Shown: piece after piece, positions 1 to 64,000 of the stretch
Numbering within the stretch: position 1 is the stretch's first letter
Layout of the letters: the number at the start of each line of letters is the position of its first letter
Origin: Spirosoma radiotolerans
Lineage (GTDB): Bacteria; Bacteroidota; Bacteroidia; Cytophagales; Spirosomataceae
Reading direction: 5' to 3'
DNA: 64,000 nt
Assembly: GCF_000974425.1 (NCBI RefSeq)
Contig: NZ_CP010429.1
Coordinates: forward strand, 3,348,001-3,412,000
Program-made: the position numbers and the translations under genes
Notes under the pieces: generated by a model
What the model was told of the DNA's origin: nothing
Databases searched by the model: none
What the model saw: the letters and a program-made list of their open reading frames with translations, nothing else

Positions 1-600
1 AACGCCGGGTACGGGCAGAACGGGGTGTTTGAGGCCATTACGCCAGAGCAGATCCAACAACAATTCGACGTGAATGTATTCGGGGTTATGAACGTGATTC
101 GGGCTCTGCTCCCTCATTTTCGCCAGCAAAAGTCGGGCTTGATTCTCAACATCAGTTCGGGCGCGGGTCGGTTTACCTTACCGTTGATTTCGCTGTATGC
201 AGCCTCGAAGTTTGCGCTGGAAGGCTTTTCAGAAGCGCTCTCCTTTGAGCTGTCTACGCTCAACATTATCGTTAAGATTATTGAACCGGGAGGTACCGAA
301 ACGAACTTCAGCAAGGTCACCCGTGAACAATTTGCACACGACCCCAGTCTGGCCGACTACACCCCGTTTACCGAAGCCGCAGGCAAGATGTTTGCGGGTA
401 TGGTGGCCGCCAGGCTGGTAACCGCCGACGATGTTGCCGAAACCATTTATATGGCTGCCACCGATGGCACCGACACACTTCGGTATGCTGTGGGCAATGC
501 TGACTTTCAGAAACGATTGACGGCCAGAGCTGAACTACCCGACCAGGCGTATATTAACGTCATCCGGGAAGGCTTTACGCGGTTTATGCCTCAAATTTAA
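1..600 (+). CDS. Short-chain dehydrogenase/reductase, 5' end cut by window
   Basis: NAD(P)-dependent oxidoreductase of the classical SDR family; substrate unknown. The open frame runs from base 1, so the N-terminal Rossmann TGxxxGxG part lies outside the window. The visible part begins with the SDR NAG motif (NAGYG, fragment residues 1-5), then NVFG, the ISSGAG stretch and the catalytic YAASK at about fragment residues 65-69, followed by EPGGTET, the usual PG loop after the active site. The C-terminus looks complete. An AraC regulator follows 74 bases downstream on the same strand, an arrangement repeated twice more in this window, so the regulator may control this gene. Family certain, substrate unknown. 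Confidence 0.9.
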   Translation, partial: NAGYGQNGVFEAITPEQIQQQFDVNVFGVMNVIRALLPHFRQQKSGLILNISSGAGRFTLPLISLYAASKFALEGFSEALSFELSTLNIIVKIIEPGGTETNFSKVTREQFAHDPSLADYTPFTEAAGKMFAGMVAARLVTADDVAETIYMAATDGTDTLRYAVGNADFQKRLTARAELPDQAYINVIREGFTRFMPQI

Positions 601-674
601 GTAACACTAAATCAGCAGGGTTGTAACGAATTTGGGCAACCCTGCTGTTTACCAGATACCCTAGCTCGCTAAAC

Positions 675-1481
675 ATGCCTGAACTCAAGAAAATTGACCG
701 GCTTCCACAAATCGTCTATTCCTGCTATTTCACCAGAAGTCGGGAAGGCGAACAATTCGTACCCGAACATATTTTTAGCTACCAGATTGCCGGTACGCTT
801 ACCATGAACGATGGCCATAATGATTACACGTTTAGGGAAGGCGATTTCCGGTTCAGCCGACGCAATCAGCTGATTAAATTCGTTAAGCAACCACCCGCCG
901 ATGGTGAATTCAAGGCGCTGTCTATTTATCTGGATCAGGAAACGTTACGTAAGTTCAGCCTGGACTATGGCTACACCGCGGAGCCACATCAGGAAGGGAA
1001 TCCCATTTTGGAATTGACACCTAATGCGCTGTATAAAAGTTACATGGACTCCCTGTTGCCTTATTTGCAGGCCGAACAGCCCATTAACGAAAACCTTCAG
1101 GCGCTAAAGTTGAACGAAGCGATCTTGATTCTGCTCCAGGCAAATCCGGGATTAAAAGATATTCTATTCGATTTTTCGGAACCGGGCAAACTAGATCTGG
1201 AAGGCTTCATGAATAAAAACTTTCACTTCAACGTAGAATTGAAGCGATTTGCTTATTTGACAGGCCGAAGCCTGGCCACATTCAAGCGGGATTTTGAAAA
1301 GATTTTTCACAGCACTCCCAGCCGGTGGATCCAGCAACGCAGGCTCCAGGAAGCCTATTATCTGATTAAAGAAAAAGGCAAAGCACCTTCCGATGTGTAT
1401 CTGGAACTCGGTTTTGAAGATCTCTCCCATTTCTCCTTCGCCTTTAAAAAGACGTACGGCCTTTCACCCTCGAAAATCTAG
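675..1481 (+). CDS. AraC family transcriptional regulator
   Basis: DNA-binding regulator of 268 residues. The N-terminal two thirds resembles an AraC effector-binding domain of cupin type (EHIFSYQIAGTL near residues 35-46). The C-terminal ~95 residues hold the paired helix-turn-helix AraC domain: GRSLATFKRDFEKIF as the first recognition region and the DVYLELGFEDLSHFSFAFKK signature as the second. The ATG at 675 is chosen because it gives the full sensor domain. It lies just downstream of a short-chain dehydrogenase on the same strand and probably regulates it; that link is inferred from position only. Confidence 0.9.
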   Translation: MPELKKIDRLPQIVYSCYFTRSREGEQFVPEHIFSYQIAGTLTMNDGHNDYTFREGDFRFSRRNQLIKFVKQPPADGEFKALSIYLDQETLRKFSLDYGYTAEPHQEGNPILELTPNALYKSYMDSLLPYLQAEQPINENLQALKLNEAILILLQANPGLKDILFDFSEPGKLDLEGFMNKNFHFNVELKRFAYLTGRSLATFKRDFEKIFHSTPSRWIQQRRLQEAYYLIKEKGKAPSDVYLELGFEDLSHFSFAFKKTYGLSPSKI

Positions 1482-1721
1482 GCTGGGTTTTGGGTAAACC
1501 TTATCCTGTATGGCTGTGAAGCGGATTAACTATGCGCTTTTTTATCCGCTACCACACGCAGGCAAAGGCATTTTCTTTTCGGCAACGTTGACAGGAATAA
1601 AAGCCGTCAGAAACGAGCAAAAAGCGAACGCTGCGAATTACCTTCGTCGGTGGATAGCTGGTTCGTCTACTTTTCGATAGGGAGAGTCAGCTACTTATCA
1701 TAATCTGACAACCTTTACCCA

Positions 1722-2900
1722 ATGAAACACAGTGCATTACCCATGTGGGTGCTGGTGCCCCTGCTCGCGCTATCAACGATGGTAGCCTGCCACCGGCAAC
1801 TTTCCACCTCAACAACCTATTACCCACCCAAAGGCGACAACTGGGCTCACCTTGCTCCCGAAAAAGCAGGCATGGATAAAGCCTTACTCGATGAAGCCGT
1901 GGCCTTCGCCAAAACGCAGGAAACAACCCAAATGGCACCCGACTTCTCGACCCAGGAAGAGATTTTCGGTAAGCTCCTCGGCCCCATGCCAACCAGCCGG
2001 GCGGCAACCAATGGCATCGTGTTGCGGCATGGGTATATCGTGGCCGAGTGGGGCGATACTCAACGCCCGGACCCAACGTACAGCGTCGCCAAGAGTGTCT
2101 TGTCGACGGTGACAGGCATTACCATTGAGCGGGGCATGATTCCCAATGTTCACGATCCGGTGGCCAACCTGATCCACGATGGCGGCTATGAATCGGCCCA
2201 AAATAAAGGCATTACCTGGGAGAATCATCTTCAGCAAACCAGCGAATGGGAAGGATCGCTTTGGGGAAAGAACAGTGACTTTGTCGGGAAAGAAGCGTTT
2301 GGGAAAGGCGAACGCAAACCTCGCACGCTTCAAAAGCCCGGCGCTTATTATGAGTACAATGATGTTCGTATCAATCGGATGGCCCTTTCGCTGCTCCGGT
2401 TATGGAAAAAACCACTGCCCGAGGTGGTGCGCGACGAGATCATGAACCCAATTGGCGCGTCGGATAGCTGGCAGTACATTCCTTATCCTAATGCGATGGC
2501 CGATGTTGATGGCAAGTCGATGCCGTCGGTGAGTGGCGGAACCCGCTGGGGCGGTGGCCTGCGCATCAGCGCCCGCGACGAAGCCCGTTTCGGGTATCTT
2601 TTTCTGCGGCAGGGGCGCTGGCAAAACCGCCAGATTGTCTCCGCCGATTGGGTAAAGCAGGCAACAACGCCCAGTCCGGTTGGGCCCGACTATGGTTACC
2701 TGTGGTGGCTAAACACAGGCACTAGCTCTACGGGCAAGAAAGCCTGGCCCGACGCCCCCGCCAGCAGTTATGCAGCCCTTGGCGCAGGCTCAAATACGGT
2801 ATGGGTCGATCCCGAACATGACATCGTGATCGTATGGCGCTGGCATAACGGTAGCCCAAATGAGCTGATCAAGCGGGTGCTGGCAGCTGTAAAAAAGTAA
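1722..2900 (+). CDS. Lipoprotein serine hydrolase, beta-lactamase (class C) fold
   Basis: Predicted secreted lipoprotein of 392 residues related to the PF00144 serine hydrolase family (esterases, DD-peptidases, class C beta-lactamases). A type II signal peptide ends in the lipobox LSTMVAC with the lipidated Cys at 23. The active-site SxxK is SVAK at residues 121-124, inside a typical TYSVAKSVLS context. A YEYND motif near 210-214 stands where YxN is normally found, and the C-terminal RWHNG may serve as the KTG/HxG equivalent. The protein probably faces the periplasm. Which substrate it uses cannot be read from sequence; an esterase or a peptidase is as likely as a beta-lactamase. It stands alone. 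Confidence 0.85.
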   Translation: MKHSALPMWVLVPLLALSTMVACHRQLSTSTTYYPPKGDNWAHLAPEKAGMDKALLDEAVAFAKTQETTQMAPDFSTQEEIFGKLLGPMPTSRAATNGIVLRHGYIVAEWGDTQRPDPTYSVAKSVLSTVTGITIERGMIPNVHDPVANLIHDGGYESAQNKGITWENHLQQTSEWEGSLWGKNSDFVGKEAFGKGERKPRTLQKPGAYYEYNDVRINRMALSLLRLWKKPLPEVVRDEIMNPIGASDSWQYIPYPNAMADVDGKSMPSVSGGTRWGGGLRISARDEARFGYLFLRQGRWQNRQIVSADWVKQATTPSPVGPDYGYLWWLNTGTSSTGKKAWPDAPASSYAALGAGSNTVWVDPEHDIVIVWRWHNGSPNELIKRVLAAVKK

Positions 2901-2973
2901 TGAAAAGTTGGAATGATGTTTGCCTATATTTCGGGGAAGACCACCCTACCGTTTCACCCTCCGCTAACTATTT

Positions 2974-4206
2974 ATGAAGGTATTTCACTTTACCCTACTC
3001 CTGTGGCTGATAAGCGTTGGACCGGGATTTTCCCAGTCCATTTACCAGGGTACCAAACCCGAAGCATTGGTTACGACAGCGTCCGAAAAAGCCTTTCTGG
3101 CGGAGTTCAATACAAAATTTAAACCTGATTTTGACGCAACCAGCCAATACGCCAAACTCAAGACCACTGGTCTGGACGCATGGGAAATGAGCCTTTTCGA
3201 CGCTCGTAAAGCCCAGTCTACGTTCTATAAAAGTTATCCTCAGGCTGATCAGTTTTCGAAACCATTTCAGCAATACATTAACGCCTGTATCCGTTGGAAC
3301 TACTGGCATTTGCTGTTGGCCTATCCCATACTTCGGGGTGATAGCCAAACCGCCCAGCCGAATGTGATGTCGCTGCCATCGGTCATGGTCGACGATTTAG
3401 CCACCCTCTCTGTGAACGATGAAACGGCGCTTCCGGCCGAACCGTATCAGAATTTTCTATTTTTCTACGTCACGTATTTCAATTCAAAAGCCCGCAATTT
3501 CGCAAAATATACTCCGACGGATATTCAGACCAGCCTGACCGACAAAGCTACGTTTGCCCGCCAGCACCTGACGGCGAACGTTTACCAGTATGCGCTGGCG
3601 CGGGTGCTGGTCGAAAACTGTGATAGAGTCCCCCCGTCGTCTGTTCGGACTGTATTCGATATGCTCAGTAAAACCCCAAACGCTGCGGGTTATATTGCTG
3701 CGGTGAAAGCTCGTTGCGGTGAGGTGATGGCCCGTAAGGACGAGCCGGTCGCGGCAGCATCCAAGAAGAAAGCGATCGATCCCAATGCGTTCTCTTTTAC
3801 GAATGAGAAAGGGGAATTAGTTGCACTCGATGCGTTTAAAGGGAAAGTCGTTTACCTTGACGTGTGGGCGAGCTGGTGTGGTCCCTGCCGGGCCGAATTT
3901 CCGTTTTCCAAGCAACTTCAGGAACGCCTGACCAAGAAGCAAAAAGAGCAGACCGTGTTTCTTTACCTATCTATCGACGACACCGAAGACGTGTGGAAAA
4001 AGGCCTTGAATAGCCTCCAGTTGTCTGGCGAACAGGGTTTGTCAAAAGGCGGCTGGAAGTCGCGCACCGTGCAGTATTTTGGTATTCAGAGTATCCCGCG
4101 CTACATCCTGATCAACAAAAATGGGCAGATCATTGATGCCAATGCTAAACGCCCCAGCCAGACTGATGCCATCCTGGAGGACATTCTTAAATTGATTGCC
4201 GAATAG
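2974..4206 (+). CDS. TlpA-like thioredoxin-fold protein, secreted
   Basis: Envelope thiol-disulfide protein of 410 residues. A signal peptide (residues 1-20, ending GFSQ) leads into an N-terminal helical region of about 240 residues with no recognised motif. The C-terminal ~140 residues are a TlpA/ResA-like domain with the redox motif WCGPC at residues 301-305 and the cis-Pro segment SIPRYILI. This layout, a long N-terminal extension before TlpA, is common in Bacteroidota secreted disulfide reductases. It probably reduces or isomerises disulfides in the periplasm. Its partner is unknown. The start is chosen because it gives a complete signal peptide. Confidence 0.87.
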   Translation: MKVFHFTLLLWLISVGPGFSQSIYQGTKPEALVTTASEKAFLAEFNTKFKPDFDATSQYAKLKTTGLDAWEMSLFDARKAQSTFYKSYPQADQFSKPFQQYINACIRWNYWHLLLAYPILRGDSQTAQPNVMSLPSVMVDDLATLSVNDETALPAEPYQNFLFFYVTYFNSKARNFAKYTPTDIQTSLTDKATFARQHLTANVYQYALARVLVENCDRVPPSSVRTVFDMLSKTPNAAGYIAAVKARCGEVMARKDEPVAAASKKKAIDPNAFSFTNEKGELVALDAFKGKVVYLDVWASWCGPCRAEFPFSKQLQERLTKKQKEQTVFLYLSIDDTEDVWKKALNSLQLSGEQGLSKGGWKSRTVQYFGIQSIPRYILINKNGQIIDANAKRPSQTDAILEDILKLIAE

Positions 4207-4255
4207 CTAGACGTGGCGTTGATGTTAATTTATACCGGCCCTGTGTTTGATCGGA

Positions 4256-4289
4256 TCTCCCGTGTCTGTAAGGACACAGACACGGGAGA
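4256..4289. repeat. Perfect 14-bp hairpin, intergenic REP-like element
   Basis: Arms at 4256-4269 and 4276-4289 are perfect complements around a 6-base loop. There is no T-run, so a rho-independent terminator is unlikely, although it lies just downstream of the TlpA-like gene. The right half (4268-4285, GTAAGGACACAGACACGG) closely resembles part of the inverted repeat at 16564-16582, which suggests a shared repeat family. Confidence 0.6.
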
Positions 4290-4374
4290 ATCACCCAGGC
4301 ACGGATGAATCACTCAAACACAGGACGTAGAGATACTGAAAGTAATTCTCTGACTTTGCCGGACCGATAACGTT

Positions 4375-4590
4375 CTATGAGTATAACTGCAAATAGAGTT
4401 CCTCCACTTGTTTTCGTGCCCAGTCTGTTTTGCGCAGGAACGTCAGGCTCGATTTGATGCTGGGGTTATTCATAAAACAGTTGATCCTGATCTTCTGCCC
4501 CAAGGTCGCCCATCCATAATGAGCCACCAACTCGGTTAGTATTCTTTCAAGTGTTTTGCCGTGCAGCGGATTATTGGGCTGTGCATTCAT
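4375..4590 (-). CDS. VF530-like (DUF2132) small DNA-binding protein
   Basis: Small basic protein of 71 residues, full length for the VF530/DUF2132 family. It opens with [17 protein letters not shown] and contains [14 protein letters not shown] and [17 protein letters not shown], the conserved core of that family, whose members are annotated as DNA-binding from a structure of the Vibrio member. Cellular role unknown. It is a single gene transcribed towards the TlpA-like gene. Confidence 0.85.
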
Positions 4591-5012
4591 GATGCAAAAA
4601 ACGGAATAATGCGGATTACCTGTATTTTCAATTCACCTTTGTTCTTAAAATTGGGGAGCTAACTCAAAAAATCCATCTTGCATTCATTAAGCAATAGCCT
4701 GACAATGAGCCCTTCAACCTAATGATACAAGCACTTTCAGTTACCGTCTCTGTGACATATTAAAAAAAAAGGACGTCTAAATGACTAATACCTGACACGT
4801 CTTTTTACCTGGTTACATCTTATTTAACATCGCCATAACATTGACCGAAGTTTTTAGTTGTTTCTATATAATTTGGCAAAAGATTTGTCTTACGAAAAAG
4901 ACTAAAGCCAAAAGATTTTCTTAAGAATACTCAGCGTGCATACTATCTTTGACAGCTTTGAGCACGCACTACTCACAACACTCACCGTAGAAGTTGATAT
5001 TTACTGACTCAT
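4591..5012. other. 422-base intergenic region upstream of the GH63-like gene
   Basis: AT-rich stretch between the divergent VF530-like and GH63-like genes, with several A and T runs. No coding frame with convincing protein character was found. The only signal seen is a candidate promoter near its right end, listed separately. Confidence 0.6.
4944..4951 (+). promoter_or_regulatory. Candidate Bacteroidota -7 promoter element
   Basis: TATCTTTG fits the Bacteroidota sigma-ABfr -7 consensus TAnnTTTG exactly. The -33 TTTG element is weak (TTTTC about 24 bases upstream). A start about 7 bases downstream would give a leader of roughly 55 bases before the ATG at 5013. Confidence 0.4.
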
Positions 5013-7691
5013 ATGCCTACTGCTGAACGCGAACGTATCTACGAACGAGCCGATAATAAAGGCTGGAAGAAATGGGGGCCTTATCTTTCCGATCGTGCCT
5101 GGGGAACTGTCCGGGAAGATTATAGCCCGTACGGGGATGCCTGGAACTTCGTCAGCCATGACATGGCCCGCTCCCGCGCTTACCGTTGGGGCGAAGAGGG
5201 CATTGGTGGCATTTCCGACAACAAAGGGCATATTTGCTTTGCGCTGGCATTCTGGAACCACAAAGATAATATCCTTAAAGAGCGGCTTTTTGGTTTGAAC
5301 GGCCCCGAAGGCAATCATGGCGAAGACGTGAAGGAACTGTACTATTATTTAGATAGCACACCCACGCACTCGTACATGAAAATGCTGTATAAGTATCCAC
5401 AGCAGGAGTTCCCCTACAATCGTCTGGTCATTGAATCGACACGAAGAGGGCGGCAGGAACCTGAGTTTGAACTTACAGATACCGGCATTTTTGATCAGGA
5501 TGAATATTTTGACATATTCATCGAATATGCAAAAGATACGCAGAACGACTGGCTGGTGAAAATTACGGCATACAACCGTTCAGCCGGAGAGGCTCCACTC
5601 ACGCTGCTGCCGACCATCTGGTTTCGCAATACCTGGTCGTGGGGCTATGAGCAATACAATGCGCGACCTATGTTGCATGGCATTGCCAATAATCAGATTG
5701 AAGTGAATCACAAGCAGTTGGGTAAATATAAACTCTACTGCGAAGAGGCCGACGCCTTACTATTCTGCGACAACGATACCAATTCCGAGCGGTTGTATGG
5801 GCGACCAAATGTGTCGAAATACACCAAAGATGGCATTAACAACTATGTTGTATCGGGTGGCAAAAAATCATTTATTAATCCCAACCAGATTGGTACTAAA
5901 GCCTCGGCCCAATACACCCGCAACGTACCCGCTGGCGAGAGCATAAGTATCCGGTTGCGGTTCAGCGATCAGACAACACTTACGCAGCCATTCGCTGACT
6001 TCAACGACATCTGGAACAAACGGGTCGATGAAGCGAATGCCTTTTACGCCGACTTACAAAAGAACGTCACCGACCCCGAATTGCTGGCTATTCAGCGGCA
6101 AGCCTACGCGGGCATGCTCTGGAGCAAGCAGTTCTACTATTACAACGTAAATGAGTGGCTGAAGGGTGACCCAAAAATGCCCGTTCCGTTTCAGGGGCGC
6201 GTCTACGCGCGAAATGAAAATTGGCGGCATATGTACACAGCCAATATCCTGTCCATGCCCGACAAATGGGAGTATCCCTGGTTTGCGGCCTGGGATCTGG
6301 CCTTCCATACCCTGACGCTGGCCCGCCTTGACCCTCACTTTGCCAAGCGGCAACTGGCCGTTATTCTGCGCGAGTATTACATGCATCCGAATGGCCAGAT
6401 TCCGGCTTATGAGTGGAATTTCAGCGATGTCAACCCACCGGTTCACGCCTGGGCGACCTGGAAGGTCTATGAGATTGATAAAGAACATAACGGTGTCGGC
6501 GACGTAAACTTCCTGGAGCGGGTATTTCATAAGCTGCTGCTAAACTTTACCTGGTGGGTCAACCGGAAAGACGTATCGGGCAACAATATTTTTGGCGGTG
6601 GCTTCCTGGGTTTGGATAACATTGGGGTATTTGACCGGAGCCAGCCCCTGCCTATGGGCGGACGCATAGAACAGGCCGATGGGACTGGATGGATGGCCAT
6701 GTATACCCTGAACATGCTGCGGATTGCGTGTGAAATTTCCCTTACCCGCCCCTCCTACCAGGACATGGCCAGTAAGTTTTTCGAGCACTTCCTGCACATT
6801 GCCTCAGCCATGAACAATCTGGGCAAACAGAATATCAGCTTATGGGACGAAGTTGATCAGTTCTATTATGACGTGCTCCACATGCCTGATCATAATGCCC
6901 GCCTGCTGAAAATCCGGTCGATGGTGGGTTTAATTCCCTTGTTCGCGGTCGAAATTCTGGATGAATCATTGCTGTCGCAACTACCTGATTTCAAACGCCG
7001 GGTTGAATGGGTGCTCACGAACCGCCCCGATCTGGCCTCGCTGGTGTCGCGCTGGCACGAACCGGGTAAGGGCGAAACGCACCTGCTAAGCCTGCTACGG
7101 GGACACCGGATGAAGATGATCCTGAAACGGATGTTCGATGAAACCGAATTTCTGTCCGATTACGGTATTCGGGCGTTGTCGAAATACCACGAAAAAATGC
7201 CGTACCAGTTTGAGCTGAACAGCGAAATTTTTCAGGTGCGTTATGTAGCGGCCGAGTCGGAAATGAGCATGTTTGGTGGAAATTCAAACTGGCGCGGCCC
7301 GATCTGGTTCCCGGTCAATTTCCTGCTTATCGACTCCCTGCTGAAGTTTTATCAGTATTACGGGGATGATTTCGAAATCGAGTACCCCACGAATTCGGGA
7401 CACGTAATGAGTGTGAAGCAGGCGACACTGCTGGTCATCGAGCGGCTGCTCAACATCTTCCGACGTGACGAATCAGGTCGGGTAGCGGCCTTCGGTGCCG
7501 ATAAAAAGATGCAGGACGACCCGAACTTTCAGGGCCTGTATCTCTTCTATGAGTACTTCAACGGCGACAATGGTATGGGATTAGGCGCTAACCACCAAAC
7601 CGGCTGGACAGGGCTGGTGGCTGACCTGATCGAGTACCTCTACAAATACCAGACTCAACCGCATGAGCTGGCCGTGGTGGCCGATAAATAA
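5013..7691 (+). CDS. GH63-like (MGH1-type) glycoside hydrolase
   Basis: Large protein of 892 residues with no signal peptide, so probably cytoplasmic. It matches the MGH1-like/GH63 glucosidase group, an (alpha/alpha)6 barrel family that includes mannosyl-oligosaccharide glucosidase. Supporting stretches are EDYSPYGDAWNFVSHDMAR near the N-terminus, WSKQFYYYNVNEWL at the start of the barrel, WEYPWFAAWDLAFHTLTLA and PAYEWNFSDVNPPVHAWA in the middle, and NSNWRGPIWFPVNFLL with NHQTGWTGLVADLIEY near the C-terminus. The acidic residues in these blocks are candidates for catalysis. The probable substrate is an alpha-glucoside such as a trehalose- or glycerol-linked glucan, but this is inference. It stands alone with its own promoter candidate and terminator. 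Confidence 0.85.
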   Translation: MPTAERERIYERADNKGWKKWGPYLSDRAWGTVREDYSPYGDAWNFVSHDMARSRAYRWGEEGIGGISDNKGHICFALAFWNHKDNILKERLFGLNGPEGNHGEDVKELYYYLDSTPTHSYMKMLYKYPQQEFPYNRLVIESTRRGRQEPEFELTDTGIFDQDEYFDIFIEYAKDTQNDWLVKITAYNRSAGEAPLTLLPTIWFRNTWSWGYEQYNARPMLHGIANNQIEVNHKQLGKYKLYCEEADALLFCDNDTNSERLYGRPNVSKYTKDGINNYVVSGGKKSFINPNQIGTKASAQYTRNVPAGESISIRLRFSDQTTLTQPFADFNDIWNKRVDEANAFYADLQKNVTDPELLAIQRQAYAGMLWSKQFYYYNVNEWLKGDPKMPVPFQGRVYARNENWRHMYTANILSMPDKWEYPWFAAWDLAFHTLTLARLDPHFAKRQLAVILREYYMHPNGQIPAYEWNFSDVNPPVHAWATWKVYEIDKEHNGVGDVNFLERVFHKLLLNFTWWVNRKDVSGNNIFGGGFLGLDNIGVFDRSQPLPMGGRIEQADGTGWMAMYTLNMLRIACEISLTRPSYQDMASKFFEHFLHIASAMNNLGKQNISLWDEVDQFYYDVLHMPDHNARLLKIRSMVGLIPLFAVEILDESLLSQLPDFKRRVEWVLTNRPDLASLVSRWHEPGKGETHLLSLLRGHRMKMILKRMFDETEFLSDYGIRALSKYHEKMPYQFELNSEIFQVRYVAAESEMSMFGGNSNWRGPIWFPVNFLLIDSLLKFYQYYGDDFEIEYPTNSGHVMSVKQATLLVIERLLNIFRRDESGRVAAFGADKKMQDDPNFQGLYLFYEYFNGDNGMGLGANHQTGWTGLVADLIEYLYKYQTQPHELAVVADK

Positions 7692-7696
7692 CGCAG

Positions 7697-7724
7697 AAAG
7701 CCGGACGTCGAGTCCGGCTTTTTG
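7697..7724 (+). terminator. Rho-independent terminator of GH63-like gene
   Basis: Perfect 10-bp stem (7697-7706 with 7712-7721), loop GTCGA, ending in a T-run. It starts five bases after the stop codon at 7691. Confidence 0.85.
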
Positions 7725-7853
7725 TTTACTAGGGTCTTCAGTTCATACCCCTATACGACCTAAATCTGGATACAACAATACGTAGTTTGGCTACTGTTTC
7801 GGTTCTGGCCTCCCTGACCTTTGTTCCAGAAAATAAAAACAGAAAGACAAGGT

Positions 7854-8870
7854 ATGAACACGCTTCAAAAAACGAATTTAGGCTCTCAGGGACTCGTGGT
7901 GCCCGCCATTGGGTTAGGGTGTATGGGTATGACGCAGATCGCCGGTAACGATGTGTACGGCAAAGCCGATGAAACGGAATCCATCGCCACCATTCACCGA
8001 TCGCTGGAATTAGGCGGCAACTTCCTCGATACAGCCGATTTATATGGCCCACTGCAAAACGAACGGTTAATCGCTAAAGCCATCAGAGGAAACCGGGACA
8101 AGTACATTATTGCCACAAAGTTTGGTTTCGAGATTGACGATAACGAACAACTCACCTGGCAGTACAATGGCAAACCCGACTATGTAAAAAAAGCTGTTGA
8201 CCGCTCGCTCAGAAACCTGGGCACCGACTACATCGACCTGTATTACCTGCACCGTCTGGACCCAAACACGCCCATTGAAGACACCGTTGGGGCTATGGCC
8301 GACCTGGTGAAAGAGGGAAAAGTAGGCTACATAGGGCTTTCCGAAGTTTCTTCGGCCACCATACGGAAAGCACACCAGGTTCATCCGTTATCGGCTATTC
8401 AAACCGAGTACTCGCTGTTTGAACGAAGTGTTGAAGAGGCCGGGATTCTGGATACACTTCAGGAACTGGGTATCGGTTTTGTTGCTTATTCACCGCTAGG
8501 ACGAGGCTTTATTTCGGGCGAAAATAGGATTAAAAGTCCGGACGATTTCCCGGCGAATGATTTCAGACGGGGCATTCCCCGCTTTCAGGGCGAATTCTTT
8601 TACAAGAATATTGAGTTAGTCAACGAATTGACCCGGTTAGCTACCGAAAAACGGGTGACTACTTCTCAGTTAGCCATCGCCTGGGTGATTGCCAAAGGCC
8701 ATCTGCCAATTCCCGGCACAAAACGGGTCAAGTACGTAGAACAAAACATCGCAGCAGCCAATATCAGCTTAACATCCGAAGAGCTGGACCAACTGGAAGC
8801 CATTGTTCCCCTGGGAACATCGACGGGCGAACGATATGACGCATCAGGTATGCAATCAATTGACCAATAA
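7854..8870 (+). CDS. Aldo/keto reductase
   Basis: NADPH-dependent aldo/keto reductase of 338 residues, probably cytoplasmic. An upstream in-frame ATG at 7821 would add 11 residues, but the family normally begins at the equivalent of MNTLQKTNLGSQGL, so 7854 is preferred. The catalytic tetrad is visible: Asp and Tyr in NFLDTADLYGP, Lys in IIATKFGF, His in YYLHRLDP. The cofactor-binding end reads IPGTKRVKYVEQNIAAA. It resembles the AKR group commonly induced by carbonyl stress. An AraC regulator follows on the same strand and is a plausible controller. Confidence 0.92.
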   Translation: MNTLQKTNLGSQGLVVPAIGLGCMGMTQIAGNDVYGKADETESIATIHRSLELGGNFLDTADLYGPLQNERLIAKAIRGNRDKYIIATKFGFEIDDNEQLTWQYNGKPDYVKKAVDRSLRNLGTDYIDLYYLHRLDPNTPIEDTVGAMADLVKEGKVGYIGLSEVSSATIRKAHQVHPLSAIQTEYSLFERSVEEAGILDTLQELGIGFVAYSPLGRGFISGENRIKSPDDFPANDFRRGIPRFQGEFFYKNIELVNELTRLATEKRVTTSQLAIAWVIAKGHLPIPGTKRVKYVEQNIAAANISLTSEELDQLEAIVPLGTSTGERYDASGMQSIDQ

Positions 8871-8968
8871 ACTGGTTACGTAACATGGACCTCTGGTCCG
8901 CCTGGCTGAGTGCTGGGTAAACATGCCAGCTATTACTGCGACTGTGCGATCCGCGTTACTTTCATTCA

Positions 8969-9889
8969 ATGAGAAAAGAACCGATTCAACCCTACGTTAT
9001 TAATTCAGTTTCCGATTTGCATCGCCTACTGGCCTTACCAAAACCGGAGCATCCGCTGCTGAGCGTCATTGATATGAGTGATATAAAATGCCATTTCGAT
9101 GAAACTATCAAGAGCGTTATCTACAACTTCTATTCGGTCTGTATCAAAAAGAACTTCACCGGGAAGTTAAAGTACGGGCAGAATTATTATGATTTCGATG
9201 AAGGCGTCATGACTTTTTTTTCACCCGGACAGGTCATCTCAACGGTTACGCCCGAGGATATGGCTATGAACGGGTGGTGGCTGGTTGTCCATCCCGATTT
9301 TATCCAGTCGTATGCGTTAGCTAAAAATATTAAAGAGTACGGTTATTTCAGCTACGCCGTCAATGAAGCGTTGCACCTTTCGGACAAAGAAGAGGCTATG
9401 ATGACGATGCTCATTGAACAGATCGAACAGGAATACCGCTCCACAATCGATCACTACAGCCAGGATGTGATTGTGTCGCAAATTGAGCTGTTACTCAATT
9501 ATGCTAACCGCTTTTATAACCGGCAGTTCATTACCAGAAAAAACGCCAGCCATGATTTGCTGACCAGGCTGGAAGGCATCTTATCCGACTATTTTGACCA
9601 CGAGCAGGTGCAGGAACTGGGCCTTCCGACGGTTCAGTACCTGGCGGATAAACTGAATGTGTCGCCCACTTATTTGAGTGATCTATTAAGAAAGCTAACG
9701 GGACAAAGCGCGCAGCAGCATATTCATAACAAGTTGATTGACAAAGCAAAACAGATCTTGACGACTACTTCGCTGTCGGTCAGTGAAATTGCCTACCAAC
9801 TCGGTTTTGAATACCCGCAATCCTTCAATAAGCTATTCAAGAGCAAGACCAACGTATCTCCACTCGAATTCAGGCAATCATTTAATTAA
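8969..9889 (+). CDS. AraC family transcriptional regulator
   Basis: Regulator of 306 residues. The N-terminal part is a cupin-like sensor domain (GVMTFFSPGQVIS, typical of regulators paired with reductases). The C-terminal ~100 residues are an AraC DNA-binding domain: YLADKLNVSPTYLSDLLRK as the first helix-turn-helix and EIAYQLGFEYPQSFNKLFK as the second. It lies 98 bases downstream of the aldo/keto reductase, same strand, which suggests that they are functionally linked. Confidence 0.92.
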   Translation: MRKEPIQPYVINSVSDLHRLLALPKPEHPLLSVIDMSDIKCHFDETIKSVIYNFYSVCIKKNFTGKLKYGQNYYDFDEGVMTFFSPGQVISTVTPEDMAMNGWWLVVHPDFIQSYALAKNIKEYGYFSYAVNEALHLSDKEEAMMTMLIEQIEQEYRSTIDHYSQDVIVSQIELLLNYANRFYNRQFITRKNASHDLLTRLEGILSDYFDHEQVQELGLPTVQYLADKLNVSPTYLSDLLRKLTGQSAQQHIHNKLIDKAKQILTTTSLSVSEIAYQLGFEYPQSFNKLFKSKTNVSPLEFRQSFN

Positions 9890-9903
9890 CGATAGCCAAT
9901 AAC

Positions 9904-9940
9904 AAAAACGGGAAGCCTAATGACCAGGCTTCCCGTTTTT
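9904..9940. terminator. Bidirectional terminator between convergent genes
   Basis: Perfect 15-base arms (9904-9918 and 9926-9940) with A-run on the left and T-run on the right, so it can end both the AraC gene from the left and the M3 peptidase gene from the right. Confidence 0.9.
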
Positions 9941-9955
9941 ATTGACACATACTGA

Positions 9956-12088
9956 CTACAGAATTAATCCGCTCCGGCGTAGCATCGCTTTGGGTGATGG
10001 CTCGCGCCCACGGAATTTCTTATAGAGCTCCATCGGCTTTTCGCTACCGCCTTTTTCCAAGACGTTTTTACGGAAGCTGTCGGCAGCCGCTTTATTGTCC
10101 AGACCGCCTTTTTCTTTGAAAAACTCAAAGGCATCAGCATCAAGCACTTCGCTCCATTTATAGCTATAATACCCCGCCGAATAACCACCCGCAAAAATGT
10201 GCGAGAAAGCCGGGCTAACGGCGATTCCATCGACATGCGGGAACAGATTAGCGACGGAATCGACCCGGCTCTCAACTTGAGAAATGGTCTCACCGGTCGG
10301 TTTCTGGCCGTGATAATACATATCGACCAAACCCAGGCGTAACTGACGCAGATTGGCCATACCCGCCATGAAATTCTGACTGGCGCGAATTTTTTCGATC
10401 AGTTCATTTGGAATCACTTCACCCGTTTGGTAATGCTTGGCGAAGAGTTTCAGCGCTTCGGGGTCATAGCACCAGTTTTCCATCACCTGCGAAGGCAACT
10501 CCACGAAATCGCGGGGCACACTCGTACCGCTCAGACTCTCGTACTTTCCGTTGGCCAGCATGCCATGCAGCCCATGCCCGAATTCGTGGAAAAGCGTCGT
10601 GACTTCGTAGAAAGTCAATAACGAAGGCTTGGTATCCGTAGGGCGGGTGAAGTTACAGACGTTGATGATGTGCGGTCGAATATTCTCGCCATTCTCAACT
10701 TTCTGACCCTGAATGTCATTCATCCAGGCACCACTCCGCTTACCGGCCCGTGGGAAATAATCGCCATAAAAAACAGCCAGAAACTTGCCATCTTTATCGA
10801 ACACATCAAAGGTTTTCACCTCTGAATTATACACCGGAATATCCGTGCGTTCCTTAAAGGTTACGCCGTACAGTTTGTTGGCTACAGTAAAGACACCGTT
10901 CAGCACGTTTTCGAGTTTGAAATACGGCTTCAGGGTTTCGTCATCAAGATCGTACTTCTCCTTCTTGAGCTTCTCGGCATAGTAGCTGTTATCCCAGGTC
11001 TGAAGTTTGTCATCCGTAAACCCGTGGGCTTTCGCATAAGTCGTCAGCTCGGCCAGTTGGCGTTCGGCGGCAGGGCGGGCATAGGTCACCAGTTCATTGA
11101 GGAAACTCTGCACCTTATCTCTGGAGCCAGCCATGCTTTCTTCCAGCACAAAATCGGCGTGGGTTTTATAGCCCAGCAGATTAGCCCGCTCATAGCGCAG
11201 GTTGACAATCTTGTTGATAATGGCTGAGTTATCGTTTTTGTCGCCGTGGAAACCGCGACCGTTGTAGGCCATGAACAGCTTTTTGCGCAGTTCCCGGTTA
11301 TCGGCATACTGCATAAACGGCCCATAACTTGGTGCCTGCAACGTGAATACCCAGCCTTCTTTACCTTTCTGCTTAGCCGTCGCTTTAGCAGCATCACGGG
11401 CAAAATCAGGTAAACCAGCAAGGTCCTTTTCATCCGTCACGACCATCGTGTACTCGTTGGTTTCATTCAGGACATTTTCGCCAAATTGCAGCGATAGTTG
11501 CGACAGCTCCTTGTCGATAGCCCGCAGCCGTTCTTTTCCTTTTTCGTTCAGGTTAGCGCCATTCCGGGCAAACCGTTTGTACGACTTTTCGAGCAGCATC
11601 GCACTTTCGGGGTCTAACTTCAGGCTGGCACGCTGGTCATATACCGCTTTCACTCGGGCAAATAACTTCTCATTCAGCGTAATATCATTGCCGTATTCAC
11701 TTAACAACGGCGATGCTTCTTTCACAATTTTCTGAAGTTCGGGCGTTGTTTCGGCACTGTTTAAATTGAAAAGTACGGAGGTTACTTTACCCAGCAGATC
11801 ACCCGAGCGTTCGAGCGCAACGATGGTGTTTTCGAACGTTGGCGTGGCGGTATTGGCAACAATGGCATCAACATCTTTACGTCCCTGCGCCAGGCCGTCT
11901 TTCAGGGCAGGCAGGTAATCCGCATTTTTGATTTTGTCGAACGGCGCCGTTTGGTGCGGTGTTGTGTACGACGAAAGAAATGGATTTTGGGTCATTTTGG
12001 GTTGTTGGGGCGAGGGCTGGGCCAAAGCCGCTGTGGCGGCTACAGCCAGCAACACGCTGGTTTGCTTGATTCGTTGATGGTTTAACAT
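9956..12088 (-). CDS. M3 family metallopeptidase (peptidyl-dipeptidase Dcp-like), secreted
   Basis: Zinc metallopeptidase of 710 residues with a signal peptide (residues 1-23, ending ATAALAQ), so periplasmic or surface. The zinc site HEFGH is at about residues 499-503 within TTLFHEFGHGLHGMLA, with the downstream glutamate in FVELPSQVMENW. The length and the NPFLSSYTTPHQTAPFDKI start are typical of Bacteroidota Dcp-like oligopeptidases that trim dipeptides from peptide C-termini. The context YFPRAGKRSGAW is also characteristic of the family. It stands alone and shares a terminator with the convergent AraC gene. Confidence 0.93.
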   Translation of the reverse strand: MLNHQRIKQTSVLLAVAATAALAQPSPQQPKMTQNPFLSSYTTPHQTAPFDKIKNADYLPALKDGLAQGRKDVDAIVANTATPTFENTIVALERSGDLLGKVTSVLFNLNSAETTPELQKIVKEASPLLSEYGNDITLNEKLFARVKAVYDQRASLKLDPESAMLLEKSYKRFARNGANLNEKGKERLRAIDKELSQLSLQFGENVLNETNEYTMVVTDEKDLAGLPDFARDAAKATAKQKGKEGWVFTLQAPSYGPFMQYADNRELRKKLFMAYNGRGFHGDKNDNSAIINKIVNLRYERANLLGYKTHADFVLEESMAGSRDKVQSFLNELVTYARPAAERQLAELTTYAKAHGFTDDKLQTWDNSYYAEKLKKEKYDLDDETLKPYFKLENVLNGVFTVANKLYGVTFKERTDIPVYNSEVKTFDVFDKDGKFLAVFYGDYFPRAGKRSGAWMNDIQGQKVENGENIRPHIINVCNFTRPTDTKPSLLTFYEVTTLFHEFGHGLHGMLANGKYESLSGTSVPRDFVELPSQVMENWCYDPEALKLFAKHYQTGEVIPNELIEKIRASQNFMAGMANLRQLRLGLVDMYYHGQKPTGETISQVESRVDSVANLFPHVDGIAVSPAFSHIFAGGYSAGYYSYKWSEVLDADAFEFFKEKGGLDNKAAADSFRKNVLEKGGSEKPMELYKKFRGREPSPKAMLRRSGLIL

Positions 12089-12194
12089 ACTGGTTTACGA
12101 AATGAGTTTCCGCCTAAAATAAGAAACAACGACAGATTTTGCAACGCAATGTTGCTCAAACGGTTGTAGTTTATGGTGAGTGGAAAAGCACAAA

Positions 12195-12223
12195 AAACGG
12201 CCGGCCAATCTGGCCGACCGTTT
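12195..12223 (-). terminator. Terminator of the Spy-like gene
   Basis: Arms 12195-12207 and 12211-12223 match at 12 of 13 positions with a 3-base loop. The A-run at 12192-12197 gives a U-run after the stem on the minus strand. Confidence 0.75.
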
Positions 12224-12281
12224 CCAACTCTCCCTTCTTCAATCAATAGCCATAGGGTCCATTATCTGTTCCGCGGCTATC

Positions 12282-12758
12282 TCAATAGCGGCTATCTCCA
12301 TAGCCACCATTACCGTAGCCGCCGTTACCCCGCCCACGTCCTGCCATGCGTTCATAAGGCCGCATGCGTTCGATGACCCGGTCGCGTTGTTGGGTGTTGA
12401 GGACGGCCATCATGTCGAAAAACTGACGTTGCCGCGCCTGCCGGAAGAAATCACGCTGACGGGGATCACGACTATTTATGTTCTGCGTCTGCTGCGTAAA
12501 GCGCTCCCGAATCCGGCGAATTTCACGCTCCTGCCGCCGGCTCAGATTCAACTCACGATCCCACCAATCGAGGTGCCTATCGAATTGATAGTCGTCATAG
12601 TCGTAGTTGTAATTCGGCTGGCCATAGCCGGGTTGCTGGCTGTACCCCGGTTGCGCGGGGTAATTCGTGTTCGGCGACGGATACCCGTACCGTTGCGCCA
12701 TGGCACCGGTCGAGAGTAAGGCAATGAGGGTTGCGGCAGTCAGCAATACTTTTTTCAT
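12282..12758 (-). CDS. Spy/CpxP-like periplasmic protein, Gly/Tyr-rich ends
   Basis: Secreted protein of 158 residues; signal peptide 1-21 ends GAMAQ. Residues 22-50 are rich in Pro, Tyr, Gln and Gly. The middle is a charged helical region (RRQEREIRRIRERFTQQ, then RQRQFFDMMAVLNTQQRDR) that resembles the LTxxQ helices of Spy/CpxP periplasmic chaperones and stress sensors. The C-terminus is a glycine-rich tail. The frame stays open for 12 similar codons after the TGA stop (SRGTDNGPYGY-like), up to another TGA at 12243-12245, so the stop may be a recent truncation of the tail. Function inferred from helical pattern only. Confidence 0.75.
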   Translation of the reverse strand: MKKVLLTAATLIALLSTGAMAQRYGYPSPNTNYPAQPGYSQQPGYGQPNYNYDYDDYQFDRHLDWWDRELNLSRRQEREIRRIRERFTQQTQNINSRDPRQRDFFRQARQRQFFDMMAVLNTQQRDRVIERMRPYERMAGRGRGNGGYGNGGYGDSRY

Positions 12759-12953
12759 GGTCGTGTACTGTTTCAGGTTGTATTTGTCGGTTTGAACAAG
12801 ACGCCACCAAATGGTTTAATTTATTCTTTAAATAAATATAAAGTGTAGGCCAAAAAGGGAAATTATAGGATTTTATTAAAAAACTTAAAGTGGTGATTTG
12901 TATCTTGGTTACCGATTGTTTACCCAACCAGTCATCTTTCTAAATTTTTCCCT

Positions 12954-13874
12954 GTGGTTATCTACAACGCCAAAGATTGGCTGGGTGCCCTACGCCATTT
13001 TCAAACCAGCTATGTGATCCAGGTGCTCCTTCGCCGTGTGGCTTTCGTGGCCGCCTATGGTTCATTGATTACGCTGATTGACCAGAATTGGATTGATATT
13101 GAGGTACCAATAGACGGGACCTTTTTTTCGCTGCTGGGTATTCTCCTGAGTTTGCTGCTTGTGTTCAGAACCAACACGGCTTACGACCGATTTTGGGAAG
13201 GGCGCCGACAATGGGGCATGCTGGTCAACTACAGCCGCAACATGGCGGTGCTGCTGGATTCGCTTCTACCGGACGACGATCGTGCCAACCGACTTTTCTT
13301 CGCCCGTACGCTGGCTAATTTCGCCCTGATTCTGAAAGGGCACTTACGAACCGGTATCTCGGTTGATGAACTGGAAGAAACGGAAGCAGGTGATCGGGAA
13401 ACCCTACTACAAGCCAAACATGTGCCGAGCCGGACGGCTGCCCTGTTGATGCGCCGTCTACAGGCGCTGAAACGCGAACACGTTATCAGCGAGGGCGATA
13501 TGATCACCATGCGGTCGTATCACCAGGCGCTGCTTGATATTACGGGTTCCTGCGAACGGATCAAAAACACCCCGATTCCCTTCTCTTACAGCTTTTTCAT
13601 CAAACTATTCATCACCCTTTACTTGCTGCTCATGCCACTTGTTCTGGTTGAAACCTATCAGTATTTCACCATTGTAGCGATTACATTTGCGGGTTATGCG
13701 CTGCTGGGTGTGGAAATGATTGGCGACGAGATAGAAGAACCGTTTGGGATCGATTGCAATGACCTACCCCTTAATCAAATCGCCCAGACCATCCGCCGGA
13801 ACATGCACGAAACCCTGACTGGTGAGGTGTTAGCGGTGCCGCCAGCACAGGTTGAGTATCAGAAAGTGAACTGA
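12954..13874 (+). CDS. Bestrophin family anion channel protein
   Basis: Inner-membrane protein of 306 residues of the bacterial bestrophin (UPF0187/YneE) family, which form pentameric anion channels. It shows LLLVFRTNTAYDRFWEGRRQWG, the most conserved block, with the first membrane helices before it and two more in LFITLYLLLMPLVLVETYQYF and IVAITFAGYALLGVEMIGDE. The IEEPFG motif that follows is diagnostic. The start is GTG at 12954; no upstream ATG is in frame before a stop. Its stop lies two bases from the end of the convergent symporter gene. Confidence 0.92.
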   Translation: MVIYNAKDWLGALRHFQTSYVIQVLLRRVAFVAAYGSLITLIDQNWIDIEVPIDGTFFSLLGILLSLLLVFRTNTAYDRFWEGRRQWGMLVNYSRNMAVLLDSLLPDDDRANRLFFARTLANFALILKGHLRTGISVDELEETEAGDRETLLQAKHVPSRTAALLMRRLQALKREHVISEGDMITMRSYHQALLDITGSCERIKNTPIPFSYSFFIKLFITLYLLLMPLVLVETYQYFTIVAITFAGYALLGVEMIGDEIEEPFGIDCNDLPLNQIAQTIRRNMHETLTGEVLAVPPAQVEYQKVN

Positions 13875-13876
13875 GT

Positions 13877-15148
13877 TCAATACTTATATTCCGCTAATGG
13901 GGCCTGGTCTTCCTGTTTGACAATTTGTTCGTATTTCGCCCGGTCAAATTCACCTTCGTTGTTGGCGATGAAGATGGTGGCGACCGTATTGCCAATAATG
14001 TTTGTAATGGAACGGGCTTCGGACATAAATCGGTCGACACCCAGCAGTAAGGCCAGCCCCTCCACTGGAATTACTTTGATGGCAGTCAGCGTACTGGCCA
14101 GCACGATAAAACCACTACCCGTTACGCCCGCGGCCCCTTTCGATGTAACCATCAGGATGCCGATGATGGTCAGTTCCTGCCCAAGGCTCAGGTTAACCCC
14201 AAAAACCTGTGCCAGAAATACCGTTGCCATCACCAGGTAAATGGTTGTGCCGTCGAGGTTAAACGAATAGCCAGCCGGAACCACTAACCCTACCACCGAC
14301 CGGGAGCAACCCATCGTTTCCAGCTTGTCCATAATCTGGGGCAGGGCCGACTCCGACGACGAAGTACCCAGCACGATCAGCAACTCTTCTTTAATGAACT
14401 TCAGTACAGTCCATAAACTGACTTTGTAATACCGAAGAATCAGATTCAGTATAACGAATACAAACAGGAACATGGACGCATACACCGTTCCCATAAGTTT
14501 GGCCAGCGGCAACAATGTGCTTAAGCCATACTTGCCAATAGTAAAGGCCATGCCGCCAAAAGCGCCAATGGGAGCCAGCACCATCACCACACTCAGAATA
14601 TTAAAAAATACCTTGGACAACCGCTCGAAAGTAAGAATAAGCGGTTTGCCCGTTTCTCCCATACGGGTAAGGCCAACACCAAAAAGGACCGAAAAAACAA
14701 GCACCTGCAGAATTTCACCCTCGGCAAATGCCTTAATGGCGTTACTGGGCACAATGTGAATGAAGAACTCAGTCCAGTCCATACCCGCCCCCTGTTCGGT
14801 GTATTTGCTGATGTCTCCTCCTTTAACGGCCGCCGTTTCTACCCCATCGCCGGGACGAATCAGATTCGCCAGTACCAGTCCAATGGCCAGTGCGCCCGTT
14901 GTCACGATTTCGAAATAAAGCAACGCCTTTCCCCCTACCCGGCCAACCTTCTTGAGATCGCCCATGTTACTGATTCCCAACACAATGGTTAGGAAAATAA
15001 TGGGTGCGATAACCATCTTGATCAAATTGATGAAGATATCGCCCAGTGGTTTGAGTTTAGCGGCTGTTTCGGGAAAGAAATAGCCAGTCAAAATACCCAG
15101 CGTTATGGCTATCAGAACGCGTACGGTGAGGTTATTGAGAAGTTTCAT
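13877..15148 (-). CDS. dctA: Dicarboxylate/amino acid:cation symporter, DctA-type
   Basis: Inner-membrane secondary transporter of 423 residues in the SDF (DAACS) family. Eight or so hydrophobic segments are visible. The first re-entrant loop contains LGTSSSESALP, the serine-rich motif, followed by VVPAGYSFNLDGTTIYL, the NMDGT-type cation and substrate site; both fit DctA (C4-dicarboxylate) better than the glutamate carriers. C-terminal SEARSITNIIGNTVATIFIA supplies the substrate-binding arm (the family N..R/D residues). Imports succinate, fumarate or malate, or possibly acidic amino acids. Single gene. Confidence 0.85.
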   Translation of the reverse strand: MKLLNNLTVRVLIAITLGILTGYFFPETAAKLKPLGDIFINLIKMVIAPIIFLTIVLGISNMGDLKKVGRVGGKALLYFEIVTTGALAIGLVLANLIRPGDGVETAAVKGGDISKYTEQGAGMDWTEFFIHIVPSNAIKAFAEGEILQVLVFSVLFGVGLTRMGETGKPLILTFERLSKVFFNILSVVMVLAPIGAFGGMAFTIGKYGLSTLLPLAKLMGTVYASMFLFVFVILNLILRYYKVSLWTVLKFIKEELLIVLGTSSSESALPQIMDKLETMGCSRSVVGLVVPAGYSFNLDGTTIYLVMATVFLAQVFGVNLSLGQELTIIGILMVTSKGAAGVTGSGFIVLASTLTAIKVIPVEGLALLLGVDRFMSEARSITNIIGNTVATIFIANNEGEFDRAKYEQIVKQEDQAPLAEYKY

Positions 15149-15225
15149 TGGGTGAAAGATACGCTGAAAATGGAAAATGTATACTGGGCTGGGGCGTCAT
15201 ATCCAGTATAAATCCTGCCTCGGGC

Positions 15226-15753
15226 TCATATCGTGTGCAATTTCAACACCTGCTGCTTTATCTCATGAATGCGATCATTGAAGTTCAGGTTTAGAAAATC
15301 GATGTTCGGGACAAGGATTGCTTCAAGTAATTGCTTCACCGGTTCATGGTGCGGAATGCGTTTGCCGGTGGCAACGCTAATGTATTTTGACGTCATCCAG
15401 AGTACGTTTTTGAGGTGGGTTTTACCATCGTCGGTCATAATGTACTCTGTCACAGTCGTATCTTCATTCACATAAATAAGCCTCGACAAGATCCGTACCC
15501 ACTCACTCACCCGCGCGGGCCGAACATAGGCAATTTGATGCTGGTAGACGACCCAGCTCGTTTTCAGTTCCTGAAACAACTGTCCTGGATTAAAGTCATA
15601 TAGCTTAGCCACCTGGTCTTCCCGAGCGTTGAAATAATAGTCGAAATACTTGGCATTATTGAGGTGCTGCAACGGATCACAGTCCTGAAAGCGAATAATT
15701 ACCCGCGATTCGGTTTCGGTTGGGTAACTACGGTTGGGGTCACGTTTGAACAT
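15226..15753 (-). CDS. Acyl-CoA thioesterase, hotdog fold
   Basis: Cytosolic protein of 175 residues of the 4HBT/YbgC-like thioesterase group. The key stretch is IIRFQDCDPLQHLNNAKYFDY, where Asp and the HLNN..Y pattern form the 4-hydroxybenzoyl-CoA thioesterase-type active site. The frame extends 40 residues upstream to 15873, but those residues have no family resemblance, so the ATG at 15753 is preferred. Likely hydrolyses short acyl-CoA esters; the substrate is unknown. Single gene. Confidence 0.82.
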   Translation of the reverse strand: MFKRDPNRSYPTETESRVIIRFQDCDPLQHLNNAKYFDYYFNAREDQVAKLYDFNPGQLFQELKTSWVVYQHQIAYVRPARVSEWVRILSRLIYVNEDTTVTEYIMTDDGKTHLKNVLWMTSKYISVATGKRIPHHEPVKQLLEAILVPNIDFLNLNFNDRIHEIKQQVLKLHTI

Positions 15754-16002
15754 TTTCTGAACCAGGATTGGTCTGCTTTTAGTGATTTGTCTGATTTTCG
15801 AAACGGCTATCTGTCCATGGGCTCTTGAATTGTATTCACTAACACCGACGAGCCAGCAGACGATTCTGAACAATGTTAAACAAAAATCATAGAAATCATT
15901 TCAATTGCGAAAATCCGGTAGGGCCGCCGGGCGGTTCAGACAATTTTCAGCCATATTTACGTTAGTACAAAAAAATCACTGTTTACTTACAATCACTGCC
16001 TT

Positions 16003-16452
16003 ATGAAACGGATGCGTTTTCTGCTGCCTGTATTCTCGCTATTTATTACGCTGACTGCTTTTGCTCCCGCTGATGACTCCGAAGCCGTTGTTGGGACCTG
16101 GTTAAATGGCACTAAAAAAGGGCATGTACAAATCTATAAACAGGGAGGCACCTATTTCGGGAAACTTGTGTGGTTGGGTCAGCCCACCGACCCAGCTACC
16201 GGGAAGCCCAGAACCGACGAGAAAAACGCTGATGTGTCGAAGCGATCACGCCCATTAATGAATATGCCATTAATGTATAACTTTAAGTACGACGGGGGCA
16301 ATGTCTGGAGTGATGGAAAAATTTACAACCCGGAAGATGGCAAGGAATACAACTGCAAAATGACCCTAAAAGACCCCAATACGCTGGAAGTTCGTGGTTA
16401 TGTAGGCATCTCGCTGTTTGGAAAAACCCAGATATGGACGCGGATTAAGTAG
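16003..16452 (+). CDS. DUF2147 secreted protein
   Basis: Exported protein of 149 residues. A signal peptide (about 1-21, LTAFA) is followed by the DUF2147 domain: VVGTWLNGTKKGHVQIYK, YFGKLVWLGQP, GKPRTDEKN, and near the end RGYVGISLFGKTQIWTR, all conserved in that family. Members are lipocalin-like beta-barrels in the periplasm with no assigned reaction. It lies upstream of a monooxygenase-like gene on the same strand, separated by a long inverted repeat. Confidence 0.9.
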   Translation: MKRMRFLLPVFSLFITLTAFAPADDSEAVVGTWLNGTKKGHVQIYKQGGTYFGKLVWLGQPTDPATGKPRTDEKNADVSKRSRPLMNMPLMYNFKYDGGNVWSDGKIYNPEDGKEYNCKMTLKDPNTLEVRGYVGISLFGKTQIWTRIK

Positions 16453-16476
16453 CGTTGATGGGTATACGGCAGTTGA

Positions 16477-16604
16477 TTTACGGTTAGTGGTTGCGCATCC
16501 GTAGCCTGTGTCCTCACGGGCCACTCTTCTTGGGAGAAGTGATTGCTGATGCGAAGGTGGCTTGTGAGGACACAGGCCACGGATGCGCAACCACTAACCG
16601 TAAA
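16477..16604. repeat. Long inverted repeat (41-base arms) between co-directional genes
   Basis: Arms 16477-16517 and 16564-16604 are complementary over 41 bases with one mismatch. The 46-base centre contains a second small hairpin (CACTCTTCTTGGGAGAAGTG, 16523-16542). Short repeats of GTTAGTGGTT type and TAAAC/TAACC run on to the next start codon at 16658. Neither arm carries a coding frame. Confidence 0.9.
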
Positions 16605-16657
16605 CTGTAAATCCCAAACCGTAAACCACTAACCATATACCAACTACCGTATACCCC

Positions 16658-17793
16658 ATGCAGACACTCATCATTGGTGCGGGACCGGCTGGGCTGGCGA
16701 TGGCGGGCCAGTTAGCGCAACGCAAGTTGCCGGTTACGGTGCTGGAAGCCAGTGACCACATTGGCCTGTCCTGGCGAAATCATTACGACCGGCTCCACCT
16801 GCACACCGTGAAAGAATACTCCGCGTTACCCCATTTCCCTTTTCCATCCGACTATCCAACCTATGTGTCACGTCTTCAAGTAGTTGATTACCTCGAACGT
16901 TACGCGGAACGCTTTGCCATAAAGCCCCTTTTTAACCAAAAAGTAATTGGCATTCGGCGCCACTCAGCCGATGAAAGCTGGCAGGTCCAAACCGAAACTG
17001 ACCTTTTCACCGCCGATGCGGTTGTGGTAGCCACGGGCTACAACCGGATTCCCAACTTACCTGAACTACCCGGTCAGCGCGACTTTCGGGGTATTATCTG
17101 GCACAGCCATGAATACCGAAATGGAGCGCCTTTTCGCTACGAAAATACCTTGATTGTTGGCATGGGAAACACGGGTGCCGAGCTGGCCCTCGATTTACTG
17201 GAGAATGAATCAATCCCCTTTATTTCAGTTAGGGGCCCGGTTAACATTGTTAAGCGAGAAACACTTGGCCGCCCGACGCAGCCTACCGCCATTTTTTTGA
17301 GCAAGTTCCCAAATTGGTTTTATGACTTCATGGCCAGACTATCACAGCGGCTAACGGTGGGCGACGTGTCGGCTTTTGGCCTGGGCAAACCAACACATCC
17401 CCCTCTTACGATACGCGACGGGGCAAGATTCCGGTCATCGACATTGGCACCCTCGACCAAATTAAGGCCGGAAAAATTACGGTTCTTCCAGGGGTTGAGC
17501 GCATTCATGCCAAAACGGTCACCTTTACCGATGGACGGGAGCTTCCATTCGATGCCATAATTCTGGCAACCGGCTACCGACCGGGGCTGGCAGCTGTTCT
17601 TGGAACCGACCTAGCCGCTACCGTTCTAAATGAGCGAGGTTTCCCCAAAGGACTTTGGTTTAGCGAGCCTAATCTGAAAGGACTGTATTTTCTGGGTTTT
17701 ACAACGCCAGCCACCGGTGTGCTGTATAACCTGAGCATAGACTCAAATCGGATTGCCAATCACATTTTAGAAAACAATTTCGTCCCGTCATAG
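16658..17793 (+). pseudogene. Flavin-containing monooxygenase-like gene, frameshifted
   Basis: FAD/NADP-dependent oxidoreductase of the FMO/YczE-like group, about 378 residues if intact. The first frame (16658-17560) carries the FAD-binding GAGPAGLA at residues 6-13, DHIGLSWRNHYDRLHLHT, VVVATGYN and the NADP-binding GMGNTGAELALDL. From about residue 248 the family sequence continues in another frame: RGKIPVIDIGTLDQIKAGK, FDAIILATGY and GLYFLGFTTPATG, ending at the TAG at 17791-17793. Restoring one C in the C-run at 17399-17403 joins the frames without loss (THPPSYDTRRGKIPV). Either a real pseudogene or a sequencing error in a homopolymer. Confidence 0.88.
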
Positions 17794-17850
17794 TTCTATT
17801 TAGGTAATCAGAGTGATTACGGATCATTCAACGTTATAAACACTACAATC

Positions 17851-18036
17851 ATGAACGAGACAACCATCAAAGGCGGCTGGAACGAATTGAAAGGGAAAAT
17901 CAAACAAGCCTATGGCGATTTGACCGACGATGACCTAACCTATACGGAAGGCCAGGAAGATGAAATGTGGGGCAAGGTTCAGCAGAAGACAGGAAAAACG
18001 AAAGACGAAATTCATAAGGCAATCGCTGATTTATAA
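17851..18036 (+). CDS. CsbD family stress protein
   Basis: Small hydrophilic protein of 61 residues, full length for CsbD. It shows the family pattern: [20 protein letters not shown], then [20 protein letters not shown]. CsbD proteins are induced by general stress in many bacteria; their molecular role is unknown. Upstream lies a small palindrome (GTAATCA-GAG-TGATTAC at 17804-17820) that could be an operator. It has its own terminator. Confidence 0.93.
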
Positions 18037-18051
18037 GCGGCCTATCCAGAA

Positions 18052-18091
18052 ATGAAGAAAGCCGAAACCCTAGGGTTTCGGCTTTCTTCAT
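18052..18091. terminator. Perfect 40-bp palindrome, terminator of csbD-like gene
   Basis: Bases 18052-18071 and 18072-18091 are exact complements around CCCTAGGG with no unpaired loop in DNA. Stem followed by a short T-rich stretch (TATTTAGG). It lies 15 bases after the CsbD stop. Confidence 0.75.
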
Positions 18092-18099
18092 ATTTAGGT

Positions 18100-18179
18100 G
18101 TCCCAAACAGCCTTTGGCTGTTCGAGGAAAAGACTCACGTTAATAGCCTGCTCGTAAACAGTCAGCGGCTGTTCGGGAC
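18100..18179. repeat. Imperfect inverted repeat ahead of the convergent oxidoreductase end
   Basis: GTCCCAAACAGCC (18100-18112) pairs with GGCTGTTCGGGAC (18167-18179) at 12 of 13 positions, 54 bases apart; inner CAGCC/GGCTG (18108-18112, 18116-18120) form a local hairpin. Possibly the terminator region of the oxidoreductase gene on the minus strand. Confidence 0.5.
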
Positions 18180-18188
18180 GAAAACCCA

Positions 18189-19532
18189 TTAAATTCCAGG
18201 CTCCCAGCCTTTTTCGTACTGGCGAGTCCAGAGTTTCATCGCATCGGCATCGCGGATGTGGCCGTTTTTAGAATCAACCGCAAAAGATTTGTTGGTACGG
18301 TAAGCAATGTTCGCTAAATGACAGAGCAGCGTACTTCTGGCTCCTTCCTCAATCGTTGAATTCTGTTTGGCTTTGCCCCGAACGGCGTCGAAGAAATTCA
18401 TCATGTGGAGCGTCGTCATATCGCCACCGCCCCCTAGCGCCGTACCCGACTCAGACCCTTTGGATTTACTTGTTTTAATTACCTTGCCATCGCGGCTGAA
18501 GAGCGTATAGCCGTCGCGATCCACATAAACGGTGCCATTGCTCCCGTAAATGATGGTGCCTCGGTCGCTGCCGTAGGTTTTATGCCCGTTACGGCTTTTT
18601 CCATCCCATTTGATGATCTTATTGCCGGGAAACCGGAAGGTTGCGTCCATTGTATCATATACAGCCCAGCCATCTTCTGGAAATGACCGTTTCGCGGCTT
18701 CCACCGTGACGTATTCAGGAAATTCTACCTGCAGCGCCCAGCGAGCTACATCCAGTTCGTGGGTCGCATTGTTACCCGCTTCGGCGGTGCCATATGTCCA
18801 GCCGTACCAGTGCCAGTTGTAATCCCAGGTGTCGTGGGTGTATGGTACGCGGGGGGCTGGCCCCTGAAACAAGTCCCAGTCGAGACCGTCGGGAGCCGGT
18901 GCTTTTTTAGGAGCCGGAACTTCACCACGGGCATTGGCATAAAAGGCCACCGCTTTGTAAGGCGTTCCGATCACACCATTGTGAATCTGGCCAATGATAT
19001 CAATGGATTCCGGCGCAGAGCGTTGCTGATTCCCCATCTGGATAATTTTGCCGTATTTTTTCTGGAACTCAACCAGAATTTCGCCCTCGCGGGGATTATG
19101 GCTACAGGGCTTTTCCACGTACACGTGTTTCCCCGCCAGCACGGCCATCCAGGTACCCGGCGCATGCCAATGGTCGGGGGTCGCGTTGATCAGCACATCC
19201 ACATTCTTATCGGCAATCACCTTCCGGATATCGTTTTCCAGCTTGGGCGTGTAGGTGATGTGCTTGGAGAATTTTTGCACCGCGGCCTCGCGCTGTTTTT
19301 TCATTACGTCGCACAGATATACCAGCTCGACGTTGCTTTCTTTTTTGGAAATTGGCTCATAGTAAGCCGGTAGGCGCCGACCAAGTCCGGCAATGGCGAC
19401 ATTCAGCCGTTCGTTTGCTCCAATAATTTTAGCGTAGCTTTTAGCCGACATCCCATTTGCCAGCCCGCCAACGGTCAGGCCTGCGGTACCTAAAGCCGCT
19501 GTTTTGATAAATTCTCTTCTTGAGGTTTCCAT
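18189..19532 (-). CDS. Gfo/Idh/MocA family oxidoreductase with Tat signal
   Basis: Sugar or inositol dehydrogenase-like protein of 447 residues. A Tat signal (SRREFIKTAALGTAGL) opens the protein. The Rossmann part follows with NVAIAGLGRR, then ATPDHWHAPGTWMA and KHVYVEKPCSHN, whose EKP motif is diagnostic. The C-terminal part has the Bacteroidota-type GNNATHELDVARWAL. The frame extends 10 codons further to a TTG at 19562, but METSRREF is the natural Tat start. It lies 30 bases downstream of a sugar-isomerase-like gene with a Tat signal; together they look like a periplasmic sugar-modification pair. Confidence 0.9.
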   Translation of the reverse strand: METSRREFIKTAALGTAGLTVGGLANGMSAKSYAKIIGANERLNVAIAGLGRRLPAYYEPISKKESNVELVYLCDVMKKQREAAVQKFSKHITYTPKLENDIRKVIADKNVDVLINATPDHWHAPGTWMAVLAGKHVYVEKPCSHNPREGEILVEFQKKYGKIIQMGNQQRSAPESIDIIGQIHNGVIGTPYKAVAFYANARGEVPAPKKAPAPDGLDWDLFQGPAPRVPYTHDTWDYNWHWYGWTYGTAEAGNNATHELDVARWALQVEFPEYVTVEAAKRSFPEDGWAVYDTMDATFRFPGNKIIKWDGKSRNGHKTYGSDRGTIIYGSNGTVYVDRDGYTLFSRDGKVIKTSKSKGSESGTALGGGGDMTTLHMMNFFDAVRGKAKQNSTIEEGARSTLLCHLANIAYRTNKSFAVDSKNGHIRDADAMKLWTRQYEKGWEPGI

Positions 19533-19562
19533 TGTATTCAGGTTAATAATAGAGTTCGCCAA

Positions 19563-20426
19563 TTAGGCTTTTCGTTTGCCTTGTTTTGTGGCGTCACATA
19601 CACCTTTGAAGTAGCCGACGGATTCGGCAATGCCCGCCAGCGGATCTTTCATGTCTTTTTCATATTCCAGACTGCAACAGCCATCGTACTTGGTTTTGCG
19701 CAGCATGGCCACGAAGGCCGGTATGTCAATCACCCCGCGCCCTAGCTCACAAGTCGTACCTTCTTTAGAAGCTGCGGTTACGTTTTTCAGGTGAATATCA
19801 AAAATTCGCTTGGCGTATTTCTCCAGATCCGCAATCGGATCATCGCCGTATCGCTTGTCATGTCCCATGTCGAAACAAAGCCCGATGCGCGGGTCAAGAT
19901 CCTTCACCGCCGTATACACCGATGTGGCACTGGGAAACAATTTGATATCGGGTCCGTGGTTGTGAATCGCATAGCGCATATTGAACTCCTTCACTTTTTT
20001 GTCGATATAGGGCAAATCCTCCGGATTGGGAATACCGATAATCAGGTTGACACCCACGCGCTTTGCATAATCGAATCCGTTATCGATTTCCTGCTTCGTT
20101 TTCATGTAAATCGGCCCCACGGCGTAGCCTGTTACCCCCGACTGCTTCAGTTTTTCATGAAAGGCCGCAATTTCGTCGGTGGTGCTGGCATAGGGCAGGT
20201 GGAAATCTTTGATGCATAGGTAGTGAACGTCCGTTTTTTTCATCATCTCAAGCGCTGGCTCGAGCTTGAAGTTAACGAAACTAAACCCGGCCATCCCCAG
20301 CTTGAACAAATCATCGCCGGCTGCGCTGCGCGTTTCCGGTGTATTGGCCAATGCAATGGCCGGAGTCATACTAGCCAGGGCCACACAGCTGCCCGTATTT
20401 CTTAAAAATGATCGTCTTGTGGTCAT
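19563..20426 (-). CDS. Sugar phosphate isomerase/epimerase-like TIM-barrel protein, Tat-exported
   Basis: Protein of 287 residues of the xylose isomerase-like TIM barrel (AP endonuclease 2 family). A Tat signal, TTRRSFLRNTGSCVALASM, opens it. Barrel signatures are VNLIIGIPNPEDLPYIDKK, MRYAIHNHGPD, GLCFDMGHDKRYGDDP and DIHLKNV; the His, Asp and Glu residues there are candidates for metal binding and catalysis. Probably epimerises or isomerises a sugar derivative handled by the downstream oxidoreductase. The pair is transcribed from the shared region with the TolC-like gene. Confidence 0.87.
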   Translation of the reverse strand: MTTRRSFLRNTGSCVALASMTPAIALANTPETRSAAGDDLFKLGMAGFSFVNFKLEPALEMMKKTDVHYLCIKDFHLPYASTTDEIAAFHEKLKQSGVTGYAVGPIYMKTKQEIDNGFDYAKRVGVNLIIGIPNPEDLPYIDKKVKEFNMRYAIHNHGPDIKLFPSATSVYTAVKDLDPRIGLCFDMGHDKRYGDDPIADLEKYAKRIFDIHLKNVTAASKEGTTCELGRGVIDIPAFVAMLRKTKYDGCCSLEYEKDMKDPLAGIAESVGYFKGVCDATKQGKRKA

Positions 20427-20660
20427 GCTGACTAACGGGAAACACTACGTTTAGTAGTCTTAAAAAACGGCATGAGCCTTTTTCTACTGGCAGGATCGAA
20501 TTTTGGCTCAATGGCAGTACGATTCGAGCAGCCATTCAACGACTGAGAAGCGCCTTATTCAGGTTCGATACAGCTTTACGGGTGTTTTTCTCCGTTTCAC
20601 AAAAACAAGCGACTTTGCCTTTTCAAAACTTCTTTCATTTGGGTTTCCATTCGAAAAAAG

Positions 20661-21977
20661 ATGAATCGGTTTGCCCTTGCTGTCTTCTTATTTTGTTCAC
20701 TAACGGCTACTGCTCAAACCGTTATAAGCACGGTTCAGGAGGCCCTGACGTTTGTCCGGCGGCACAACCCAGACCTGGTGAATGCCCGTCAAAATCAATT
20801 GGTACAGGCCCAGCAACGCACAGCCACCAAAGCGACCCTGCTACCCCAGGCCCGCTTGTTTACCAATTTCGATTATAACTACGCCCTGCCGGTATCCCTT
20901 GTTCCGGCTGAATTCTTGGGCGGCAAGCCAGGCGAATTTCGAACGCTCCAATTCGGTCTTCCCTATGTGCTGGCCGCTGGAGTCGAAGTAACGGTTCCGA
21001 TAATTAACCGCCCAACCCGCGCTGACCTGGGTATTGTGGAACAAAATCTGCGAATTACAGATGATCAGACGCTGGTTTTGCAGGATGATATCTCGACCCA
21101 AACGGCTCGTGTGTATCACGCGGCCCTTCTGGCCCGGTCGGCCATTGCCATTACTCAGCGGAATCTGTCAGCCGCGGATACACTGACCCAAATTGCCAGT
21201 CAGCGGCTAACGAAGGGCTTGATTGAACCCCTGGAATACAACCGGATACGCTCGGTGCAGTTGACAACGGCGGACGTACTTTACCAGAATGAACTGGCGT
21301 ATACCCGAAACCTCAACCAGCTCAAGCTGTTGCTTGGCTTAACCCTCGCCGATAGTCTGGTGCTTACGGAAGACCTGTCTACCCGCTCACTCGGAACGAC
21401 TAGCTTTACGATACCGGCGAATCCGGTTGAACGCCCCCAGATAACGCTTCAGCAGGCCCGCATCGAACTGGCCCGATTACAACTCAATCGCGAACGATTA
21501 CAACGCTGGCCAACCTTGTCAGCCTATGGTCGATTTACGGAACAGGCGCAACGGAATCAGATCAACTTCCTGAATGCCAATCAGCCCTGGTACCAGATTG
21601 GCGTAACCGGTTTGCAGTTCAACTGGTCCCTGTATACGGGTGGACTTCGCACCAGCAATTTACTACGGGCCCGGCTACAACTAAAACTGGCAGAATCGCA
21701 ATTGATGTATGAACGCAATCGACAGCAGACCGATACAGAAGATATCCGAAATACGTATAACCAGGCCATACGGTCGCTGGAGCTGAACCGACAGAATTAT
21801 GACCTTAGCAACCAAAATGTGCAGATCGCGCTGATCAAATACCGGTCGGGTTTGTTCGCCTACGATCAGTACCTCAACGTATTCAACGAGGCCTTAACGG
21901 CCCAGAACCGGTATCTGAACAATTTGTCAAACGCCTTTATCAACCAAACCATCTTACAGATTAGAAACGGACAGTAG
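20661..21977 (+). CDS. TolC family outer-membrane efflux protein
   Basis: Outer-membrane channel of 438 residues, signal peptide 1-18 (LTATAQT). Two TolC-type coiled-coil halves are visible: the first with LTFVRRHNPDLVNARQNQL, the second with LNRQNYDLSNQNVQIALIKYRSGLFAYDQYL. It lies first in a co-oriented run of adaptor, permease, ATPase, kinase and regulator, so it is the exit duct of that exporter. The start at 20661 gives a complete signal peptide. Confidence 0.92.
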   Translation: MNRFALAVFLFCSLTATAQTVISTVQEALTFVRRHNPDLVNARQNQLVQAQQRTATKATLLPQARLFTNFDYNYALPVSLVPAEFLGGKPGEFRTLQFGLPYVLAAGVEVTVPIINRPTRADLGIVEQNLRITDDQTLVLQDDISTQTARVYHAALLARSAIAITQRNLSAADTLTQIASQRLTKGLIEPLEYNRIRSVQLTTADVLYQNELAYTRNLNQLKLLLGLTLADSLVLTEDLSTRSLGTTSFTIPANPVERPQITLQQARIELARLQLNRERLQRWPTLSAYGRFTEQAQRNQINFLNANQPWYQIGVTGLQFNWSLYTGGLRTSNLLRARLQLKLAESQLMYERNRQQTDTEDIRNTYNQAIRSLELNRQNYDLSNQNVQIALIKYRSGLFAYDQYLNVFNEALTAQNRYLNNLSNAFINQTILQIRNGQ

Positions 21978-22080
21978 ATCAATCCGTTAAGCGCTGAAAC
22001 GTTTCGTCAGCTTTTCAGGCCTACTCCCGCTTGATTCCTGATCCAAAACGAAGTGCCTGAGCTACAGTTATTCACATTCC

Positions 22081-23178
22081 ATGAAAACGAACGTTTATTT
22101 ACTCTTACTTTACCTGCTGAATGCCGCCTGTACATCCAGTAGCGACGGCACAACGCCCACCTATCGGGCGCTGACAGAAGCCGTCTATGCTTCGGGCAAT
22201 GTATATCCCCGCAATGAGTATACGGTTACGGCCGATGCTACCGGCGTGTTACAACAACGCTTGGTCAACGAAGGCGATTCGATTCATCGAAATCAGTTGT
22301 TGTTCGTGCTGGAAAGTGCTTCCGAAGATGCCCGTCAGCAGGCAGCGGCCCGTGCCTACCGGCAGGCACGGGCAAATTTGGGGGCCAAATCGCCCGTGCT
22401 GGCTGAACTGGAGGCTCAGGTACGAAACGCCCGAACCCGGCTCAGCAACGACTCGATCAATTACAACCGGTTCAAGGAATTATATAGCCAGAATGCCACA
22501 TCACGGGCAGAACTGGAACGGGCCGAGTTGAATTATACCCTGTCTCGCAATAGCCTTCGTGCGCAACTCAATACGTTCCAGCGCAACCGGGATCAAATCC
22601 GGCTCGATGTGGCCAACAACCGCAGTCAACTTGTAACCAGCGAAGTGGCGGGCCGCAATACCCGCGTTCGCAGTTTTGTGGATGGGAAAGTGTACGAGGT
22701 TTACAAAGATCCCGGCGAGGTTGTTCGGTTGGGGGATCAACTGGCGTTGGTGGGCAGCGGGACGAAGCTGTATGCTCAACTGGCCGTCGATGAAAGCGAT
22801 TTCGGACGGATTCGGGTGGGCCAATCGGTCATACTTAAAGCGGATGTGTATAAAGACAAAGTGTTCAGGGCGCGCGTCAGTAAAGTGTATCCAAAACTAA
22901 ACCGCACCGATCAATCCTTTCGTGTGGATGCCGAATTCACGGGAGAAAAACCCGACTCGTATTACGGCTTAACGGTGGAAGCGAACATTATCATCAGCGA
23001 GAATCCACACGTGCTAACCATTCCCAAAGCCTACGTCATCGGGGCCGACAGCGTGCTGGTGGAAAAAGATGGCAAAAAACAAAAAGTAAAATTTCAGAAA
23101 GGTGCCGAAAACTTCGATCTGGTCCAGGTAAAAGGCGGACTAACGGAAACGAGTAAACTACTACTGAATGATGAGTGA
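22081..23178 (+). CDS. Efflux periplasmic adaptor (HlyD/MacA-like) lipoprotein
   Basis: Membrane-fusion protein of 365 residues. A lipobox (YLLNAAC, Cys at residue 17) anchors it. A lipoyl/biotin-like half (QQRLVNEGDSIHRNQLLFVL), a long helical hairpin (about 90-190) rich in Arg, Ala and Asn, then VRSFVDGKVYEVYKDPGEVVRLGDQLALVG and the beta-barrel domain ending in the IPKAYVIGADSVLV region. Bridges the permease and the TolC-like channel. 104 bases after the TolC gene and 75 bases before the permease, so likely one operon. Confidence 0.9.
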   Translation: MKTNVYLLLLYLLNAACTSSSDGTTPTYRALTEAVYASGNVYPRNEYTVTADATGVLQQRLVNEGDSIHRNQLLFVLESASEDARQQAAARAYRQARANLGAKSPVLAELEAQVRNARTRLSNDSINYNRFKELYSQNATSRAELERAELNYTLSRNSLRAQLNTFQRNRDQIRLDVANNRSQLVTSEVAGRNTRVRSFVDGKVYEVYKDPGEVVRLGDQLALVGSGTKLYAQLAVDESDFGRIRVGQSVILKADVYKDKVFRARVSKVYPKLNRTDQSFRVDAEFTGEKPDSYYGLTVEANIIISENPHVLTIPKAYVIGADSVLVEKDGKKQKVKFQKGAENFDLVQVKGGLTETSKLLLNDE

Positions 23179-23252
23179 CAAATTATGAACGATGAATAAG
23201 TCGTGCGCCCTAGTTTATGTATTCTTCATTCATCACGCTTCATTAACGAAAG

Positions 23253-24503
23253 ATGGATCTACACATCACCTCCCAGATTGCCCAGACGCACCTGCTGGCC
23301 AAAAAGCGGCAGACGCTCGTTGCCATGCTGGGCGTAACCTTCGGTATTGCGATGTTCATTACGATGATTTCGTTTATGCAGGGTGTCAACCAGTTTCTGG
23401 AGGATTCCGCCCTGGACGCCAGCCCACACATTCGGATGTATAACGAAGTGAACACGCAGCGGCCGGGCCTCATCGATGAGCTTCATCCGGGCAACTTCAA
23501 CGTCATTTACCATCAGAAACCAAAAGACGAACAGGCCCGCATTAAAAATGGAATGGCCATTGCCGAACGAATCGAGCGGGAGCCGGGCGTGCTGGGATCA
23601 TCGCCCCAGGTTGCTACGCAGGCCTTTTACAATAATGGTCCTATACAGCTTTCCGGCACGATTTCAGGGGTGGACATTGACCGGGAAAACCGGCTGTATA
23701 AGTTAAGCACCCGGCTCAAGACGGGCAATCTGAATGCCTTGAAGACAAACCCCGATGGCCTGATCATGGGCTCGGTGCTGGCCCGAAAACTTAATGTCGT
23801 TGTGGGCGACAAGGTGACGGTGACAACGCCCAAGGGCGGCATCCGTATTCTGCGCGTAGTCGGCACGTTTGGTTTTGGAGTTGGCACCGTCGATAACACC
23901 AAGAGTTACGCCAATCTGTCGACGGTGCAGGAAATGCTGCAGAAAGACCCGAGCTACATCACCGACATTCACATTAAAATGGTTGACCCCTTGCAGGCAC
24001 TTCCCTTCGGAAAACGGCTGCGAGCCGTGTACGGCTATTATACAGAGGACTGGGCTACGGCCAACACCGCGATTCTGGCGGGCGAGAAGATCCGCAACAT
24101 GCTGACTTACGTCGTTTCCATTACGTTGCTGGTTGTGGCCGGGTTTGGCATTTACAACATCATGAACATGACGGTCATTAACAAAATCAAGGACATCGCG
24201 ATTCTGAAAGCTACGGGTTTTGAGGGCCGGGATATCATCGCTATTTTTCTGTTACAGGCCGCTTTTATCGGTTTGTCGGGTGGATTGCTGGGACTGGGAA
24301 TTGGTTTCGGGCTGAGCTACCTGCTCTCGATCACTCCCTTTGACGCAGGTGATTTTCTGAGCATCAAAACGTTTCCAGTCATTTTTGCACCTAAATACTA
24401 CGGTATGGGTCTCCTGTTCGGCGTAATTACGACCGTTCTGGCAGGCTATTTCCCCTCCCGAAAAGCCGCCCAGGTCGACCCGGTGTCTATCTTGAGAGGA
24501 TAG
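23253..24503 (+). CDS. ABC transporter permease, MacB/FtsX-type
   Basis: Inner-membrane protein of 416 residues with four membrane segments: one near residues 20-45 (RQTLVAMLGVTFGIAMFITMI), and three at the C-terminus (VVSITLLVVAGFGIYNIMNM, IFLLQAAFIGLSGGLLGLGI, and GMGLLFGVITTVLAGYFPSR). A ~230-residue periplasmic MacB core domain lies between them. The terminal AAQVDPVSILRG motif is typical of FtsX/MacB permeases. It is the second half of a tripartite exporter; the substrate is unknown and could be a lipid, peptide or drug. Confidence 0.92.
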   Translation: MDLHITSQIAQTHLLAKKRQTLVAMLGVTFGIAMFITMISFMQGVNQFLEDSALDASPHIRMYNEVNTQRPGLIDELHPGNFNVIYHQKPKDEQARIKNGMAIAERIEREPGVLGSSPQVATQAFYNNGPIQLSGTISGVDIDRENRLYKLSTRLKTGNLNALKTNPDGLIMGSVLARKLNVVVGDKVTVTTPKGGIRILRVVGTFGFGVGTVDNTKSYANLSTVQEMLQKDPSYITDIHIKMVDPLQALPFGKRLRAVYGYYTEDWATANTAILAGEKIRNMLTYVVSITLLVVAGFGIYNIMNMTVINKIKDIAILKATGFEGRDIIAIFLLQAAFIGLSGGLLGLGIGFGLSYLLSITPFDAGDFLSIKTFPVIFAPKYYGMGLLFGVITTVLAGYFPSRKAAQVDPVSILRG

Positions 24504-24511
24504 TTATTTAG

Positions 24512-24572
24512 GTAGGATATAGGATGTATTTCTCAAGCCATACATCTTATAGCCTACATCATACATCATACA
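24512..24572. repeat. Spacer hairpin with short tandem repeats
   Basis: GTAGGATATAGGATGTAT (24512-24529) pairs with 24540-24557 at 16 of 18 positions around a 10-base loop. It is followed by tandem ATCATACATC copies to 24574, just before the ATPase start at 24580. Similar structures fill other spacers in this window. Confidence 0.75.
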
Positions 24573-24579
24573 TCTTTCT

Positions 24580-25269
24580 ATGGCCACTGTTCTTTCTGCC
24601 CGGCAACTCAATAAATACTTTTACGACCCGGAAAAATTTCAGGTGTTGAACGACGTGACGTTCGATGTGCAGGCGGGTGAATTTCTGGCTATTGTAGGAA
24701 AGTCGGGCTGTGGCAAATCGACCCTGCTGTACCTGCTCTCGACAATGGATACCGAATACGATGGTCAGATTGAGATGGCGGGCACAAAAGTAACGGGGCG
24801 CAGCCAGGATTTTCTCGCTCATTTTCGCAATGAACACCTCGGCTTTGTTTTTCAGTTTCACTTCCTGCTACCCGAATTTTCGGTCTTACAAAACGTCATG
24901 CTGCCTGGTTTGAAACTGGGCAAATACTCAGACAAGGAAATTGAAGAGCGTGCAATGGACAAATTACGCCTGATTGGCATGGCCGACTACGCCCGCAAAC
25001 CAGCCAGTAAGTTATCTGGAGGGCAGCAGCAGCGGGTGGCCATTGCCAGGGCCCTCATCAACGACCCAACCATTATCATGGGCGATGAACCAACGGGCAA
25101 CCTGGACCGGGCCAATACCGAAAATGTCTTCGAAATTTTTCGTGACCTTGCCCAAAAAGGGCAAACCATTATTGCTGTTACCCACGATCCCGACTTTGCC
25201 GCCGGAACGGATCGCGTTATTGAAATGTCGGACGGGATGATCATCGCCAGTCATGAAAATAAAGTTTAA
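24580..25269 (+). CDS. ABC transporter ATP-binding protein, LolD/MacB-type
   Basis: ATPase of 229 residues that powers the neighbouring permease. Walker A GKSGCGKST lies at about residues 40-48, the Q-loop in FVFQFHFLLPEFSVLQNVM, signature LSGGQQQR near 146-153, Walker B IIMGDEPTGNLD near 165-176, H-loop in IIAVTHDPDFA. The LSGGQQQR and TGNLD form is typical of the LolD/MacB subfamily. Its 3' end overlaps the kinase gene by 17 bases, which suggests translational coupling. Confidence 0.95.
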   Translation: MATVLSARQLNKYFYDPEKFQVLNDVTFDVQAGEFLAIVGKSGCGKSTLLYLLSTMDTEYDGQIEMAGTKVTGRSQDFLAHFRNEHLGFVFQFHFLLPEFSVLQNVMLPGLKLGKYSDKEIEERAMDKLRLIGMADYARKPASKLSGGQQQRVAIARALINDPTIIMGDEPTGNLDRANTENVFEIFRDLAQKGQTIIAVTHDPDFAAGTDRVIEMSDGMIIASHENKV

Positions 25270-26278
25270 CAAATACGTCGAAATTGGCTTACTCTGGATC
25301 GCGCTGGGAGGCATTATCGCCCGCCAGTGGCTCATTCCCAGCATCACCTGGCAGTTACAGGCCTTCCTGTTCCTGCTATCCTTTGTGATGTTAAACCTGA
25401 TCTGGATCTTTCATTATGTCTTTAATGAGTGGCTGAATCAGCGGCTACCATTCGAGAAAAATGTACGCTGGCGCATTATCGTTCAGGTTCTGGGTGGCTG
25501 GTCTATTGTCAAGACCGTTTACGTAACCTGTGGGTACTTTATTGCGACAGAGCTCTTTACACCCGTGCTATCCATGATCAATAAGTTTACCTTTATCATC
25601 GTTGGGGTAATGGTTTTCCTGGTGAACACGGTCATTTGTCTGGGCTTCATGGCCAGCCATTTATTAAAACGATGGCAGGAAAATGCCATTCGAACGGCTC
25701 AATTGGAAAAAGAGAAAGTGCAGGTGCAACTTGACAGCTTAAAAAACCAGATTAGTCCGCACTTTTTATTTAACAGTCTTTCTTCGCTCGATAGCCTGAT
25801 CGATGACAACCCGGTGCTGGCGCGGCAGTTTCTACACCAGTTATCGAAAGTATTCCGGTATGTGTTACAACACAAAGAAAAGGCGCTGGTGCCGCTCGAA
25901 ACGGAGTTAGAGTTTATCAAAAACTACATTTCGTTGCTGCACACCCGCTTTGACGGCGCCTTTATTATTCAATGTCAAATCGATGATAAGGCACTTGACC
26001 AGCAAATTGTGCCTGTCACGCTGCAGATTTTAATCGAAAATGCCATTAAGCACAACATCATTAGCGAGGCCCGACCACTCACGGTCACCATCAGCGCCGG
26101 CGATGGTTATGTGTCCGTAACAAACCCGATTCAACGCAAGCGACAAGTCGAAACGGCCAATAAACAGGGGCTCGAAAACCTGAAATTGTTGTATGCATAC
26201 CTGAGTGACCGCCCCGTCGACATTGACGATACAGATACGTTTTTTTGCGTCCGATTACCATTGTTGGAGGTTGGCTGA
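25253..26278 (+). CDS. LytS-family sensor histidine kinase
   Basis: Membrane kinase of 341 residues. About four N-terminal membrane segments (to residue ~135), then the His_kinase domain (PF06580): SLKNQISPHFLFNSLSSLD with the phospho-accepting His at 170. N-box VTLQILIENAIKHN binds ATP. The C-terminal GHKL-type domain is short (HATPase_c). It overlaps the ATPase gene and lies just before the LytTR regulator, so the transporter and its two-component system form one unit. Confidence 0.93.
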   Translation: MKIKFNKYVEIGLLWIALGGIIARQWLIPSITWQLQAFLFLLSFVMLNLIWIFHYVFNEWLNQRLPFEKNVRWRIIVQVLGGWSIVKTVYVTCGYFIATELFTPVLSMINKFTFIIVGVMVFLVNTVICLGFMASHLLKRWQENAIRTAQLEKEKVQVQLDSLKNQISPHFLFNSLSSLDSLIDDNPVLARQFLHQLSKVFRYVLQHKEKALVPLETELEFIKNYISLLHTRFDGAFIIQCQIDDKALDQQIVPVTLQILIENAIKHNIISEARPLTVTISAGDGYVSVTNPIQRKRQVETANKQGLENLKLLYAYLSDRPVDIDDTDTFFCVRLPLLEVG

Positions 26279-26301
26279 GTACGTAGTACTCGGTTTTGGC
26301 T

Positions 26302-26379
26302 TTCGGTTTACGTTAGACGCGAAGGCTCCCGAATAACTATAAGCACCAGCCGCCCCTATACCGATTAGCGTAAACCGAA
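26302..26379. repeat. Inverted repeat in the kinase-regulator spacer
   Basis: TTCGGTTTACGTTA (26302-26315) pairs with TAGCGTAAACCGAA (26366-26379) with one mismatch, 50 bases apart. The right arm ends six bases before the regulator start at 26386. Confidence 0.6.
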
Positions 26380-26385
26380 TATCCC

Positions 26386-27174
26386 ATGACGATTCTGTTA
26401 ATTGAAGACGAGCCGCTCATTGCCCGGCAACTACAGAAACTGGTTCGTGTCTTGGAGCCAGGAGCTACCATCGATGGACCGCTTGCCAGCGTTCAGAGCA
26501 TTTGTGCCTATTTCAACACGATTCGCTCGACAGCCCGACTAACCCCGGACCTCGTTATCGCTGACATTCAGCTTGCTGATGGCGTGAGTTTCGAGGCTTT
26601 TCAGCAGGTTGGACTCGATGTGCCGGTTATTTTTATCACCGCTTTTGATGAATATGCCATCCGGGCTTTTAAACTGAATAGCATTGATTACCTGCTCAAA
26701 CCCATTGATCCCAACGACTTGAAAACAGCACTGGTCAAATACCATCGTTGGGTGGCAAACGGCATGACTGGTTTCAGTGAACAATTTCAGCAGTTCCTCA
26801 GCCAGATACTCGAAAGACCTACTACCCCACAATACAAACGGCGATTCACGGGGCACTACCTCCGACAAATTATGTCGGTTACCCAGGAAGAGACAGCCTA
26901 TTTTCTCCGCAATGAACTCATCTACCTATACACCAACGACGGTCGGAAATTAATTACCGATTACAAAACGCTCGATGAACTGGAAGAACTCCTCGATCCG
27001 GCCTGCTTCTTCCGGGCGAATCGCCAGTGCCTGGTTCATCTCAATGCGGTTGCGGGCTATCGGCCGCTCGACAACAGTAAACTTCAGATCGCACTGAAGC
27101 CCCCTCATGAAGCGCTGGAGTTGCTGGTTAGCAAAGAAAAAGCCGCTGCTTTTCGACACTGGATCGAAGGGTGA
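26386..27174 (+). CDS. LytTR family response regulator
   Basis: Response regulator of 262 residues. The receiver domain spans 1-125: IEDEPL near the start, the phospho-accepting Asp at 60 in VIADIQLADG, then IFITAFDEYAIRAF and LNSIDYLLKPI. The C-terminal LytTR DNA-binding domain spans about 160-262 (FLRNELIYLYTNDGRKLI, FRANRQCLVHLNAV). It is the partner of the LytS-type kinase directly upstream and probably controls the efflux cassette before it. Confidence 0.95.
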   Translation: MTILLIEDEPLIARQLQKLVRVLEPGATIDGPLASVQSICAYFNTIRSTARLTPDLVIADIQLADGVSFEAFQQVGLDVPVIFITAFDEYAIRAFKLNSIDYLLKPIDPNDLKTALVKYHRWVANGMTGFSEQFQQFLSQILERPTTPQYKRRFTGHYLRQIMSVTQEETAYFLRNELIYLYTNDGRKLITDYKTLDELEELLDPACFFRANRQCLVHLNAVAGYRPLDNSKLQIALKPPHEALELLVSKEKAAAFRHWIEG

Positions 27175-27294
27175 ATAGACCTGTCTACCGTTCATCCTAA
27201 TTTTTGTTAACACGTTATAATACCCGTTGTTAAACAATTCCTTTCTGCGTAACTATACGGTTAGTTTATTGACAACCCAACTAACTGTATTTTT

Positions 27295-30102
27295 ATGAAA
27301 AACAACCTTACCAAAAGAGGTTTGTTGGCCGCTGCCTGGTTCGCCAGCAGCCTGACGTTCTCTTCGGCACAGGACAACAAAGCAGCCGCAGCCCTACCCG
27401 AAGGCATTACCAAAGGTGCATCTGTTGAAGGCATTACGGAGTATAATCTGAAAAATGGCCTGAAAGTCCTCCTCTTCCCTGACCCATCTAAACCCACGAT
27501 TACGGTCAATATTACCTACCTCGTTGGTTCGCGTCATGAGGGCCTCGGCGAAACAGGCATGGCTCACTTGCTGGAGCATATGGTGTTCAAAGGGTCGACC
27601 AAACACACCAACATCCCGCAGGAGCTTACCTCCCACGGCGCCCGACCAAACGGAACGACCTGGCTCGACCGCACGAATTACTTCGAAACCTTTTCGGCTA
27701 CCGACGAGAACCTGAAATGGGCCCTCGACCTCGAATCGGACCGGATGGTAAACTCGTTCATTAAAAAAGAAGACTTAGCTACCGAGTTTTCTGTGGTTCG
27801 GAACGAGTTTGAAATGGGCGAAAACTCCCCGCAGAACGTCCTGAATGAGCGCGTTGTTTCGTCGGCTTACCTATGGCATAATTACGGCAACTCGACCATC
27901 GGTAACCGGACGGATATTGAGAAAGTGCCTATCGAAAATCTGCAGGCATTTTACAAGAAATTTTACCAGCCCGACAATGCTGTCCTGGTCGTAGCCGGCA
28001 AAATTGACGAGTCCAAAACACTGGCCATGATCAACCAGTATTTCGGGGCTATTCCCCGCCCGACGCGGGTATTGCAGCCGACGTATAGCCAGGAGCCTAC
28101 CCAGGATGGGGAACGCATGGTGACGCTTCGGCGTGTGGGCGACACGAAAGTAGTGTCCGCTTTGTACCACATTATGCCCGGTTCCCACCCCGACTATCCA
28201 ACCATGGATGTGGTGATTGAACTGTTGACCAACGAGCCATCAGGCCGCTTATATAAAGCCCTGGTTGAAACCAAGAAAGCCTCGCAGCAATACGGTTATT
28301 CGTTCACCACCAAAGATCCGGGTTATGTGTATTTCGCAGCTGAAATGCTGAAAGATAAATCGCTGGACGATGCTAAAGCGGCTTTGCTGTCGACGCTGGA
28401 CTCCGTTGCGATCAAGACGCCCTCGAAAGAAGAAATTGAACGCGCCAAAGCCAAGCTGCTAAAAGATGTTGAGCTGAGCTTTAAAAGCGCCGAGCGCGTG
28501 GGCCTGGCCATGAGCGAATACATCGCAACGGGCGACTGGCGGCTGGGGTTCCTCTACCGTGACGCCCTCGAAAAAGTAGCTCCCGCCGACGTAAAGCGCG
28601 TGGCCGATTACTACTTTAAGCCCTCCAACCGCACCGTTGGTCTGTTCATTCCGGAGCAAACCCCCGACCGGGTCGACGTACCCAATGCGCCTGACATTGC
28701 GGCCCTGGTGAAAGACTACAAAGGCCGGGCATTGGTTGCCCAGGGTGAAGCCTTTGACCCATCGCCCGCCAACATCGACGGCCGTACCCGCCGTTCCGAA
28801 CAGCCGAATACCATTGAACTGGCTTTCCTGCCGAAATCGACACGGGGCAACGAAGTAAACGCCCGTATGACCCTGCGGTATGGGGATCAGAAGAGCCTGA
28901 TGAACAAGAGTGCAATTTCGGTGTTTACAGCCTCCATGCTCGACAAAGGCACCACGACCCGTAGCCGCCAGCAGATTAAAGATGAACTCGACAAACTGAA
29001 AGCGCAGGTGGGCGTCTTTGGTGGTGGTAATCAGGTGAACGTAACCATTAAAACGACTAAAGAGAACCTTCCTGCCGTTATCCGGATCGTGAGCGACATG
29101 CTGAAACACCCGGCCTTCGACGCCAACGAGTTTGAGAAACTGAAGCAGGAACAACTCGCTCAGATCGAATCACAACGTTCAGAACCTCAGTCGCTTGCTT
29201 TTACGGCGTTTCAGCGCCAAATGAACCCGTACCCGAAAGAAGACGTCCGGTACACCTCCACACCTGACGAAGACGTAGCCGATGTAAAGGCCCTGAAATT
29301 GGACGATCTGAAACAATTTCACAAGGATTTTTACGGTGCCCAAAACGCAACGCTGGCCGTTGTTGGTGATTTCGAGGAGACGCCCGTTCGGAAAGTAGTG
29401 ACGGATGAGCTGGGTACCTGGAAAGCGAAGAAGCCGTTTAGCCGCCTGGTGTCGAACTATAACGATATCAAGCCAACTCCCCAATCGCTGGAAGCTCCCG
29501 ATAAAGCCAATGCCTTCATGGTAGCCGGTGTCAACATTCCTCTGCGCGATGATGATCCCGATTATCCGGCCCTTGTTCTTGGCAACTACATGCTGGGGGG
29601 CGGCTTCCTCAATTCACGGCTGGCCGTGCGTATTCGTCAGAAAGAAGGCATCAGCTATGGTGTCGGCTCGCAGTTATCGGCCAATCCGCTCGATAAAACA
29701 GGGATGTTTATGACCTACGCCATCTACAATCCGGAAAATGCCGAACGGCTGGAAAAAGCCTTCCGCGAAGAGATGGACAAAGTGGTTAAGGAAGGATTTA
29801 CGGCGGATGAAATTAAAGCCGCCCGCTCGGGTTTACTGCAATCCCGGATGGTATCGCGGGCGCAGGACCCTTCGCTGGCGGGTACGCTTAACAATTACCT
29901 GTACCTGAACCGGACCATGAACTGGGACGCCGATTTCGAAAAGAAAATGGAAAGCCTCACACCCGAACAAGTCAATGCCGCCATGAAAAAACACATCGAC
30001 CCGTCGAAAATTTCGATCATCAAAGCCGGTGACTTTGCCAAAGCGGCCAAGAAAGCTTCTGAAAAACAACCAGCTTCGTCGGTGAGTGGCGGTAAGAACT
30101 AG
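27295..30102 (+). CDS. M16 family zinc peptidase, two-domain (pitrilysin-like), secreted
   Basis: Zinc peptidase of 935 residues with a signal peptide (1-24, ending SSAQD). The inverted zinc motif HLLEH is at residues 91-95 within GMAHLLEHMVFKGSTKH; the third ligand is expected in the NEFEMGENSP stretch about 80 residues on. The second half, from about residue 500, is an inactive M16 domain (peptidase_M16_C). Bacteroidota members of this type are periplasmic and degrade or process peptides. Single gene. Confidence 0.93.
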   Translation: MKNNLTKRGLLAAAWFASSLTFSSAQDNKAAAALPEGITKGASVEGITEYNLKNGLKVLLFPDPSKPTITVNITYLVGSRHEGLGETGMAHLLEHMVFKGSTKHTNIPQELTSHGARPNGTTWLDRTNYFETFSATDENLKWALDLESDRMVNSFIKKEDLATEFSVVRNEFEMGENSPQNVLNERVVSSAYLWHNYGNSTIGNRTDIEKVPIENLQAFYKKFYQPDNAVLVVAGKIDESKTLAMINQYFGAIPRPTRVLQPTYSQEPTQDGERMVTLRRVGDTKVVSALYHIMPGSHPDYPTMDVVIELLTNEPSGRLYKALVETKKASQQYGYSFTTKDPGYVYFAAEMLKDKSLDDAKAALLSTLDSVAIKTPSKEEIERAKAKLLKDVELSFKSAERVGLAMSEYIATGDWRLGFLYRDALEKVAPADVKRVADYYFKPSNRTVGLFIPEQTPDRVDVPNAPDIAALVKDYKGRALVAQGEAFDPSPANIDGRTRRSEQPNTIELAFLPKSTRGNEVNARMTLRYGDQKSLMNKSAISVFTASMLDKGTTTRSRQQIKDELDKLKAQVGVFGGGNQVNVTIKTTKENLPAVIRIVSDMLKHPAFDANEFEKLKQEQLAQIESQRSEPQSLAFTAFQRQMNPYPKEDVRYTSTPDEDVADVKALKLDDLKQFHKDFYGAQNATLAVVGDFEETPVRKVVTDELGTWKAKKPFSRLVSNYNDIKPTPQSLEAPDKANAFMVAGVNIPLRDDDPDYPALVLGNYMLGGGFLNSRLAVRIRQKEGISYGVGSQLSANPLDKTGMFMTYAIYNPENAERLEKAFREEMDKVVKEGFTADEIKAARSGLLQSRMVSRAQDPSLAGTLNNYLYLNRTMNWDADFEKKMESLTPEQVNAAMKKHIDPSKISIIKAGDFAKAAKKASEKQPASSVSGGKN

Positions 30103-30359
30103 GCAGAACCGCACAGCCTACACTGTTCGTGGTATTCAGCTTCGCAAAGTGGACAGGCTTTCTGCTGTAGATTGGGGATAGCCCTTTCAAAAGAGTCGAT
30201 TATCGTTTGTAAACTCTGTTCAGTGGAGGAGTCTTTGACGGGTAAAACCGCGAATGAATATTGTCAATCCAGTAAAGTTCGCGTTGCCGCGTCGGCGATC
30301 CGATTGTGTTACTACCGAAGCAGCGGCTCAGCCACAGGTAAAGTTTCGTGATTAATTAT
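30099..30359 (-). pseudogene. Possible gene remnant with zinc-ribbon-like C-terminus
   Basis: On the minus strand, the frame ending at the TAG 30099-30101 reads AFERAIPNLQQKACPLCEAE-like text with CPLC and CRLC pairs at the C-terminus. It opens after a stop and has no ATG. Upstream, a second frame reads protein-like sequence (RQRELYWIDNIHSRFYP) to a TAA. Together they may be one gene split by a frameshift. Family not recognised. Could also be chance. Confidence 0.25.
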
Positions 30360-30388
30360 TAATTGAAATGGAAGCAGAATAAATGAAA

Positions 30389-30434
30389 AGCGCCACAGTT
30401 AATCTGGTGATTTGACCAGATTAACTGTGGCGCT
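30389..30434. repeat. Perfect 20-bp hairpin in intergenic region
   Basis: Arms 30389-30408 and 30415-30434 are exact complements with a 6-base loop. No strong T-run follows on either strand (ATAATAAGCG to the right, TTTTCATTT on the left reading minus strand). May serve as terminator for the minus-strand oxidoreductase gene that ends at 30524. The rest of the 421-base gap (30103-30523) holds only the possible remnant above. Confidence 0.65.
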
Positions 30435-30523
30435 ATAATAAGCGTAGTAACGTGTACGATTATTTTTAGGTTAGGTACGGCACACGTAGCATTCTTACCT
30501 TAATCTGTTTGAAATGAATGGTG

Positions 30524-31468
30524 CTAGTTTACTTCGATAGCTACTTTACCAACATACCCGCCTTTCTCAGCGTACGCATACGCTTCTTTACTTTGTGCAA
30601 ACGGGAATACCTTACTTACTTCGATTTCCAACCCGTTGTCGATAGCCTTCACTAAACGATCGATCGTCTCTTTATCCGGTGTGCTCAGCAATACAATTTG
30701 CTTTTTGCTTCTGAACAAATTTTTGATGGGCGTTGTCAGAATGTCAACCGGGCTGGGGATCGGATTAATAAATACGGACTTAGCTTTCATGATCTTCCGG
30801 GCGTTTTCATACCCCATTTTTCCGGAAAGATCCACTATCGCGTCATACGTATCGCCTTTAGTAAGTACATTTTCCTTGCTATAATCGACTACCGAATCCG
30901 CTCCCCATTGTTTGACAAAGCTTAGGGCATGAGTGTCCGCCACTGCCGTTATGTTTACCCCGTCAAGTCTTAATAGCTGCAGTAAAAACATGCCAAAACC
31001 GCCAGCGGCTCCATTGATTAAAACCCTGGACTGGGCCGTGGTTTTACCTATCTTTTGCAAAGCCATCAACGCAGCAGCCCCCACGGTAGGAATAGACGCA
31101 GCCTGAACGAAATTGATAGCAGCCGGTTTTTTCCAAACCAGGGTAGACGGCACAGCCGCGTATTCGCCCAGTACGCCTTCCTTCATGTTGTTTTTCACCG
31201 TGCCAAAAACCTCATCTCCTTTTTTGACGTTGGTGACTGATGCACCGACTGCGTCAATAATACCAGCAAAATCAGTTCCGGTGTGTTTAGGAAATTTCGA
31301 GCCGGACATGAGTTTCATCTCTCCCTTTCTAAGTTTCCAATCCAACGGATTAATTGAAACTGCTTTTATTTTTACCAACACCTGGTCTGCCTGGATCGTA
31401 GGCATCGGTTCATCTATGGTTTGCAATACAGCGGTGCCGCCAAACTCCTGATAAGCGATCGTTTTCAT
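30524..31468 (-). CDS. NADP-dependent oxidoreductase, quinone reductase-like MDR
   Basis: Medium-chain dehydrogenase/reductase of 314 residues without the zinc ligands, so of quinone oxidoreductase type. N-terminal GroES-like half: INPLDWKLRKGEMKL and HTGTDFAGIIDAVG. The nucleotide-binding AAGGFGMFLLQLL follows. Predicted cytoplasmic NAD(P)H-dependent enone or quinone reductase. It lies 53 bases downstream of an AraC gene on the same strand, another oxidoreductase-AraC pair. Confidence 0.9.
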   Translation of the reverse strand: MKTIAYQEFGGTAVLQTIDEPMPTIQADQVLVKIKAVSINPLDWKLRKGEMKLMSGSKFPKHTGTDFAGIIDAVGASVTNVKKGDEVFGTVKNNMKEGVLGEYAAVPSTLVWKKPAAINFVQAASIPTVGAAALMALQKIGKTTAQSRVLINGAAGGFGMFLLQLLRLDGVNITAVADTHALSFVKQWGADSVVDYSKENVLTKGDTYDAIVDLSGKMGYENARKIMKAKSVFINPIPSPVDILTTPIKNLFRSKKQIVLLSTPDKETIDRLVKAIDNGLEIEVSKVFPFAQSKEAYAYAEKGGYVGKVAIEVN

Positions 31469-31521
31469 GTTCTGTTCTGTTTAGTCTGAACGATTACATG
31501 ACAAAGGTGGGCGGATACAGG

Positions 31522-32259
31522 CTAATAGACTTGTATCAGATCACTATTGTGCTTCAAAGCGATGGGTGGCATGCCAAACATTTCATGCATATACTTATTA
31601 AATTGGGGTAAATCATAAAATCCAGTGTCGTAGGCAATATCGGTTAGCCCCCTATCCTTTTCTGAAAGGGTGATGTAAATAGCCTGACGTAACCTGGTCC
31701 ACAACAAATATTTGGATAAGCTACTGCCAGTCTGCTCTTTAAATAAGGATGCTAATCGGGAGGGAGAGAGAAAAACCAGATCCGTAAACGTCTGTGGCGA
31801 GATATCCCGTTCGAAGTAATTAGTCCGGATGTAATCAACCATTTTGGTTACCCGTTCATCGTAAGATGTAGTCGCTACTTTTGACAGCAGGGCGTTGATA
31901 ATGGTGCTGATTTCAAATGAATTGGTTTCGAGTTGAAAAAACTGGCGTACCTCCGCCCTCGAATTAAACACAACGTAGCCCCGGTCGCCCTCAAAGCAGT
32001 TTGAAAGCTCCAAACCCACGCTGGAATAAGGTTCTATATTTAAAACGTTCAGCGTTCCATTTTCAGCGACGCACAGATGGGTGACCTGGGGTTTGATCAG
32101 GAAGCCATTGATCGCCTTATGGAACTGCCCATCAATGGTAGAATCAAATGGCTCGTCGTTGGACAGTACAATCTGATAGGCTGAATGCTGATGAATCGCT
32201 ACTGTAAGATTGCGGGCGGTCAGCGCCAGAATAAATGGATTACCTGGTAGTTTTTTCAT
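31522..32259 (-). CDS. AraC family transcriptional regulator
   Basis: Regulator of 245 residues. The N-terminal domain is a short cupin-like sensor. The C-terminal ~105 residues carry the AraC DNA-binding domain, with TDLVFLSPSRLASLFKEQ as first helix-turn-helix and DIAYDTGFYDLPQFNKYM as second. Upstream of the MDR oxidoreductase on the same strand; likely co-transcribed with it and its controller. Confidence 0.9.
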   Translation of the reverse strand: MKKLPGNPFILALTARNLTVAIHQHSAYQIVLSNDEPFDSTIDGQFHKAINGFLIKPQVTHLCVAENGTLNVLNIEPYSSVGLELSNCFEGDRGYVVFNSRAEVRQFFQLETNSFEISTIINALLSKVATTSYDERVTKMVDYIRTNYFERDISPQTFTDLVFLSPSRLASLFKEQTGSSLSKYLLWTRLRQAIYITLSEKDRGLTDIAYDTGFYDLPQFNKYMHEMFGMPPIALKHNSDLIQVY

Positions 32260-32396
32260 GTGATTTTACTCCCAAAAAAGCAGTTTAAAACTGATTGTAG
32301 GCATGACGAAAGCCTGCTTGGTGCAGGCTGGCAGGGTCCCTGCAATTGCTTCTCCCGTCCTTCTGGCCCAATTATAGACGGGATTAAATAATAAAC

Positions 32397-32435
32397 CGGC
32401 GCTGGAAACCAGATTAACCTGATTTTCCAACGCCG
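32397..32435 (-). terminator. Probable terminator of the large outer-membrane gene
   Basis: CGGCGCTGGAAA pairs with TTTCCAACGCCG with one mismatch, around an imperfectly paired 14-base loop. It lies 27 bases past the stop codon of the minus-strand gene that ends at 32462; on that strand, the stem is followed by TTTATTATTT. Confidence 0.65.
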
Positions 32436-32461
32436 ATTTGTATCGACCAGCTTAATTGACT

Positions 32462-35110
32462 TTAGCGAGGTCGGCGAGCGCCACCACCCGTCGGTGCTGG
32501 CTGTTGTGGCTGATCGCCACCGCCTTCGCCACCTTTCACGTCGTCGTTGTTAACCGATTTCTTCTGACGCTGTGGGGCATCGAAACTGAGCTTACCCAGT
32601 TTATAGCTAAAGTTGACCCGTACGCCCGCATTGTACAGGTTTGTGGTACTGCTCTGCGCAAAAATAGGCGACGACGATTCCGACTTAATAGTGAACGGAT
32701 GGCTGAAGAAGTTTTCGGCCGCAATGCCGAAGCTACCCCGTTTGTCTTTCAGATCTTTCTTGAGACCAATGCTGTAGAAAGCAAACCCGCCCTGGTAGCC
32801 CTGTAGCTGAATTTGCTTACCCCGAATGAAGCCAAAGCCCTGAACACCCCAACCGTTTTTCAGTGTTAAGTTGGTGAAGAAACGGCCTGTCGTCACCCAT
32901 CCCGAATTAGTTGCATTATACACCGAGCCCGCATTGTTGTTGGTCAGGTAGGAATAATATAGATCGAAGCCCCCGCCAATCTGCCACTTCGAGAAGAAGG
33001 TGGCGTTACCAAAAACGTTTGTTCCGTACGCCGATTCGCGACCAATGTTCAGGTAGGTCGTTTGGATCGCCTGCGCCAGCGTCGGGTTGGTCACTTGTCC
33101 GGCACCGGTCGTAATCGTATCACGAACGCTGGTGATGGAGTTGTTCGTTTGTCGGGCAAATAAGGCCACGTTCAGGTAAACGCTCTTGATGTAAGCGCTC
33201 GTACTAAACTCAAGGTTATCTGTTAACTCGGGCGACAGCAAGGGGTTCCCTTTTGTAATATTGGTTGGGTTCGAGGTGTTCACGTTCGGGTTCAGGAATT
33301 GAATTCCCGGCCGTTGCAGTCGACGGTTGTACGCCAGCTTGATCGTCTTCCCGCCTTTCAACGACTTCGAAATATTGATACTAGGCACCAGATTGCTGTA
33401 ACTTGGAATACCCAGATCCTGACCAGCAGCTCCCCCCTGCTCACCCGGCTGATTCTGGCTGTAGTTTGCGTTGATCACCGTGTGTTCGTAACGCGTGCCC
33501 GCCTTTATGGTGTACTTGTTCTTGGTGGTCAGGGTATACGATACATAACCGGCACCGATGCTCTGGTCATAGTTCAGTGTATTGCCGGGACGTGTCGGAT
33601 CGGTTATCAATTCGCCTGTTCCGCTGCCCAGCCGGTAGCTGAAGGCGCTTTGGACCTGCCGAAATATGCCTTTGCCCCCAAATTCGAGCAGTTGATTCTT
33701 GCCAATCGGTGTCTGGTAATCGCCCTGAATCGTCGATTCCTGGTTAAAGCTGTTATTAAGATTCTGCTGACGGGCCGTAATGGTCGAAAAATCAGTCGTA
33801 TTCAGAATATCGGCCGTGAAATCGTTGTTACGATTGTTACGGCTAAACTGCGCCGACACACTTAGCTCCTGCTGTGGTTTGGCAAAAGTGCGGGTATAAT
33901 CGATGTTTGCATCGACCGTTCCAGACAGATCTTTGGTCAGCACATTCCGGTCCGACACGATGGGAAAATAGGAGCTTGGCGAGAGCGTGCGGGTGAAGAA
34001 GTTGTCCTGATTCTGGTAGTTATTCCGGGCGCCATACCGCAGGCTGGCCGTAATCGAGCTGGTCTTGCTGATGTCATAATCCCAACCGAGGGTATACTGC
34101 CCAAAGAGGCTGTGGTTGCGGGTATCCGCCGTTTGGTCGGTAGTGGTCGTTCCGGTGCTGCCAAATGTTTTTTGTGTATTGGCAAAATTTCCGATTACGT
34201 TGTAGTTGGCCCGTCCGAAACCACTCAGGCTAAAGCCCATTTTACCCGTCCGCAGGTTCCCGTTCAGCCCCAGATTACTTCCCCGGTTACCTACTCCCGA
34301 ATCGATGTTCAGCGTAAAGCCCTGCAGGGTCGTTTTCTTGGTGATGATGTTAATAATCCCCGCCGACCCTTCAGCGTCGTATTTTGCCGATGGGCTGGTA
34401 ATAACCTCAACGGTTTTGATCATGTCGGCCGGGATCTGCTTCAACGCGTCGGCAACGCTGCTGGCCACAATGGTGGAAGGTTTGTTGTTGATCAACACCC
34501 GCACGTTGCTGCTGCCTCTCAGGCTAACGTTACCATCCAGGTCGACGGACAACAGCGGCACTTTACGCATGACATCGGTTGCGTCGCCCCCTTTGGCCGT
34601 AATGTCTTTGTCAGCGTTATAGACTAAGCGATCCACTTTTTCCTCGACTAACGAAGCCTGTCCAACCACTTCAACCTCTTTCAGTGTACGAACATCAGCG
34701 CCCAGTTTGATATTCCCCAGATTAATATCCCCTTTGCGATCGAGTTTAAGGCTTGAGATGGTTTTGTTGCGATACCCGACAAACGAGATGAGGAGTTGAA
34801 AGTCGCCCTGTGGCAATTTGGTGAGGGTGAACTTACCCTTGTCATCCGCCACCGTTCCGTCGATTGGCTTTTTCGTTTCGGCGTTAATCAGGGCAATACT
34901 GGCAAATTCAACGGGCTTACCCGTTGTCGAATCTGTCACCACACCGGTAAGCTTTGCGTTGCCACGAGGTGATGTATCGCTCGACGTGCCGGGGATGACG
35001 GCCGCCGGTTGCTGGGCGCCACCCGGCATCGTTGGAAACTGCGCCCGAACGATAGTTGGGGCCGTTAACAAAGCAGTGACAACACATACAGAAAGTACTA
35101 TTTTCTTCAT
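32462..35110 (-). CDS. TonB-receptor-like outer-membrane beta-barrel protein
   Basis: Outer-membrane protein of 882 residues. Signal peptide 1-23. Residues 50-140 are a CarboxypepD_reg-like domain (LTGVVTDSTTGKPVEFASI, FQLLISFVGYRNKTISSLK). A plug-like region follows: ATDVMRKVPLLSVDLDGNV, LRGSSNVRVLINNKPS, then a long beta-barrel from about residue 290 matching the OMP_b-brl_3 type. The TonB box is not clear. It ends in a Gly/Gln/Pro-rich tail (GGEGGGDQPQQPAPTGGG) instead of a terminal Phe. Probably imports a large substrate, or is a regulatory receptor. Single gene. Confidence 0.88.
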   Translation of the reverse strand: MKKIVLSVCVVTALLTAPTIVRAQFPTMPGGAQQPAAVIPGTSSDTSPRGNAKLTGVVTDSTTGKPVEFASIALINAETKKPIDGTVADDKGKFTLTKLPQGDFQLLISFVGYRNKTISSLKLDRKGDINLGNIKLGADVRTLKEVEVVGQASLVEEKVDRLVYNADKDITAKGGDATDVMRKVPLLSVDLDGNVSLRGSSNVRVLINNKPSTIVASSVADALKQIPADMIKTVEVITSPSAKYDAEGSAGIINIITKKTTLQGFTLNIDSGVGNRGSNLGLNGNLRTGKMGFSLSGFGRANYNVIGNFANTQKTFGSTGTTTTDQTADTRNHSLFGQYTLGWDYDISKTSSITASLRYGARNNYQNQDNFFTRTLSPSSYFPIVSDRNVLTKDLSGTVDANIDYTRTFAKPQQELSVSAQFSRNNRNNDFTADILNTTDFSTITARQQNLNNSFNQESTIQGDYQTPIGKNQLLEFGGKGIFRQVQSAFSYRLGSGTGELITDPTRPGNTLNYDQSIGAGYVSYTLTTKNKYTIKAGTRYEHTVINANYSQNQPGEQGGAAGQDLGIPSYSNLVPSINISKSLKGGKTIKLAYNRRLQRPGIQFLNPNVNTSNPTNITKGNPLLSPELTDNLEFSTSAYIKSVYLNVALFARQTNNSITSVRDTITTGAGQVTNPTLAQAIQTTYLNIGRESAYGTNVFGNATFFSKWQIGGGFDLYYSYLTNNNAGSVYNATNSGWVTTGRFFTNLTLKNGWGVQGFGFIRGKQIQLQGYQGGFAFYSIGLKKDLKDKRGSFGIAAENFFSHPFTIKSESSSPIFAQSSTTNLYNAGVRVNFSYKLGKLSFDAPQRQKKSVNNDDVKGGEGGGDQPQQPAPTGGGARRPR

Positions 35111-35267
35111 AGTCAGGTTATAATCAGCAATAAAGGTATTTTGCCTTGTAAGAACCCTTTAATGGGTTTACAAAGACAACTTAGTTGACCAAAAATCGGC
35201 ACAAATTTCCTGATAAAATCTTATTCTACACAAACGGACGGCCATATGGACAGGCGGGTCAGGTTAC

Positions 35268-36011
35268 TTAGCTAAATAATTGAGTACTATTGCTTAGTTC
35301 TGGGTAATTGGCTGGTGCCAGGACCTCTGGTACATCACTTGGCTCCGTTCGGGAGGTAATGCGCTTGCTGATGCTGTAGCTGTGCATTCTGCTCGCGGGG
35401 TATTGATGGGCAAGCAACGCCAGGGCTTCTTTTTCCGTCAGATCATCGTGTAGCCAGGCTTGTTCAGCATCGGGCGTCAACACGCAAGGCATTCGTTTTT
35501 TTGTGTTATGAATTGCAGCGAGTAGCGGATTGGCTTCGGTGGTCAGCAACGTGTAGGTTGGTATTAACTCACCCGTTTCGGGATCTGGCCATTCGTCCCA
35601 CAAACCGGCAATGGATGCGATTTTTTGATCGCTGGTACTGATGTAAAAGGGATACTTTTTGCTCTTCTCCGTGTACCATTCGAAAAAGCCCGTTACCGGA
35701 ATCAGACACCGTCTGCCGGCCTGAGCGGCCGGGCGGAAAGATGGCTTTTCGTAAATCGTTTCGGAGCGGGCATTGATCGTTTTAGTACGAATTTCCTCGG
35801 CGGCATCCTGACTTCGGGTCCAGTTTGGAATAAGCCCCCAACGAATAAGCTGTAGTTTGCCCGGCTCCTGTCTGGTTACGATGGGCCAGGCTGGTAAATT
35901 ATACGCATTGGCGTGGTAGATCGGTTGAAAACCAGCGGAAGGCGGCAACGCAGCCTGATAACGATCCTCCAACTCGGAGGCACTGGCATTGAGTGACTTA
36001 TGGAAACACAT
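35268..36011 (-). CDS. yedK: SOS response-associated peptidase (SRAP/YedK)
   Basis: Cytoplasmic protein of 247 residues of the SRAP (HMCES/YedK) family, which form DNA-protein crosslinks at abasic sites in single-stranded DNA. Cys2 directly follows the initiator Met (MCFHKS); it is the crosslinking residue. TINARSETIYEKPSF supplies the conserved Asn and Glu, CLIPVTGFFEWY follows, and HNTKKRMP holds the active-site His. The start is fixed by the requirement for Cys2. The region upstream (36012-36211) has no further gene. Confidence 0.95.
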   Translation of the reverse strand: MCFHKSLNASASELEDRYQAALPPSAGFQPIYHANAYNLPAWPIVTRQEPGKLQLIRWGLIPNWTRSQDAAEEIRTKTINARSETIYEKPSFRPAAQAGRRCLIPVTGFFEWYTEKSKKYPFYISTSDQKIASIAGLWDEWPDPETGELIPTYTLLTTEANPLLAAIHNTKKRMPCVLTPDAEQAWLHDDLTEKEALALLAHQYPASRMHSYSISKRITSRTEPSDVPEVLAPANYPELSNSTQLFS

Positions 36012-36211
36012 ACAAGAAATAAACGCGTCGGTTGACGGCCTGTTGATACATTGAATAAACCAGCAAACACCCTTGCCGGTTATTCAATTTTATGGATTAA
36101 GTCAAATTTTGTGGCATCTCCGAGTCAGCCACTTTGGCAGACCCGAACAATTGACGACCACGATTCGTTTATCAGCCTTACCAACGCTCTTCTTTACCTA
36201 TTCCTTTACAA

Positions 36212-36850
36212 ATGCCTGCCCCCGAAACCTCCAATTACCCCGGCCTTTCGCTTACCTTGCCTACTCTTGAACAAAAAAGCTGGCAACAACTTGTAACCGT
36301 ACTCGACAACAGCTCAGGCGAGACGACCGCTCCCGGCTTCAAAACAATGACTGTTGCCTCCCGCACCGCCACCGGCGCCGATGCCCGAACGGTGGTGCTC
36401 CGAAAAGTGGACGCCGATCGAAAGTATGTCTGGTTTCATACCGACGTACGAGCAGCCAAAGTGATGCAATTTGAAGCCTTCCCCGACTGCACCTTATTAT
36501 TTTGGGATGAAAAATCGCAGGTGCAACTCCGGCTGACGGTCGAAACCCGTCTTCACACAGATGACTATGTGGCCGATGAACATTGGCAAACCATAGGCGC
36601 TGGCAATCGAAAAAACTACCTGTCGGAGTACCGACCCGGTAGCGAGCAACCCGCTCCTTACCCCGGCTTTCCTGCTCATTTGGGCGCTGGCTTGCCATCA
36701 GCTGAAGAAAGCGAAGCTGGGCGTGCCAATTTTGCGGTCATTGAATGCCGGGTACTGGCAATGGATTACCTGCAACTTAATCGGAGCGGACAGGTGAGAG
36801 CGCTGTTTCAATACGAACCCGAATCAAAAATGGTGTGGCTGGCTCCGTAG
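36212..36850 (+). CDS. Pyridoxamine 5'-phosphate oxidase family protein
   Basis: Flavin-binding split-barrel protein of 212 residues. It shows TMTVASRTATGADARTVVLRK, then VWFHTDVRAAKVMQFEAFPDC and LLFWDEKSQVQLRL, typical of the PNPOx-like FMN family. It lacks the C-terminal signature of genuine pyridoxamine phosphate oxidase, so the exact substrate is unknown. It is followed by a strong hairpin at 36931. Confidence 0.85.
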   Translation: MPAPETSNYPGLSLTLPTLEQKSWQQLVTVLDNSSGETTAPGFKTMTVASRTATGADARTVVLRKVDADRKYVWFHTDVRAAKVMQFEAFPDCTLLFWDEKSQVQLRLTVETRLHTDDYVADEHWQTIGAGNRKNYLSEYRPGSEQPAPYPGFPAHLGAGLPSAEESEAGRANFAVIECRVLAMDYLQLNRSGQVRALFQYEPESKMVWLAP

Positions 36851-36930
36851 GCGCTACAACAGGAAGCAATCCGGTGAATCGGTATTGGGTTTGCCTATGC
36901 CTGAAGGAAATAAATAGTATGCTCAGAATC

Positions 36931-36976
36931 AAACAGCGTCATGTGTCGTAAATATAACGACACATGACGCTGTTTT
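36931..36976. terminator. Perfect 19-bp hairpin abutting the antitoxin start
   Basis: AAACAGCGTCATGTGTCGT (36931-36949) and its exact complement (36957-36975) around a 7-base loop, with a T-run (TGTTTTT) at the right end. It fits a terminator for the flavin-enzyme gene. Yet the ATG of the next reading frame lies at 36978, two bases after the stem, so an operator or translation control role for the toxin-antitoxin module is also possible. Confidence 0.75.
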
Positions 36977-36977
36977 T

Positions 36978-37402
36978 ATGAATACGACCACAATCAATTA
37001 CTATTTTGGTCCAGAAATGCTCCACCCCTTCAATCTGTGTTTGATCTGATGGAAGTAAGCCGCCGGGGCTTATCAAAGAAAGCGATTGCAACCATGGCCC
37101 GCCATCTCGGCATCGCCCAGGCAGAATTATTCATTATCCTGCATATCTCAGCCCGTACGTGGCAGCGATATACGGATGAGAAGTTACTTCCTCAGGAAGT
37201 AACTGAAAATGCCTTACAGTTGGCTAATCTCTACAAACAGGGAGCAGAGGTGTTTGGCAATCCGGACAAGTTTAAAGGATGGATGAATCACCCAAGCCCT
37301 ATTTTTGGCGGCAAAAAGCCAATCGATTTGTTAGATACTCAATTTGGGTTTCGGGCCATTCAGGATGAACTGGTTCGGATTGACTGGGGCGTTTTTGTTT
37401 AA
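36978..37402 (+). pseudogene. Xre/ParS-family antitoxin, apparent frameshift near start
   Basis: Antitoxin of the RES/Xre (MbcA-ParS-Xre) type. The main frame (GTG at 37037 to 37402) has the family text: DLMEVSRRGLSKKAIATMAR, LFIILHISARTWQRYTDEKLL, then DUF2384-like LDTQFGFRAIQDELVRIDWG. In front, a second frame starting at ATG 36978 reads NTTTINYYFGPEMLHPFNL, the expected N-terminus. One base must be added near 37035-37037 to join them. Either the gene is damaged, or the GTG at 37037 is used, or a base is missing from the assembly. Overlaps the toxin by one base (TAATG). Confidence 0.8.
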
Positions 37403-37856
37403 TGGACGTATACCGTTTAGCGAATGTCCGGCGGGCCGATGACCTGACTGGCACAGGTGCCCGCCTAACCGATGGCTGCTGGAATGATGTCGGAACGTCT
37501 GTATTGTACATCGCTGGCTCCCGCTCACTGGCCGCCCTGGAAGTACTGGTCATAGCCCGGTCTCGTTTATACCGGACCACTACCAACTGCTCGTGATTCG
37601 TGTCCCCGACGATTCATTACTGAGCGTCCCCTTAAACGAGTTACCTGAGGGTTGGAACGAGCCACTAGCACCAACGGCCCTCAAGGCTATCACCAAGCAA
37701 TGGTTATCGGACAATCGCTTTTTACTGCTGAAAGTCCCGTCAGCCGTGGTGGCTGGTGAATACAATTTCTTGATTAATCCAGCCCATCCCCGTATGGCTG
37801 AGGTGGTTATTACTACCAAAGAGCCCTTCCGATTCGACTCCCGGTTGTCAAAATAA
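37402..37856 (+). pseudogene. RES-domain toxin, frameshifted
   Basis: RES toxins degrade NAD+. The first frame (37402-37596) reads VYRLANVRRADDLTGTGARL and GCWNDVGTSVLYIAGSRSLA, with the conserved Arg, Glu (ALEVL) and Tyr-type core. It then shifts: from 37562 the continuation FIPDHYQLLVIRVPDDSLL is in another frame and runs to the TAA at 37854-37856. Adding one base near 37565 restores a single ~152-residue protein. Antitoxin and toxin both carry a single-base loss, so the module is probably dead or mis-assembled. Confidence 0.85.
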
Positions 37857-37912
37857 TAGCCATTTGCGCTGCTTAGTTGTTATGTCGAATAAGACCTTAT
37901 TCGTTCTGTTCA

Positions 37913-38413
37913 ATGGCAACCAACGACCGCGCCTTTAATTACGACCTCGACTACCGTACCCTGAACCTTCGCGAACAACCCGAACTTTACCGGGTGGGAA
38001 AAGGCGAAATGGGCGTTCTGCTGGTGCGGCCCTACAAAGATGAAATACTACCCTACTGGCGATTTAAAACTCCCGAAATAGCCAGGGAATCGTCTGAGAA
38101 AATCTACCAGCTATTTCTCGACTACAAACAGAACGGAGACTTCATTGGCATGGACATGGCCAGAAAGTTTTTACAGATGGGCTACACCCGGTCCCGGCGT
38201 TACGCCAATCATAAAACCGGCCAAAAATACGACGGAGCAGTACCCGATGATAAGAAAGGGCAATCGGGCGCGCATGGCCGCGAGCAGCTTCCCCGCGAGG
38301 AAGACCCCATCAAAGCGGAGTCAGCACGTATTTTCTACGGGAAGTATCTGGAAGCACGGGAAGATGAAGACTACAAGAAACTGAAAAAGGAATGGCAGCT
38401 GAAGTACGGGTAG
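37913..38413 (+). CDS. DUF4385 domain protein
   Basis: Cytoplasmic protein of 166 residues. It matches DUF4385: [61 protein letters not shown] and [12 protein letters not shown]. The family has no assigned function, though it often lies near DNA or nucleotide genes. Start at 37913 preferred over 37877, since the family begins with the FNYDLDYR stretch. Next gene is folD, 103 bases on. Confidence 0.85.
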
Positions 38414-38421
38414 TTTCCCAA

Positions 38422-38509
38422 TCTTTGCGACCTTTGCGCCATTCTATGAAACTTTACGTTTCGTTTTAGCAAACGTAAGGGCCCAACGGTTTCGCCACCA
38501 ACGCAAAGA
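38422..38509. repeat. Nested hairpin in the DUF4385-folD spacer
   Basis: Outer arms TCTTTGCG (38422-38429) and CGCAAAGA (38502-38509), inner arms TTACGTTT (38454-38461) and AAACGTAA (38471-38478). A tandem pair CTTTGCGAC/CTTTGCGCC sits in the left arm. The right outer arm ends seven bases before the folD ATG. Confidence 0.6.
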
Positions 38510-38516
38510 CAACTCT

Positions 38517-39407
38517 ATGCAACTCCTTGACGGTAAATTTCTTTCGGCACAAATCAAACTGGAAATCGCGGCAGAGGTCGCGCAAATCAACCAGCAGGGC
38601 GGTAAGATTCCGCACCTTGTGGCCATTCTGGTTGGCAACAACGGGGCTTCGGAAACTTACGTTGCCTCTAAAATGAAGAACTGCGAAGAGGTCGGCATGC
38701 ACTCAACGCTCATCCGGTTCGACCCGTCGGTGACCGAAGCCGAATTACTCGATAAGGTTCGGGAAGTGAATGAGAACCCCGATATGGATGGGCTGATCGT
38801 GCAACTCCCTCTCCCCGACCACATCAACCCCGACCGGGTGATGGAAACCATTAACCCGGCTAAAGACGTGGATGGTTTTCATCCCATCAATATTGGCCGC
38901 ATGGCGAAAGGCCTGCCGGCTTACATTTCGGCTACACCACAGGGTGTTCTGGAAATGATCAAACGCTACGATATCGAAACGGCCGGTAAGCATTGCGTAG
39001 TGGTGGGCAGGAGCCAGATTGTGGGCCTACCCATGTCTATTCTGATGCAGCGGAACACCTATCCTGGCAACTGCACCGTTACGATTACCCATAGCCGCAC
39101 CCAGAACCTGGCCGAGATATGCCGCTCTGCGGATATTCTGGTAGCCGCGCTTGGCAAGCCCGAATTTGTCACAGCCGACATGGTGAAAGAGGGTGCCGTT
39201 GTTATCGACGTAGGCCTGGAGCGGGTGCGCGACGCCAGCAAAAAGAGTGGTTTCTCACTCAAGGGCGACGTAAAATTCGATGAGGTGGCCCCTAAAACGA
39301 GCTTCATTACGCCCGTTCCCGGTGGCGTGGGCCTGATGACAATTTGCTCGCTGATGCAGAATACACTGAAAGCAGCCCGCGGGGAGATTTATAGTAGACA
39401 TGATTGA
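38517..39407 (+). CDS. folD: Bifunctional methylene-THF dehydrogenase/methenyl-THF cyclohydrolase
   Basis: Cytosolic folate enzyme of 296 residues, which interconverts 5,10-methylene-, methenyl- and 10-formyl-THF for purine and fMet synthesis. Visible: [17 protein letters not shown] with the catalytic Lys, [31 protein letters not shown], then the NADP part [19 protein letters not shown] and [19 protein letters not shown]. Full length for FolD. Its last eight bases overlap the start of a DUF4258 toxin-like remnant. Confidence 0.97.
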
Positions 39408-39629
39408 GGATATACAACACAAAGTACGGGATGAGTTATTTGAATTATCAAGTCATGCACTGACTCGAAGTATACAGCGCCAAGTTGTCTAATTTTGGGG
39501 TATACTCAAAACCAACGACCTTTACATAGTCAATGTAGCTATCCTTCACGGCCTTTGCTGAAAATTATTACGGTTTACGAACCAACATTTGACAGATGGG
39601 AAACGAATCTAAAGAGAAGAAGGCCATGA
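39400..39629 (+). pseudogene. DUF4258 toxin-like gene, internally deleted
   Basis: The ATG at 39400, inside the end of folD, gives [20 protein letters not shown] then RSIQRQ, the N-terminus of DUF4258 proteins. It stops at the TAA (39490-39492). From about 39483 a second frame reads the family C-terminus: SCLILGYTQNQRPLHSQC, then YPSRPLLKIITVYEP, ending at TGA 39627-39629. The usual middle portion (roughly 25-30 residues) is missing, so the gene has lost an internal segment. DUF4258 proteins are often paired with YgiT-like antitoxins, and here one follows with a 4-base overlap (ATGA). Confidence 0.82.
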
Positions 39630-39853
39630 ACTGGCCGAATGATACGTTACTCGAAACCCATGTCCGCTATATTCTTGATATGAATGGACAACTATATGTG
39701 TTTGAGAATGTACCGGCCCGGGTCAACCTTACTACTGACGAACAGTTCTTTACGCCTGCGACTGTGCGTCGTATTCAACAAATTGCCTTATCGGCAAAGC
39801 CCCCGACCCAGACTATTCAAGTTGGCTTATATGAGTGGGGAAACGCAGCTTGA
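39626..39853 (+). CDS. YgiT-like antitoxin partner of DUF4258
   Basis: Protein of 75 residues. The ATG at 39626 overlaps the TGA of the preceding DUF4258 remnant (ATGA), the coupling expected for a toxin-antitoxin pair; the frame also extends to 39596, but that is inside the toxin. YILDMNGQLYVFENVPARVN and EQFFTPATVRRIQQIALS mirror the second half of YgiT-type proteins, but the CxxC zinc finger is absent. May be an orphan antitoxin after loss of the toxin. The role is inferred from position and pattern. Confidence 0.6.
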   Translation: MNWPNDTLLETHVRYILDMNGQLYVFENVPARVNLTTDEQFFTPATVRRIQQIALSAKPPTQTIQVGLYEWGNAA

Positions 39854-40047
39854 CCAATAGTCGGTAGTGGTCCGGGTTTCTTATCAATTCCGACTGACTG
39901 ACAGCCATCGATTATCCTTAACAAACTTTAACAGCCCGTCCTGCCTCAGCCGGGCTTCTTTTTGCGTAATTTTGGCCCGGCCTGGATTTGGCCGGGCCTG
40001 AATGGGCCACTACTTACACAAAAGCAGTCCGTTTAATCTTCATTTGT

Positions 40048-43002
40048 ATGCCGTCATTCAAACGCCTGAACACCCTGACAGGCTGGTTCGCTTTCGCCGT
40101 CGCGCTCATTACTTTTGCGATGACCGTCGAACGGACAGCCAGTTTCTGGGACTGTGGCGAGTTCATTGCGTGTTCCTTCAAGCTCCAGGTTCCACACCCG
40201 CCCGGTGCGCCGTTCTTCCTGCTGTTGGGCCGAATTTTTTCGATGTTTTCCTTCGGGAACCTGACCAGCGTGGCCTACTGGGTCAACATGGCCTCGGTCT
40301 TAGCCAGTGCCTTTACCATACTTTTCCTGTTCTGGACCATTACCATGCTGGCCCAGAAGCTACTTAGCAAGCCAGAGAGTGAGTATACCACGGCTGATAC
40401 CTTACTGGTTATCGGTACGGGCGCGGTGGGCGCTTTAGCGTACACCTTCTCCGATACGTTCTGGTTCTCGGCGGTCGAAGCGGAGGTGTACGGGATGTCG
40501 TCATTTTTTACCGCCATTGTTGTCTGGGCTGCGTTCAGATGGGAACGCATTGAAGACGAAGCTGCGGCCAACCGCTGGCTTATTTTTATTGCTTACCTGA
40601 CCGGTTTGTCCATCGGTGTTCACTTACTGAACCTGGTCACGCTACCCGCCCTGGCCCTGATCTATTACTTTAAGAAGTACCCTAAGCCAACCTTCTGGGG
40701 CGGTGTCACCGCGTTTGGCATCGGATTGCTTATCTTGGGCATCATCAACGCCGGTATTATTCCGGGTCTGCCAGGTATGGCCTTTGCCGTTGAGCGGTTC
40801 TTTGTGAATATCCTCGGACTCCCTTTTACATCGGGTGCCATTTTCTTCACGGTGGTGTTCATTGGTGCCATTGTGTACGGCATCATCTGGTCGGCTAGCC
40901 AGAAACGGGTTGTGCTGAACACGGCCCTGTTGGCGCTGGCGTTTGTCCTGATAGGTTATGCCTCTTACATGCAGGTATTGGTGCGGGCTGACTTTAACCC
41001 GCCCATCAACGAAAACGACCCGAGCGACGAACTCAACTTTCTGTCGTACCTGCGTCGGGAGCAATATGGCAGCCGCTCGTTGTTATACGGCCCTGTGTTC
41101 ACGGCCCGCCCCATCGACCAGAAGCCGGGTGCTGCTATGTGGAAAAAAGAAGGAAACAAATATGTTGTCTTCGATCACCAACCCGAGTACGTTTACGCGC
41201 CCGGCGACGAGATGCTGTTTCCGCGTGTGTATAGCAGCCAGCAAAACCATCCCGCTTTGTATCGCCAGATGCTTGGCCTAGCCGAAGGGCAGAAACCAAC
41301 AATGGGCGACAACCTGAAATTCCTGTTCAGCTACCAGCTAGGCCATATGTGGTGGCGTTACCTGATGTGGAACTTTGCGGGTCGCGAGAGTGACGAAGAA
41401 GGCGCAGGCTACCTACTGCCCTGGTCAACGGACCAGAACGCTCCCGATATGCTGGTTCATAACAAAGCGCGCGACAACTTTTATATGTTGCCGTTTATTC
41501 TGGGTCTGTTCGGAATTACGTTTCAGTATTTCCGCCGTCGGCGTGATTTCCTGATTGTTGGGCTGCTCTTTTTATTCACGGGAATTGCCCTGCAAGTTTT
41601 CCTGAACTCGCCCCCATCGGAGCCCCGCGAACGGGATTATATCTATGTCGGTTCGTTCTATTTCTTTGCGATCTGGCTCGGGCTGGGCGTCATGGCCATT
41701 GCCGAAGGCTTGCGAAATACGCTGAAATCCGACGTAGCTCGTAATGGTCTGGTGGCTGGTCTTTGTTTGCTGGTTCCCGTGATGATGGGCGCGAAAAGCT
41801 GGGATAACCACAACCGCGACAAACGTTACCAATCCGTTGATTTTGCCAAGAATCTGCTGAACTCCTGTGCGCCAAACGCGATCCTCTTCACGGGTGGTGA
41901 TAACGATACGTTCCCGCTCTGGTACGTACAGGAAGTGGAGGGATTCCGGCGTGATGTTCGGGTATGTAACCTGAGCTTGTTGGGTACTGAGTGGTACATT
42001 CAGCAGATGAAGCGCAAGACGTATGAGTCGGAGGCTCTGCCTATTTCGCTCGAATTCGACAATTTCAACAAAGGCAAAAACGACATTGTGCCGTTTTATG
42101 AAGTGCCGGGTGTGAAAAACGGCATTGACCTTAAGCAATACATCAGCCTCATTAAAACCAGTAGCCCGGCGGTTCAGGTGCCGCTCACGAACGGCGATAT
42201 GACGAGTATTCTGCCTTCGTCGGTGCTGTTCCTGCCGATTGACAAAGCGGCTGTTGACAATGCGAAATTTGTACCCGCTGCGCTGCGCCCGCTCATGAAG
42301 GACACCCTACAGTGGACCATTGGCAAGAAAGATCTCTATAAGCCTGACCTGATTATGCTCGACATGATTGCGACCAATAACTGGAAGCGGCCTATCTATT
42401 TTTCGAGCACGCTGGCGAGCGACAATTACCTGAGCCTGAAAAACTACATGCAACTGGAAGGCTATGCGTATCGGCTTATGCCGGTTGCGGTACCGGGCGC
42501 AACAGATGGGTACGTCAATTCCGACATCATGTATACCAACATGACCAAGAAGACATTCTGGCGCGAGTTCGATAATCCGGACGTATACTATGATGAAACC
42601 TACAAAGGACCACCTGTCATTTCGGCGCGCATTGCGTTCTTCCGTCTGGCCGATCAGTTCATTCGGGAGGGCCGAAAGGACAAGGCGCTTGAGGTACTCA
42701 ATTACTCACTGAAGGTTATTCCGGACAAGTCAATCCCGTACGACCAGATTTCGTCAAATTATGTGCGGTTCCTGTTCGAGGTAGGCGATAACAAGAAAGC
42801 CCTTGAAATTGCCGACATCATGGCCAAGCGTGCCGATCAGGCGCTGACGTACGACAAAAGTGGCAATGGCCGCTTCGGCAACCCTGATTCGGATCTCTAC
42901 ATTCTCCAAACGATTGTAGAAGCCTGCAAGGAAGCCAAGCAAACGGCGGCCGCCAATAAGTATGAAGCCATCTTCCAGAAGCACATCAATGCCTTTGGTT
43001 GA
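40048..43002 (+). CDS. DUF2723 / GT117-type integral membrane protein
   Basis: Membrane protein of 984 residues. The N-terminal ~330 residues hold about ten membrane segments, beginning with TGWFAFAVALITFAMTVER and the diagnostic SFWDCGEFIACSFKLQVPHP, PPGAPFFLLLGRIFSM. DUF2723 proteins are now placed in glycosyltransferase family GT117, related to C-type protein O-mannosyltransferases; the Asp and Glu in WDCGEF are candidate catalytic residues. The soluble C-terminal part ends in TPR-like helices (near residues 860-980). The frame extends to TTG at 39988, but ATG 40048 is more natural. Ends in a strong terminator. Confidence 0.92.
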   Translation: MPSFKRLNTLTGWFAFAVALITFAMTVERTASFWDCGEFIACSFKLQVPHPPGAPFFLLLGRIFSMFSFGNLTSVAYWVNMASVLASAFTILFLFWTITMLAQKLLSKPESEYTTADTLLVIGTGAVGALAYTFSDTFWFSAVEAEVYGMSSFFTAIVVWAAFRWERIEDEAAANRWLIFIAYLTGLSIGVHLLNLVTLPALALIYYFKKYPKPTFWGGVTAFGIGLLILGIINAGIIPGLPGMAFAVERFFVNILGLPFTSGAIFFTVVFIGAIVYGIIWSASQKRVVLNTALLALAFVLIGYASYMQVLVRADFNPPINENDPSDELNFLSYLRREQYGSRSLLYGPVFTARPIDQKPGAAMWKKEGNKYVVFDHQPEYVYAPGDEMLFPRVYSSQQNHPALYRQMLGLAEGQKPTMGDNLKFLFSYQLGHMWWRYLMWNFAGRESDEEGAGYLLPWSTDQNAPDMLVHNKARDNFYMLPFILGLFGITFQYFRRRRDFLIVGLLFLFTGIALQVFLNSPPSEPRERDYIYVGSFYFFAIWLGLGVMAIAEGLRNTLKSDVARNGLVAGLCLLVPVMMGAKSWDNHNRDKRYQSVDFAKNLLNSCAPNAILFTGGDNDTFPLWYVQEVEGFRRDVRVCNLSLLGTEWYIQQMKRKTYESEALPISLEFDNFNKGKNDIVPFYEVPGVKNGIDLKQYISLIKTSSPAVQVPLTNGDMTSILPSSVLFLPIDKAAVDNAKFVPAALRPLMKDTLQWTIGKKDLYKPDLIMLDMIATNNWKRPIYFSSTLASDNYLSLKNYMQLEGYAYRLMPVAVPGATDGYVNSDIMYTNMTKKTFWREFDNPDVYYDETYKGPPVISARIAFFRLADQFIREGRKDKALEVLNYSLKVIPDKSIPYDQISSNYVRFLFEVGDNKKALEIADIMAKRADQALTYDKSGNGRFGNPDSDLYILQTIVEACKEAKQTAAANKYEAIFQKHINAFG

Positions 43003-43019
43003 TAAAAACGATTGCTCAC

Positions 43020-43058
43020 AACAAAGCCCGGACTACGCCATGTGGTCCGGGCTTTGTT
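43020..43058. terminator. Bidirectional terminator between GT117 and Na+/H+ antiporter genes
   Basis: AACAAAGCCCGGA (43020-43032) pairs perfectly with 43046-43058. It sits between convergent genes. T-run TTTGTT follows in the plus direction. Confidence 0.8.
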
Positions 43059-43069
43059 ATGCATTACGC

Positions 43070-44668
43070 TTAATGAATGGGGTGATTTACTTTTTCTTCT
43101 TCCAGATCAAGGCGGGCTTCCTCCTGGCGAATCACCTCATCGTCAAACTCGTCCAGGCTACGAAAATAGAGTAGCGCATTGCGTTTGGCGGTAATAATGT
43201 CGGTCAGAATTTTATTGTACTGATCTACCTGCACCCCGTCGCGCTCCAGCGAACCCAGGTGCCTTGTGATGGAATGCAAGTCGTTTTCCATTCGATTTCT
43301 CAGGTTGCTCACCAGTTCATTATTGATGGCTTCGATGGCGTACTTCTCCTCTACTTCTTTTAAAGCAACTTTCAGCAATTTAAGCCGGATGGCCGATACT
43401 TGCTGGTCCTCGGGAGCCCGATGATCCGGATCTTTATAATTGACCTTTCTAATAATCATTGGCAAGGTAAGGCCCTGAAAAACAAGCGTAAATAAGATAA
43501 CGACAAACGTAATAAACAGGATCAGGTTCCGATGTGGAAAAGGCTCGCCATTGGTTAAGGTCAACGGAATAGATAGCGCCGATGCGAGCGACACCACCCC
43601 GCGCATACCCGCCCAACTAACGATAACCGGCCCACGCCAGCCGGGACTGCGGTCGGCGACAGAAATCACACGGCCAATTATCCGGGTGAAAACAGATGAA
43701 AACAGGACGACCACGATCCGGGTCACGATAATCAGAAACGTAATCAGCAATGCGTACAGAATCGATTCTGTCTTTGAATAGCCATCCAGCCCATTGATGA
43801 TAACGGGTAGCTCAAGACCAATCAGCATGAAGACCAGTCCGTTCAACGCAAAAGTAACCGTCGACCACATCCCTGTGCCCTGAATTCGGGCGCTGTGGTT
43901 CAGAATTTGGTGGCTGTGATTTGACAGAAACAGCCCGCCACTCACCACGGCCATCACCCCCGAATAGTGAAATTCTTCGGCTGTTAGGTACATAATATAC
44001 GGAGCCATGAACGTCAGCAGAATGCTGATTCGGGTTGTGGTGGGTAGCCATCGGTGAATAACGTAAAACACTAAAGCGACTGCCAGTCCAATGACAATCC
44101 CCATCAGCGTAACCATGACGAAACCGGTGGCGGCTTTCTGCCAGACAAACGAACCAGACAACACTGCCGCCAAAGCAAACCGGAACACCACCAGACTGGA
44201 CGCATCGTTTACCAGGCTTTCGCCTTCCAGAATGCTGATTACCCGCTTCGGCACATTCACTCCTCGCAAAACAGACGTGGCCGCGACAGCATCGGGTGGC
44301 GAAATGATGCCTCCCAGCAGGAAGCCTAACGCGAGCGTAAATCCCGGAATAACGGCACTTGACACATAGGCGACGGCAAAAGCCGTAAAGATAACCAGCC
44401 CAAAAGCCAGCACGACAATGATGCGTCTCCACCGCCAGAACTCTTTCCAGGACGTAAACCAGGCCGCTTCATAAAGTAAGGGCGGCAGAAAAATTAAAAA
44501 AATCAGCTCAGGATCAACGACGATACGCGGAACACCCGGAATCAGGCTAACGACCAGCCCACTAATAACTAGGAAAATAGGCGCCGAAATTCGTAACCGC
44601 TGGCCCAGCATGACAAACAGGGAAATTGCCAGGAGTAGGGATAAACAAAGCAGTAGTGTTTGATGCAT
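43070..44668 (-). CDS. Na+/H+ antiporter, CPA1 (NhaP/YjcE-like)
   Basis: Inner-membrane antiporter of 532 residues. About 12 membrane segments in the first 400 residues. GGIISPPDAVAATSVL holds the core CPA1 motif, with the Asp pair substituted in the usual PDAV form, and GESLVNDASSLVVFRFALA carries the second conserved site (ND). The C-terminal 110 residues are cytosolic and helical, probably regulatory. Exchanges Na+ (or K+) for H+. Single gene, convergent with the GT117 gene. Confidence 0.92.
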   Translation of the reverse strand: MHQTLLLCLSLLLAISLFVMLGQRLRISAPIFLVISGLVVSLIPGVPRIVVDPELIFLIFLPPLLYEAAWFTSWKEFWRWRRIIVVLAFGLVIFTAFAVAYVSSAVIPGFTLALGFLLGGIISPPDAVAATSVLRGVNVPKRVISILEGESLVNDASSLVVFRFALAAVLSGSFVWQKAATGFVMVTLMGIVIGLAVALVFYVIHRWLPTTTRISILLTFMAPYIMYLTAEEFHYSGVMAVVSGGLFLSNHSHQILNHSARIQGTGMWSTVTFALNGLVFMLIGLELPVIINGLDGYSKTESILYALLITFLIIVTRIVVVLFSSVFTRIIGRVISVADRSPGWRGPVIVSWAGMRGVVSLASALSIPLTLTNGEPFPHRNLILFITFVVILFTLVFQGLTLPMIIRKVNYKDPDHRAPEDQQVSAIRLKLLKVALKEVEEKYAIEAINNELVSNLRNRMENDLHSITRHLGSLERDGVQVDQYNKILTDIITAKRNALLYFRSLDEFDDEVIRQEEARLDLEEEKVNHPIH

Positions 44669-45090
44669 ATGAGTGTAGGAGAGGTAGGCGACGAAAATAG
44701 TACAACACCGGCATTATGTATAAACATCAATCGCAGATTCTTCGACTTGGTTGTGGTTCTATGAATCAACTGGCACATTTTTATTGGGGATTTCCTTTTC
44801 TAAGGAAGTGTGTTTTCTTATGGAAAATCAGTAGAACGGAGCGAGTTCGATTATACCAATTCAGCTGAAATCCACGCCTTCACCATTTTGGCTAGACCAT
44901 TCTGCCAGCGAGTCATTTTATACCATAACTGATTGTAGACTTTTGAGCACAAATCAGAAAAAAAGTATCCATTTTCAACGCTAGTCTATCATTACAAGTC
45001 CAAACACATACCATCAATCAACAAAAAAGCCCCAGATAGGGGCTTTTTTGTTAGTGTTGTAATCATGATCAAACCAATTCACATCAGTTC
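44669..45090. other. 422-base intergenic region
   Basis: No coding frame with convincing protein character on either strand. It contains the divergent start region of the antiporter at its left end and the dnaJ terminator at its right end. Nothing else is recognised. Confidence 0.6.
45022..45050. terminator. Terminator of dnaJ
   Basis: CAAAAAAGCCCC (45022-45033) pairs perfectly with 45039-45050. Loop AGATA, T-runs on both sides. It lies about 40 bases beyond the dnaJ stop on the minus strand. Confidence 0.85.
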
Positions 45091-46260
45091 TCATCCGTGA
45101 AAGAAATCCTTCATCTTGTCGAAGAAACCTTTCTCATTTTTATTGGGCTTTGGCTGGAAATTCGGCGAGTTGCGTAGTTTCTCAAGAATACCGCGCTCTT
45201 CGGCCGATAGCATTTTGGGCGTCCAGACGTTGACATGAACCAGTTCATCGCCCCGTCCGTAGCCGTTCAATTCTTTGATACCTTTCCCTTTCAAACGAAG
45301 AATTTTGCCGCTTTGTGTACCGGGTTCAAGCGTGATGCGGGCTTTCCCATCAATGGTCGGCACTTCGACGTTGGTCCCGATGGCCGCGTCCACAAAGTTG
45401 ACGTATAAATCGAATACAACGTTATTACCGTCGCGTTTGAGGTCAGCATCTTCCTCTTCTTCAATCACGATCAGTAAATCGCCGGCCACACCGCCCCGTG
45501 GGGGAACGTTGCCTTTGCCACCAACCGACAATTGGATGCCTTCGGCCACGCCAGCCGGAATCTTGATGGGGATAACGTCTTCCTGCAAGACACGTCCTTC
45601 ACCAAAACAGGCGTCGCAACGGTCGGTAACAAGTTTACCTTCCCCATTACAGGTTGGGCACGTACTCGTTGAGACCATTTGACCGAGCATAGTGTTGACC
45701 ACTTTGCGCGTCTGGCCCGTACCGCTACAGGTCGAACATGTCTGTACAGCCGTTCCGTTTTTGGACCCGTTGCCGCCACAGGTGTTACAGGTGACGTGAC
45801 GTTTTACTTTTATCTTTTTCTCAACCCCGTTGGCAACTTCCTGCAAATTCAGCTTCAGTTTGATGCGCAGATCGGAGCCGCGACGAACGCGCTGCCGACC
45901 ACCACCGCCACCACCCTGAGCGCCCCGGAAGAAACTGCCAAACGGCGAATCGTCGCCGAAGACATCGCCAAATTGGCTGAATATATCTTCCATCGATGGG
46001 CCGCCAGCGCCGTATCCACCTCCGGCTGCACCACCCATTCCAGCATGGCCAAACTGGTCATACCGGGCTTTTTTCTGAGGATCGTTCAAGACATCATAAG
46101 CTTCGGCCGCTTCCTTGAACTTCTCCTCGGCGGTTGGGTCGTCAGGATTCTTGTCTGGGTGATACTTGATCGCCATCTTACGATAGGCTTTCTTGAGGTC
46201 TTCTGTCGAGACGTTCTTATCAACGCCTAGTATTTCGTAATAATCGCGCTTCGTTGCCAT
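45091..46260 (-). CDS. dnaJ: Chaperone protein DnaJ
   Basis: Hsp40 co-chaperone of 389 residues, which stimulates DnaK ATPase and delivers unfolded proteins. J-domain 1-70 with the HPD motif at 34-36, then a Gly-rich linker. Four zinc motifs follow: CNTCGGNG, CSTCSGTG, CPTCNGEG and CDACFGEG. The C-terminal substrate-binding domain closes it. Start at 46260 (MATKRDYYEILGVDKN) is used; the longer frame to 46302 runs through the inverted repeat. Downstream of grpE; dnaK is not in the window. Confidence 0.97.
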   Translation of the reverse strand: MATKRDYYEILGVDKNVSTEDLKKAYRKMAIKYHPDKNPDDPTAEEKFKEAAEAYDVLNDPQKKARYDQFGHAGMGGAAGGGYGAGGPSMEDIFSQFGDVFGDDSPFGSFFRGAQGGGGGGRQRVRRGSDLRIKLKLNLQEVANGVEKKIKVKRHVTCNTCGGNGSKNGTAVQTCSTCSGTGQTRKVVNTMLGQMVSTSTCPTCNGEGKLVTDRCDACFGEGRVLQEDVIPIKIPAGVAEGIQLSVGGKGNVPPRGGVAGDLLIVIEEEEDADLKRDGNNVVFDLYVNFVDAAIGTNVEVPTIDGKARITLEPGTQSGKILRLKGKGIKELNGYGRGDELVHVNVWTPKMLSAEERGILEKLRNSPNFQPKPNKNEKGFFDKMKDFFHG

Positions 46261-46267
46261 ATTTTTG

Positions 46268-46346
46268 AATGAGTGAATGAGTGAATGAGCGAATGAGTGC
46301 ATAGCTGACGCAAGCCTTCATTCGCTCATTCACTCATTCACTCATT
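46268..46346. repeat. Perfect 29-bp inverted repeat of GAATGAGT units between grpE and dnaJ
   Basis: Arms 46268-46296 and 46318-46346 are exact complements with a 21-base loop. Each arm is three to four tandem copies of an 8-base unit (GAATGAGT or GAATGAGC). The left arm ends seven bases from the dnaJ start (46260), the right arm three bases from the grpE stop (46350), so the whole spacer is this structure. No T-run. Confidence 0.92.
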
Positions 46347-46349
46347 AGG

Positions 46350-46955
46350 TTAACTGCCTACAATCACTTTTGCAAACCGAATGACCTTGTCATTCAGGTA
46401 ATATCCTTTTTCAATTTCTTCGATAACTTTTCCTTTCAGATCCTCGCTGGGAGCCGGGAATTGTGTCACAGACTCGTGCAGGTCAGCGTCGAAGGTTTCG
46501 CCTTTGGAAACCATGGGTTTCAGGCCTTTTCCGTCAAGCGTCTTGACCAACTTCGTATAGATTAACGAAACGCCTTCTTTCAAAGCCGCCACATCGTTTG
46601 TATTGTCGATGGATTGCATGGCCCGTTCGAAATCGTCAACAACCGGGATCAGCGCTTTCAATACGCCTTCATTGGCATTGTTAATCAACTCGAGTTTTTC
46701 CTTTGCTGTACGCCGACGGAAGTTCTCAAAATCAGCGTATAAACGGAGATATTTATCTTTCAGTTCGGCTACTTCGCCAGCACTTTTATTGGTGTCCGTT
46801 GGTGCGGCTTCAGCCACGACGCTTTCTGTTGACGTCGTTTCATCGGCTTCGGCTGGCTCTCCACCATTCACCGTTACAGCCTCTTCATTTGTCAGGTTGT
46901 CAGGTTGTTGCGTATCGCTGGATGCCTGATCATCCAAAATGTCTTTATTTTCCAT
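46350..46955 (-). CDS. grpE: Nucleotide exchange factor GrpE
   Basis: Nucleotide-exchange factor for DnaK, 201 residues. An acidic, variable N-terminus (residues 1-60) precedes the long helix ELKDKYLRLYADFENFRRR, the central KALIPVVDDFERAMQS, and the beta-wing with GKGLKPMVSKGETFDADLHE. The 46955 start (MENKDILDD) was chosen; the frame goes on to 47042 without family resemblance. Leads an operon with dnaJ. Confidence 0.95.
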   Translation of the reverse strand: MENKDILDDQASSDTQQPDNLTNEEAVTVNGGEPAEADETTSTESVVAEAAPTDTNKSAGEVAELKDKYLRLYADFENFRRRTAKEKLELINNANEGVLKALIPVVDDFERAMQSIDNTNDVAALKEGVSLIYTKLVKTLDGKGLKPMVSKGETFDADLHESVTQFPAPSEDLKGKVIEEIEKGYYLNDKVIRFAKVIVGS

Positions 46956-47210
46956 TACTGAGCTTCTATTTCTCTTCCAGAAATTCATAAGCAAAGATGG
47001 GCAAAAGACCGGCCAAAACCGCATCTCCTGCCAACTTGGCACGATACATGACCTAGGATTTATGTAATTTGACTTACTTGCAGGATTTATCTGGTTAATA
47101 AATCTGTTTTGCTCGTACCGTTCCAGACGTTTTCACGATTATGGATTTGAATTCGCTGAGCGCGACAATTCTCTTTCGATGGAAAACGAAAGCAGCCTAC
47201 TTATTTTGTC

Positions 47211-48167
47211 ATGCACTCGCCAGCCAGCCATTATACGCAACTCATTAAAGCGAAAGCCGCAGCCTTAGGCTTTGACTTTTGCGGGGTGGCTAAAGCCGAT
47301 TTTCTGGAAGATGAAGCGCCCCGGTTAGAAACCTGGTTGAAAAATGGGATGCATGGCCAGATGAATTATATGGCCAATCATTTCGACAAACGACTGGACC
47401 CTCGGTTGCTGGTCGATGATGCAAAATCAGTACTAACGGTACTACTTAATTATTATCCCGAGCAGAAACTTCCTGAAGGTGATGATGATTTGAAATTATC
47501 CAAATACGCCTACGGCACCGATTATCACTTTGTTATAAAAGACAAACTAAAAGATTTACTGACTTTTATACATGACGAAATTGGCGAGGTAGGCGGGCGT
47601 GCTTTCGTTGATTCGGCACCGGTAATGGATAAGGCCTGGGCCAAACGTGCCGGGCTTGGCTGGGTGGGCAAACATACGAATCTGATCAATAGAGAGATCG
47701 GTTCGTTTTTCTTTATCGGCGAACTGATTCTTGATCTGGAACTGGAGCCCGACGGTCCCATAACCGATTACTGCGGTACCTGTACGCGTTGCATCGACGC
47801 CTGCCCGACCGATGCCATTGTTGGTCCATATGTGGTCGATGGTAGTAAGTGCATTTCCTATTTTACCATTGAACTGAAAGAAGCCATTCCAACTGAAGTC
47901 CAGGGGAAATTTAACAACTGGATGTTTGGTTGTGATATTTGCCAGGACGTGTGCCCCTGGAACCGCTTTGCCCGCCCCCATAAAACACCCGCCTTCGACC
48001 CTCACCCCGACTTAGCCAAATTGACTAAAACCGATTGGGAAGAAATTACGGAAGATGTTTTCCGGGAAATATTCCGCCGGTCGGCCGTTAAGCGGACCAA
48101 ACTGGAGGGTCTGAAACGAAACATTTCCTTTGTCGCCCCAACGGCTGACCCGTCTCGCAGCGAATAA
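47211..48167 (+). CDS. queG: Epoxyqueuosine reductase
   Basis: Cobalamin- and [4Fe-4S]-dependent reductase of 318 residues that makes queuosine in tRNA anticodons, the last step of that pathway. N-terminal catalytic part: [20 protein letters not shown], then [19 protein letters not shown]. Two Fe-S clusters are seen in [16 protein letters not shown] (near 188-203) and [12 protein letters not shown] (near 240-251). Length typical. Single gene. Confidence 0.95.
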
Positions 48168-48208
48168 AGCTGTTTCCGCCAAATCTGCCTGATACCTATT
48201 CTACCTGA

Positions 48209-49504
48209 CTATTGTGGTTGCTCTACTGCATAGTACGCTTTGAGAGCCTCACCGACACGCCAAACCTCCTCAAAGGTATTGTACAAAGGAGTTGGCGCCA
48301 GACGAATACAGTCCGGTTCGCGCCAGTCGCCAATGATGCCCTGCTCTGTCAGGTAATTGAATAAGCCTTTGCCGTTTTTGCGAACCAGCAACGACAGCTG
48401 GCACCCCCGCTGATTCGGGTCATCGGGTGTCAGAATAATGACTTCCTTCAACTGGTTCAGTATATACTCCAGAAAACCCGTCAGTTGTTCACTTTTTTGC
48501 CGGAGCGCTGCCATACCGGCTTCAGCCGTGATGGCAATGGCCGCTCTGTGCAGCGATAAGGCCAGGATATTGGGCGTGCTGACCTGCCAGCCATCCGCAC
48601 CGGGAGCGGGCAGAAAACCGGGCGTCATCTCGAATCGCTTGTCTTCCCGATAGCCCCACCAGCCGGCCAGTCGAGGTAAGTTCTGAGCGTGGTGTTTTTC
48701 ATGCACAAACACGCCCGATACGGCACCAGGGCCACCATTGAGGTATTTGTACGAACACCAGGTAGCAAAATCAACGCCCCAATCGTGCAGTCGCAGGGGG
48801 ACATTACCAATGGCGTGTGCCAGATCGAGCCCAATAGGAACGCAATGCGTTCGCGCTGTTTCGGCAATGGCAGCCATGTTGTAGACCTGACCCGTATAAT
48901 AATTGAGGCCACTCATCCAGATCACCGCCAGCGAGTCGGCATATTCGGCAATAGCAGCCTGAATATCGGACGTGTGAATTAGACCATCATCGGGTCGTGG
49001 AGCGACTTCGATAATCGCATCAGATGGCTGGAAATTATGCAGTTTCACGTGGGTTTCGAGCGCGTACTGATCCGACGGAAAATCACCTTTAATCGTCAGG
49101 ATCCTGTATTTCTTAGCGCCTAGCCCATCCATGCGGGGCCGATAAAAGGAGGCCAGTAACAGATGAAGATTCACGGTTAGGGCGTTCATGGGGCAAACTT
49201 CGCTGGGCTGTGCCCCAACAATCTGCGCCAGTAACTCTTTACAGGTTTCGTGATACCGTAGCCACGGTTGTTCGGCGGCTTCTGTTTTGTCAAACCAGCC
49301 TTCAACACCCAGATTCTGCCATGTATTAAGTTCCTGTTCCAGAGCCGCCCTGGCGGTTTTGGGTTGCAAGCCAAGCGAATTTCCGCACAGATAAATCAGA
49401 TCCTGTCCATTGCGTTGGGGAATGTGAAAGCGGTCGCGATACGAACGAAGCAGGTCGGTCTGATCGAGTTGGCGGGCAAAATCAAGGGTATTTTTGTAGA
49501 TCAT
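48209..49504 (-). CDS. kynU: Kynureninase
   Basis: PLP-dependent hydrolase of 431 residues that cleaves kynurenine to anthranilate and alanine (tryptophan catabolism or NAD synthesis). The N-terminal IYLCGNSLGLQPKTAR is diagnostic. The PLP Lys is in CSYKYLNGGPGAVSGVF near the middle. The ending is the family's WREPDCIRLAPTPLYNTFEE. The frame extends to 49528, but ATG 49504 fits the family start. No other kynurenine-pathway genes are nearby. Confidence 0.95.
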   Translation of the reverse strand: MIYKNTLDFARQLDQTDLLRSYRDRFHIPQRNGQDLIYLCGNSLGLQPKTARAALEQELNTWQNLGVEGWFDKTEAAEQPWLRYHETCKELLAQIVGAQPSEVCPMNALTVNLHLLLASFYRPRMDGLGAKKYRILTIKGDFPSDQYALETHVKLHNFQPSDAIIEVAPRPDDGLIHTSDIQAAIAEYADSLAVIWMSGLNYYTGQVYNMAAIAETARTHCVPIGLDLAHAIGNVPLRLHDWGVDFATWCSYKYLNGGPGAVSGVFVHEKHHAQNLPRLAGWWGYREDKRFEMTPGFLPAPGADGWQVSTPNILALSLHRAAIAITAEAGMAALRQKSEQLTGFLEYILNQLKEVIILTPDDPNQRGCQLSLLVRKNGKGLFNYLTEQGIIGDWREPDCIRLAPTPLYNTFEEVWRVGEALKAYYAVEQPQ

Positions 49505-49542
49505 GGATGGAGTGTGTAGGTTTTTCAAGTGCCAGATTCAAG

Positions 49543-50235
49543 CTATTTATGCTGCTTCAGCAACCATGCATAGAGCGCATTATCCTCATACAAGTATTGA
49601 ATGCTGTGGCCTTCTTTTTCCAGTCGGGTAAAATTCACCCGCCCCTGACAGTCAGTTAACCGTTTCACCAATCGCTCTGTTTCCGAGATTGGAATTACCT
49701 CGTCGGCCGTTCCATGAAATGTCCAGATTGGCATGTGTTTGATCCGGCAAATTTGGGTCGAATCATCGCAGCCCCCACACAGCGGCATCACGGCTGCAAA
49801 TTTATCCGGATAGTTTACGGCGGTTTGCCAGACACCATAGCCACCCATGCTGATACCGGTCAAATAGACACGCTTTGGATCAACCCGGTACGTCGTTGTT
49901 AGCTCAGTATACAGCGAATCGAACCAGTTATCGGTCGACCAGAATTTTCCATCCGGGCATTGAGGTGAGGCAATAATAAACGGAAATTCACGGCCTTTAT
50001 CGACCAGGTACGGGAGTCCGTATATCTTCAGCTTACTCAAATCCTGCCCCCGCTGCGACCCGCCGTGCAGGTAAATGACTACAGGGTAACTGTCTTTGGT
50101 AGTGTTGTAGTCTTTCGGTAGATAGAGCAAATAAGGGTATTTCTGGTAGTTTTTGGGCGTATGCTGCGCCTGCGTTTTTGATGATACAATCAGGGTAAGC
50201 AGGGTAATGAGAGCAGTAACCAGATGTGTGCGCAT
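49543..50235 (-). CDS. Secreted alpha/beta hydrolase, esterase-like
   Basis: Exported hydrolase of 230 residues. Signal peptide 1-23, ending KTQAQ. The oxyanion-hole region is YPVVIYLHGGSQRG, the nucleophile GISMGGYGVW, the Asp near WTFHGTADEVIP, and the His in EKEGHSIQYL. This is the family often annotated as a prolyl oligopeptidase-like or phospholipase/carboxylesterase. TTG at 50256 is in frame but ATG 50235 gives a clean signal peptide. Upstream of kynU, same strand, 38 bases from its start. Confidence 0.87.
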   Translation of the reverse strand: MRTHLVTALITLLTLIVSSKTQAQHTPKNYQKYPYLLYLPKDYNTTKDSYPVVIYLHGGSQRGQDLSKLKIYGLPYLVDKGREFPFIIASPQCPDGKFWSTDNWFDSLYTELTTTYRVDPKRVYLTGISMGGYGVWQTAVNYPDKFAAVMPLCGGCDDSTQICRIKHMPIWTFHGTADEVIPISETERLVKRLTDCQGRVNFTRLEKEGHSIQYLYEDNALYAWLLKQHK

Positions 50236-50386
50236 GAGTAGCGAAATTGTCCCCAAAGATTGGCAAATGTCCTTTTAATCCAGCCGGTTTCAGTAAAAGT
50301 CTTTCAACCTGAAATCACGACCTCATTGGCAACCTTGACACCCGACAAAAATTACCGATTAACAAATAAGTTAACCAATTAAAAGA

Positions 50387-50425
50387 TCTACTAAAACAGT
50401 AGAATATATTACAAGTTGTTCTACT
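50387..50425. promoter_or_regulatory. Repeated CTACT/AGTAG palindromes upstream of esterase
   Basis: TCTACT-AAAAC-AGTAGA (50387-50403) is a perfect 6-bp-arm palindrome. A further half site TTCTACT lies at 50419-50425. It ends 17 bases before the ATG at 50443 and could be an operator. Confidence 0.35.
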
Positions 50426-50442
50426 AAATTAAACAACGTTTT

Positions 50443-51561
50443 ATGAAAAATCTTTTAGTAACAAAAACACATTGCCGTCAGACTCTACAGTACGCATTTC
50501 TTGCCTTACTTGCTACGTTCTCATTAACTGCCTGTCAGGACCACCGGTTGCCACAGCCCGGTCAGAGTATTCAGTCCAACAGCCCTAAACCCGACTGGGG
50601 ACCAACCATCACCCCCCAAATGTTGGCCGTTATTGAGGAGCTAGGCCGCCTGGCTCCCACTCCACTCAACCAGCTTTCTCCACAGGATGCCCGAAAACAG
50701 CCATCGTTCAAAGACGCCGTCAATTCATTGCTTGACAAGAATAATATTCCTCGCCCAAAAGCCAACGTCACCATCAGCGAACGGATGATTACAGGGGCTG
50801 ACAACGCTCAGATACGAGTCAAAGTTTACACCCCCAACAACGGGTCGGCCCCAATGCCGGTTATTGTGTATTACCACGGCGGAGGCTGGGTGATCGGCAG
50901 TCCGGAAGTGTATGAATACTCAACGCTGGCGCTGGCCGAAGAAACTGGCGCAATCGTTATGTCCGTCGATTATCGGCTGGCTCCTGAGTTCAAATTTCCA
51001 ACGGCGCACGAAGACGCATATCGCGCCTATGAGTGGGCAAAAAATAATGCAGCTACCATTAATGGAAATCCCGCGAAAGTAGCCGTTGCCGGCGAGAGCG
51101 CTGGTGGTAACATGGCCATCACTGTCGCGATGATGGCCCGTGATCGCGGTTTGGCTCTTCCGATCCATATCTTGTCGGTGTTTCCGGTAGCGAACAACGA
51201 TCTCTTCACGGAATCGTACAACCGCTACGCCAACGCCAAACCATTGAACCGCCCTTTGATTCAGTACTTTACGGACAACTATTTCCGCACGCCAGCTGAT
51301 GGCGATAGTCCGCTGATTTCGCTGGTCGATGTCGCTAACCTCAGCGGTTTGCCACCGACAACCATTATTGCAGCTGAAATTGACCCGCTGCAAACCGAAG
51401 GCATGTTACTGCGCGACAAGCTCCAATCGGTGGGTGTATCGGTCACGTATCAACTGTATACTGGCGTAACGCACGAGTTTTTTGGTATGTACGCCATTGT
51501 TCCCGAAGCCCAACAGGCACAGACCCTGGCGGCTACCCAGCTAATCAACGCATTCAAGTAA
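50443..51561 (+). CDS. Lipoprotein alpha/beta hydrolase, HSL-type esterase/lipase
   Basis: Secreted esterase of 372 residues. The lipobox LTAC (Cys near residue 31) anchors it to a membrane. The HSL family oxyanion motif HGGGW lies near residue 146, nucleophile GESAGGN near 217, with the Asp in IDPLQ and the His in VTHEFFGM. Residues 37-100 form an N-terminal extension with PTITPQMLAVIEELGR. Substrate unknown. Ends in a strong terminator. Confidence 0.9.
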   Translation: MKNLLVTKTHCRQTLQYAFLALLATFSLTACQDHRLPQPGQSIQSNSPKPDWGPTITPQMLAVIEELGRLAPTPLNQLSPQDARKQPSFKDAVNSLLDKNNIPRPKANVTISERMITGADNAQIRVKVYTPNNGSAPMPVIVYYHGGGWVIGSPEVYEYSTLALAEETGAIVMSVDYRLAPEFKFPTAHEDAYRAYEWAKNNAATINGNPAKVAVAGESAGGNMAITVAMMARDRGLALPIHILSVFPVANNDLFTESYNRYANAKPLNRPLIQYFTDNYFRTPADGDSPLISLVDVANLSGLPPTTIIAAEIDPLQTEGMLLRDKLQSVGVSVTYQLYTGVTHEFFGMYAIVPEAQQAQTLAATQLINAFK

Positions 51562-51576
51562 AGCTGATTTCCCTAC

Positions 51577-51620
51577 AAACAAACAGCCCCATGTCTTATG
51601 AGACGTGGGGCTGTTTGTTT
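51577..51620. terminator. Bidirectional terminator between esterase and HMA protein
   Basis: 51577-51596 pairs with 51601-51620 at 19 of 20 positions, loop TATG, then TTTGTTT. Shared by convergent genes. Confidence 0.85.
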
Positions 51621-51632
51621 GGGTCAGCACGT

Positions 51633-51998
51633 TTATTGATGAGCCATACCGCTGTCTTTTTTGCAGCAGCTTGGCAGTTTGTTATACCCAGCTTCGTCAG
51701 CCGCTACTTCTTCCGCGTCGTAGCCTGTTTTGCTGATGTTCGCTTTCAGTTTGGATACGTCCGTTTTGGCCGGATTGTATTTGATCGTGACGACTTTAGA
51801 CTTCACGTCGAGATCAGCTTCTTTGACACCTTTTTCGTAAGACAGATTCCGTTCAATACGGGATTTACACATACCACAAATGGCCGATGTCTTAATTTTA
51901 ACTTCTTTTTCCTTATCGTCGCGGGTTGGTGCGCTGGCGAACAGGTTACCCAAAAGCAGTAAGGATGTCAGGGCGGTTAGAAACAGGTTACGCAACAT
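51633..51998 (-). CDS. Secreted HMA-domain metallochaperone (CGMC)
   Basis: Small periplasmic metal carrier of 121 residues. Signal peptide 1-22 (LFASAP), then an HMA fold: EVKIKTSAICGMCKSRIERN with the CGMC metal site near residues 43-46, and VVTIKYNPAKTDVSKLKA. The tail adds CCKKDSGMAHQ, a further possible metal ligand. Its fold and CxxC resemble CopZ/Atx1 copper chaperones, here exported. First of a group of metal-related genes up to 59.1 kb. Confidence 0.88.
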   Translation of the reverse strand: MLRNLFLTALTSLLLLGNLFASAPTRDDKEKEVKIKTSAICGMCKSRIERNLSYEKGVKEADLDVKSKVVTIKYNPAKTDVSKLKANISKTGYDAEEVAADEAGYNKLPSCCKKDSGMAHQ

Positions 51999-52091
51999 AG
52001 TTGTATGTGGTTTATGGTGAATGAATAACGACAATTTATGACAAATGGTGCCCGGTCTGGAGTGGTCTTGCTTAACAAATCAGATGCTTGC

Positions 52092-53636
52092 TTAGTGATT
52101 CATTCCCTTCATTTGACGATGCCCCGAATGGTTCATGCTTTTCATGGTCATCAGGCTGGGCGTCAGGCGCAGGTAGATTTCTCCCGAAATGGGCATGTTT
52201 CCATAAAGAGATTGTAAAAAACGATCGGGCATGCTGGCCGTTACCTGGGCTCCCAGCACCAGGTCCGTATTGTGCTGCTGAATGATTCGGTAGTTCATAC
52301 CCAATGTCAGGTTATTGATTAGGAACGATTGCTCGCGGGTGATCTGCCCAATTTCACCTGATGGCGGCTGGTAAATCCCTAACTCTTCCGCTGATTTTCT
52401 AACATTTTCATAGCGACCATAAAAAGCAACTTTATCCATTTGCAGGCTGCTTTCAGCCAGATACGAACTCTCACCAGCGCCATCGTGACTATTGCGTCCC
52501 CAAACAACCGCCGACGTTACGTAGCTACCAGGTCCCAGTCCTTTACTGTGCAAAATGGATGCCGTTGTTCGGGTGATGTTTTCTTCGGGATGTGCTTCTT
52601 CAGGACTGTGCAGAAATCCCTGCGAGAATTGAAAAGCAAACGAAGGCGATGGATTGATCGATAACCGATAAGAATAACTGTCAAATTTGGGGACGTCGAA
52701 GTTATAGCGGTTCTCGTCGGGTTCACGTCCTTTAAAGGTTGATGCCTCCAGTTTAGCCCATTTGTACCGGAAACCCGCCGTAGCAACCCCAAACAAGATA
52801 TGGGTAGCATCCTGCCAGTGGTGACTCAGGGGCGCGTCGGGGTTGTTGAACGAGGAAATGCGGTGCATAAAGGCAGGCGGCCCAAGAGCAGGTTCGCCTG
52901 GATAACCGACGTACCCGTATAGATCAACATCTTTGCTAAGAGCATGACTATAACTCACCGAAAGCTCCGATACAAGATCGTGCGGGTGTTGTCGGTCTAT
53001 CAGCGGCTGACCTTTGTAGGTTTCGCCCGTTTGAAACAGCAACGGGTACCCACCGTTGCTAACCGTCAGCGGATCGAGCGACAGCATGGCGCGCACCTGA
53101 AACAAGCCCCGCTGCCCAACTTTACGCTGTGCCATACCCATAAACCAATTCGGTGCACCCAATTGCTGCCCACGACCACGACCGTCAGGATTGTTGCCAT
53201 TCTGACTTGTATATCGCAGGTAGATGGCATAGTGCAACATGTAACTCCAGCCTTTGGGTGTTGGCTGGCTCATGTAGGCATACATGGGTGTATTGTCAGG
53301 ATGCCACGATGTGCCGGACCCATTCCGATTCATCGGCAAGTTTCGCGACAACGAATGCGTCATGCCCATCGTCGTGTCCATTGTCAGGCCCTGATTCAGG
53401 GTTTTCATGTCACCCATTGACCCGGTCATGTCCATGTCTTTGTGCTGGCTCATATTCATACCGCCATGCCCGGAATGATCCATGGATTTGGTGGTATCAG
53501 CGTTTATTTTACCGGGCGTTTTTGCTTTCGCTGGCGTATTGGGAGTGGGCACTTTCATGCCGTCATGGTGCTGATGTTGCGCATGAGCGGCACCAGCCAG
53601 CGCTATGAACCAAAAAATGAGAAGTGTCCTAGTCAT
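52092..53636 (-). CDS. Met/His-rich outer-membrane protein, probable copper-associated
   Basis: Protein of 514 residues, signal peptide 1-19 (AAHAQ). Residues 20-130 are rich in His and Met (MDHSGHGGMNMSQHKDMDM), the Cu(I)/Cu(II)-binding style seen in CopB/PcoB and CopA N-termini. The rest is rich in aromatic and alternating polar residues, consistent with a beta-barrel. The C-terminus is again Met/His-rich (MKSMNHSGHRQMKGMNH). Not clearly a member of a named family. Copper export or storage at the outer membrane is inferred from composition and neighbours. Confidence 0.65.
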   Translation of the reverse strand: MTRTLLIFWFIALAGAAHAQHQHHDGMKVPTPNTPAKAKTPGKINADTTKSMDHSGHGGMNMSQHKDMDMTGSMGDMKTLNQGLTMDTTMGMTHSLSRNLPMNRNGSGTSWHPDNTPMYAYMSQPTPKGWSYMLHYAIYLRYTSQNGNNPDGRGRGQQLGAPNWFMGMAQRKVGQRGLFQVRAMLSLDPLTVSNGGYPLLFQTGETYKGQPLIDRQHPHDLVSELSVSYSHALSKDVDLYGYVGYPGEPALGPPAFMHRISSFNNPDAPLSHHWQDATHILFGVATAGFRYKWAKLEASTFKGREPDENRYNFDVPKFDSYSYRLSINPSPSFAFQFSQGFLHSPEEAHPEENITRTTASILHSKGLGPGSYVTSAVVWGRNSHDGAGESSYLAESSLQMDKVAFYGRYENVRKSAEELGIYQPPSGEIGQITREQSFLINNLTLGMNYRIIQQHNTDLVLGAQVTASMPDRFLQSLYGNMPISGEIYLRLTPSLMTMKSMNHSGHRQMKGMNH

Positions 53637-53707
53637 AACGTCGTTTGGGGTCTGCCCCTACCTGAACGAAGGAATACGGGCTATGCCCTTGATCGAAGGC
53701 GTGTTTT

Positions 53708-53748
53708 AACATTGATTAGTAGCCGTTTGCGTACTACTAATCAATGTT
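53708..53748. repeat. Perfect 15-bp hairpin between metal genes
   Basis: AACATTGATTAGTAG (53708-53722) pairs exactly with 53734-53748. It lies 24 bases past the stop codon of the Csp-like gene on the minus strand. No T-run on that strand, so terminator function is uncertain. Confidence 0.6.
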
Positions 53749-53771
53749 TTTATACTACACGGGAAGTCATT

Positions 53772-54140
53772 TTACGCATTTGCCGACATGGACCGGCACT
53801 CTTCAGCACATTTGCGGCAGGCTTCGGCACAGGCTTTACAGTGGGCGAAGTGATCCGCATGTTTTTCGCATTCTTCGGCACAGGCTTCGCATACTTCGGC
53901 GCATAAAGCCATGAAATCGCGGGAAAATTCAGACCCACGAGCATCTAACCGCCCACAGAGTGTGCAAATATCCGCGCAATCGCGGCAGAGCTTTATGCAG
54001 GTCGTCATGTCGTGCCCTTTGCCATCTTTGTCGCCCATTTCCAGGCAGGCAGTGGCGCATCGTTCGCAGGCTTCCGCGCAGCTAAAACAAGTGTCCGTGT
54101 GGCTGTGGTTGTGTTGCATGGTTTCCATAATCGTTGTCAT
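53772..54140 (-). CDS. Four-helix bundle copper storage protein, Csp-like
   Basis: Cysteine-rich protein of 122 residues, 19 Cys. CxxC and CxxxC pairs line each of the four helices: CFSCAEACERCATAC, CIKLCRDCADICTLC, CAEVCEACAEEC and CKACAEACRKCAEEC. This is the signature of Csp-type Cu(I) storage proteins. No signal peptide, so cytosolic as in Csp3. The start is uncertain: 54140 (MTTIMETMQHNHSH) is used, while 54128 and 54218 are also in frame. It sits in the metal cluster. Confidence 0.9.
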   Translation of the reverse strand: MTTIMETMQHNHSHTDTCFSCAEACERCATACLEMGDKDGKGHDMTTCIKLCRDCADICTLCGRLDARGSEFSRDFMALCAEVCEACAEECEKHADHFAHCKACAEACRKCAEECRSMSANA

Positions 54141-54386
54141 TTTATCGACCACCGTTGGTCTGACAAAATAACTACGCTTTCCCGATAGGGTTTTTACATA
54201 ATTGTGGTCTGGTTTCATAAAACCAGCCTACTGACCACCTGACCTTAGGCTAGGAGTCCTGTCAGAGTTACTGTTTATGTAAATCGTTACGCTGGGCACC
54301 GCTTACCCGATCCCGCAATACGGTAAGTAATCAAGAAAAACTTTTGGCAAAGCTGCGCTCTACAGCTGTTTGATTATTGCGATTGC

Positions 54387-55526
54387 TTACACCTGCACAA
54401 ATAACACGTCGAGACTTTTCTCCAGATCGGCAATGGAGACAAAGACGTCTTCCTCGATATGATGCTTTGTCTGCCCCATTTTAATGACATGGCTGTAGGC
54501 TGAGTAGCGCATGTCCATAACCTGAGCGAGGTACGCAAAGTGATCGACAATCATGTTGGCCGGAAATAATTCAAACAGGTGCGTTCCCGGTTCGCACCAG
54601 ATGATATTCGTGAATGAAGCCCCATGTGGGCCCATGATAAACGAGGCATTTTTATAAATCGCTACCTGCTCCGCCACAGACCGGGGTTTGTCTTCAATAA
54701 TGATGAAGTCGTATTTCTCCAGAAGTTTAATCAAAGCGGCTTCATTCACCACTTTACGGCGAGTGGACCGGCTTACATAAATGCGGTGTTGATTTGTTCG
54801 TTTGATCATCAGCTTGGCCTCGACCAGCTCTTTCAAGGCAAAAATATCGGCAGGGTCCGGGTAAAACCAGTGCCCGCTATTGGCCAGAATACACCGGTCA
54901 AACCGAATATCATGCACGACGCTATCGAAGATATGATCCGGCTTAACCCCGATTAAATCCAGATATTCCTGCTCGTAGGTCGTCTTAAAAAGCGGATATG
55001 ACAGGGCAGCCAGATCAAAAACCGGCTCCGGCAATGCGGCTTTTATTCGGCTCAGTTTTGCCGCCACCAGAATCACGAAGTCATAATAGCCTCCAAAGAA
55101 GACAACATCCAGGTAATGGCTGAAGGGGGCAATAACCGTTTCATACCTTAAACCAATTCGCTTGCCGAAGCCTCGCCAATTCCTCGCTAAATGGTAACTC
55201 TCAAAATCCAGACATAATAGCTTGCCATCAGTCAGGATGCCCCCGTAGGGTAGTTGAACGGCTTTTTTTGTCCCTGGTTCGTAACTCCAGACAAATGACT
55301 GGTGCGTGACGGCCCGGACGGGCGGAAAAATAAGTTTTGTCAACTCGCCCTGATTTTGTACGCCGGGTATAAAAACCTCTCTCACCGGGCTATTCGCCAC
55401 TTGATAGTTCTCCAGAAAAGCTTCTGTTTCCTTTTTCGTTAATGGGTCAACTTTACATGCTTTCAGGACCAACCGAAGTAAGGCTCTGGGGAAAGCTTTA
55501 AGTGATGCAAAAAGAGAATAGATCAT
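54387..55526 (-). CDS. Glycosyltransferase family 61 protein
   Basis: Cytosolic GT61 (DUF563)-type glycosyltransferase of 379 residues. The conserved core is at the C-terminus: SFIMGPHGASFTNIIWCEPG and HLFELFPANM. The N-terminal half has helices and an RIYVSRSTRRKVVNE loop that resembles the family's sugar-nucleotide region. The first ~20 residues are hydrophobic and may bind membrane. Function is unknown: perhaps capsule or surface glycan. It interrupts the metal genes but shows no link to them. Confidence 0.88.
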   Translation of the reverse strand: MIYSLFASLKAFPRALLRLVLKACKVDPLTKKETEAFLENYQVANSPVREVFIPGVQNQGELTKLIFPPVRAVTHQSFVWSYEPGTKKAVQLPYGGILTDGKLLCLDFESYHLARNWRGFGKRIGLRYETVIAPFSHYLDVVFFGGYYDFVILVAAKLSRIKAALPEPVFDLAALSYPLFKTTYEQEYLDLIGVKPDHIFDSVVHDIRFDRCILANSGHWFYPDPADIFALKELVEAKLMIKRTNQHRIYVSRSTRRKVVNEAALIKLLEKYDFIIIEDKPRSVAEQVAIYKNASFIMGPHGASFTNIIWCEPGTHLFELFPANMIVDHFAYLAQVMDMRYSAYSHVIKMGQTKHHIEEDVFVSIADLEKSLDVLFVQV

Positions 55527-55716
55527 ACGATTGGTTAGGTTACGCTACTTTAGACTGATTTCTTTTATTATCAGACACATACGCTATCACATGTTAGACT
55601 AATTCTGCCAAAATAGGTATCCAGCTTAGGGTACAGGGTGGCTATTCCGTGGGCTGTTAGGATCGGAACCTCGACCGAACGGTCCTCAGAGAATGCAAGT
55701 GAATGACTAAACCTCC

Positions 55717-56283
55717 TTATATAGCGTCTAGATTGCGTCGGCTGGCATGGACAGACTTTCTGAATTGCCCCGGCGTTTGGCCGGTTACCTGTCGAAATTG
55801 ATTGGAGAGGTGCTGAACGCTGCTGTAGCTCAATCGCCAGGCTATTTCGCTTAGGGTGAGTTCGGCGTATTGCAACCACTCCTTCACCTTTTCGATTTTG
55901 AGTGCAATAATGTACTTCTCCAACGTCTGACCCTCACTGGACGAAAACAGGCCGCTCAAATACGAGTATTCATAGCCTAGTTTCCGTTCCAGAAACGTCG
56001 AATAATTTTCGGTCGGCAGCCGCTCAGCTTTCAGGTGCTGGACCTCATTGATGAGCAGCACTTTGATGTGTTCTACGAGCGACTGTTTTTTGTCGTCAAC
56101 CAAATCAAATCCATTTTCCTGCAACCTGTGACGGATGGCCTCGATCGTCTGGGCAGAAGGTGGGGTTTCGAGGTCAACTTCGCCCAGTTCGACCCGCTTA
56201 ACAACGAAACCCATTTGTTCGAGTTCATCCCGGACGACACGCTTGCAGCGATCGCACACCATATTTCGGACGGTTAGTGTCAT
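55717..56283 (-). CDS. HMA/AraC fusion regulator, metal-sensing candidate
   Basis: Regulator of 188 residues. Residues 1-70 resemble an HMA domain: TLTVRNMVCDRCKRVVRDEL with a CxxC (C10, C13), then GEVDLETPPSAQTIEAIRHR. The remaining ~110 residues are an AraC DNA-binding domain: YSYLSGLFSSSEGQTLEKYI and LTLSEIAWRLSYSSVQHLSN, then QTPGQFRKS. The combination suggests a copper-responsive activator or repressor that binds metal by its CxxC. It overlaps the stop codon of the TonB receptor gene (TAATG), so the two are translationally coupled. Confidence 0.87.
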   Translation of the reverse strand: MTLTVRNMVCDRCKRVVRDELEQMGFVVKRVELGEVDLETPPSAQTIEAIRHRLQENGFDLVDDKKQSLVEHIKVLLINEVQHLKAERLPTENYSTFLERKLGYEYSYLSGLFSSSEGQTLEKYIIALKIEKVKEWLQYAELTLSEIAWRLSYSSVQHLSNQFRQVTGQTPGQFRKSVHASRRNLDAI

Positions 56284-58619
56284 TAGTTTACTGGTTTAAA
56301 GCGAAATCCAATGTATACCATACGCCCCGTTACAGGTCCCCAGGCTCGGCCTGCCGCATCGAAATCAGGCCCGTAGGGATCATTAGCCGCGAAGATGGGA
56401 TTCAGTTGCCGGAAGCCCGTCAGGTTTTCTCCGCCCAGGTAAATTTCCCAACCTGTCCTAAAGCCCCGGCTAAGCTGTGCATTCAGGTTAGCAAATCCCG
56501 GCGAGTAGTCGGTTGGGGAATTCTGGTTGCTGGCATGCACATAGCCTTCACGCAGGTAATGAATCCGGCGGGGGCCGTTCCATTGTAGCGTTGCGTCAAA
56601 TTTCCATTTATCGTAGGGCAATGCATAGCCTACGTTCAGCAAAAAGCGCTCACGGGGCACCATCATTTTGGGGAGCAGCACCGTATCACCCGCTGGCATG
56701 GCCGTGCTCTGTTGGGTGTCGAAAAGCCGGTAGGCCACTTTCACATCGAACCGCCGGGCAGGCTGTATGTTCAGCTCAGCCTGGAAACTATTGGCAAAGG
56801 AACGCCCGTGATGCGTCGCGTCGCGCAGGTTATAAAAATACAGGAGAGACGAATTTTCGACATTGACCACCAACTGGTTCTGAAAATCAGTGCGGTAGTA
56901 GTCCAGCACCAGCGATGCTTTTTTACCCAGTATCGTCAAGTCTTTTGTTAAACTAAGGCCATAATTCCATGAAACTTCGGGCTTCAGTGGCGTCAGGTTC
57001 CAGTTCACGTAAGGGCCGGCGTTTCTGTTTTGGTACATAAATACGGCCCGTGAGCTAACTAAAAACCCCATGTTTTCGCTGATCGGGTTGGGCACCCGGA
57101 AGCCACGCCCAGCCGAAGCTCTGAGCGTCAGACTTTGGCTCAGGTTGTACTTCACATGCGCGCGGGGCGTCCATTGCGCCCCAAACAGGTTATGGTAATC
57201 AAACCGTCCGCCGAGTACCACCGTCATTTTTTCGGGATAGGTGTACGTATATTCAGCAAAAACCCCCGGCACCGATTCGGTACGACTGGTGGCTAAAGAG
57301 GCCAGATCTTCTTTGTAATCATCCAGCAAATAGCTTAGTCCCGCTTTGTACGTGTGGTTCGTGTTGCCAATGATGTTCTGATAGATCAGGTTTGCGTAGA
57401 TCGTTCGCTGTTGACCATTGTAGGGTCTAAAGCCAATGATGGCCGTTTGATCATGATGAACACCGTTTAAGATCAGTCCCAGGCCTTTATATGGTTTATC
57501 AGGATAAAGAATGGCCGTTTTTGAGAAAAACTCCAGTCGCCGGGTTGTATTGCCGAACTGATACCGGGCGATACCCACTGGCGAACGAAACGTTGACAGT
57601 TGTCCCCCGTCGCGGTCTTCATAAAGCGCCTTCACGCCAAACTGCGCCATAAATCGCTCGCTGCTGTACTTATACCGATTGATGGCGTTGAGCTGGGTGT
57701 ACAAAGGCAAATCACGAAACCCATCGTTGTTCTGATCAATTTCTTTCTGAAGGGTACTGGCATGACCCAGAACGCCCACACTCCACTTTTTAGTAAGCGT
57801 GTGCGACCAGTTTACATTGCCTTCGATTCGCCCGAAACTGTTTGCGTAGCCGTTTAAAAACAGTTTATTCGTGTCATCCGGCTTCTGCAGTTCAATGTTC
57901 ATTTGGCCGCTCATGGATTCGTAGCCGTTCACGACAGACCCCGCGCCTTTGCCCACATCGATGCTGGTGATCCAGGTACCGGGAATGTAGTTTAATCCGA
58001 AGGTAGTGGCCAGTCCGCGCACGGTCGGAATATTCTCGATATTCGTCTGAACGTATTGGCCACCCAGTCCCAGAAACTGAATTTGTTTCGCCCCAGTAAC
58101 GGCATCACTATACGACACACTCACGGAAGCATTGGTTTCGAAGCTCTCTGACAGATTACAACAGGCCGCTTTGGCGAGGGTTCGCTGGGTGATCAGTTCG
58201 GTTTGAATCGGGTTGATCCGGTCAACCTGCCCCGGCGCTCCCGATACTGTTACCTCCTGTAAAGTGCGTTCTGAACGCAGCGTCACCATTAGCTCGGTCG
58301 ATGGATCGGTAACCGTTAGGGTATCTGCCTGATAGCCAACATAGCTAATGATCAACCGGTTTTCGGTTGGATGCTTTGGTAATTGAAAAAGCCCGTTCGC
58401 ATCTGTATTGGTACCCAGGGTCGTGCCAGCCCAGATGACCGTCGCGCCAACCAGAGGTACGCGTTTACTGTTGACGGTTTCACCGACGCTTCCCCGAACC
58501 AGTGTTTTTTTTTCGACAAGCGTGGTATCTGATTGTGCCTGCGCGGGGGTCTTTATGGCGAATAAGCCAACCCCTAGCCCACTGATAAGCAGGACAATCC
58601 GTAAAGAAAGAAAGTACAT
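56283..58619 (-). CDS. TonB-dependent receptor with Cys-Cys plug, metal-associated
   Basis: Outer-membrane receptor of 778 residues. Signal peptide 1-28, then CarboxypepD_reg-like domain (VRGSVGETVNSKRVPLVGAT, LIISYVGYQADTL). The plug starts near residue 130 and has the Cys-Cys pair at 153-154 (AKAACCNLSESFETN), unusual for TonB receptors and well placed to bind a soft metal. GLGGQYVQTNIENIPTVRG and INVGKGAGSV-like text follow. A 22-strand barrel ends in FRFKPVN. It is the first gene of a unit with the HMA/AraC regulator and may import copper or a copper complex. Confidence 0.88.
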   Translation of the reverse strand: MYFLSLRIVLLISGLGVGLFAIKTPAQAQSDTTLVEKKTLVRGSVGETVNSKRVPLVGATVIWAGTTLGTNTDANGLFQLPKHPTENRLIISYVGYQADTLTVTDPSTELMVTLRSERTLQEVTVSGAPGQVDRINPIQTELITQRTLAKAACCNLSESFETNASVSVSYSDAVTGAKQIQFLGLGGQYVQTNIENIPTVRGLATTFGLNYIPGTWITSIDVGKGAGSVVNGYESMSGQMNIELQKPDDTNKLFLNGYANSFGRIEGNVNWSHTLTKKWSVGVLGHASTLQKEIDQNNDGFRDLPLYTQLNAINRYKYSSERFMAQFGVKALYEDRDGGQLSTFRSPVGIARYQFGNTTRRLEFFSKTAILYPDKPYKGLGLILNGVHHDQTAIIGFRPYNGQQRTIYANLIYQNIIGNTNHTYKAGLSYLLDDYKEDLASLATSRTESVPGVFAEYTYTYPEKMTVVLGGRFDYHNLFGAQWTPRAHVKYNLSQSLTLRASAGRGFRVPNPISENMGFLVSSRAVFMYQNRNAGPYVNWNLTPLKPEVSWNYGLSLTKDLTILGKKASLVLDYYRTDFQNQLVVNVENSSLLYFYNLRDATHHGRSFANSFQAELNIQPARRFDVKVAYRLFDTQQSTAMPAGDTVLLPKMMVPRERFLLNVGYALPYDKWKFDATLQWNGPRRIHYLREGYVHASNQNSPTDYSPGFANLNAQLSRGFRTGWEIYLGGENLTGFRQLNPIFAANDPYGPDFDAAGRAWGPVTGRMVYIGFRFKPVN

Positions 58620-58692
58620 GAGTTTGCTGATTAATGAATACGTAGAACAAGCCCGTGTTTAAAACACCGGCCAGAACAACTTAATCAGCGTA

Positions 58693-59142
58693 TCAAAGGA
58701 GGAGGCTCTGAACGAGCGTCAGAATATCGCGCCCGGAAAGCGAAGGGGGCGACGAAAAGAGCGAAACAGTAGCTGATTTCCCAGCAAAGACGACCTCGAT
58801 AATCCAGGCCATAACGGCCACAAAGCCGGTTATTACCGCTTCGGTAACAGTCTTGACAAACTTGGCAACGAACTGGCTCAACGACGACGAGATGTCGACG
58901 TTTTCATAGTGCTGATCGTCCTGACAGCAGTCGGCTTTTTTGACAACCGTTTGCTGCTCGGGCAGTGGCTGTTTGCTGGTCGCACAACCGGATGATGATT
59001 TTACCTCGCTAAAGGCAACAACCATCGTTTTTTTCTTGCCACGCATCTGACACGAATGCTCCACCAAACCAAAGCCGGTACTGCTTAGCAGCACAACGCA
59101 GGCCATGAGTAGGTTGAAGAATTGGAACAGGTTACGTTTCAT
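58693..59142 (-). CDS. HYC_CC_PP family membrane protein
   Basis: Protein of 149 residues of the Bacteroidota-specific HYC_CC_PP family (short H..C, CC and PP motifs). LMACVVLLSSTGFGLVEHSC forms an N-terminal membrane segment or signal; the H..C motif is EHSC. KADCCQDDQHYENVD holds the CC motif; LFSSPPSLS the PP. A second hydrophobic helix near residues 95-120. The family tends to sit with metal transport genes; function unknown. Start at 59142 was chosen; the frame extends to 59253. Lies just upstream of the TonB receptor gene on the same strand. Confidence 0.85.
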   Translation of the reverse strand: MKRNLFQFFNLLMACVVLLSSTGFGLVEHSCQMRGKKKTMVVAFSEVKSSSGCATSKQPLPEQQTVVKKADCCQDDQHYENVDISSSLSQFVAKFVKTVTEAVITGFVAVMAWIIEVVFAGKSATVSLFSSPPSLSGRDILTLVQSLLL

Positions 59143-59256
59143 GATGGGGCAAATATCAGCATGGAACGAATTCAACGCAAGTCTTGACTCCTGAAAGTCA
59201 GGAATTTCGTAAAAAAAGAATGCCATTCTGTAAAAGGATGGCATTCGATTCAACAG

Positions 59257-59775
59257 TTAGATAGTTTCCGGCTCGGGGCTAAGCACCTCGCTAAGCGGGC
59301 GAAGGTTTCGCTGCTCCTCTTCATTATACGGAAATATTTCCAGAATCTTAGTTGTATTGACATCCGTGATCTCGAATGGATCAAGGGCGCTTTTCAGGCT
59401 TATTTCGACTTGCTCATAGGCCTGCTTGGGCGTTTCAGCATTGACGAGCATTACACTGGGCGTTTTCTTTTGTTTGCCCGTTTTTTCATCGTCGGTGATA
59501 AACATGGCCTTCACTTTAAACCAGGTTTCACCCCCCTCTTCGATGTGAAACACGTCGGCCAGTTTCATACGCGAAATGTTTGTAATCTCGAAGTCGGGTG
59601 TATTGGCAGCAATCTCCTGATAAAGACGAGCCTCCGCATCGGTATAGCTAACGGCATCCACCAGATAGGCTTCCGTTACGGTTTTCTGCTTGATAAACTC
59701 TTCATTCCGGGTGCCGACATTCGAGTCGTCAATGGGCTGCTGATAGCGTATTTTCCCGAGAAACCAGTTGGGCAT
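59257..59775 (-). CDS. DUF4494 family protein
   Basis: Cytosolic protein of 172 residues of the Bacteroidota family DUF4494. It shows MPNWFLGKIRYQQ, TVTEAYLVDAVSYTDAEARL, ETWFKVKAMFITDDEKTGKQ and VNAETPKQAYEQVEISLKSA. Function unknown. The start at 59775 is chosen because the family begins there. It is downstream of the DECR-like gene, on the same strand, separated by an inverted repeat of GAAAGAGC units. Confidence 0.87.
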   Translation of the reverse strand: MPNWFLGKIRYQQPIDDSNVGTRNEEFIKQKTVTEAYLVDAVSYTDAEARLYQEIAANTPDFEITNISRMKLADVFHIEEGGETWFKVKAMFITDDEKTGKQKKTPSVMLVNAETPKQAYEQVEISLKSALDPFEITDVNTTKILEIFPYNEEEQRNLRPLSEVLSPEPETI

Positions 59776-59837
59776 TTTGAAAGGTTTTGATACGTAAATA
59801 GAACAAAAATCTGTTGGCAAAGGTGCGGAATAATGGT

Positions 59838-59904
59838 GAAAGAGCGAAAGATTGAAAGAGCGAATTCACCGGCTGGTTTCGCTCTTTCAATCCTTCGCTC
59901 TTTC
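59838..59904. repeat. 27-base inverted repeat of GAAAGAGC units overlapping a coding end
   Basis: Arms 59838-59864 and 59878-59904 are complementary with one A/G difference; loop 13 bases. The units are GAAAGAGC-type and are flanked by short repeats. The right arm overlaps the last codons and stop of the DECR-like gene (59887), so the C-terminal NSERAKD is encoded by the repeat. Confidence 0.9.
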
Positions 59905-60798
59905 GCTATTTTTACTCGCCCGGTTGGCTTGTTTGATGGTCTGCTCAATCATATCCCATTGTTCGGTCGTGACTTTATCGAGGTGACTGAACTCACCCGC
60001 CATCAGCACTTCGCCCCCATCGATGGTGATACTTTCGCCAGTAATGTATCCTGAATAATCTGACAACAGGAAAGCCGCCAGGTTCGCCAGTTCGCCATGC
60101 TCGCCAACCCGGTGGAGTGGAATGCGGCTCGTGGGGTCCATCATGCTGGCCAAGGGTTCGGGAAAGAGCCGATCCCAGGCACCTTTGGTCGGAAACGGGC
60201 CCGGCGCAATGGCGTTGAGCCGGATGCCATATTTGCCCCATTCGGCGGCCAGCGATTTGGTCATAATCAGGGCACCGCCTTTGGCAACAGCCGAGGGCAC
60301 CACATAGCCCGAGCCCGTTGTGGCGTAGGTGGTGGAAATGTTCAATACAGTCCCCGGAATTTTATTGGCGATCCAGTATTTACCCACGGCCAGCGTAAAG
60401 TAATAAGTGCCGCGCAAAACGATGTCGACAATGGTATCGAACGCCTTATAAGACAGCCGCTCGGTAGGGCTGATGAAGTTCCCGGCAGAATTATTGAGTA
60501 AGCCATTCAGCTGGCCAAATCGCTCAATCGTTTTCTGGATAACATGCTCGATTTCGTCTGTTTTACGAACGTCGCAGGCAAGGGCCAGTACAGTCCCCGA
60601 TCCATTGTTCTGTTTCACCTCCTCCATCAACTCGTTGGCGGTTTCATCCAGTACTGCCTGACGGCGACTACAGATTGTGACGTTGGCCCCCAGTTGCAGT
60701 AAATAGCGGGTCACCGATTTACCCAGGCCCGTGCCGCCCCCGGTCACGATGATCGTTTTCCCTTTTAGCGCATCATCGCGCAGCATTCCAGTTGTCAT
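59887..60798 (-). CDS. 2,4-dienoyl-CoA reductase-like SDR
   Basis: Short-chain dehydrogenase of 303 residues. TGGGTGLGKS near 20-29 binds NADPH; NNSAGNF replaces NNAG. The catalytic region is TTYATTGSGYVVPSAVAKGG, with Tyr and Lys 15 residues apart, the spacing of mitochondrial-type 2,4-dienoyl-CoA reductase and not of classical SDRs. LAAEWGKYGIRLNAIAPGPF and ELANLAAFLLSDYSGYITGE match that group. Reduces dienoyl-CoA in unsaturated fatty acid degradation. It lies just downstream of a dienoyl-CoA isomerase-like gene. The C-terminus is encoded within an inverted repeat. Confidence 0.85.
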   Translation of the reverse strand: MTTGMLRDDALKGKTIIVTGGGTGLGKSVTRYLLQLGANVTICSRRQAVLDETANELMEEVKQNNGSGTVLALACDVRKTDEIEHVIQKTIERFGQLNGLLNNSAGNFISPTERLSYKAFDTIVDIVLRGTYYFTLAVGKYWIANKIPGTVLNISTTYATTGSGYVVPSAVAKGGALIMTKSLAAEWGKYGIRLNAIAPGPFPTKGAWDRLFPEPLASMMDPTSRIPLHRVGEHGELANLAAFLLSDYSGYITGESITIDGGEVLMAGEFSHLDKVTTEQWDMIEQTIKQANRASKNSERAKD

Positions 60799-60807
60799 AA
60801 TTAATTT

Positions 60808-60922
60808 TGAATGAGTGAATGCTTAAATGAGTGAATAAAATACCCGACTTCTCCGGCTGAAATAAACGAGTAATTGTTTTGTACGCTATTCATTCAATCA
60901 CTCATTCGTTCATTCACTCATT
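60808..60922. repeat. Imperfect inverted repeat of GAATGAGT units between isomerase and reductase genes
   Basis: TGAATGAGTGAATG...AAATGAGTGAATA (60808-60837) pairs in part with 60888-60922 (AATCACTCATTCGTTCATTC in the right arm). The units match those in the grpE-dnaJ spacer. One end lies 10 bases from the reductase start, the other four bases from the isomerase stop. Confidence 0.75.
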
Positions 60923-60925
60923 GCT

Positions 60926-61765
60926 TTAATAACCTCGGTTTATCTTTTTGTTGAATTCGGCTTTGCGTTTCTCAATGGTGGCCTGCATGGCTTCGCCAAA
61001 ATCCACCGATTGCATCTGGCTGGAGTTCCAGACGGCAACGTACTGCAAACCGTCTTCGATGGATTTATTGACACTGTAGTTAAGCACTTCTTTGGCGCCT
61101 TGTACGGCCGGAGCGGGATTATCCGCAATTTGGCGGGCCAGCGTATTGGCAGCTTCAAATAGCGCATCGGGCGTCTCGTAGACATGATTGACCAGACCAA
61201 CGCGCTCGGCAAACGTAGCATCGTAGTCGCCCCCAGTAAAGGCCATCTCGCGGGTAAATCCCTGACCGATCAGATGGGGCAGAAACTGCAATCCACCAAT
61301 ATCGGGCGTAATGGCCAGCTTGGCTTCCCGAAGGCTGAATTTGGCGTCGCGGGAACACAGACGAATGTCGGCCGCTGCAATCATGTTTACCCCTCCCCCA
61401 ATGCACCAGCCATGAACAGCCGCAATGACCGGTTTGGCAGACTCGTGCATTTTCACGAAGCCGGATTGCATAAACCGAATCTGAGCCATGAGCTTCCGAC
61501 GCTCATTGGCCATTGGGCTTCCGGAAGCCATCCCGGCGATACGCGGCATCATCCGGGCGATATCAAGGCCATAGCTAAAATGATCCCCACTACCCCGAAA
61601 CACAATGCACCGAACATCGGGCATCTGATTTATTTCATCCATTGCGTTGGGTAGCTCCTCCCAAAATTCAGGTCCCATTGCATTTCCTTTGCCGGGACCA
61701 AGCAGCGAAACGGTCATCACGCCATCCGCTAACCCAAATGATAACGATTGATATGGTTGATTCAT
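60926..61765 (-). CDS. Enoyl-CoA hydratase/isomerase, dienoyl-CoA isomerase-like
   Basis: Crotonase-fold enzyme of 279 residues. The oxyanion-hole residues lie in RGSGDHFSYGLDIARMM and AVHGWCIGGGVNM. The carboxylates EAKLAITPDIGGLQFLP (Glu and Asp) and the C-terminal YVAVWNSSQMQSVDFGEAM pattern resemble delta3,5-delta2,4-dienoyl-CoA isomerase (ECH1 type). Acts on double bonds in fatty acyl-CoA. Upstream of the DECR-like gene in one operon, which supports a role in degrading unsaturated fatty acids. Confidence 0.87.
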   Translation of the reverse strand: MNQPYQSLSFGLADGVMTVSLLGPGKGNAMGPEFWEELPNAMDEINQMPDVRCIVFRGSGDHFSYGLDIARMMPRIAGMASGSPMANERRKLMAQIRFMQSGFVKMHESAKPVIAAVHGWCIGGGVNMIAAADIRLCSRDAKFSLREAKLAITPDIGGLQFLPHLIGQGFTREMAFTGGDYDATFAERVGLVNHVYETPDALFEAANTLARQIADNPAPAVQGAKEVLNYSVNKSIEDGLQYVAVWNSSQMQSVDFGEAMQATIEKRKAEFNKKINRGY

Positions 61766-61837
61766 AAGCTATAGTATGCTTGCATACGAATTTCTAAAAG
61801 TAGTACACTGACGGCTATTACTGGCACTCGGTAAAAA

Positions 61838-61990
61838 ATATTTCGTAGCGCGGACCGCATGGGCGGCCCCGATCCTGTCCGCATAGCCACAGGCTAGCTT
61901 GCCGAAAAGAAACAGGAATAGTCCTCAACAGTATATCGTGACCAAGCGGATAGGATTAGAGCCGCCCGTGCGATCCGTGCTACGAAATAT
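61838..61990. repeat. Long imperfect inverted repeat, 45-base arms
   Basis: Arms 61838-61882 and 61946-61990 match at 38 of 45 positions. All seven differences are transitions, as in an ageing duplication. It lies in the 293-base gap between the divergent isomerase and trans-sulfuration genes. No coding frame and no T-run. The motif CGTAGCnCGGAnCGCAnGGGC in its arms is close to the repeat at 16477-16604. Confidence 0.9.
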
Positions 61991-62058
61991 CAACTTTCTT
62001 TCTGTTCCTGCTGTTTCGATGTCGAGTCTGTAATCCGTTAGTCCTTAATGACCACTTT

Positions 62059-63177
62059 ATGCATTTCGATACCCTTGCTCTTCGCGCTACCCATCAGCCA
62101 GATCCAACCACCGGAGCCGTTGTTTCTCCAATTCACTTGTCAACCACTTTTGCCCGCAATGAGGCCAACGAGTTGCCCGCAAATTACATATACGCCCGCC
62201 CTAATAACCCGACCCGCGAGTCACTCGAAAAGGCAATCGCTGCCCTCGAAGGGGGAGCCGTTGGGATGGCGTTTGGCTCAGGACAGGCGGCAGCCATGAC
62301 ACTTTTTCAGGCGCTTCGGCCGGGCGACCACGTATTGCTTTCTGCGGATGCATACTATGGCACTCCGGCTCTTCTCGAACAGGTTTTTCATCCCTGGGGG
62401 CTGACCTACACACGGGTGAACATGAATGATTTAGACGCCGTCGAGTCGTCGCTTCACGAGAATACGCGCATCGTGTGGTGCGAAACGCCGTCAAATCCGA
62501 TGCTGTCTATAACAGACTTATTGACTGTAAGCCGATTAGCGCATGAAGCGGGGGCCATTTGTGTGTGCGATAACACCTGGGCAACCCCTGTCCTTCAGCG
62601 CCCGATCGACTTCAACGTCGATGTGGTCATGCACTCAACGACCAAATATTTTAGTGGCCACTCTGATGTACTGGGGGGCGCGCTGGTATTCAAACAGGAT
62701 AATGAGTTTACGCAGCGTGTTCGGCTGTTGCAGGGGCTATCCGGGGCGGTTCCCTCGCCGTTCGATTGCTGGCTGGTAAGCCGGGGCATTAAAACGCTGG
62801 GGGTCCGAGTGCGGGCACAAAGCCTGACCGCTCAAGCCATTGCCGAGTTCCTGGATGGGCATCCGTCCGTTGAGAGAGTGCATTATCCGGGCTTGGCCAA
62901 TCACCCCGACCGGGCTCTGATTCAGCAACAAATGAATGGACCGGGCGCTATGTTATCCGTTCAGGTAAACGGGGATGCCACCGACGCGTTGCAGTTCATT
63001 AGCCGGCTGAAATTAATTACGCGGGCAACCAGCCTCGGCGGTGTAGAGAGCCTGATCGAGCATCGAGCCAGTGTGGAGGGAATAAACTCAACGACACCCA
63101 AGAATCTGCTTCGCTTATCCGTCGGGCTGGAACATGCCGATGACTTGATCGCCGATCTGGCGCAGGCACTGAGATAA
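62059..63177 (+). CDS. Trans-sulfuration PLP enzyme (Cys/Met metabolism)
   Basis: PLP enzyme of 372 residues in the cystathionine gamma-synthase / beta-lyase / methionine gamma-lyase family. IYARPNNPTRESLEKAIAAL holds the Tyr and Arg of the phosphate cup, MAFGSGQAAAMTLFQALRPG follows, and the PLP Lys is in MHSTTKYFSGHSDVLGG. The ending SLGGVESLIEHRASVEG is the family substrate loop. Which reaction it does cannot be fixed by sequence alone; cystathionine gamma-synthase or gamma-lyase is likely. Single gene. Confidence 0.92.
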   Translation: MHFDTLALRATHQPDPTTGAVVSPIHLSTTFARNEANELPANYIYARPNNPTRESLEKAIAALEGGAVGMAFGSGQAAAMTLFQALRPGDHVLLSADAYYGTPALLEQVFHPWGLTYTRVNMNDLDAVESSLHENTRIVWCETPSNPMLSITDLLTVSRLAHEAGAICVCDNTWATPVLQRPIDFNVDVVMHSTTKYFSGHSDVLGGALVFKQDNEFTQRVRLLQGLSGAVPSPFDCWLVSRGIKTLGVRVRAQSLTAQAIAEFLDGHPSVERVHYPGLANHPDRALIQQQMNGPGAMLSVQVNGDATDALQFISRLKLITRATSLGGVESLIEHRASVEGINSTTPKNLLRLSVGLEHADDLIADLAQALR

Positions 63178-63226
63178 AGAATCATATCCGCGCGGCAGCA
63201 ACCAAGCGTTGGCTTTTGCCTGGTCG

Positions 63227-63571
63227 TCAATGCTTTTTCGGCGTTATATGCGGGACTGTCTTCGGATACAGGCCTGGCGGTTCGATTGGCCCGTTCGGAT
63301 ACCGACGCGCCCCAGGCATGGTATAGGTCGTGGACGAATCCGGCACTGAAATGGGCATGTTGTCCAACGTAGCCCGCACGATGTTGGGGCCGTCCTTGGG
63401 GGTACGGTAAAAGGAATTGTTCGGCCTCGCAGTGGGCATTCGGCTGGATTCGTTTAAATCAGGCGAAAACCGTTGCCGTTCCTCCGGAATGGAATCCTTC
63501 CGAATGGATTTAACAGGACCTTGCGCATACGCATAAGCCGAGATCAATAGTAAGTAGAGTAACTTGCTCAT
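63227..63571 (-). CDS. Small secreted protein, unknown function
   Basis: Protein of 114 residues. Signal peptide 1-17 (LLYLLLISAYAYAQ) was the reason for choosing the start at 63571. The rest is Pro-rich and disordered-looking (PARPNNSFYRTPKDGPN, then YPNGPIEPPGLYPKTVP). No family recognised. Convergent with the trans-sulfuration gene. Confidence 0.55.
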   Translation of the reverse strand: MSKLLYLLLISAYAYAQGPVKSIRKDSIPEERQRFSPDLNESSRMPTARPNNSFYRTPKDGPNIVRATLDNMPISVPDSSTTYTMPGARRYPNGPIEPPGLYPKTVPHITPKKH

Positions 63572-63711
63572 CGGCTTAGTCTGGGTTAAGTTTACAGGAT
63601 GATGCAAAGACCCATTCTATTCCATAATCGTTGCATTACCTACCCGCTTTATCGGTGGAAACTAAAGCAGTAACCCCGTGGTTTGTAAGGCATATTCTCT
63701 GAATTGACCCC

Positions 63712-64000
63712 ATGAAAATTACACTAGTTTCTACCTCATCGCGCAAAAACAGCAATTCTCTGCGCTTCGTTACCTACGTCCGGAATCTTCTGACGGCCGG
63801 GGGGCAGCACGAGGTAACCATTGTTACATTTGAGCAGTATGATATTCCATTTGTCGGGCAGGGATCGGTCAAACCCGATCAGTTGACCCCTTTTCAGCAG
63901 GAGTTAACGAGTGCCTGGGAGGCTGCTGACGTGGTTCTGTTTGCGATGCCTGAGTATAACTGGACAGCTCCACCACAGGCAACCAACGCGATTCATCAAT
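63712..64000 (+). CDS. NADPH-dependent FMN reductase, 3' end cut by window
   Basis: Flavodoxin-fold NADPH:FMN reductase-like protein; the first 96 residues are visible and the frame is open at the end of the window. It opens KITLVSTSSRKNSNSLRF, where the SxxxNS loop binds the FMN phosphate, and has FAMPEYNWTAPP, the family PEYN motif. It is transcribed away from the small secreted gene. Confidence 0.88.
   Translation, partial: MKITLVSTSSRKNSNSLRFVTYVRNLLTAGGQHEVTIVTFEQYDIPFVGQGSVKPDQLTPFQQELTSAWEAADVVLFAMPEYNWTAPPQATNAIHQ

Follow-up and report, generated by a model that had tools for sequence, protein, structure and literature searches.

Hairpins of degenerate short words behind stop codons in Spirosoma, apparently inherited by shape and position more than by sequence

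The window analysed here is a stretch of 64,000 nt (contig NZ_CP010429.1, positions 3,348,001–3,412,000) in the 7.03 Mb chromosome of the soil bacterium Spirosoma radiotolerans. Genes were called with our own hexamer scorer, in which stops are firm and starts uncertain by tens of bases. A preliminary description had pointed to inverted repeats in seven spacers between genes of the same strand. These spacers are listed here, with a gene and a further repeat which are used below:

16477–16604, plus strand: composite hairpin, arms 16477–16524 and 16557–16604 of 48 nt each, loop of 32 nt.
24512–24557, plus strand: heptamer hairpin GATGTAT/GATATAG, arms 24512–24529 and 24540–24557.
26302–26379, plus strand: weak hairpin with CGGTTTACG words, perfect arms of 11 nt, loop of 56 nt, inverted-repeat score 11.
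38422–38509, plus strand: weakly structured spacer with CTTTGCG/CGCAAAG words, folding z = −2.7, 2 of 200 shuffles as stable.
46268–46346, minus strand: perfect stem of 29 bp made of GAATGAGT octamers, loop of 21 nt with GCGTCAGC.
59838–59904, minus strand: stem of 27 bp made of GAAAGAGC octamers, folding z = −10.0, 0 of 200 shuffles as stable.
59887–60798, minus strand: gene flanked by two hairpins, anchor for the comparison across species, matched in 39 of 39 genomes.
60810–60922, minus strand: long-loop hairpin of GAATGAGT octamers, 3 nt past the stop of gene 60926–61765 (minus strand).
61838–61990, no strand assigned: long inverted repeat in a divergent spacer, arms of 45 nt, loop of 63 nt.

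Five of the seven spacers do contain strong hairpins (z from −5.3 to −16.3), and for each of them none of 200 dinucleotide shuffles is as stable in RNA folding. The hairpin at 16477–16604 (z = −16.3) lies in the spacer 16453–16657 and starts 24 nt past the stop codon; it has GGTTAGTGG-type words outside and a GTGTCCTCACGGGCCAC module inside. The one at 24512–24557 begins 8 nt past the stop codon at 24503, and CATACATC words continue on its 3′ side to about 24572 (z = −5.8 for 24512–24572). At 46268–46346 (z = −12.3) the hairpin is separated by 3 nt from the stop of gene 46350–46955 (minus strand) and by 7 nt from the called start at 46260. The 5′ arm of 59838–59904 includes the stop codon of the anchor gene, which we take to be of the short-chain dehydrogenase type; 60808–60922 has z = −5.3. 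The other two spacers are weak, both with z = −2.7. As many as 5 of 200 shuffles equal the stability of 26302–26379, whereas 38422–38509 is an unconvincing member of the set: it was missed by the inverted-repeat scan of the window at score 11, and no inverted repeat of score 12 is found either there or in the orthologous spacer of genome G013. Most repeats had also been said to end no more than about ten bases from a start codon, which stands for five of the seven with the boundaries first given and for fewer with the scanned arm ends.

At score 11 the scan gave 19 inverted repeats in the window. Same-strand spacers contain 10 of them and convergent spacers 7, of which one (4256–4289) is placed by a gene that was called only weakly; a single repeat lies in a divergent spacer, and the last one is intragenic. 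The rule that all repeats lie between genes of the same strand is thus true of the seven, but not of the window at large. Its divergent exception, 61838–61990, was absent from the earlier list and has the second longest arms in the window. Among 4227 Rfam families none matched the window at gathering scores, and a tRNA search of the window found none.

The hairpins had been considered not to be copies of one dispersed repeat. This is correct for 26295–26386, a single-copy query whose sole match in its own genome is itself. It is not correct for three other queries, which gave at least 33 matches (16470–16640, a dispersed family), at least 19 (24508–24578) and at least 56 (59820–59920); these are lower bounds with 40 candidates scored per search, and they count the query itself and both strands of the palindrome. 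Among full-length matches to other loci, the better ones have an identity of about 75–85%.

In 1.2 Mb of this genome, the share of spacers of 60–300 nt with a long-loop inverted repeat is 62 of 332 between same-strand genes, 23 of 90 between convergent genes and 6 of 99 between divergent genes; shuffled spacers have about 0.2 inverted repeats in total. A C-poor class of word hairpins was counted in spacers of 50–400 nt in blocks of seven Spirosoma genomes: they are present in 84 of 962 spacers between genes of the same strand, in 15 of 219 convergent spacers and in 7 of 262 divergent ones (p = 0.42 for same-strand versus convergent, p = 0.0005 for same-strand versus divergent). Such a count by spacer type against shuffled sequence had been set beforehand as the test of the idea; the divergent spacers are indeed depleted, but the convergent ones are not lower than the same-strand ones. 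Word hairpins are not special to same-strand spacers, because they are as frequent in convergent spacers and only divergent spacers are depleted. They mark the 3′ ends of genes and avoid the 5′ ends. The suggestion of a device specific to operons is ruled out, since convergent spacers are as rich in hairpins.

It is the upstream stop codon, and not the next start, to which the position of the hairpins is tied. Among the 84 same-strand word hairpins, 79% start within 10 nt past the upstream stop (45% at random, with a maximum of 61% in 1000 trials). Only 25% end within 10 nt before a start codon, compared with 45% at random, which rules out anchoring to the start codon; the proximity to starts seen in the window does not hold in general. 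Strongly folded spacers (z < −4) are 106 of 374 same-strand, 5 of 100 divergent and 60 of 99 convergent ones in this genome. In a control of 200 kb of Escherichia coli K-12 (72 spacers, the same home-made gene caller retrained) they are 16 of 52 same-strand and 0 of 11 divergent spacers. The E. coli share is similar, therefore the presence of structure alone requires no special function, and an unusual sheer frequency of structured same-strand spacers is ruled out.

The arms are built from tandem words of about 7 bp: their self-identity at lag 7 is 0.382 in 190 arms, against 0.295 when shuffled. The best lag between 5 and 10 in 57 C-poor arms is 7 in 32 of them, 8 in 16, 9 in 7 and another value in 2. 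Long-loop hairpins have words of 7–9 nt, with a G-rich 5′ arm and a C-rich 3′ arm. This polarity is found in 140 of 179 same-strand long-loop hairpins, which have more G than C in the 5′ arm, while 27 have more C than G; base totals in the 5′ arm are G 1336 versus C 641 and A 1299 versus T 1264. The 93 short-loop hairpins have no polarity (46 and 37, respectively). In the word hairpins listed the loops commonly have 10–60 nt. A loop core, GCTGACGC, is 17.7-fold enriched in loops, but it does not define the class because it is present in just 12 of 282. The vocabulary of words is common to 33 of 36 Spirosoma genomes, and several of the hairpins in the window belong to families spread through genome and genus. 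Across the phylum, the heptamer has matches in 9 of 395 genomes of the phylum (44 matches), versus 5 genomes (12 matches) for a reversed control, a weak indication of breadth.

Are these hairpins transcription terminators, some of them with a weak U-tract or none, which close the upstream transcription unit? Their enrichment at 3′ ends and the 60 of 99 convergent spacers with z < −4 would agree with this, as would the short-loop, A/T-flanked repeats at 9904–9940 and 18052–18091 among the convergent ones in the window. In the slot 59775–59887 a block which by eye looks promoter-like is conserved on the 3′ side of the hairpin in G015, G013 and G023. However, runs of four or more T near the 3′ end are found in 12 of the 84 word hairpins versus 35 of the 93 short-loop hairpins. 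The promoter motif TAnnTTTG is not in excess in word-hairpin spacers (9 of 76 length-matched spacers versus 59 of 437 hairpin-free spacers), and after half of the word hairpins 20 nt or less remain to the next start codon, which is insufficient for a promoter. Intrinsic terminators are also hairpins at 3′ ends, and this genome has a separate short-loop set; the word class does not have their short loop with a T-tract, and its base polarity is missing from the short-loop set. That all hairpins are terminators is ruled out for the word class by the few T-tracts and the promoter motifs, and the broader terminator explanation appears unlikely to us. The word class is made of mostly stop-proximal hairpins, depleted in divergent spacers and mostly free of T-tracts, with degenerate words of 7–9 nt, rich in G in the 5′ arm and in C in the 3′ arm.

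The preliminary description knew of no named counterpart. In general this is wrong, since STRR hairpins and REP elements are of the same kind (PMC2670836, PMC12306157); for Spirosoma and the Cytophagales we found no description of such hairpins in the open-access literature. The STRR of filamentous cyanobacteria are mostly tandem words of 7 bp which form intergenic hairpins, for example between hupS and hupL; transcript stability or translational coupling have been proposed as roles and their function is described as unknown (PMC2670836, PMC2408588). The Spirosoma hairpins share with them the tandem words and the hairpins between genes. They differ by their host, one of the Bacteroidota, by having both 7- and 8-mers, and by their stop anchoring, G-first polarity and measured co-evolution of arms across species. 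For REP elements of E. coli at 15 nt or less from a stop codon, ribosome stalling and reduced expression have been reported (PMC12306157, citing its reference 17), and a GTAG or CGTC tag is present at one end of the REP palindrome (PMC3733652). REP elements and the Spirosoma hairpins are both intergenic palindromes at 3′ ends, near stop codons. However, REPs have common consensus motifs, whereas the Spirosoma hairpins vary by locus without one conserved high-copy palindromic consensus, and their stems are longer and have word structure. The 72 E. coli spacers yielded 2 inverted repeats at score 12 whose arms have at least 14 nt. The TAACTGA repeats of Beggiatoaceae, Cyanobacteria and some Bacteroidetes (PMC4679880) are also intergenic heptamers common to Cyanobacteria and Bacteroidetes, but they are direct repeats of one fixed heptamer, in the main genome described mostly before start codons, with one inverted case.

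Mobile palindromes of a MITE-like or REP-like kind, selfish or neutral, could insert into tolerated 3′-end sites with no function for the host. Dispersed families, a vocabulary present in 33 of the 36 genomes and the avoidance of promoters would fit such elements. The genome also has two Y1 transposase genes (Y1_Tnp matches; RAYT is the type linked to REP elements), L099 and L100: a word hairpin lies about 0.2 kb beyond the match in L099, and L100 has inverted GGTTTCTCAAAACC palindromes on both sides. The latter belong to another family than the word hairpins, which counts against mobility, as do three further features: copies have words in common but no fixed sequence, each locus with its own mirrored variant; placement at stop codons is tighter than random; and the stems co-vary after divergence. 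We consider this origin rather improbable.

Co-variation was measured in the close species pair G001 and G018, whose long-loop stems diverge by 0.109 per site, with a background of 0.120. Double changes are found in 24 of 386 base pairs versus 4.6 expected (18 of them Watson-Crick) and, in the reverse direction, in 18 of 396 versus 4.8 (13 Watson-Crick): four to five times the expectation. These values apply to long-loop hairpins generally, among which the word class is rare (4 and 7 in same-strand spacers), in spacers of 30–400 nt aligned with at least 50% identity. The same excess is found in short-loop, terminator-like stems (7 versus 1.3 and 15 versus 3.3). Template switching would be expected to cluster the paired changes; the clustering is weak (22 of 51 versus a null of 14.2, p = 0.035, pooled over the two loop classes and the two directions of this one species pair). 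A first cis/trans test of the octamer arms, with 31 elements, did not reach significance (15.2 versus 13.7, p = 0.09). When octamer arms were located solely from their word pattern, 17 of 36 plus/minus pairs are identical versus 4.1 expected (p = 5e-5), among the rows listed for G000, for G004 (a part of its rows) and for G432, 3 of the 33 genomes with matches. For overlaps in that test the innermost pair was taken, in eight cases by hand; this choice made the count higher in four of them and lower in one, and did not affect it in three.

The hairpins are also found in the same place in other species. Next to the anchor gene, the neighbour gene of slot 60787–60925 was located in 24 of 24 species, and 22 spacers were measurable, two of over 1 kb being left out. 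There z is below −3 in 17 of 22 and below −4 in 16 of 22; five species have no hairpin. The 5′ half matches its own 3′ half better than that of other species (17.2 versus 10.1, permutation p = 5e-5). The own-arm match is above the relatives' in 17 of 22 species, and the five below are the five without hairpin; in the 14 octamer species it is 21.2 versus 14.6 for others (p = 5e-5). On the other side of the anchor gene, 8 of the 24 species allow a comparison of slot 59775–59887, and z is below −4 in 3 of these. The slot of 46268–46346 is occupied by other words in G013, G015 and G023. In general, over conserved same-strand gene pairs, both of the spacers compared have z < −4 in 30 of 101 cases versus 22.8 expected (p = 0.005, Spearman 0.40); at z < −5 the excess is not significant (17 versus 13.9, p = 0.21), and the species pairs in both counts are not independent. 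Word hairpins tend to persist in their slot, and their two arms change together as the sequence turns over. The arms of one slot differ among species, and word families differ among the slots of one genome. What is inherited seems to be the shape and position of a hairpin more than its sequence, because relatives often keep a hairpin in the same place with different mirrored words; the view that structure is the common feature is supported, across species too.

Could local mutation alone produce these hairpins, with slippage giving tandem words, template switching giving inverted copies and no selection? Arms of tandem words which co-vary in cis support in part the local duplication proposed at the outset. 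The mechanism is a published one, since template switching creates and perfects RNA stems (Monttinen and Loytynoja 2022, PMC8794818), and the stems evolve here at the background rate. Our stems resemble those in the multi-base compensatory changes, of which there is an excess with weak clustering, and in having G-C over C-G by stem side. The published asymmetry of U-A over A-U is not seen here (A 1299, T 1264), and the published material is rRNA and microRNA genes, as compared with many intergenic hairpins per genome in Spirosoma. The spread of the octamer also bears on this. A scan of genome contigs gave at least 120 stretches; among the 80 listed loci analysed, an inverted repeat overlaps the octamer in 40 of 48 Cytophagales loci versus 2 of 32 others (Cytophagales by record titles, with unspecified 'Bacteroidetes bacterium' records among the others). 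In other Bacteroidota and in other phyla the same octamer also occurs as direct arrays with no hairpin, as mutation alone would allow, and the window octamer is found in contigs of Tolypothrix, Calothrix and Brasilonema with no partner arm at those three loci. The strong placement at stop codons, the depletion of divergent spacers and the persistence in the same slot speak against mutation without selection, and we doubt that it is sufficient. Finally, intercistronic bridges joining a stop to the next start for termination-reinitiation, suggested by spacer 46261–46349 (3 nt to the stop and 7 to the start, similar to G013 with 3 and 10 and G023 with 5 and 7), are very improbable: hairpins are about equally common in convergent spacers, where no downstream start exists, fewer than at random end near a start (25% within 10 nt), and in that slot of G015 the start is 273 nt away.

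On balance we lean towards REP/STRR-like RNA hairpins, proximal to the stop, whose arms are rewritten together and which probably protect or tune the upstream message. The arms would be renewed by slippage among words and by template switching between inverted arms, while selection would keep them paired. The RNA hairpin may act on the cistron upstream of it, and its most likely role there would be to block exonucleases at the 3′ end. It may also modulate ribosome release and read-on into the next cistron, because it begins within the footprint of the terminating ribosome.

A bolder version, which we offer tentatively and would not yet bet on, is that the heritable unit throughout the genus is a shape at a place and not a sequence, with selection holding a hairpin behind the stop. 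Slippage and template switching directed by the 5′ arm would rewrite the arms, and loci would move among a shared vocabulary of 7–9 nt words; the G-first, C-last polarity could then be a fingerprint of the direction of copying. For rRNA and microRNA genes, the origin of long perfect RNA stems and the upkeep of their pairing despite mutation have been described as an open question (PMC8794818). If the bolder version is true, Spirosoma would be a large natural experiment on the origin and upkeep of perfect RNA stems: one genus with many intergenic hairpins per genome, in orthologous slots of two dozen species, which change at the background rate and yet remain paired, with a base asymmetry that depends strongly on the side of the stem. 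The hairpins also connect two unexplained literatures, on the STRR hairpins of cyanobacteria and on stop-proximal REP elements, and they suggest a role when translation ends that can be put to the test.

The hairpins built from tandem words of 7–9 nt, which are C-poor and have long loops, have a definite position, a base polarity and a word structure, and their two arms co-evolve. In the window, positions 3348001–3412000 of a single 7,029,352-bp contig, the preliminary description had noted inverted repeats in at least seven spacers. Five of the seven listed have RNA folds far more stable than 200 dinucleotide shuffles; in 26302–26379 and 38422–38509 folding is marginal. It had also placed all of them between same-strand genes, which is true of those seven only: we have found 19 inverted repeats (score ≥11) across the 64 kb, which by our own gene calls are 10 same-strand, 7 convergent (one depends on a weak gene call), 1 divergent and 1 intragenic, so that the seven are a subset. 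An inverted repeat with 45-nt arms lies centrally in a divergent spacer (61838–61990), contrary to the general depletion in such spacers; it is absent from the one relative compared (G008).

The comparison of spacer types with shuffled sequence proposed earlier was carried out in three 400-kb blocks (1.2 Mb) of the S. radiotolerans genome. Among spacers of at least 20 nt, the 513 same-strand ones contain 102 repeats with score ≥14, the 137 convergent ones 68 and the 157 divergent ones 13; shuffled spacers (<3 kb) give about 0.2 in total. In 60–300-nt spacers, long-loop repeats are found in 62/332 same-strand, 23/90 convergent and 6/99 divergent cases, short-loop repeats in 18/332, 28/90 and 0/99. 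For the word class, blocks from seven genomes (50–400-nt spacers) give 84/962, 15/219 and 7/262. Since same-strand and convergent spacers both carry hairpins and divergent ones few, the hairpins are a mark of gene 3′ ends rather than of operon spacers in themselves. The motif TAnnTTTG in the seven genomes is found in 83/262 divergent (14 expected), 138/962 same-strand (37 expected) and 6/219 convergent spacers (8 expected), as would suit a promoter motif.

In Escherichia coli K-12, z < −4 (folding stability against shuffles) is reached by 16/52 same-strand, 2/9 convergent and 0/11 divergent spacers, compared with 106/374, 60/99 and 5/100 in S. radiotolerans. Same-strand spacers of the two genomes differ in how often they fold very strongly (z < −6 in 4/52 versus 61/374) and in long perfect arms, of which 72 E. 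coli spacers have 2.

The 84 same-strand word hairpins lie at a median of 6 nt from the stop codon and 20 nt from the next start; 79% are no more than 10 nt away from the stop (random 45%). Most repeats had been noted to end within about 10 bases of a start codon, whereas only 25% of these hairpins lie within 10 nt of it (random 45%). Of 22 in spacers of at least 130 nt, 20 start no further than 23 nt after the stop. T-tracts are few at word hairpins, and their spacers show no enrichment of promoter motifs. In 59838–59904 the upstream gene has its stop codon within the 5′ arm. At 59878–59904 the arm encodes the stop and last residues of gene 59887–60798 (minus strand), so that C-termini may be rewritten by hairpin turnover; alignments of same-genus relatives reach only residue 297–302 of its 303.

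Long-loop hairpins are tandem words: their arms (n = 190) have a self-identity of 0.382 at lag 7 (0.295 shuffled) and 0.321 at lag 8 (0.297 shuffled), compared with 0.277 at lag 7 (0.269 shuffled) in short-loop arms (n = 122). Of 179 same-strand long-loop hairpins, 140 have more G than C in the 5′ arm and 27 more C than G (G/C ratio 2.08), with fewer cases in G001 (7 to 1) and G018 (14 to 5), two other Spirosoma genomes. A palindrome is identical on both strands, so that, whichever strand is read, G comes first and C last. The 93 short-loop hairpins show 46 and 37; they look like ordinary terminators, rich in convergent spacers, with more T-tracts and no base polarity. The sequence GCTGACGC/GCGTCAGC is enriched 17.7-fold in loops over spacers (12/282 loops, several genomes, for example 46297–46317); it frequently forms an inner palindrome and may be a separate nested element.

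The same slot has different words in different species, always beginning 3–5 nt past the stop in spacer 46261–46349:
S. radiotolerans, GAATGAGT octamers
G013, AGAATGAAGAGTGT heptamers
G015, AATGGATAATGAGT heptamers
G023, AAAGAGTG octamers

In slot 60787–60925 the upstream neighbour is present in 24/24 species. Without two spacers that exceed 1 kb, 22 were measured; 17 of these have z < −3 and five do not. By eye, octamer-type words occur in about 15 of the 17 (not in G013 and G016), so that turnover here is partly within the word family. Also by eye, of the species that have no hairpin, G008, G009 and perhaps G006 seem to retain a C-rich remnant of the 3′ arm only, which suggests that the 5′ arm is lost first. 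Beyond the other side of gene 59887–60798 the neighbour is found in 8/24 species, three with z < −4; the hairpin of S. radiotolerans itself goes undetected there, as its arm includes the stop codon. Among 101 conserved same-strand gene pairs, which are not independent, 30 reach z < −4 in both spacers (22.8 expected, p = 0.005); at z < −5 persistence is not significant (p = 0.21).

In slot 60787–60925 a 5′ half scores 17.2 when aligned with the 3′ half of its own species, 10.1 with the 3′ halves of other species and 9.2 with their 5′ halves (own versus other, permutation p = 5e-5); the 14 octamer species alone give 21.2 versus 14.6 (p = 5e-5). A pattern search in three genomes gave 36 plus/minus octamer pairs, 17 of them identical at the variable letters (4.1 expected); an earlier, coarser own-versus-other test on 31 octamer elements gave p = 0.09. 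Between G001 and G018 long-loop stems diverge 0.109–0.110 per site (background 0.120), with 24 double changes (4.6 expected, 18 Watson-Crick) in one direction and 18 (4.8 expected, 13 Watson-Crick) in the other. Short-loop stems behave alike (7 versus 1.3 and 15 versus 3.3 expected) and few of the hairpins are of the word class, so this co-variation is a genus-wide property of 3′-end hairpins. Paired changes cluster slightly (22/51, null 14.2, p = 0.035).

The octamer family GAAWGAGY (three units) has 41 matches in S. radiotolerans, none with the reversed control, and is found in 33/36 genomes of the genus, with the control zero in all. A scan of named genomes gave at least 120 stretches, of which 80 listed loci were analysed. 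Among the matches listed are Spirosoma, Fibrella, Fibrisoma, Larkinella, Dyadobacter, Hymenobacter, Pontibacter, Emticicia, other Bacteroidota and the cyanobacteria Tolypothrix, Calothrix and Brasilonema; the octamer overlaps an inverted repeat at 40 of 48 Cytophagales loci (our own classification) and at 2 of the 32 remaining loci, which include many head-to-tail arrays. The heptamer pattern is found in 9 of 395 genomes sampled across the phylum; its spread is weak because the reversed control matches in 5. Hairpins with CACAGAGG/CACGGAG words occur in blocks near 1.09, 1.20 and 3.58 Mb of S. radiotolerans; these words are known from unrelated phyla and are perhaps another widely shared vocabulary.

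Two S. radiotolerans loci match Y1 transposases. The one around 4672594–4672794, which we take to be RAYT-like, is flanked on both sides by GGTTTCTCAAAACC/GGTTTTGAGAAACC palindromes; a similar palindrome lies in another spacer, so a true REP/RAYT pair may accompany the word hairpins. The other, around 3300158–3300502, has a 198-aa open frame and a GTTTACGGTTTGTGG hairpin about 0.2 kb beyond the match.

As to their origin, word slippage would lengthen the arms, template switching would copy one arm into the other, and selection would hold a hairpin behind the stop codon. Template switching is proposed for RNA genes in PMC8794818: if pairs are corrected according to the 5′ side, G-C should outnumber C-G, with a matching excess of U-A over A-U. 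The latter is not seen in our 5′ arms (A 1299, T 1264).

In the open-access literature, judged by titles and the openings of abstracts, we found no description of a stop-anchored, polarised, word-built set co-evolving across a genus. Such hairpins are a kind already known; the original papers are those of Mazel and others for STRR and of Liang and others for stop-proximal REPs. For STRR hairpins of cyanobacteria the suggested roles are stabilisation of transcripts or coupling of translation (PMC2670836), and E. coli REPs within 15 nt of the stop are reported to stall ribosomes (PMC12306157, citing its reference 17). By analogy, our best guess, towards which we lean slightly, is that the hairpins may combine the role of a 3′ barrier with an action at the site of termination.
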